This document shows, in pieces, positions 1-22,774 of a stretch of DNA of 22,774 nucleotides. A program made the translations under genes and the position numbers. Position 1 is the stretch's first letter. Every line of letters begins with the position of its first letter. The notes beneath the pieces are model-generated. The model was given only the letters and a program-made list of their open reading frames with translations. It did not search any database and had not been told where the DNA came from. Origin of the DNA: a virus. The stretch spans positions 1-22,774 of the IMG/VR virus record IMGVR_UViG_3300006990_000179; one strand, written 5' to 3'.

Positions 1-1304
1 GTTGTATCACCGGGAGGAGCTTGTGTAGTATTAAAAGCGTGTGGACCTACTTGACGCTGTTCAATAGGCGTCATTATCGGTGCTCTCTCAACAAAGTTGC
101 CTTGTCTTGCATCATTTCTTGTAAGGTTATCAAATATAGCTAATAAATCTCTACCTATTTCGTTTATTTTCTGCTCTGATATGCCTACTGTACGAAGTAA
201 TCTAATGTAATAAACTGCACCTTTGTCTAAATCTTTTTCAATAGCGCTTATCCATTTTTTTAAATCAAACTCTCCAGAAAGAGATGAAGGTAGTTTAGGA
301 TAACCTAAAAACGTAAGTAAGTCTTTTAAATCTCTACCACTATGTTTTCTTGTAATACTACCTTCAGAGACTAATGCTAAAAACTTATTATATAAATCAG
401 TATCATAAAAGAACTCTCCTATAATATCTCCTCTTTTACCAGCACGTTTACCTCCCGCTTGGAGCAATGTAGATTTTGTTCTTCTTGGGCTATTTGCAGG
501 AACGCCTAATACGTCAAGTCTTGCATTATAATCCTCAACTGATATCTTTAATCTTGGGTCATCAGCGCCTACAGAAACGTTTGTTGCTTCTGATACTACA
601 TATTGACCTGCGATTAATGAGCTTAAAAAGCTTGCGCAAGATAAGTTAAGAGTTGTAATAATATTACCAGTGCTAATATCTGCACTTAGACTATAGTTTA
701 TATTTTCAATAGTAAATAAATGTGATAAAAAGTCGCCATCTTTAACACGAGAGTTATCGATTTTATCTGATAGTGATGGAGCAACTTTTTGCCTTATAGC
801 AATAAATCCACCTGGGTCTAATCTGCCACCACCATTTCTAAACATAACCTGTATATGCTCAAAAGGTATTTTCAGACTTATGTTTGAAGTGTGATATGGA
901 GAACTGTGGCTTTCTTGTATATCTAAGTCTGTAATGAAAGGTGATAGAGGTATTGGTATGTTGATATCGTGGTTGTGATATGTAATGTTAAAGTTTTGAC
1001 CAAACGAATAACCTGTATCATTAGTTAAATATTCTTTAACTTTCTGTATGAGCCATTCAATAAGTTTTATAACAGATTTACCGTTTTGACCGCCTTTGCC
1101 ATCTTTTAAATCTGCAGCATCTGCAACTGGCCAAGGTATAGGGTTCATAGTTTGTGTTATAGAATTGAATGTATCATCTGGACCTATAATGTTGCCTGAT
1201 ATTACAGTATCATTTTTAAAGTTAATATTATCAGTATTACCGCCAGATGCTGACGATGGAGAATATGAACTACCACTACTGCTTGGTTGATTTTGTTTTG
1301 CCAT
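1..1304 (-). CDS. Putative baseplate/hub-like tail protein (partial)
   Basis: Open frame from ATG at 1304 running off the left edge; 434 codons are visible and the C-terminus is missing. The start is supported by an AGGGAG ribosome site that overlaps the stop of the tape measure gene, 15 nt upstream. The first 25 residues are a Ser/Gly/Asn-rich low-complexity stretch. Around residues 130-250 there is a beta-rich segment (IPFEHIQVMFRNGGGRLDPG, then a run of alternating strands ending in TTLNLSCASF) that resembles the beta-barrel of tail hub proteins, though I cannot prove homology. The following region is charged and helical. Position directly after the tape measure is where contractile phages usually encode hub or baseplate proteins. 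It was read directly from the bases because it has no stop in the window. Tail location is fairly sure; the exact role is a guess. Confidence 0.6.
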   Translation of the reverse strand, partial: MAKQNQPSSSGSSYSPSSASGGNTDNINFKNDTVISGNIIGPDDTFNSITQTMNPIPWPVADAADLKDGKGGQNGKSVIKLIEWLIQKVKEYLTNDTGYSFGQNFNITYHNHDINIPIPLSPFITDLDIQESHSSPYHTSNISLKIPFEHIQVMFRNGGGRLDPGGFIAIRQKVAPSLSDKIDNSRVKDGDFLSHLFTIENINYSLSADISTGNIITTLNLSCASFLSSLIAGQYVVSEATNVSVGADDPRLKISVEDYNARLDVLGVPANSPRRTKSTLLQAGGKRAGKRGDIIGEFFYDTDLYNKFLALVSEGSITRKHSGRDLKDLLTFLGYPKLPSSLSGEFDLKKWISAIEKDLDKGAVYYIRLLRTVGISEQKINEIGRDLLAIFDNLTRNDARQGNFVERAPIMTPIEQRQVGPHAFNTTQAPPGDT

Positions 1305-1319
1305 TGTCTATATTTCTCC

Positions 1320-3323
1320 CTATAGCGTAGGTATTTTATTCTTTAGTTTTAACAAGTCGTTAATGCCTTTTATTGCATCATTGATAGATGTTACAACATC
1401 TCCATTTGATGACTCGTAGAATGTTGCTAGCTTCAACATTGCTTTTGTGTTTAACTCAACTGCTTGTGCATTCGCAAATAACTGGTCTTTAAGTTTATCA
1501 TTAGCTTCTACTAACTGAACTAACTTGTCTGTATTATTACCTTTGTATGTTTCTTGAACTCGTTTAAACTGACCTTTAGCAGTTGCTGAAGATAAAGGTG
1601 TTGCTCCTGTTCGAACTCCACCTACTTGTCCTTTGCCTGATGCTATAGCCTTTTCGATAGCTGTTTGACCAGCGCCTCCTGTATCTGATAATGCAAACTG
1701 TATTTCGTCTTCATCTAAACCATTACCAAGTAATCTTGCAACGATAACATCTTCAGACATACCAGCATCTCTCATTTGAGCTACTTTTTGTTGTGCAGTT
1801 CTATCAGTAGCCATCTTTCGTGCTTCTCTCATAATCTGCACGCCAGTTGCACCTCCTCCGAGTTTTTCTCTTGCTGCTCTAATATCAAATGCCATTGACA
1901 TATTCTGCCCTAAAGAGCTAAACATTGATGATATGCCTCCAGTTGTAGCATCCATCATCTGTTGATGCGTCATAAACCCTCTGTTTATAGCATTAGGTAT
2001 GCCCTTAAAAGATGTTGGGACACCGGCAGAAGCTTCAAACCCAACAACTTCGTTAAACATTTGAGACCTTACAGCATCATTTAAACCAAACATATTAGCT
2101 TGAGTTCCAAGATTACGCACACCTTCAGCAATCTTATTCATACCACGAGCACCTCGACCCATACCTGCACCGAAGAATGCTAAATCTTGTGGTCCATTAA
2201 AAATACCTCTTGCTCCACTACCTCTTGCCTGTAGTTCTTGTATACCTCCTAAGACAGTTGAACCAAAACCTACGTTTTTAAATCTGAATATCTCACGAGC
2301 AGAAAAGCTTCTCTCTTGCGCATCTCTTGCAAATCTAAATCCACCGGTTGTTGCTACATCTAATAAGTTCTCCATAGCCATTTCTGGACTATATCCTAAA
2401 GCAGCAGCAGCACCATTTGGGTTTGCTGTTTTAGATACTCCAGCAGTTGCGTTCTTGCCCCTAAACGACTCACCTCGAGATACTGCAGTTCTAAATGCAA
2501 GTCTTTCTAAGTTTATCATTTCTCCAGTGCGTTCACCTATAACTCCCATATTTTGTGCTATTGAGCCACCTAAACCAAAAGGTATACTTGATGCAATGCC
2601 TTGTATTGTTGTTCCTTTACCAAAACTACCAATACCTAACATATTTTTACCGACTTTTTGCATTACTCCACCGAAGTTTTTAAGCCGTTTATCAAATGGG
2701 TTATTTACTTCGATATCACCAAAGGGTGTTGGTATTTTAAAGTCTGCGAAGTTTAAAGCTGTGCCTGCTGTAAACATACCCAATCCAATACCAATACCTC
2801 CTTCAGCCTTATCACCTCCTCCATCTTTACCACCTCCTCCGCCACCTCCTTTACCTCCGCCTCTGCCTCCACCTTGTGAACCAGTCCCGCCTCCGCTTAC
2901 TCCAGCTCTTTTCTGAAGATTTAACTGCTCAAATACTCCCATTGGGTCTCCACCCACACCGCCCATAGAGCCACCGGCACCTCCTTTACCCATAGATGCT
3001 GCTACTTTATTTAATGCAGCAACAAGTTTGTTATTAGAAGCTATCAGTTTGTTTATAGAGCCACTTAGACCTGCCATACCACCTTTACCAGGAGCTCCTC
3101 CTGCACCACCAAAGCTTGGTAGTTTAGAAGCTGCAGCACCTGCGGCTCCACTCATAGCAAAAGGATTAGTAGCTGATGCAGCACCTAAGTTGTTTAAACC
3201 GCCAAACTGTGCGCCGCTAAAGTCAGGCATTTGAGGACCGGCTTGGCCGAAAGCTGATAAGGCATCTAATGCGCCTTGTGGAGCTGCGTTATTTGGTCCT
3301 GCTCCTCCGAGTAATGGTATCAT
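1320..3323 (-). CDS. Tail tape measure protein
   Basis: A 667-aa protein read from ATG 3323, with TAGGAGAATAACTT before it as ribosome site. It follows the two overlapping chaperone frames by 11 nt, the classic place for the tape measure, which sets tail length and is bound by those chaperones inside the growing tube. The N-terminal 110 residues are Ala/Gly-rich. Residues about 111-182 are an extreme glycine linker with a run of nearly pure Gly/Lys around 151-170. A Gly/Ala-rich body with many Phe and Met residues follows, and the last 70 residues are predicted amphipathic helix with Asn/Lys/Leu. By the usual rule of about 0.15 nm per residue, a 667-aa tape would give a tail near 100 nm; this is inference. 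I see no lytic transglycosylase or peptidase motif. A glycine-rich structural protein of another kind is the alternative. Confidence 0.72.
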   Translation of the reverse strand: MIPLLGGAGPNNAAPQGALDALSAFGQAGPQMPDFSGAQFGGLNNLGAASATNPFAMSGAAGAAASKLPSFGGAGGAPGKGGMAGLSGSINKLIASNNKLVAALNKVAASMGKGGAGGSMGGVGGDPMGVFEQLNLQKRAGVSGGGTGSQGGGRGGGKGGGGGGGKDGGGDKAEGGIGIGLGMFTAGTALNFADFKIPTPFGDIEVNNPFDKRLKNFGGVMQKVGKNMLGIGSFGKGTTIQGIASSIPFGLGGSIAQNMGVIGERTGEMINLERLAFRTAVSRGESFRGKNATAGVSKTANPNGAAAALGYSPEMAMENLLDVATTGGFRFARDAQERSFSAREIFRFKNVGFGSTVLGGIQELQARGSGARGIFNGPQDLAFFGAGMGRGARGMNKIAEGVRNLGTQANMFGLNDAVRSQMFNEVVGFEASAGVPTSFKGIPNAINRGFMTHQQMMDATTGGISSMFSSLGQNMSMAFDIRAAREKLGGGATGVQIMREARKMATDRTAQQKVAQMRDAGMSEDVIVARLLGNGLDEDEIQFALSDTGGAGQTAIEKAIASGKGQVGGVRTGATPLSSATAKGQFKRVQETYKGNNTDKLVQLVEANDKLKDQLFANAQAVELNTKAMLKLATFYESSNGDVVTSINDAIKGINDLLKLKNKIPTL

Positions 3324-3334
3324 AAGTTATTCTC

Positions 3335-3700
3335 CTATTGATATTTTTTAAGCATTTCTATTAGTGAGCTATTATCACCTTCAGCAAAAGCTTTCTCCAT
3401 TTCAAAGATAGACTTATCAGCAACGATTTCATCTTTGATACTGTCGATATCAAGCTTAACGTCTGATTTGATATCCTTTGCTGCTCTTAATGTAATAACT
3501 TCTTTCTTTTTGATTGCTTCTCTTGTTTTGCTATTATAGTCTTTATAAAGAATATCAAACTGCTCTTTTTCTAATGAAAGTAAAGACATTTCAATGTTCT
3601 CCCAAGAGATTATTTCTTGAGTATCTAATATCGGGAGCGGAGTAGTTTCTAATTTATTTCTCACTAAAACGAAAACGGGGTTTGCTCTCGTGCTCATCAC
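3335..3700 (-). CDS. Tail assembly chaperone, downstream frameshifted part
   Basis: A 121-codon frame beginning at GTG 3700 (followed by ATG 3697) and overlapping the end of the upstream chaperone frame by 47 nt, in the +1 frame relative to it. No strong ribosome site precedes GTG/ATG, and this frame is open well upstream of them. It is therefore more likely made as the extension of the 163-aa protein by ribosomal frameshifting, like GT of lambda, E+E' of P2 and the Mu gene 41/42 pair, giving a product of about 269 aa. The sequence is charged and helical with many Lys, Asp and Glu residues and no cysteine, as usual for the T part, which contacts the tape measure. The tape measure gene starts 11 nt after the stop. 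Independent initiation cannot be excluded. Confidence 0.7.
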   Translation of the reverse strand: MMSTRANPVFVLVRNKLETTPLPILDTQEIISWENIEMSLLSLEKEQFDILYKDYNSKTREAIKKKEVITLRAAKDIKSDVKLDIDSIKDEIVADKSIFEMEKAFAEGDNSSLIEMLKKYQ

Positions 3701-4145
3701 TCTCGGTATTGTTGTTTCGAAAAAATGCGCCTTCGTGCTGAAGAAGCCTCCCTCCTAGCTCAAAACAAAACTCTAAGTCCTCCCCTGCAGCTTCTAATAC
3801 CCAGGATGGAGGTGTATCTAACTGACAAACAATACGAGCAATACATAGATGCCTGTTTTTTGTTTCATAAGGTAGTCTATCAAAATAAACACCATCAGAG
3901 AGTGCTGATAATACTCTTTCATATTCTAAACGAGCTTTACTGTCCATAACCTTAGAGATAAGTTTAGTTTTCTTAATACTACCATCATCAAGAATGTATT
4001 CTAACGGTAGTTCTTTCTTACGTTTCTCAAAAGTATTATCTTCTTTGGACAGCTGCTCAGTTTTCTTTTTCTTTTTAATATCAGCTACTGTAGGCTGTTT
4101 ATCAATCTTTTCATCAGTCTCTTGTTTAAGCTTTACTAAATCCAT
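3654..4145 (-). CDS. Tail assembly chaperone (gpG-type)
   Basis: A 163-aa protein starting at ATG 4145 with AAAAGGGAGAAC as ribosome site. The N-terminal 45 residues are very lysine-rich. The C-terminal half carries PPSWVLEAAGEDLEF (about residues 111-125) followed by ELGGRLLQHEGAFFR, a Pro-Trp helix and terminal Phe-Phe-Arg pattern that I associate with tail assembly chaperones. It is followed by the overlapping 121-codon frame and the tape measure, the standard chaperone-frameshift-tape order. Two slip sites lie in the overlap: T6C at 3719-3725 and CCC-C at 3677-3680. It is the first gene of its transcription unit, after a terminator and a candidate promoter region. Its role is to bind the tape measure and recruit tube subunits in the cytoplasm; it is not expected in the mature virion. 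Confidence 0.75.
   Translation of the reverse strand: MDLVKLKQETDEKIDKQPTVADIKKKKKTEQLSKEDNTFEKRKKELPLEYILDDGSIKKTKLISKVMDSKARLEYERVLSALSDGVYFDRLPYETKNRHLCIARIVCQLDTPPSWVLEAAGEDLEFCFELGGRLLQHEGAFFRNNNTESDEHESKPRFRFSEK
3677..3725 (-). other. Candidate +1 (or -2) frameshift window
   Basis: Within the overlap of the two chaperone frames the zero frame reads GCA TTT TTT CGA (T run and C at 3719-3725) and later AAA CCC CGT (CCCC at 3677-3680). A +1 slip of tRNA-Phe from TTT to TTC, or of tRNA-Pro from CCC to CCC, moves the ribosome into the 121-codon frame. A -2 slip on the T6 run does the same and adds one Phe. Fused products would be 269 aa (+1) or 270 aa (-2). Frame arithmetic excludes a -1 shift. 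Confidence 0.55.
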
Positions 4146-4285
4146 TTTAGTTCTCCCTTTTAATGGTATTACATATCTTAATTATATGCTAAGTTATGTT
4201 TTTATATAAATACTTTAAAAGAGTTTTATAAAATGTTAAGCATCACTTAAATAAATAAAATAAAGTTAAGTCTAAGCAATATTTA

Positions 4286-4293
4286 GATGTCGT
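4286..4293 (-). promoter_or_regulatory. ACGACATC intergenic element, copy 1
   Basis: The minus strand reads AAAAAACGACATCTAAATAT just downstream of the tube terminator and about 140 nt before the chaperone start. Identical 8-mers sit at 9163-9170, 11523-11530 and 19440-19447, all in the same orientation. Function unknown; promoter part, RNA-processing site or protein-binding site are all possible. Confidence 0.55.
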
Positions 4294-4302
4294 TTTTTAA
4301 AC

Positions 4303-4355
4303 AAAAAAAAATCGTTTCTCTTAAGACACCGAATGATGCACAGTAAAAGAAACGA
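4303..4355 (-). terminator. Rho-independent terminator after tube gene
   Basis: On the minus strand an 11-bp stem, TCGTTTCTTTT (4355-4345) pairing with AAGAGAAACGA (4322-4312, one G-U pair), closes a 22-nt loop and is followed directly by nine T residues. It ends the neck-tail operon after the tube gene. Confidence 0.8.
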
Positions 4356-4423
4356 CTTAATCTATATGTTTATAGGTAATATTGTAAAAGTTTAAACAGA
4401 GATAAACGTGATTACTCCTTTTA

Positions 4424-4945
4424 TTACTCTAAACCATCAGGATGTCTGATAAGATATAGTGCATCAACAGATACCTGCACACCCATTAGACTGCCTCTAT
4501 CAACAACGATGCTTTGTGATGATGGACGACATCCTACAACAGTGTAAATCTTTTTATCTCCATCTTGAAGTTCGCCTTCTGCAGCAGCTTCGGCAGCGCT
4601 GTCATAAAGTTCCAAATCAAATGGACGACTTGTAAGAGCATTGTTTGTACGAGCTTCTGCTGTAGGATTTTCACCATCAGGAGTTTGCTCAGTTGTAATC
4701 ATACTACCTTCATCAGCTTCGTCAGCAGAGAGGCCATTTCTATCATTAGTCTTAAAAATTCTAATAAAGTTGATTGTTGCGGTGACGATACGAGATATTG
4801 GTGTAATCTCACGGCTATCGATAAATCCTAAACTCTCAACACGACCATTAAGTTGACTTTCTTGTATAGATATACCAGTAGCATACCCAGCAACTTTACC
4901 GTCAATTTTAACTATAGCTTTTGCGCCTGTTATTATATTTGCCAT
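4424..4945 (-). CDS. Tail tube protein
   Basis: A 173-aa protein from ATG 4945, with AAAGGAGATAAACA as ribosome site, 12 nt after the sheath stop. It opens with a beta-rich segment (AKAIVKIDGKVAGYATGISI) and ends with VQVSVDALYLIRHPDGLE; both are usual for tube subunits of contractile tails (XkdM/gp19 type), which form the inner hollow cylinder under the sheath. The middle (about residues 70-105) is an acidic, Thr/Asn-rich loop. Sheath followed by tube followed by chaperones and tape measure is the standard contractile-tail order, so the call rests on both length and context. It is the last gene of its operon and is followed by a strong terminator. Confidence 0.85.
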   Translation of the reverse strand: MANIITGAKAIVKIDGKVAGYATGISIQESQLNGRVESLGFIDSREITPISRIVTATINFIRIFKTNDRNGLSADEADEGSMITTEQTPDGENPTAEARTNNALTSRPFDLELYDSAAEAAAEGELQDGDKKIYTVVGCRPSSQSIVVDRGSLMGVQVSVDALYLIRHPDGLE

Positions 4946-4957
4946 TGTTTATCTCCT

Positions 4958-6655
4958 TTATTGTCCAGCTACAATGTTAGCTGTAATGCGAATGAAGTTG
5001 AGTGGCTCAATGAGTGCAACGTCAAAATCTACGAAAACCGTGTCAGCACTTCGTCTAACAGCAATGTTTTTAAAGTCTTGGATAGCACCCAGTTCACGCA
5101 AATCAGATAAACGGCTTTTAGCAAGAGTTTTAACTCTATCAACTGTTGTATTTGTAATACGTGAGCCTAACTCAGAAGTTAAGAATTTACGAAGTTCCTT
5201 AGAACATATGTCAATACTTTCACGGCAAGAAACCTCAGTGTTTACTGATAGGTTATCTTTTCTATATGAAGTCAAAGACCTTACTATTTCTAAATCATTA
5301 CTTGGCCCAAGTTTAACAGCAATAACACTCTTCTGTGCAACACTATTGCTATCACGCTCTCTGCTCCATCCTTGAGTTGTATCAAAGATGCTAAGAGACT
5401 TACGAGTTAAAGGCTCTGCAGGAGGTAAAGCACCTTGAGCACACATTAAGTAATATGCTAAATACTCAGGACCTTCACTTCTTCTTGCACCTTTATGGTC
5501 TGCAAATGTAATACTCTGGCCACAAACTGATAATCTCTCATCATTAAGGGGTAATACGAAGCCTGTATATAGATTAGCAAGTGAAATGCCTGCTGTGCCG
5601 CCTACATATCCATTTCTTTCTCTACCTAAAAGACCTGCTGCTGCAATATGTGATTTAAGAAGAATATGATGGTCTGCATCTTGTGAAAGGATTGTAATGG
5701 TTGATAAATCAGAAGCTTCTACTGCTTCTAATGCAGCAGCATAGTTTATATCTGATGGTGCACCACCGTCGGCGCCTGCAGAAGAAGGAGCAGTTAATGC
5801 AAAGTCATCAAGTATTTCATATCCACCTGCTAAAGTTGCCTCAAAAGGTAAATCAGAGAAAGCTTCAATAGTCTCAATGAGTTTTGCAGTATGTGCGTGC
5901 AATACCTTGTTGATGCTACCACCTGTGCCATTAGTAAAGCTCATAACATCAAGCTTAGCTGGGTCTGAGAATGATAGTGCAAGAGGAGCTAAAGCTGCAG
6001 GTAATACTGCAACTAACTCATCCATACGTGAGTAATCTGATAATGTAAAGTTTTGAGCAGCCTGACCACTCGGTGTATATGTGAAAACGCCTGCCGAAGA
6101 AACTGCAATAGCATCTCCATCAGCAAGTGTAAGCTGTAAGTGATTACTACCGTCGATTAAAAATACTCCATCTTGGTCTTGCCACGGTGCTCTAATCGTT
6201 AGTTTATAATAGTCTGCATTCGCAGCCAACTCAGCAGGTAATGTAGAAGGGTCGTCAAGTTGTAAACGTAAGTTATTACCTTGACCACCGTAATATGTGC
6301 TGCTTAATGTTAATGCAAGTGCTGCTGATGCGTTGTTTAATGCAAAAGATGCTGCAGTGCTTTGGTTTGCACTAACATATGTAATGCTTCGTGCGATACC
6401 GCTTGCGTTTGATAATGAAGACTTATAAATCTTATCGAGTGTTAGAAGCTTTGCATCCATTGGATAAACTTCAGTGAGGTCGAAACCTCCACTACCAAAC
6501 TTATAAGCTGTCTCAGGTTTGAGTATGGGAAAATCTCCCACTACACAAAGGTTTTTCGCGCCAAGTTGTCCTGTTGTATCGAGAGTATTTACAACATCGA
6601 CGACAACACTTGGTTCGAAAAGTCTTGTGCCTCTAAATGTAATTGATGATGGCAT
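4958..6655 (-). CDS. Contractile tail sheath protein
   Basis: A 565-aa protein from ATG 6655 with TTAAGGAGATAAT as ribosome site. The last residues (VFVDFDVALIEPLNFIRITA) match the conserved sheath C-terminal strand pattern of a beta strand, a Pro, then FI and alternating Ile. The helix before it, EVSCRESIDICSKELRKFL and following, is the usual helical segment of the sheath C-terminal domain. Around residues 305-330 the pattern AALEAVEASDLSTITILSQD is the typical alpha/beta core of sheath domain I. Residues about 100-260 look like an inserted beta-rich domain exposed on the tail surface. The sheath surrounds the tube and contracts during DNA delivery. Its presence identifies the phage as having a contractile tail. 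Confidence 0.88.
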   Translation of the reverse strand: MPSSITFRGTRLFEPSVVVDVVNTLDTTGQLGAKNLCVVGDFPILKPETAYKFGSGGFDLTEVYPMDAKLLTLDKIYKSSLSNASGIARSITYVSANQSTAASFALNNASAALALTLSSTYYGGQGNNLRLQLDDPSTLPAELAANADYYKLTIRAPWQDQDGVFLIDGSNHLQLTLADGDAIAVSSAGVFTYTPSGQAAQNFTLSDYSRMDELVAVLPAALAPLALSFSDPAKLDVMSFTNGTGGSINKVLHAHTAKLIETIEAFSDLPFEATLAGGYEILDDFALTAPSSAGADGGAPSDINYAAALEAVEASDLSTITILSQDADHHILLKSHIAAAGLLGRERNGYVGGTAGISLANLYTGFVLPLNDERLSVCGQSITFADHKGARRSEGPEYLAYYLMCAQGALPPAEPLTRKSLSIFDTTQGWSRERDSNSVAQKSVIAVKLGPSNDLEIVRSLTSYRKDNLSVNTEVSCRESIDICSKELRKFLTSELGSRITNTTVDRVKTLAKSRLSDLRELGAIQDFKNIAVRRSADTVFVDFDVALIEPLNFIRITANIVAGQ

Positions 6656-6669
6656 ATTATCTCCTTAAT

Positions 6670-6683
6670 ATATTACGTAATAT
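6670..6683. repeat. 14-nt perfect palindrome before sheath
   Basis: ATATTACGTAATAT lies in the 37-nt gap between the tail completion gene and the sheath gene, just before the sheath ribosome site. It could be a protein-binding site or a weak hairpin affecting sheath expression; it may also be chance in AT-rich DNA. Confidence 0.3.
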
Positions 6684-6692
6684 TTTTTTCAT

Positions 6693-7271
6693 TTAGTTTT
6701 CGACGATGGTGGGGTTTAACTCCCAAGGTAAGTTGAAAGCAACTTCAGGTGGCTTAGCATTTATTTGTCTTTGCGCTCTATACCTTAATGAACGACCATA
6801 TACGTCAACATTACTGGTAATCACATCATCTTCAATGTCAAGGCTTGTGCTACTTACAAACTGTATGTTTAAATATCCCATAGCTAAGAAGTTTTTCTTA
6901 AATATTAGCATTGATGTCTGAATTGTTCTCTGCAGAACCCTCATTGCATCTAAGTCGTCGCAATAAATATTTAAGTCGCAGTCTTGATTTACTAAAAGTG
7001 ATAACTGGCCTTGCATACCTCTATTACCTAAAGGCTGAAATGTGTCTGCGCTTTTTTCATCTATAGAAATAGTTATCAGCGGAAACTTTTCGTGCCTTTT
7101 TCTTAATGCTATATCAAACTTAATGTCTAATGATGCAAGTTTATTGTAATAGTTTTCTCTTAAAGCTGGAGCAACATCAAAAAACAGAGCTTCAAACTCC
7201 ACTTTATTGTCTACATAGTATTTAATACCATTAGCTATTGTATGTGATATGTGTAAATCAGTAACACTCAT
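6693..7271 (-). CDS. Putative tail completion/terminator protein
   Basis: A 192-aa protein from ATG 7271, sharing one base with the stop of the upstream gene (TAATG). GGAG upstream supports the start. It is alpha/beta with a pattern of strands and helices (FPLITISIDE near residue 65; an LLVNQDCDLNIYCDDLDAMR strand-helix; LRYRAQRQI near the end) that suits a tail terminator of the gpU/gp15 class, the ring that ends the tube and joins it to the neck. It lies between neck proteins and the sheath gene, where many contractile phages encode this function. No single diagnostic motif is visible, so the call relies on position, size and secondary-structure pattern. A further neck component is the alternative. 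Confidence 0.55.
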   Translation of the reverse strand: MSVTDLHISHTIANGIKYYVDNKVEFEALFFDVAPALRENYYNKLASLDIKFDIALRKRHEKFPLITISIDEKSADTFQPLGNRGMQGQLSLLVNQDCDLNIYCDDLDAMRVLQRTIQTSMLIFKKNFLAMGYLNIQFVSSTSLDIEDDVITSNVDVYGRSLRYRAQRQINAKPPEVAFNLPWELNPTIVEN

Positions 7272-8059
7272 TAGTCAATCTCCATTATACATTCAACCTG
7301 TATTGGCATTGCAGTAGCTATTTCGATTGTATTCGTCCTAACAAAAGTATCTCTTATTGTATGAGGATGTCCTACAACAGTGAATGTAGGTGAATAATAA
7401 TAACTTACAGCAACTTTAGCACCTACGGGAGGTGTGTTTGCAGGGTTATTAAAAGTTATGACCTTACCGTTTAACGTCGTATCTGATATGGGTATTTCTG
7501 CATTTAACTGTGCTAATCCATTTACATCAGATGGATAGATATATAGTATATTTACTTCAGTTGGACCGGTTGATAGTTGTATAGAGCGTGTTGTGGGTGT
7601 TTCTCTTAAAGAAAGTTGGCCTGCTACTGAGACTTCAATAACTTCACGTTTAACCGTTACGCTATCTAACATTCTAAACCTATCACCATAGCTTGGTAAA
7701 TGCTCAGGTTCTAATGTAATCTTACATCTTTCTTTTCTGTGAAGTCCATATTTTTCTACGGTTTCTTCTCCTGCTGAAGATGTTAGGATAGCTTTTACTT
7801 CTTGTGAAGAGTGTCTAATAAATCCTGCACCTGCACATTTTGGGCAAGCAGAGTTAGGACCTGCTTCATCTGCATCAATATCAACTACATTCATTAAGTT
7901 CATACCAAGAGATGTTGCTGATTTAAGAAAACAAGGGCAACTTATAGTTTGCTCCCATTGAAGTCTTAATCCTTTTTGTTGTATTAGTTTTCTAAACTCG
8001 CCTATTCTAAAATCAGCACGTGTTTTAGTTAGACTTTGCTGAGGTGTAGGCAATAACAT
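7271..8059 (-). CDS. Neck/connector protein with four-cysteine zinc-binding motif
   Basis: A 262-aa protein from ATG 8059, overlapping the upstream adaptor stop by one base (TAATG), so probably translationally coupled. The weak GAGTGG site in front fits that. The N-terminal helix contains many Arg, Gln and Lys residues. CPC at residues 41-43 and CPKCAGAGF at 72-80 supply four cysteines (41, 43, 72, 75) spaced like a structural zinc knuckle. The rest is beta-rich and ends with EIATAMPIQVECIMEID. Its place between the adaptor and the tail completion gene suggests a head completion or neck ring. The zinc site is an inference from spacing; the precise position in the connector is not known. Confidence 0.6.
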   Translation of the reverse strand: MLLPTPQQSLTKTRADFRIGEFRKLIQQKGLRLQWEQTISCPCFLKSATSLGMNLMNVVDIDADEAGPNSACPKCAGAGFIRHSSQEVKAILTSSAGEETVEKYGLHRKERCKITLEPEHLPSYGDRFRMLDSVTVKREVIEVSVAGQLSLRETPTTRSIQLSTGPTEVNILYIYPSDVNGLAQLNAEIPISDTTLNGKVITFNNPANTPPVGAKVAVSYYYSPTFTVVGHPHTIRDTFVRTNTIEIATAMPIQVECIMEID

Positions 8060-9060
8060 TAGAAACCACTCGCAATCTTAGGCATTTTATACCTTTTCTT
8101 AAGAGTTTTCATCGTTGTTTTAAGTTGGTCTTTATATGAGATTATCTTAGCTCCAAAACCTGCGCTTGTTGCAGATGCAGTTGTTGCAATGTTTTGGCTT
8201 AATCCATCTACAGCTAAACTAAACTGTCCAATACCGGCGCCAGCTAATAAATCGCCGGCAGTATCTAAAGGAAGTATTGCTGCAGTGTATAGGATTGCTT
8301 TTATGATAAGGGATGGGACACAATGTAGTTTAAATGATATAACCATATCGCTTACTGCAGGAGTTATATCTGTTTCTACAGAGAATGTTTTATCACCCTT
8401 GTTAAAAACCTTTATTTTTGGGACTTGAGCATTAGCAATATTGCCATTACCATCGTCTGTTATTTCGAATATAAAGTTAGGCCTATCTAATAACTTTTCA
8501 GCAATCGCGATGTCTAAAACTTGCGTTGTGCCCTGAGGTATTGTTATTGTGCCTTCTAATAGATTAAATCCTGATGTATAATCGTATGTAAAGTAAGCAG
8601 GCACACGGCTTGCTGCATTATAGTTTGATATTGGGTCAATGAGAAGAGGTAATACATTACTAAAGTTAAATGTGCCTATGCTTTCTGCTGTAGGAATAAG
8701 TGCAACAGTTGATGTATCAGCTGAAGTTATGTTTAACCATTGCTGTGGGATTTCAACTGGACTATAGTTGCCATAACTAATCTGCAACTTATCAACATTT
8801 TTTAGTGGACGTCTATCTAACTGATTAGAATACCACGCCATTCTTTGGTCATTATATAAATCATATCTTTCGCCTGATACTTTAAAAGGCTCTATGTTTA
8901 TTTCTAACTCTTCTTCGATTAGTGATATTGCTTGGTCAATGCTTTGCTCAAATAACTCATCAGGGAAAGGATTACCCGCATCATCTGTTAAATCTATCCC
9001 AGTTAGCATAGTCTTTTTTAATAAATCAACTGTAATAATGTCGCGTAATACTAAAGTCAT
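8059..9060 (-). CDS. Head-tail adaptor (neck) protein
   Basis: A 333-aa protein from ATG 9060 with AAAAAGGATGTGCA as ribosome site; first gene of the neck-tail operon. Residues about 34-58 (LFEQSIDQAISLIEEELEIN) form the amphipathic helix usual at the start of gp6/gp15-like head-tail adaptors. Near the C-terminus GQFSLAVDGLSQNIATTAS (about 277-295) is a segment I recognise from adaptor proteins of large contractile phages, followed by a basic helix that ends in KKRYKMPKIASGF. The middle carries beta-rich sequence. Adaptors bind under the portal dodecamer and seal the head before the tail docks. Order after the capsid gene supports this. Confidence 0.68.
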   Translation of the reverse strand: MTLVLRDIITVDLLKKTMLTGIDLTDDAGNPFPDELFEQSIDQAISLIEEELEINIEPFKVSGERYDLYNDQRMAWYSNQLDRRPLKNVDKLQISYGNYSPVEIPQQWLNITSADTSTVALIPTAESIGTFNFSNVLPLLIDPISNYNAASRVPAYFTYDYTSGFNLLEGTITIPQGTTQVLDIAIAEKLLDRPNFIFEITDDGNGNIANAQVPKIKVFNKGDKTFSVETDITPAVSDMVISFKLHCVPSLIIKAILYTAAILPLDTAGDLLAGAGIGQFSLAVDGLSQNIATTASATSAGFGAKIISYKDQLKTTMKTLKKRYKMPKIASGF

Positions 9061-9162
9061 TGCACATCCTTTTTAGAGTTATCTGTTTAACGTACGTTTT
9101 ATCTATTTAGACAAGTTGTATGTTTTTATATGTTAAGCATAAAAGCTCAACTGCGTTTATAT
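9061..9162 (-). promoter_or_regulatory. Putative late promoter region before neck operon
   Basis: Downstream of the ACGACATC element the minus strand carries TATGCTTAACATATAAAAAC followed by ATACAAC. The TATAAAAA box (9123-9130) resembles the T4 late promoter TATAAATA (7 of 8) and lies 63 nt before the start codon. The elements ATGCTTAACA (9131-9140) and ATATAAAAACATA (9119-9131) also occur before the chaperone operon, where they are separated by about 26 nt. A 10-nt palindrome AACGTACGTT lies at 9089-9098. No gene is visible. Confidence 0.5.
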
Positions 9163-9170
9163 GATGTCGT
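9163..9170 (-). promoter_or_regulatory. ACGACATC intergenic element, copy 2
   Basis: The minus strand reads TTTTTTTAACGACATCATAT: the element follows the T tract of the capsid terminator with one A between, about 103 nt before the adaptor start codon. Same orientation as the other three copies. Confidence 0.55.
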
Positions 9171-9171
9171 T

Positions 9172-9215
9172 AAAAAAATACCTCCAAGGTGAGGGAGAGC
9201 GAAACACCAAGGAGG
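9172..9215 (-). terminator. Terminator after major capsid gene
   Basis: The minus strand folds CCTCC-TT-GGTG against CACC-TT-GGAGG (a 5-bp and a 4-bp helix around a 2x2 mismatch) with a 13-nt loop, followed by TATTTTTTT. It lies about 75 nt after the capsid stop and separates head from tail transcription. Confidence 0.72.
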
Positions 9216-9288
9216 CTAAAAAACAAATGAATGTTTATTTAATAGATTTTAAAGTTTACCGCTCAAAAACTTTTAGCTAAGAGAAGTA

Positions 9289-10791
9289 TTAACCCTTAAC
9301 GTTGCGAAGTACGAAGTTCTTACGTGGGACCTTAACTGAAGGTGCACCGAAGAGCATAAGAAGGAACTGCTTAGCAGCGCCAACCTCAGCAAGAGGGCGA
9401 CGGATAAAGTCAAGAAGACGTGCAAACTCGATGGTGTTTTGGTCCATCTGAGAAATCAATACGCTATCACAATCTTGTCGCTCAAATCCAGCATCAAACC
9501 AAGGAGTGCCGAGGATTTCATCAGCACGGATTTCACCGATAAGCTCAGCAGCTTTAATAACTTGAGCAGCAGTTGCAGCAGCACCGATTTTTGCACGATA
9601 TACGCGAACGTATTTGCAGTTATTAAGAGCGTTAAGCTGGATTTTAGGAATAGCATCACTGTGGACTGTAAGAGCTGCAGAAACTACAGGAGCTCCATAA
9701 CCCTTCTTGCTTACTGGAACGAAGACATAACGGAAATCACCTTGGTGGTCGCCTACGCCTACTGCTCCCCAACCATTCTCTGTGCCGAAGTTAGCATCAT
9801 CACCGAGGAACTCTGCTTCGGTACGAACAACTGCAGAAGCGATAACAGCCTGTGCCATATCATTACCTGCAGAAGCAACTGCGGGTGGCTTAAGACGACG
9901 GCTGATAAATGGTGCAGCAACAACAGGAACTGGTCCCATTGGGCCCATAATGTGGATACGAGGGCCAGCACCGAGAGTGTGTACGCCTTGGTCTCCCTGA
10001 TTAACGAGAACCATTGAGTCGTGACGACCATTCTGTGCACTATCAGCAATCAACTTGCTATACTGACGTGGAGACATAAAGATTGCGTCTGGAGCGCCGA
10101 AACGAGGAGCGCTATAAAGCTCTCCAAGAACTTCGTGAAGCTTAGAGCCGGTAAGTGCAACACCCTCAAGGTCTTCTTGATTTTGGCTAAATGCTTTACC
10201 GAACTGGTAAGGGTTGCGGTCTGTATCGCCATCACGCTCGATTTGCTTCATAACACCGTCGAATGCGAGGTCGTTTACATCTTCATCACCATAGAAGCAC
10301 TGGACTTCCATCTTACGAAGAAGGCTCATTGTGCCTCTCTCAGTTTCGAGTGCAAGTGCGTCAGCGTTTTGACCAACGATACCTACAAGAGTAGAAACAT
10401 CAGAGATGGCTCGTTTTTCGGCCATATACTTGATTTTAACTGATTTACGGCTATACTGTGAAGTTGAAGAACCGAATGAGCTATCCCCGCCACCTTCTGA
10501 GATGAATGGGTCTAAATCCTCACCGTGGCTATCAATAACAGCATACTCGTGGATGGTGTTAGTAGCTTGGACTTTAGGTAGCATTGGCCATAGAGCCAAA
10601 TCACGCATAGTGTGTGCAGCTGATGCTAAAGTTCCCTCAATGCTCTGAGGCATAATGGGTGAAAGTGGTCCACGAAGGTCGTTTCCGGAGCCGTCGAGAG
10701 CCTGATAACCTACTTGGCTGTTCTTTTGAAGAGCATCATTTAGGCGGGTAAGTTCGTTAATAGTAACGTTTTCATTGATATTTGGCAACAT
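9289..10791 (-). CDS. Major capsid protein (HK97 fold, with FN3-like insertion)
   Basis: A 500-aa protein from ATG 10791 with AAGGAGAAACTAAT as ribosome site, 12 nt after the 175-aa gene. Residues about 115-185 (SVKIKYMAEKRAISDVSTLV, then MEVQCFYGDEDVNDLAFDGV) match the spine helix and GDxxxxxxxFDG pattern of large HK97-fold capsid proteins. GAPDAIFMSPRQYSKLI (232-248) is the usual segment of the A domain. Residues about 351-440 (FRYVFVPVSKKGYGAPVVSA and later KYVRVYRAK) look like an inserted fibronectin III/Ig-like domain, commonly surface exposed. No long N-terminal delta domain is obvious, and a scaffold-like protein is encoded just upstream. The gene looks richer in G and C than its neighbours, fitting codon adaptation of an abundant protein. 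A terminator follows. Confidence 0.88.
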   Translation of the reverse strand: MLPNINENVTINELTRLNDALQKNSQVGYQALDGSGNDLRGPLSPIMPQSIEGTLASAAHTMRDLALWPMLPKVQATNTIHEYAVIDSHGEDLDPFISEGGGDSSFGSSTSQYSRKSVKIKYMAEKRAISDVSTLVGIVGQNADALALETERGTMSLLRKMEVQCFYGDEDVNDLAFDGVMKQIERDGDTDRNPYQFGKAFSQNQEDLEGVALTGSKLHEVLGELYSAPRFGAPDAIFMSPRQYSKLIADSAQNGRHDSMVLVNQGDQGVHTLGAGPRIHIMGPMGPVPVVAAPFISRRLKPPAVASAGNDMAQAVIASAVVRTEAEFLGDDANFGTENGWGAVGVGDHQGDFRYVFVPVSKKGYGAPVVSAALTVHSDAIPKIQLNALNNCKYVRVYRAKIGAAATAAQVIKAAELIGEIRADEILGTPWFDAGFERQDCDSVLISQMDQNTIEFARLLDFIRRPLAEVGAAKQFLLMLFGAPSVKVPRKNFVLRNVKG

Positions 10792-10803
10792 ATTAGTTTC
10801 TCC

Positions 10804-11331
10804 TTAAAAATTTACTTTATCAATATCTACACCCGCCTCTAAGCGAGAAATCGCTTTAAAGAGCTGGGCTTTACGGTTGTAATCAGCAGTGTTGAGCTCT
10901 GCTACAGCTTTACGTATCATATCTTGTCTATTGAGAGGTGTAGCAACTACTTCCTCAGTGATATCCTCAGCAACAACAACGGTCGCTGATTTGACAACAG
11001 GCTCATTCTCAAGCTCTTCTACTTTTTTAGATAGCTCTTCGATTTCCTCTGTTTTCTCTTCTACAGACTTATTGATTTCTTCGGCCTTAACCTCGATAGC
11101 TTTTTCAATCTCTTCTTGTGAAGGGATATTTAAAGCAGCAATAACACTGTGAATGTTGTCAAGTTTCTCAGAAAGCAATTCAACCGATTTAGCGAGAGCG
11201 TCAAATTTTTCCACTTGTGCCTCGACTAAGCTATCAGCATTTTTTGCAAGAGTTTCTGAGACTGTCTTTTCTACTTCAAGGCTTTCCTTAATCTCTGTTA
11301 GGATTGCCTCAACTTTATTTGTCTCTGACAT
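10804..11331 (-). CDS. Coiled-coil protein, probable capsid scaffold
   Basis: A 175-aa protein from ATG 11331 with ATAAGGAGTTAAACA as ribosome site. Residues 1-110 are almost pure Glu/Lys/Leu/Ser heptad-like coiled coil (for example KAEEINKSVEEKTEEIEELS), the protein is acidic, and it has no cysteine or tryptophan. The C-terminal 45 residues (after VVATPLNRQDM) form a distinct, less charged helical domain with RKAQLFKAISRLEAGVDIDK. Coiled-coil acidic proteins encoded between the prohead protease and the capsid protein are usually scaffolds that the protease later cleaves. It may act together with the acidic tail of the protease protein. Alternative: a capsid-assembly or decoration protein. 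Confidence 0.6.
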   Translation of the reverse strand: MSETNKVEAILTEIKESLEVEKTVSETLAKNADSLVEAQVEKFDALAKSVELLSEKLDNIHSVIAALNIPSQEEIEKAIEVKAEEINKSVEEKTEEIEELSKKVEELENEPVVKSATVVVAEDITEEVVATPLNRQDMIRKAVAELNTADYNRKAQLFKAISRLEAGVDIDKVNF

Positions 11332-11334
11332 TGT

Positions 11335-11469
11335 TTAACTCCTTATAGTTATTTTTTTATTCGATGACGTAGGTGGAGGTTGTGCATTTGTATCTGAGCT
11401 GAGAACAACGAATACTATACAAACACTCTCTTTACCAGACTGTGCTGCCCTAATAATATTATATATCAC
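11335..11469 (-). CDS. Possible 44-aa ORF in leader of scaffold-capsid operon
   Basis: A GTG-initiated frame of 44 codons plus stop ends inside the ribosome site of the 175-aa gene. It reads with a hydrophobic stretch (VCIVFVVLSS) followed by NAQPPPTSSNKK. Base composition over 11340-11455 is visibly less AT-rich than the rest of the gap, which is what draws attention to it. There is no ribosome site in front of GTG, so it may equally be a 5' untranslated leader. A TATAAATG box (11511-11518) lies 42 nt upstream of the GTG. Confidence 0.22.
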   Translation of the reverse strand: MIYNIIRAAQSGKESVCIVFVVLSSDTNAQPPPTSSNKKITIRS

Positions 11470-11510
11470 GATTATATGATTTTTATTGAGAATTGCACAT
11501 TTTTTTTTAT

Positions 11511-11530
11511 CATTTATATTTGGATGTCGT
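11511..11530 (-). promoter_or_regulatory. ACGACATC element, copy 3, with TATAAATG box
   Basis: The minus strand reads AACGACATC, then CAAATATAAATGATA. The 8-mer is at 11523-11530 and a TATAAATG box (7 of 8 to the T4 late consensus) at 11511-11518. A sigma-70-like TATAAT follows further downstream in CATATAATCG near 11470-11479. These are promoter candidates for the scaffold-capsid operon, whose first certain start is at 11331. Confidence 0.45.
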
Positions 11531-11531
11531 T

Positions 11532-11645
11532 AAAACTTAAAAAACGTTTTATTTATTTAGTGATTATCATTTTTATCTGTTTTTAAGTTTAAAATATTTT
11601 ATGTATATTTTTACCAATAGACTTAGAAGTTAAAAACAGATAAAA
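11532..11645 (-). repeat. Three inverted-repeat arms, mutually exclusive pairing
   Basis: On the plus strand, arm B (11571-11586, TTTTATCTGTTTTTAA) is the perfect reverse complement of arm C (11630-11645). The overlapping part of B (11579-11590, GTTTTTAAGTTT) is also complementary to arm A (11532-11545, AAAACTTAAAAAAC) with one bulge. B can pair with A or C but not fully with both. Arm C also carries the small CAGAT/ATCTG hairpin and T tract after the protease gene. The geometry resembles an attenuator or antiterminator, but the AT-rich composition makes chance pairing easier. Confidence 0.45.
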
Positions 11646-11649
11646 TCTG
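11630..11649 (-). terminator. Weak terminator after protease gene
   Basis: The minus strand reads CAGAT-TTT-ATCTG followed by TTTTTAA, five to eight nucleotides after the protease stop. The stem has only 5 bp, so termination may be partial or depend on the competing pairing described for 11532-11645. Confidence 0.4.
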
Positions 11650-11653
11650 GAGC

Positions 11654-12982
11654 TTAGTATGAATACTTATCGATATATTCTTTGATTACTTTTACATCCA
11701 TTCCAAGTCTCAATAAACCTTCAATGAGTTCTTTAAGCTCATCTGAAGATAACTCATCTTGTGGATGCTCTTTGTCCATATCTTCTTCTTCTTCTGGCAT
11801 ACCAATATTCATATCAGCACTTGCAAGTTCTTTAGGTTCTTCTTCTTCTTTTGCACCTTCTAAACTCTCTTCTTGTAAAGCTGATAAGTCAGACATAGCA
11901 GGCTTCTCTTTCATTAATCCTTCTAAGAAACGAGCGTATTCCATCATTTGCTGACGGTCCATCTTATCCATTTCTTCTTCAGATTTATATTTATAACCTT
12001 TATTCATCTCGAAAGACTGAGGATAATCATTATCTCTATCTAATGAAGGCACTGGAGCAGCTTCTGGAGCTACTACTGCTTCTTCCTCTATGTTATCAAG
12101 GTATTCGGGAGAAACGTCCTTAGACATTAAACGGTGTATTTCTGCCATAAGCTCTGGGTCAAGCAACTCAGGATGAAGTTCTAAGAGTTTTCTTGCTTTG
12201 CTCTCTGAGCTTTCTCCCTCTTCGTATTCTACTTTAGCTTTATCCATTTCTTCTCGCATTTCAACATCCATATAGTGATAAACTGCTTGAATATAGTCTT
12301 GAGCTTTAGTAATCTTGCTTTGGCACCATTCTGGTAAATCTGCATCCATAGGTAATGATTTAAGCAACTGGCATAGCTTTTGAGAATATTCTTCTAATAG
12401 CTTGCTTTGTCGATAAGTCATCGGTAAATCATCATCTTCTGATTTCTTTAGTTCTGGCATATTTTTTTCATCCTCCATATCTGATAAAATGTTTTTGACA
12501 AGTGCGATAGTAGCCTCTGTGTTAGCAGGGTTGTGAGTTAATGATATGTTTAAAACCTTTGCTCTTGTAATGATGTGAGGGTTTTTCTTATCTCTGGATA
12601 AAACTTGTCCTTCAATACTAAACCCTAACTTTCTAACTCCGCCTGCATCTTTCATAACATTAAAATTCTCTACCAAGTCTTTAACGATTTGTTTTTGAGA
12701 ATAAAGAATGCCTTTAACAGCAGTTGCAGGTTTGCCGTTATGGACAATACGGTTTACAGCAGTTGGAGCTCCTAATATATACTTAGGTTCATTTTTATGG
12801 TCGTAGTTTAGGCATCCACTCTTTAAACAGTAACTAAAGTCTAAGCCATCCTGTAAGATTATCTCTCCGTGGCTATCTTCGTGTTCTGTAGTAGCGATAC
12901 CTTCAATTTTATATGTATCATCATCACTTTTGATTAATGTAAGTCCCGGCTGAAACTTACTAAATACGTCTAAGTGGCTCAT
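11654..12982 (-). CDS. Prohead serine protease fused to scaffold-like tail
   Basis: A 442-aa protein. I choose ATG 12982, which overlaps the previous stop as ATGA and has GGAAGGAATACAT in front, over a TTG five codons upstream. Residues 20-160 are an HK97-type (U35) prohead protease: YDHKNEP with His62, KLGFSIEG with Ser122 and the conserved strand ISLTHNPANTEA (146-157). From about residue 170 the protein becomes acidic and helical. It includes DLPEWCQSKITKAQDYIQAV (215-234), a motif I know from phage scaffold-type proteins, then long Glu/Asp/Met-rich coil to the end (KVIKEYIDKYSY). The enzyme matures the prohead by cleaving scaffold; here protease and an internal scaffold appear to be one polypeptide, like other phage protease-scaffold fusions. 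His and Ser assignments are by motif only. Confidence 0.82.
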   Translation of the reverse strand: MSHLDVFSKFQPGLTLIKSDDDTYKIEGIATTEHEDSHGEIILQDGLDFSYCLKSGCLNYDHKNEPKYILGAPTAVNRIVHNGKPATAVKGILYSQKQIVKDLVENFNVMKDAGGVRKLGFSIEGQVLSRDKKNPHIITRAKVLNISLTHNPANTEATIALVKNILSDMEDEKNMPELKKSEDDDLPMTYRQSKLLEEYSQKLCQLLKSLPMDADLPEWCQSKITKAQDYIQAVYHYMDVEMREEMDKAKVEYEEGESSESKARKLLELHPELLDPELMAEIHRLMSKDVSPEYLDNIEEEAVVAPEAAPVPSLDRDNDYPQSFEMNKGYKYKSEEEMDKMDRQQMMEYARFLEGLMKEKPAMSDLSALQEESLEGAKEEEEPKELASADMNIGMPEEEEDMDKEHPQDELSSDELKELIEGLLRLGMDVKVIKEYIDKYSY

Positions 12983-13422
12983 ATGTATTCCTTCCAAGGT
13001 GTGTTAAGTGCTTTGTTTAACTCTATACCGTCGTCTAATAAAGCCTTGAGACTATGTAGAGCATACGACCCAACTATATGCCAGTCAGGACGTTTTGGAT
13101 TGTATCTGCTTTGAATATTAAAAGCTTTTTTTAGTTGACTATGTGTTATCTTTTGTGATGCTATAGCTTTAGCAATCCTACGTGCTGAGCCAGTGCCTCC
13201 ACGAAGCTTTTTGAATTTTACCATTGCTTCACTTGACTGTTTTATAATAGCATCGCCTAAACAGATGGTTATATGAGTATCAGACTTAACGTCTGTTTTA
13301 ACTTCTTCCTTGATAGGTGTATTTATATTAGTTTCTTTAAGTTTATCAACAGATGATTTCTTTTGTAATAAGTCTGCTTTAGCCTTTTCTCTTGCTGATT
13401 GTAATGCTTCTAAAAATGACAT
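12979..13422 (-). CDS. Unknown protein, 147 aa, head operon
   Basis: Starts at ATG 13422; an AAGGAG lies 12 nt before it, slightly far, and no better start exists in frame. It ends with the ATGA overlap onto the protease gene, so the two are probably co-translated. The N-terminal 45 residues are a Lys/Glu-rich helix and linker. The C-terminal part (about residues 70-147) is a compact helical domain with FKKLRGGTGSARRIAKAIAS, SRYNPKRPDWHIVGSYALHS and a final NTPWKEYI. I do not recognise the family. Its place between portal and protease suggests a minor head or assembly protein, perhaps binding DNA or another basic partner given its Arg/Lys content; this is inference only. Confidence 0.75.
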   Translation of the reverse strand: MSFLEALQSAREKAKADLLQKKSSVDKLKETNINTPIKEEVKTDVKSDTHITICLGDAIIKQSSEAMVKFKKLRGGTGSARRIAKAIASQKITHSQLKKAFNIQSRYNPKRPDWHIVGSYALHSLKALLDDGIELNKALNTPWKEYI

Positions 13423-13439
13423 AGTTTTTTCGCTCTCCT

Positions 13440-13458
13440 TAACGTATAACCATTGTTG
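13440..13458 (-). repeat. 19-nt direct repeat, copy downstream of 53-aa gene
   Basis: CAACAATGGTTATACGTTA on the minus strand, identical to 13557-13575 and exactly 117 nt (39 codons) away. Flanking similarity (TCTATAAACAACAAC versus TCTCTAAACAACAAC) extends the duplication to roughly 45-50 nt. This copy sits between the 53-aa stop and the ribosome site of the 147-aa gene. Confidence 0.8.
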
Positions 13459-13472
13459 ATATGTGTTGTTGT

Positions 13473-13634
13473 TTATAGATAATATGTAGAGGTGGGTTGT
13501 TTGTCTTGTATTTTACCCTCTTTATCTAATGCTTTCCACTCTTCTATAGCTTCTGCTAACGTATAACCATTGTTGGGTGTGTTGGTTGGTTGTTGTTTAG
13601 AGACTATATTGTATTTGCGAGGTAAATAACTCAT
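13473..13634 (-). CDS. Small protein, 53 aa, unknown
   Basis: ATG 13634 with AAAGGA five bases before it; an alternative ATG four bases upstream (13638) gives only a 13-codon frame and is unlikely. The peptide begins MSYLPRKYNIVSKQQP, has a Pro/Asn-rich linker and a helix GYTLAEAIEEWKALDKEGK (about residues 23-41), then a Thr/Tyr tail. Good ribosome site, coding-like composition and location in the head operon support it. I do not recognise the family. The AEAIEEWKALDKEG helix resembles a short protein-interaction helix; function unknown. Confidence 0.6.
   Translation of the reverse strand: MSYLPRKYNIVSKQQPTNTPNNGYTLAEAIEEWKALDKEGKIQDKQPTSTYYL
13557..13575 (-). repeat. 19-nt direct repeat, copy inside 53-aa gene
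   Basis: Second copy of CAACAATGGTTATACGTTA, encoding NNGYTL within the small gene. The copy downstream is in the same frame, after the stop. Confidence 0.8.
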
Positions 13635-13650
13635 TCATATCCTTTGTTTT

Positions 13651-13658
13651 TATTTATA
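13651..13658 (-). promoter_or_regulatory. TATAAATA late-promoter-like box
   Basis: A perfect match to the T4 late promoter octamer, overlapping the stop codon of the 30-aa ORF and only about 17 nt before the 53-aa start. The leader would be about 10 nt, so it may be chance or serve a very short leader transcript. Confidence 0.25.
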
Positions 13659-13746
13659 AGTATTGAAATATACCAGGGATTGTAAATGTAATAAAATACA
13701 CAACTGATACATAGTAATGTGCATTAGACTTCTTGTCGTTTTTCAT
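13654..13746 (-). CDS. Possible 30-aa single-membrane-span peptide
   Basis: ATG 13746 lies 2 nt after the portal stop (TAATAATG), suggesting translational coupling; AAGGA is within the end of the portal gene, about 12 nt before. The peptide starts MKNDKKSNAHYY and continues with a hydrophobic stretch VSVVYFITFTIPGIF (residues 13-27), that is, a basic N-terminus followed by one membrane span. Such mini-proteins are often lysis or membrane-accessory peptides, but nothing specific can be concluded. Its small size makes chance possible. Confidence 0.42.
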   Translation of the reverse strand: MKNDKKSNAHYYVSVVYFITFTIPGIFQYL

Positions 13747-13748
13747 TA

Positions 13749-16175
13749 TTACTTATCTTCCTTTTCTTCACGTTCTATTATCATTTCTGCCCATTTACGA
13801 CCGCTATCTCCACCCCAGAGCAACCAACTCACAAACCCGTTGTCCTCATACCATTCCTTATTATCAGCAACTTCTTTGTTCTTTTCGTGTCTATCAAAGA
13901 ATGCCTTCATACGTTTAACTGTATCATATGAGATGTTATCTCTATTAGCTAACTGTCTTGCTCTAACTCTACCTACTTGAGTTCCTGCATCACTTCCGTG
14001 TTCTTCTATTGCTTTAATACCTCTTAAGGCTTCATCTGCAATAGCTTGTGTAGGTTTATATGTATCAGACTTAGCTAATCCTTCAACAAAAACTTCTTTG
14101 GTTTCTGAAGGTGATAAAGCTTTTTTACTCTCTAAATGTTCTTCCCATAACTCTTTATCAGCACTTCTTGCACCACTTTTACTGTCAAATAAGAATGCGT
14201 AAACTCTTGCACGAGCCCAAGACTGAGGTGTTTGGCCTGGACGATGTCCTGATGTAGCATATGCTGCTAAGCCTTTATCATAGACTTCTTCAATAATGCT
14301 TCTTTTAACTCCACTTACTTTAGCGCAAGCACGTAAAAACTCATCTTTCCCAGGCTTCTTTATCTCTTCTCTTACTTCATCAGCTTTCTTAGACTTCGTT
14401 CCTTTATTTTGTTTCTGTTTTTTTTTATCCATCTCATCACCGGGTAATGGAGAATAGTCTACCTCACCAGTTTCTTTTTGGCGTTTCTTACGTCTTTCCA
14501 TTTCTGCTTCACGCTTACGTTTAGTTTCTTCATCTAAACCTTCGAAGTATTGAGCAGGATGTTCTTGTCCATCTCCATCTATATCTACTTTAGCTTTATC
14601 AATAGAAGTATCAGCACGATTAACGTCTTCACCATCTAACTCTAACTCTTTATCGTGCTCTTCTTCTACAGCTTCTTCGAGACTTATTTCATCATCCTTA
14701 CCAACCTCTTCAGCAACAAGGATACCGTGCTCCTTGATAGTAGCTATCTTGATACCTGTGTAAGCTGCTGCGAGTATATCACCATCATCAAGTTCAGGCA
14801 AATCGTGCACAGTTCTAATCTCATTTAAAGTCATATACTTCATTTTGTGCTCTTCTAACTTCATTTTATCCATTAGAGAAACACTGTCTAATCCTGTAAA
14901 TACTAATTTGTATCTATCGTCAACTTGGTCGATAATATATCTGTTTATCCACGACTGTAATGACCTAACTAAAGGACGTAAACCTTTTTCTTTACCCATT
15001 AAAACACGCGCAGATGGGTCTGTTCCAAATAAAGATGAGCTTTGGGTTTCACTACCAAAAACAAATCCGATTTCTGCTGGGTCAATCTGGTAAACACCAC
15101 AAGCTACTTTTATTAAGTAGTTTATCCAGTTATTATATTCCATCTCACGATTAGACGGCTGAAGGTTTATTGATGAAATATCTTCTTTCTCATCTGGGTC
15201 TAACTGTATGAGTGGAGTTCTTTTAGCATTACCAACACCATTAAGCATTTGATAAAACTCACGCCTAAAACTTCTAAATAGCTGTGGAGCCATTTTAGAC
15301 TTAACTGCGATAATGCCATTAGCATTTATACCGTTTGTAAAGTTTGCAGAGTTATATGTTTCTGCATTGAAAAGGTTATTTAAAATCCCGTATAACTCTT
15401 CTAACTCACTATGTCCTAAACCTTTACGTCTGATATCAGTACGAGGACGTCTAATACCAAAGCAGAGTTCATCCTGTTTATACTCAGCAACAACTTTATT
15501 GTTTATTACCTGTATATACCTAATACCAGCAGGGTCTTTGCGTCCGCTTTCTATTTCATCTTCTGTTAGAGGAGCTTTTTTAATAGTTGTAGCATCAACC
15601 GGCATAAATCCAGTGATTTGACCTTTTCTATTTTTTATTATTTCAAAACAAGCTTTATCGAATACTAAACTATCTCTAATGATTTGTCTAATAAAACTTT
15701 CGAAAGTAAGCTCATAATCAATAACTGATGAACCACAGTTTTGTAGAAACTGATTAATAGCAACGATATTTTTCTTATCGTCATCAGTCATTTCTGCGTG
15801 CTCATCTTTTAAAACTATTTTATATCCTAAATCTTCATCAGGAGAATATTGTCCAAACTCTGCACACTGATTTATTCTACTTCCTATGATAGAAGAGATT
15901 AAATGGTGTTTAGACATATTAATAAGAGCACCTTGATTTAAGTTATCAGTTTGTTGCTCTTCAAAGTAATATTTCTTACCACTTCCGCTATAACTACTCA
16001 TCATACGTGAGTTTGCGTGGTCGTATGGGTCTATATCTTTATATTTAGCTTCTTTTGCTATTGCGTCAATAATATGCTCGTCAGGAGTATCATCCCCAAG
16101 ATTTAAAGGCTCAACACTTTTAGCTAAAGTGCTGTCCCCACTCTTATTTGGCAAAAATCTATCATACCAAGGCAT
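13749..16175 (-). CDS. Portal protein with fused C-terminal domains
   Basis: An 808-aa protein from ATG 16175, which shares one base with the preceding small gene (TAATG); AGGAGT inside that gene is the ribosome site. Residues about 55-470 are a portal core: FESFIRQIIRDSLVFDKACF (158-177), the GHSELEELYGILNNLF helix (254-269), NGIIAVKSKMAPQLFRSFRR (286-305) and the tunnel-region KVACGVYQIDPAEIGF (356-371). Portals form the dodecameric DNA gate of the head. A charged Glu/Lys linker (490-605) leads to two extra domains: GHRPGQTPQSWARARVYAFL (643-662, DUF5824-like by memory) and a domain from PTQAIADEALRGI (708) to WLLWGGDSGRKWAEMI (784-799). The latter recurs in phage head proteins, often at the end of proteases or scaffolds. 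Typical portals are 400-550 aa, so the C-terminal 300 residues are an extension. Confidence 0.85.
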   Translation of the reverse strand: MPWYDRFLPNKSGDSTLAKSVEPLNLGDDTPDEHIIDAIAKEAKYKDIDPYDHANSRMMSSYSGSGKKYYFEEQQTDNLNQGALINMSKHHLISSIIGSRINQCAEFGQYSPDEDLGYKIVLKDEHAEMTDDDKKNIVAINQFLQNCGSSVIDYELTFESFIRQIIRDSLVFDKACFEIIKNRKGQITGFMPVDATTIKKAPLTEDEIESGRKDPAGIRYIQVINNKVVAEYKQDELCFGIRRPRTDIRRKGLGHSELEELYGILNNLFNAETYNSANFTNGINANGIIAVKSKMAPQLFRSFRREFYQMLNGVGNAKRTPLIQLDPDEKEDISSINLQPSNREMEYNNWINYLIKVACGVYQIDPAEIGFVFGSETQSSSLFGTDPSARVLMGKEKGLRPLVRSLQSWINRYIIDQVDDRYKLVFTGLDSVSLMDKMKLEEHKMKYMTLNEIRTVHDLPELDDGDILAAAYTGIKIATIKEHGILVAEEVGKDDEISLEEAVEEEHDKELELDGEDVNRADTSIDKAKVDIDGDGQEHPAQYFEGLDEETKRKREAEMERRKKRQKETGEVDYSPLPGDEMDKKKQKQNKGTKSKKADEVREEIKKPGKDEFLRACAKVSGVKRSIIEEVYDKGLAAYATSGHRPGQTPQSWARARVYAFLFDSKSGARSADKELWEEHLESKKALSPSETKEVFVEGLAKSDTYKPTQAIADEALRGIKAIEEHGSDAGTQVGRVRARQLANRDNISYDTVKRMKAFFDRHEKNKEVADNKEWYEDNGFVSWLLWGGDSGRKWAEMIIEREEKEDK

Positions 16176-16321
16176 TATTTACTCCTGTTTTTTTTATTTT
16201 GATAAGACTTCTCTACTAATCTATCAACTTTTTCTTCAATACTGTTTGTAAGCTTCTTGATGTCGTCAAGCGTCTCAAATAACTTCTTATAAACTGATTG
16301 CATATCCGGATTGTCTTTCAT
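16175..16321 (-). CDS. Small coiled-coil peptide, 48 aa
   Basis: ATG 16321 with GTGAGGATAGA in front; stop shares one base with the portal start (TAATG), and the portal ribosome site AGGAGT lies inside its last codons. The peptide is a charged amphipathic helix (YKKLFETLDDIKKLTNSIEE, about residues 11-30) with a basic, Asn-rich tail. It is probably translationally coupled to the portal. No family recognised; it may be a portal cofactor or simply a leader cistron. Confidence 0.65.
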   Translation of the reverse strand: MKDNPDMQSVYKKLFETLDDIKKLTNSIEEKVDRLVEKSYQNKKNRSK

Positions 16322-16354
16322 TCTATCCTCACTTTAGGTATATAGTATTAAGTA

Positions 16355-16368
16355 TCACATAAATGTGA
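16355..16368. repeat. 14-nt inverted repeat TCACAT-AA-ATGTGA
   Basis: A perfect short inverted repeat in the 73-nt gap between the 86-aa and 48-aa genes. The shape is that of a dimer operator (reminiscent of TGTGA-type sites). No promoter box is clear beside it. Confidence 0.3.
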
Positions 16369-16394
16369 AAATATTATGAAAGATTTAAAGATTT

Positions 16395-16655
16395 TTAAGC
16401 TTTATCGTCCATAAGGTTTGAAACGTTTGTGTCTATTCTGATAAGTGTATTACTTATTTCGTTCATATCTGATTTCATCGCGCTGATTTCTCGACCTAAG
16501 TCTCGAATATCACGTTTATGTTCTTTTAACTGCTCAATCTCAGTCTCCATCTTTTGGAGTTTCTGCGCTGTTATTTTACTATCTTTATGAAAAGTATAAA
16601 ACAAGCCTAATATTCCAATGATTGAGCCCAAAGACAACATTAAGTTATTCTCCAT
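16395..16655 (-). CDS. Membrane-anchored coiled-coil protein, 86 aa
   Basis: ATG 16655 with TTTAGGAGCAAGCAAAT as ribosome site. Residues 4-22 (NLMLSLGSIIGILGLFYTF) are one membrane span near the N-terminus; the rest (about 25-86) is a continuous charged coiled coil with regular Leu/Ile/Met spacing (KLQKMETEIEQLKEHKRDIR, later MNEISNTLIRIDTNV). This is the architecture of small phage lysis or membrane proteins (holin- or spanin-like), but the coil lacks a lipobox and I recognise no family. It begins the head operon. The product could also be a membrane tether used in assembly. Confidence 0.65.
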   Translation of the reverse strand: MENNLMLSLGSIIGILGLFYTFHKDSKITAQKLQKMETEIEQLKEHKRDIRDLGREISAMKSDMNEISNTLIRIDTNVSNLMDDKA

Positions 16656-16679
16656 ATTTGCTTGCTCCTAAATAATATA

Positions 16680-16745
16680 TATTAAAGGGCCCCCACCTGA
16701 CCTATTATGCCCGGAGGGCTCCTCCTATATTAAATAGGGTTATCC
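16680..16745 (-). ncRNA. GC-rich multi-hairpin leader (possible structured RNA)
   Basis: In a 177-nt gap the interval 16687-16725 has 27 G/C of 39 bases, far above its AT-rich surroundings. In transcription order, CCTAT-TTAAT-ATAGG forms a hairpin, then GGAGG-AGC-CCTCC or, as an alternative, GCCC-TCC-GGGC, and GGGC further pairs with GCCC near the end, followed by TTTAATATATATT. An AGGAGG is hidden in the second helix. It sits about 40-90 nt upstream of the 86-aa start. It could be a leader that controls the head operon; no known riboswitch is recognised. Confidence 0.4.
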
Positions 16746-16759
16746 ATTTTACTTCTGTT

Positions 16760-16775
16760 TAACTTAAATAAGTTA
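16760..16775. repeat. 16-nt perfect palindrome TAACTTA-AA-TAAGTTA
   Basis: Seven-base arms with a two-base centre, between the fibre terminator and the GC-rich leader. It lies where the promoter of the head operon would be expected, so an operator is possible. The ACGACATC element is absent from this gap. Confidence 0.4.
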
Positions 16776-16793
16776 TCCGATAAAACATAGGAC

Positions 16794-16826
16794 AAAGAAA
16801 AAGAGATTAAGCCAAAGCCTAACCTC
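16794..16826 (-). terminator. Terminator after 824-aa fibre gene
   Basis: Seven bases after the fibre stop the minus strand has GAGGTTAGGC-TTTG-GCTTAATCTC (10 bp with two G-U pairs and a four-base loop) followed by TTTTTCTTTG. A clear intrinsic terminator. Confidence 0.85.
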
Positions 16827-16832
16827 CTAATC

Positions 16833-19307
16833 TTATACTCCAGTTAGTCCTACAGATTTCCAAGTGTTTGTAGCAACGCAAACGTAAAGGTTAGCACTGT
16901 CAAATCTCAAATCGCCAGCTGTTCCTGTAGCTGAGCCAGAAGCTGGAGCACTACCTTCCATACGAAGTAGACCAACAACATTACCTTCACAATCGATAGA
17001 AGCTGCTTCAAGAGCACCAATGTCCATATTACCCTTAGTATAGTTTCCACTTACAGCAACAACGTCTGAAGATGGCTCTGTATCGTGGGTAAAGGGCTTG
17101 AATTTATCATCAGTCTCATCGAAGAAGAAACCACAGAAGCTGCTTGAAGAACGCTGTGAATAGAAACCGTGGTCAACTGCTGAAGTATTATTTACGCCAA
17201 GCTCGAGGAGTGTATCACCGAGTGTGACTGTCGCAGCAGCAGCAGTTAGATTACCACCAACAACTACATTACCAGTTGAAGTAATATTACCACCGACTGC
17301 CAAGTCGTCTGCGATGGTGACGTCAGAAGGTAAACCGATTGTAATAGTATCGTCAGAGATAGAAGTCTCAATCTCATCATTTGTTCCGCTAATAGTAAGC
17401 GTTCCACCAAGGTCAATATCGTTAGAAGTTCCACTATCAGCTGCAAGTGTAAGATGGTCATTAGCAATCATTGCGTTAGAAATCGCATCGTTAGCAATAG
17501 CTGAAGTTAGAGCAACGTTGCCAGAGCCATCAAAAGCAATATTAGCAGCGGTCACTGGACCTGAGGTAATACCGATGTTCTTAGTTGCAGCAAACTTAGT
17601 AGCTGTTGCAGCATTACCAGAAGTTGCAGCGTTAATGGTTGATGGGAGACTGAAGGTAAACTTGTTATCTCCAGCTGCATAAGCAACGTCAACCTCATTT
17701 GAAGTTCCTGCAATATCGATAAAGCTACCTAAAGCAATAGTTTCTTGTGAAGACCCAGCAAGTTTAAGCTCGATACCACTATTTTGGAGTTTAGCATTAG
17801 CGATTGAGCCAGCAAGCATTGCATTGGTAATACCAGTGCCTTTAACCTGTAGATTACCAGAGCCATTAACTTCGATTGAGCTGTCATCAACCTCAGAAAC
17901 CTTAAGATAATCCTCAGCAAGTTGTGAGTCAGCAACATCACCATCGAGTGCAGAAGTTCTATAAGCAGTTGCGTCAGAAAGGTCAAATGCTGGATTAGCA
18001 TCAGATTGACCTAAGTTAAGAGAAACGCCACCGAATGAAACTGAGCTGTTTGCAAGGTTTCCGTTAGAGATAGACCCTGCAAGCATAGCATCAGTAATAG
18101 TATCATTAGCAATAGATGATGTAAGAGCAACTGCTCCAGAACCATCAAAACTTACATTAGCTGCACGAACTGGTCCAGCAGTAATACCAACATTAACTGC
18201 GGCGTTAAGAGCAGAAGCTGTAGAAGCGTTTCCACTTAATGCTGCTGAAATTGTAGAAGGTAGACCAATGGTAAAGTCGTTAGTAGATGTGCTATAAACA
18301 ACATCAACTTCATTAGTTGTTCCCTTGATTTCAAACTCACCACCGAGTGCTAAAGTCTCAGAGTTTGAGCCATCACCGATAGTAACGCCTGGGTTAGCAA
18401 GCATATCGTTAGTGATTTGGTCATCAGCAATGCTTGATGTAAGAGAAAGATTACCTGTTCCATCAAATGAAACTGCAGCAGCGCGGATTGGACCAGCGCC
18501 GATTGCGAAAGTTCTTGCAGATGCCAAAGCAGTTGCAGTTGAAGCATTACCAGTAAGCTCACCAGCAAGTGCAGTAGCGCTAACAGAAGAAAGTCCACTT
18601 ACTGATGAAGGTAGACCGAATGTGTATGTGCCATTTGAGCGAGATACCTCAAGCTCATTAGAAGTTCCTTGAAATACGAGTGCTCCACCAAGCTCAATAG
18701 TAGCTGGAGTAGTTCCATCACCGAAAGAGTATCCTGGGTTAACGAGCATATCATTTGTGATTTGGTCATCAGCGATAGTAGAAGTTAAACTAACTCCACC
18801 ACTACCGTCGAATGATACGTTAGCAGCTCTAACTGGTCCAGAGCCGATAGCAAAGTTTTGTGCTGATGCTAAGGTTGTTGCAGTAGTAGCGTTTCCACTA
18901 AGAGCACCTTCGAATGTCCCAGCAACGAGAGTAGCGCTTGAGCCACCAGTAAATGTGGTTGAAGGCTCAGAAGTCATTTCGTGAATGAGTTTAAACTTAC
19001 TATCAGATGCATCACGCATTAGACCAGCAAACTTATCTGCTCCGTCGTTATATAATCCGTAAAAACCAATGTCGATTGCATCGCTACTATTTCCGCGAGC
19101 AAGTTTGATTAGTGGGTCTTCAACATCCAAGTTAGATACTTGAAGTGAAGTAGAAGTGCCGGTTACAGTAAGATTACCCTGGACTTCAACGTCTCCAGAG
19201 GTCGTCATTGTTTCGGCTTGAATATCACCTACGTGTGCTGTGCCCCATTTTACTGAGGTTGTGCCTAAATCGTGGGCTTTATTACTATCTGGGCGTAAAC
19301 TTGACAT
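16833..19307 (-). CDS. Repeat-containing tail fibre / structural protein, 824 aa
   Basis: ATG 19307 with GAAAGGACATAATA as ribosome site. It opens with SLRPDSNKAHDLGTTSVKWG, a common fibre N-terminal attachment-like segment. Residues about 40-110 are a beta module (GDVEVQGNLTVTGTSTSLQV ... IDIGFYG). Four repeats of about 105-205 residues start at 138, 253, 359 and 564, each with GNA(S/T)TA, then (A/G)GPxxAAxxxFDG and a final strand GLPS or SLPS; the third carries an extra 100-residue insert. A second copy of the opening module is at about 680-741. The C-terminal tip (GTAGDLRFDSANLYVCVATN, residues 796-815) is a pattern I know from marine phage fibres. Repeats of this kind form long beta-rich trimers. 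Receptor unknown. Confidence 0.8.
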   Translation of the reverse strand: MSSLRPDSNKAHDLGTTSVKWGTAHVGDIQAETMTTSGDVEVQGNLTVTGTSTSLQVSNLDVEDPLIKLARGNSSDAIDIGFYGLYNDGADKFAGLMRDASDSKFKLIHEMTSEPSTTFTGGSSATLVAGTFEGALSGNATTATTLASAQNFAIGSGPVRAANVSFDGSGGVSLTSTIADDQITNDMLVNPGYSFGDGTTPATIELGGALVFQGTSNELEVSRSNGTYTFGLPSSVSGLSSVSATALAGELTGNASTATALASARTFAIGAGPIRAAAVSFDGTGNLSLTSSIADDQITNDMLANPGVTIGDGSNSETLALGGEFEIKGTTNEVDVVYSTSTNDFTIGLPSTISAALSGNASTASALNAAVNVGITAGPVRAANVSFDGSGAVALTSSIANDTITDAMLAGSISNGNLANSSVSFGGVSLNLGQSDANPAFDLSDATAYRTSALDGDVADSQLAEDYLKVSEVDDSSIEVNGSGNLQVKGTGITNAMLAGSIANAKLQNSGIELKLAGSSQETIALGSFIDIAGTSNEVDVAYAAGDNKFTFSLPSTINAATSGNAATATKFAATKNIGITSGPVTAANIAFDGSGNVALTSAIANDAISNAMIANDHLTLAADSGTSNDIDLGGTLTISGTNDEIETSISDDTITIGLPSDVTIADDLAVGGNITSTGNVVVGGNLTAAAATVTLGDTLLELGVNNTSAVDHGFYSQRSSSSFCGFFFDETDDKFKPFTHDTEPSSDVVAVSGNYTKGNMDIGALEAASIDCEGNVVGLLRMEGSAPASGSATGTAGDLRFDSANLYVCVATNTWKSVGLTGV

Positions 19308-19446
19308 TATTATGTCCTTTCATATGTGCATTCTAAATGCGTATTTATATTGTTTTAGATAGAAACTCTTTAGATGCGTATCGTTATTAGTATATATCCA
19401 TTACTATAGTTATTTATACAAAAATATAAAATTTTTATTGATGTCG
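19308..19446 (-). promoter_or_regulatory. Promoter region of 824-aa fibre with two TATAAATA boxes
   Basis: Between the 1031-aa and 824-aa fibre genes the minus strand carries two perfect T4-late-type TATAAATA octamers, at 19411-19418 (in TTGTATAAATAACTATAG) and at 19342-19349 (in AATATAAATACGC). They lie about 104 and 35 nt before the start codon. No gene is visible in this stretch, which is very AT-rich. Confidence 0.55.
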
Positions 19447-19447
19447 T
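19440..19447 (-). promoter_or_regulatory. ACGACATC intergenic element, copy 4
   Basis: The minus strand reads GCTTTTACACGACATCAATA: the element comes directly after the terminator hairpin of the 1031-aa fibre and 133 nt before the next start. Same orientation as the other copies. Confidence 0.55.
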
Positions 19448-19478
19448 GTAAAAGCAAACAATAGTCTTAACTGCTTGC
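19447..19478 (-). terminator. Terminator after 1031-aa fibre gene
   Basis: The minus strand forms GCAAGCAGT-TAAGACT-ATTGTTTGC (9 bp with two G-U pairs, seven-base loop) followed by TTTTA. The short T tract makes it moderate in strength. Confidence 0.55.
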
Positions 19479-19506
19479 CTCTACTCTTTTTACCTCTCGC
19501 TATACC

Positions 19507-22500
19507 TTAGAGGTCAGCTGGAGAAGCTGTGTGGCCTGTAAATACTGCATCACCATTTGACTGAACATCAAAGTGGATATCTGAGCATCTCTCTGCCGAT
19601 GTTCCATACATTATAAAGTCGAAACCAAATCCGCCTGCTCCGAAGCCATCAAGATATGATTGACCTAAGTTGTAAGCGAATGGGCCTGCGTGCCCTCTAA
19701 TGATAGGTGAGTTGTCCATAATAGCTGATTGTGTAGAAACATTGTTTCTCATCATACCACCACAACGTTGCTCCAATGAAGTAGCTCTTGTCTGTAGTGC
19801 TGTAATATCAGTATCATTACTTACGATAGCAGCTTCTGCAGTATCTAAATCATCAACAGCAGTCTTAAGTCGTGCATCTAATGCTTCACGTGCACCCTTC
19901 ATTGTAGAAGCAGCATCCATAAAGTTTGAACCACTGTGTGCAACGTAAGTCCCGCCAGAAGCTAAACCTGCAGCAGTTTCAATAGCATCAACTTCAGTTT
20001 GCAGTGCAGAAATACTTCCACCACTAACACTTGAGATATCAGTTTCATTAGTTTTAACTTGACGGTCCAAAGCTTCAATAGCTTCGATAACATCTTCAGC
20101 GTTATCAATAAAGTTTGTATTCGCATAGTTGTTTTTCTCACCAGTCGTTGATAGACCAAGAGAAGCAATCATATTAGTGCGAATGTCGCTTAATAGTTTT
20201 TGGTTAGTATCTAATGTGCTTAATGCTCCAACGATTGTTGATGAAGAGTTTAAGAAGTTTGTGCCACTGATACTTAGACTACCATTTGCTGCTAATCCTA
20301 CAGATGCTTCAACAGTATTTATTGCAGCTGCATTAGCACTGTCTCCACTTGCTCTTGCAGTTTCTTCTGCGTCAACTTCATCTTGTGTAGTCTTAAGCTG
20401 TGTATCTAACTGTGTAATAGCAGCTTTAATGCTTACTCCACTTGTTGCATAGTTTGCACCACTTATTGCTGTATAACCACCATCGTTATCGAGACCAATG
20501 TTAGTTTCGTGAGTATCTGCTAAATCTTCTAATGCCTGTATCTCAGTATCATTAGAGGATAGTCCACTTTCTGCGTTAGTAACTCTAAGGTCGAGAGCTG
20601 ATAGTTGGACTGCAGTTGCCTTTGTTGCCAATGAAGAAACGTTTGCTTGCACAGCAGTATCGAGAGCAGTAATCTCACCTACGATACTTGATGCACTATC
20701 CAAGAAGTTTGTCCCACTTCGAGAAACATATGTTCCTGACGTAGATAATCCAATCGCAGCTTCTTGTGTATTGTTTAATGCGATTTGTGCAGTAATCTGA
20801 TTTGCATTACCAAGAATATCACCAGCGTTAGTAGCAATCTCTGGGTCTAATGCTTCTACAGCAGCTTTTAATGTTGAAGATGCTCCAAAGAAGTTAGGAG
20901 TTATTGAATATGAAATGCTGCCATTTGCGTTAAGACCTAATGAAGCTTGGCTCGTATCAACCTCAGATTGAAGCGTAGAAACACTACTTGATGAAGCCTT
21001 AGTTGCTATAGCAGTCTCATTAGTTTTAACTTGTGCATCAAGCGCAGTAGCTTCTCCAACAACTGATGAGGCACTGTCTAAATAGTTAGAGCCACTTCTA
21101 CCAACATAAGCTCCAGCAGTGCTTAGACCGATTGCAGCTTCTTGAGCTGTTTGCAAAGTATTTAAAGCTGCAATATCACTATCATTATTCGTAATAGCAG
21201 TTGCATTACTAAGACTTCTTGCTTCTGCAATCTCTAAATCATCTTGAGTTTGCTTAAGTTGCACATCTAACTGGTCCACTGCACCTTTTAAAGTAGAAGA
21301 TGTAGCATAGTTTGCGCTAACAATAGCAGTATAACTACCATCAGACCCTAAACCAATTCCACTTTCAATAGCATCAACTTCTGTTTGTAATGCTGTGGTT
21401 ACAGAAGAAGCTGCCTTAGTTGCAATAGCTGTTTCATTGGTTTTTATTTGGGTGTCCAATAAACTATCAGCTGCCTTTAACGTAGACGCTCCTGATAAGT
21501 AGTTAGAGACGCCAGGAGCTGTATAACTGCCTGCGCCACTTAGACCAGCACCAGTTTGTGTTGCATCTAACTCAGATTGAAGAGCTACAATAGCTGCTTC
21601 ACTGGTATCACCCTCAGAAACGATTGATGTAATCTGTGTTTCAATAGCAGTAATGTCTTGTTCGTTTGTTCTTACTTGTGCGTCTAATAAACCTATTTCT
21701 CCTACGATAGTAGAAGCGCTGTCTAAATAGTTCGTACCACTTCGTGAAACGTAAGCGCCTGCTGTGGATAGACCAATTGATGATTGATTAGCATCAACTT
21801 CACTTTGAAGAGCAGAAAGACTTCCGCCACTCTCTAATGCTGTAATACGTACGCCTTGAGCTGTAATATCAGTCTCATTATCTTTAGCTTGCGCATCAAC
21901 ACCAGCCACTGCTGCTTTAATCGTAGCAGATGCAGAGTAAAAGTTATTATTTGCATAGGAGCCTAAAGTTCCGTTTGCGTTAAGACCAACAGAAGCTTGT
22001 GTAGCATCCAGTTCAGCCTGATTACTTGCTGTGCCTTCCAAAGAAGTTACACGAGTGTCTAAAGCTGATATATCACTATCGTTAGAAGTTATATTAGTCG
22101 TATTAGTAGCGATAGAAGCTGCATTAACAACAATAGAAGCTTCAGCAGTGTCTAAATCATCTTGGGTTGTTTTAAGCTGTGTATCTAATGCAGTTATCTC
22201 ACCAACGATATCTGTTGCGCTATCTAAGAAGTTTGTGCCGCTTCTTGAGACATATAAACCTGTTGAGCCTAAACCTACGCCAGCTTCAATTCTATCAACT
22301 TCAGCTTGGTTAGAAGCTCCACCCCCTGATAAACTATTTATTTGGTCTTGGAGGTTTGTTATATCAGCGCTAACTGTAGTAAAAAACGCTGCGTCATCAT
22401 TTATTGCTGCTGCTAACTCGTTAAGTGTATCAAGAGCTTCTGGAGCTCCATCTAATAGACTATCAAGTTGTGATTTTACAAGAGCAGGCGACATTGCAAT

Positions 22501-22602
22501 ATCTGAGCGAAGTCCAGCTGCGGCCTCTGCTGCAGTAGCGAAGCGTACTAAACCTTCACTTGATGCGGAGGCCTTATCTTTTGCGGATATCAAAATTGCC
22601 AT
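19507..22602 (-). CDS. Long repeat tail fibre / structural protein, 1031 aa
   Basis: ATG 22602 with CGAAAGGAAATAAATA as ribosome site. The N-terminal 100 residues contain LLDGAPEALDTLNELAAAIN (49-68), a very common phage fibre segment. Twelve repeats follow, with their Gly-Leu starts at residues 110, 206, 277, 353, 417, 492, 556, 618, 703, 769, 816 and 879. Each has GL..xG.Y, then SGTN(F/Y)LDSA.(T/S)IVGE and a helix LD.QVKTNE..I. Glycine-rich beta turns alternate with coiled-coil helices, as in trimeric marine phage fibres. Residues 950-1031 are a unique tip (GFGFDFIMYGTSAERCSDIH) with two cysteines in the protein's last 85 residues (947, 1006). Position after another structural gene supports a fibre or whisker role. 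The receptor is unknown. Confidence 0.8.
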   Translation of the reverse strand: MAILISAKDKASASSEGLVRFATAAEAAAGLRSDIAMSPALVKSQLDSLLDGAPEALDTLNELAAAINDDAAFFTTVSADITNLQDQINSLSGGGASNQAEVDRIEAGVGLGSTGLYVSRSGTNFLDSATDIVGEITALDTQLKTTQDDLDTAEASIVVNAASIATNTTNITSNDSDISALDTRVTSLEGTASNQAELDATQASVGLNANGTLGSYANNNFYSASATIKAAVAGVDAQAKDNETDITAQGVRITALESGGSLSALQSEVDANQSSIGLSTAGAYVSRSGTNYLDSASTIVGEIGLLDAQVRTNEQDITAIETQITSIVSEGDTSEAAIVALQSELDATQTGAGLSGAGSYTAPGVSNYLSGASTLKAADSLLDTQIKTNETAIATKAASSVTTALQTEVDAIESGIGLGSDGSYTAIVSANYATSSTLKGAVDQLDVQLKQTQDDLEIAEARSLSNATAITNNDSDIAALNTLQTAQEAAIGLSTAGAYVGRSGSNYLDSASSVVGEATALDAQVKTNETAIATKASSSSVSTLQSEVDTSQASLGLNANGSISYSITPNFFGASSTLKAAVEALDPEIATNAGDILGNANQITAQIALNNTQEAAIGLSTSGTYVSRSGTNFLDSASSIVGEITALDTAVQANVSSLATKATAVQLSALDLRVTNAESGLSSNDTEIQALEDLADTHETNIGLDNDGGYTAISGANYATSGVSIKAAITQLDTQLKTTQDEVDAEETARASGDSANAAAINTVEASVGLAANGSLSISGTNFLNSSSTIVGALSTLDTNQKLLSDIRTNMIASLGLSTTGEKNNYANTNFIDNAEDVIEAIEALDRQVKTNETDISSVSGGSISALQTEVDAIETAAGLASGGTYVAHSGSNFMDAASTMKGAREALDARLKTAVDDLDTAEAAIVSNDTDITALQTRATSLEQRCGGMMRNNVSTQSAIMDNSPIIRGHAGPFAYNLGQSYLDGFGAGGFGFDFIMYGTSAERCSDIHFDVQSNGDAVFTGHTASPADL

Positions 22603-22641
22603 TATTTATTTCCTTTCGGTATGTTTTTAGTTGTTAAGTCT

Positions 22642-22774
22642 TTATTCGTTCTCGTTGATGAAACCGACATAAAGCTCTACGTCAGCAGCTGCAACGCCAC
22701 TAAATTCGAGTTTAAGAGCATCAAAAACTGGGTCGATGTCTTTACGACCAATGATTACTGTATCAGCGCCAGCA
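22642..22774 (-). CDS. C-terminal end of an unknown gene (partial)
   Basis: A frame open to the right edge and ending in TAA at 22642; 43 residues are visible, from AGADTVIIGRKDIDPV through ELYVGFINENE. It precedes the 1031-aa fibre by 39 nt, and no promoter or terminator lies between, so it is probably in the same operon and may be another structural protein. The fragment is too short to name a family. Confidence 0.7.
   Translation of the reverse strand, partial: AGADTVIIGRKDIDPVFDALKLEFSGVAAADVELYVGFINENE

Follow-up and report, generated by a model that had tools for sequence, protein, structure and literature searches.

We asked why one 8-mer, ACGACATC, recurs in the same orientation at four operon joints of a viral DNA, and what kind of signal it might carry there. 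The window, by which we mean the whole stretch of DNA analyzed (22,774 nt, label G000), is a linear IMG/VR fragment, record IMGVR_UViG_3300006990_000179. All ORFs assigned to the structural module lie on its minus strand, and the sheath, major head protein, head maturation protease and portal were assigned via PHROG matches. The portal and a 333-aa protein match SPO1-like Herelleviridae at low identity, mostly 27-37%, with vB_EalM-132 and SPO1-type phages among their best matches, and the gene order (portal, protease, MCP, sheath, tube, then small genes) agrees with that of the same phages. By sequence comparison, the window and its relatives form a family of uncultured viruses that are distant kin of phage SPO1. 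Relatives were collected by an MCP search, which gave 27 contigs, and by an MCP alignment, which enlarged the set to 59 MCP-bearing IMG/VR contigs, the longer of which were read whole. The relatives' contigs are partial, and labels of the form G0xx and L0xx denote IMG/VR contigs. A search for longer contigs through the terminase and right-arm proteins gained none, and a host search among genome contigs returned no match.

Within the window, ACGACATC was found six times against 0.25 expected by shuffling, a count that none of 100 shuffles reached. Four of these lie between genes on the coding (minus) strand, at four operon joints referred to here as A to D. The relevant features are, in window coordinates:

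19448..19484, minus strand: 15-bp stem-loop with four G-U pairs, whose last base directly precedes the joint D element
19440..19447, minus strand: ACGACATC before the 824-aa operon (joint D), an 8-mer match; the homologous site has its own hairpin in G003, G013 and G018
16259-16266, minus strand: ACGACATC copy inside a 48-aa ORF (16175-16321)
11531..11551, minus strand: weak inverted repeat TAAAAC...GTTTTA, 6 bp, abutting the joint C element; read directly, score 13 at distance 0
11523..11530, minus strand: ACGACATC before the 175-aa/MCP operon (joint C), conserved in G021, G003, G013, L011, L018, L007 and others
11457..11466, minus strand: ATATATAATA, likely -10 of the late promoter of the MCP operon, ~64 nt downstream of the element and comparable to TGYTATAWTA of CKA15 (PMC12282133)
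9180..9216, minus strand: post-MCP terminator hairpin, with a conserved CTCTCCC in its loop
9171..9179, minus strand: ATTTTTTTA tract of 9 nt, from the terminator hairpin to the joint B element
9163..9170, minus strand: ACGACATC after the MCP terminator (joint B)
4526-4533, plus strand: antisense ACGACATC copy inside the 173-aa ORF (4424-4945) just after the sheath gene
4313..4354, minus strand: terminator-like hairpin CGTTTCTT...AAGAGAAACG, then a T-run ending ~9 nt before the joint A element; read directly
4286..4293, minus strand: ACGACATC between the 173-aa (tube position) gene and the 163-aa gene (joint A)
4181..4188, minus strand: CATATAAT, likely -10 of the promoter for the 163-aa operon

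An earlier sequence-only reading of this DNA had placed the 8-mer at these four joints in one orientation, with one further copy in the 48-aa ORF and one reversed in the tube-position ORF, and had asked whether its count exceeds composition expectation; the coordinates of all copies were recovered exactly, the excess is evident from the shuffles, and the spacing to the next start codon, about 103-192 nt, agrees as well. The same reading had described a hairpin ahead of each intergenic copy. This was borne out by the 15-bp stem abutting the element at 19440, the terminator 9 nt before it at 9163, the weak 6-bp repeat abutting it at 11523 and the T-run hairpin at 4286, and the association is general in relatives. 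Of the flanks, described as mostly TTTTA before the element, two are exact and the other two are not. That the element marks some operons and not others also held. An Rfam search of the window gave a sole match, at 12013-12080, far below the gathering score, and matched no curated family.

Comparison across the 59 MCP-bearing contigs showed that the 8-mer is too narrow a definition of the element. The real unit is broader, consisting of a stem-loop, 0-9 nt, nnG(A/G)C(A/C/T)TC and an A-rich tract; its conserved core is GRCHTC (GACATC and near variants), and the first two bases of the 8-mer vary among relatives. When GC-containing intergenic 7-mers of the near clade were counted by strand with no prior motif, CGACATC occurred 21 times forward and 0 times in reverse, sharing the top strand bias with AAGGAGA. 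Shine-Dalgarno variants rank beside CGACATC in this list. The pattern nnG(A/G)C(A/C/T)TC(A/T)A was found in 21 contigs at 43 intergenic positions on the coding strand and 0 on the other, where the 43 are not independent events, since near-identical contigs and a few short-ORF copies were counted (ORFs below 240 nt were unmasked). Four scrambled or reversed control patterns gave 8/8, 8/7, 3/9 and 1/4 in the same count. The intergenic same-strand enrichment that the earlier reading had proposed as its test is therefore strong in relatives. Among 23 non-redundant sites, information was confined to the core columns, about 7 being conserved, and no second box at fixed spacing was found from -40 to +59; the invariance of the core in this alignment is built in by the search pattern, whereas the lack of a second box is not. 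The six bases following the core are 70% A.

The sites recur at five joints, A to D and a fifth, E, which lies beyond the window, before the 637-aa gene of G003, and the same joints are used in relatives with MCP identity down to about 48%. Moreover, the spelling of the core goes with the genome: CGACATC four times in the window, CGACTTC three times in L011, GACCTC three times in G018 and GGCATC twice in G027. In a 36-site list curated by hand, within-genome core pairs were identical in 32 of 36 cases compared with 17.5 after shuffling (p<1e-4). The identity of cores within genomes suggests one recognizing factor per genome, and spelling of this kind implies that the factor is a dedicated one. 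A copy at joint A of G028 may be a chance match, and the sister contig G029 has no copy there.

The placement of the element at joints B and E bears on what it could do. At joint B, the spacing from the upstream stop varies less than the spacing to the next start, and in G018, G028 and G029 the element is wedged between the terminator T-run and the Shine-Dalgarno site. L010 and L064 have no element at joint B; here a tRNA-Thr follows the same post-MCP terminator so directly that a promoter would hardly fit between them, so RNA probably reads through. At joint E, 30-44 nt separate the unit from the start codon that follows (G003, G013, G017 and G027), and no ATATATAATA-like motif was found near this joint in G013 and G027.

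We further examined the hairpins. A stem ending 0-9 nt upstream with a score of at least 18 was present at 39% of 36 sites and at 7% of other positions in the same gaps, and a strong hairpin just upstream was 3-6 times commoner than elsewhere in these gaps, as judged by a simple stem score in AT-rich DNA, which readily forms stems. This signal dropped towards background past ~10 nt. The distances between hairpin and element fall into two classes. Stems at 0-1 nt abut the element at joint D of the window, G003, G013 and G018, at joint C of L018 and G008 and at joint E of G013 and G027, most of them without a T-run. The second class, at 6-9 nt, comprises terminators with a T-run (joint B). A GC-rich stem with a T-run, as in an intrinsic terminator, is thus present at joint B and absent at several abutting sites, for example D and E of G013. 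Part of the hairpin signal comes from ordinary terminators. The hairpin is weak or absent at L016, at joint C of L011 and at joint A of G028. Stem sequences differ between species at the same joint, and G-U pairs outnumber A-C mismatches by 46:18 compared with 394:359 in control stems (p=0.003). The G-U excess points to RNA of the coding strand, and it is weaker without terminator sites, a good part of the G-U count coming from the joint B terminators. Direct observation covers the motif and its strand, the return to the same joints, the link to hairpins and the concerted spelling.

We favor, with a probability of roughly 45%, the reading that the element makes up the sequence-specific half of a transcript-boundary signal acting at the RNA level, and is not a promoter. 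Late mRNA running past the end of a structural operon would fold the stem-loop, with single-stranded nnGRCHUC and the A-rich tract directly 3' of the stem. A factor specified or recruited by the virus family would recognize GRCHUC beside the stem and either cut the RNA there, which we favor, or provoke release. The upstream mRNA would then carry a 3' end capped by the hairpin, the 5' end of the downstream operon would be insulated or freed, and late promoters (ATATATAATA, -10-like) would be separate from the boundary element. We infer the action on RNA, the cleavage and the recognizing factor from sequence patterns. The wedged elements at joint B, the promoter-less joint E and the read-through in L010 and L064 together suggest that an RNA boundary fits better than a sigma-type promoter. 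A point against this reading is that at joints A and C the next operon has its likely promoter downstream of the element, whose action there would be confined to read-through RNA. Among the functions that the sequence-only reading had offered, an RNA-processing site appears to fit best.

A promoter part was another of these functions, and it was not supported: the element has no partner box at fixed spacing, and the likely late promoter is ATATATAATA, which lies variably upstream or downstream of it. ATATATAATA occurs 32 times forward and twice in reverse in intergenic DNA and is likely the better late-promoter candidate of the two. Late promoters of the Herelleviridae have an extended -10, TGYTATAWTA, in Listeria phage CKA15 (PMC12282133) and a -10 only, without a -35, in phage K (PMC9241854); ATATATAATA fits this class and the element, with its core GRCHTC, does not. 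At joint C, ATATATAATA lies 55-67 nt after the element in the window, G003, G017, L007, L011 and L018, whereas at joint D of G003, G013 and G018 it lies upstream. This variable order and distance indicates that the element is not a box of the ATATATAATA promoter, and the promoter does not appear to need the element, since L010 and L068 retain a ATATATAATA-like motif at joints without it. The element as a late-promoter core was discarded because ATATATAATA fits better. A sigma70 -35 reading (TTGACATC in G017, TTGACCTC at joint C of G018) was also discarded because the first two positions are free to vary and a -10 at fixed spacing is lacking; two hexamers 16-18 bp apart were not found, and joint B of G028 and G018 has no room for them.

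The main rival, which we consider rather unlikely, is a compact DNA promoter core, T-rich, CGACATC and an A-rich melting region, with the start just after it, read by a polymerase or sigma-like factor that the phage specifies; the hairpins would then simply terminate the operons before them. Short motifs that keep to one strand and to the joints, and that vary in concert within a genome, are a typical feature of phage promoters, the core and flanks resemble T7-type promoters by eye (CGAC, then AT-rich), and the element just before the Shine-Dalgarno site in G028, G018 and L030 is consistent with a start right after the core. However, conservation is limited to about 7 bp and no consensus extends into the flanks, the hairpins that abut the element with no T-run (G013, G018, G008, G027) would be unexplained, and a late promoter of the Herelleviridae kind is already at hand in ATATATAATA, including at joints that lack the element. 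No RNA polymerase or sigma gene was found in contigs of up to 62 kb from these partial genomes: Pfam scans of ORFs from four contigs returned no single-subunit RNA polymerase, and a PF00940 search of 13 partial contigs gave no match, as was the case for control genomes, so that absence is not established. A compact promoter could serve an unseen phage polymerase, since the family is known from partial contigs and no complete genome. Motifs resembling those of polymerases were noticed by eye in a 336-aa right-arm protein, which was set aside after its AlphaFold2 model proved poor (pLDDT 44).

Release instead of cleavage, with the hairpin and GRCHTC together making a 3' end as an accessory to termination, is improbable in our view. 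The element does follow terminator-type hairpins, its steadier distance from the upstream stop at joint B would suit such a role, and in CKA15 only 13 of 66 mapped termination sites were predicted to be intrinsic (PMC12282133); yet the two distance classes mismatch a single termination register, and the next gene at joint E of G013 and G027 would be left without an evident promoter. Still less probable is a binding site for an activator or for a processive antitermination factor that would load close to where each late operon begins. The joint C elements 55-67 nt upstream of ATATATAATA in several species and the joint D elements downstream of it in G003, G013 and G018 would be compatible with this, but order and distance to the likely promoter differ between joints, and joint E of G013 and G027 has no ATATATAATA-like motif nearby. 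Chance or inherited functionless sequence is very improbable and already strongly disfavored, because the small count in the window alone and the two coding copies out of six are outweighed by the 43:0 strand bias, the core kept amid diverged flanks and the concerted spelling.

The element was also looked for outside this family. In 27-41 kb stretches around the portal of the cultured phages vB_EalM-132, SPO1L3 and LysYB2, no hairpin-linked element was found at the corresponding joints; LysYB2 has five coding-strand intergenic GRCHTC-like matches, of which none lies at a structural joint or has a stem scoring above the 14.4 cut. Exact flank patterns gave 16 matches in other viruses, none with family homologues, the copies lying inside ORFs. 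Within the family, scanning of ORFs from partial contigs revealed no nuclease candidate, RegB-like or otherwise. More tentatively, the unit may represent a new class of phage mRNA punctuation, in which a hairpin-anchored GRCHUC and A-tract would be read by a putative family-specific endoribonuclease or termination factor that sets late transcription-unit boundaries and coevolves with its sites. For the uncultured SPO1-related family, the short core and its hairpin provide a defined and testable candidate transcript-boundary signal that is separate from the late promoter. Should processing prove to be its role, phage late genes would have here a rare system for cutting mRNA at a specific sequence, from which a site-specific RNA-cutting enzyme might be obtained.

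The element can be set beside several known systems. The late promoters of phage K and CKA15 share with this family a strand-specific AT-rich -10 without a -35 before late genes, which here is ATATATAATA; ACGACATC is a different motif at no fixed distance from it. T7 RNase III processing hairpins also lie between genes, where polycistronic phage mRNA is cut, but RNase III sites are not known to have a conserved single-stranded heptamer next to the stem. PeSL cassettes of T4-type phages, reportedly described by Arbiol in 2010, a study cited in PMC4177764, are said to carry early promoters and to move between sites; they likewise combine a stem-loop with a regulatory signal at gene joints, whereas the stems here are unrelated in sequence. 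T7-type RNA polymerase promoters resemble the element in their short asymmetric core, AT-rich flank and concerted variation per genome; they span -17 to +6 (PMC4496689), compared with about 7 bp conserved here instead of ~20, and no such polymerase was found in the partial contigs scanned. The N4 virion RNA polymerase promoter contains a small hairpin with a 3-base loop and serves early genes (PMC4496689); it too pairs a stem of variable bases with a few fixed bases, but the loops here are varied and mostly longer, and the genes are late. Finally, in T4 RegB sites, GG*AGRAYARAA (PMC3014915), an A-rich tract lies 3' of a short intergenic core, as it does in the element with 70% A after GRCHTC, a core distinct from GGAG. 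The targets of RegB are early mRNAs, chiefly at translation initiation regions, and its sites are protected by secondary structure, whereas the element belongs to late structural operons and has a hairpin upstream. T4 RegB sites are the closest analogy in possible working, not in membership.

The terminator that follows the gene for the major head protein (MCP) carried CTCTC(CC) in 13/13 aligned sequences, comprising the window and homologous gaps in contigs of relatives (L009-L073):

Window 9060-9289, - strand: post-MCP terminator region

A stretch complementary to CTCTC(CC) was found 3' of the MCP stop codon in several of these sequences; the window has GAGCGG there, L011 has GGGGAGCAAC and L010 has CGGGAGAG. 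As judged from sequence, the two stretches probably form a covarying long-range or pseudoknot pairing. In two relatives, a tRNA gene directly 3' of this terminator occupied the place held in other species by the GRCHTC element, the short core at late-operon joints:

L010:9183-9254: tRNA-Thr(TGT)
L064:4397-4469: tRNA-Thr(TGT)

At the joint preceding the MCP operon, CGACCTC was located in a distant pair of relatives (positions on oriented contigs):

G028:17693: CGACCTC
G029:24352: CGACCTC

It was followed in both by a short GGCT...AGCC hairpin and conserved CCAACAACCACATTGCA, which may together constitute a structured leader RNA of the MCP operon.

The window 8-mer, a longer spelling of the element, also occurs in antisense within a gene at the tube position:

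Window 4526-4533: antisense 8-mer, inside the 173-aa gene

This copy was kept in several relatives (L009, L011, L019, L027 and L030), a conservation probably accounted for by coding constraint.

Two contigs encode a 336-aa protein whose DLKSA, KxxxFG and HDG motifs are, by eye, reminiscent of A-family polymerases:

L034:4269-5279, - strand: 336-aa protein
L108:10001-11011: 336-aa protein

It had no PHROG matches and no Pfam matches above cut-off, and its AlphaFold2 model was poor.

Across the joint from the tube gene, two ORFs overlap, where a programmed frameshift is possible:

Window 3335-4145: 163-aa and 121-aa ORFs, 47-nt overlap

These ORFs hold the position of the tail assembly chaperone pair of SPO1-type phages, distant cultured relatives with matching structural gene order.
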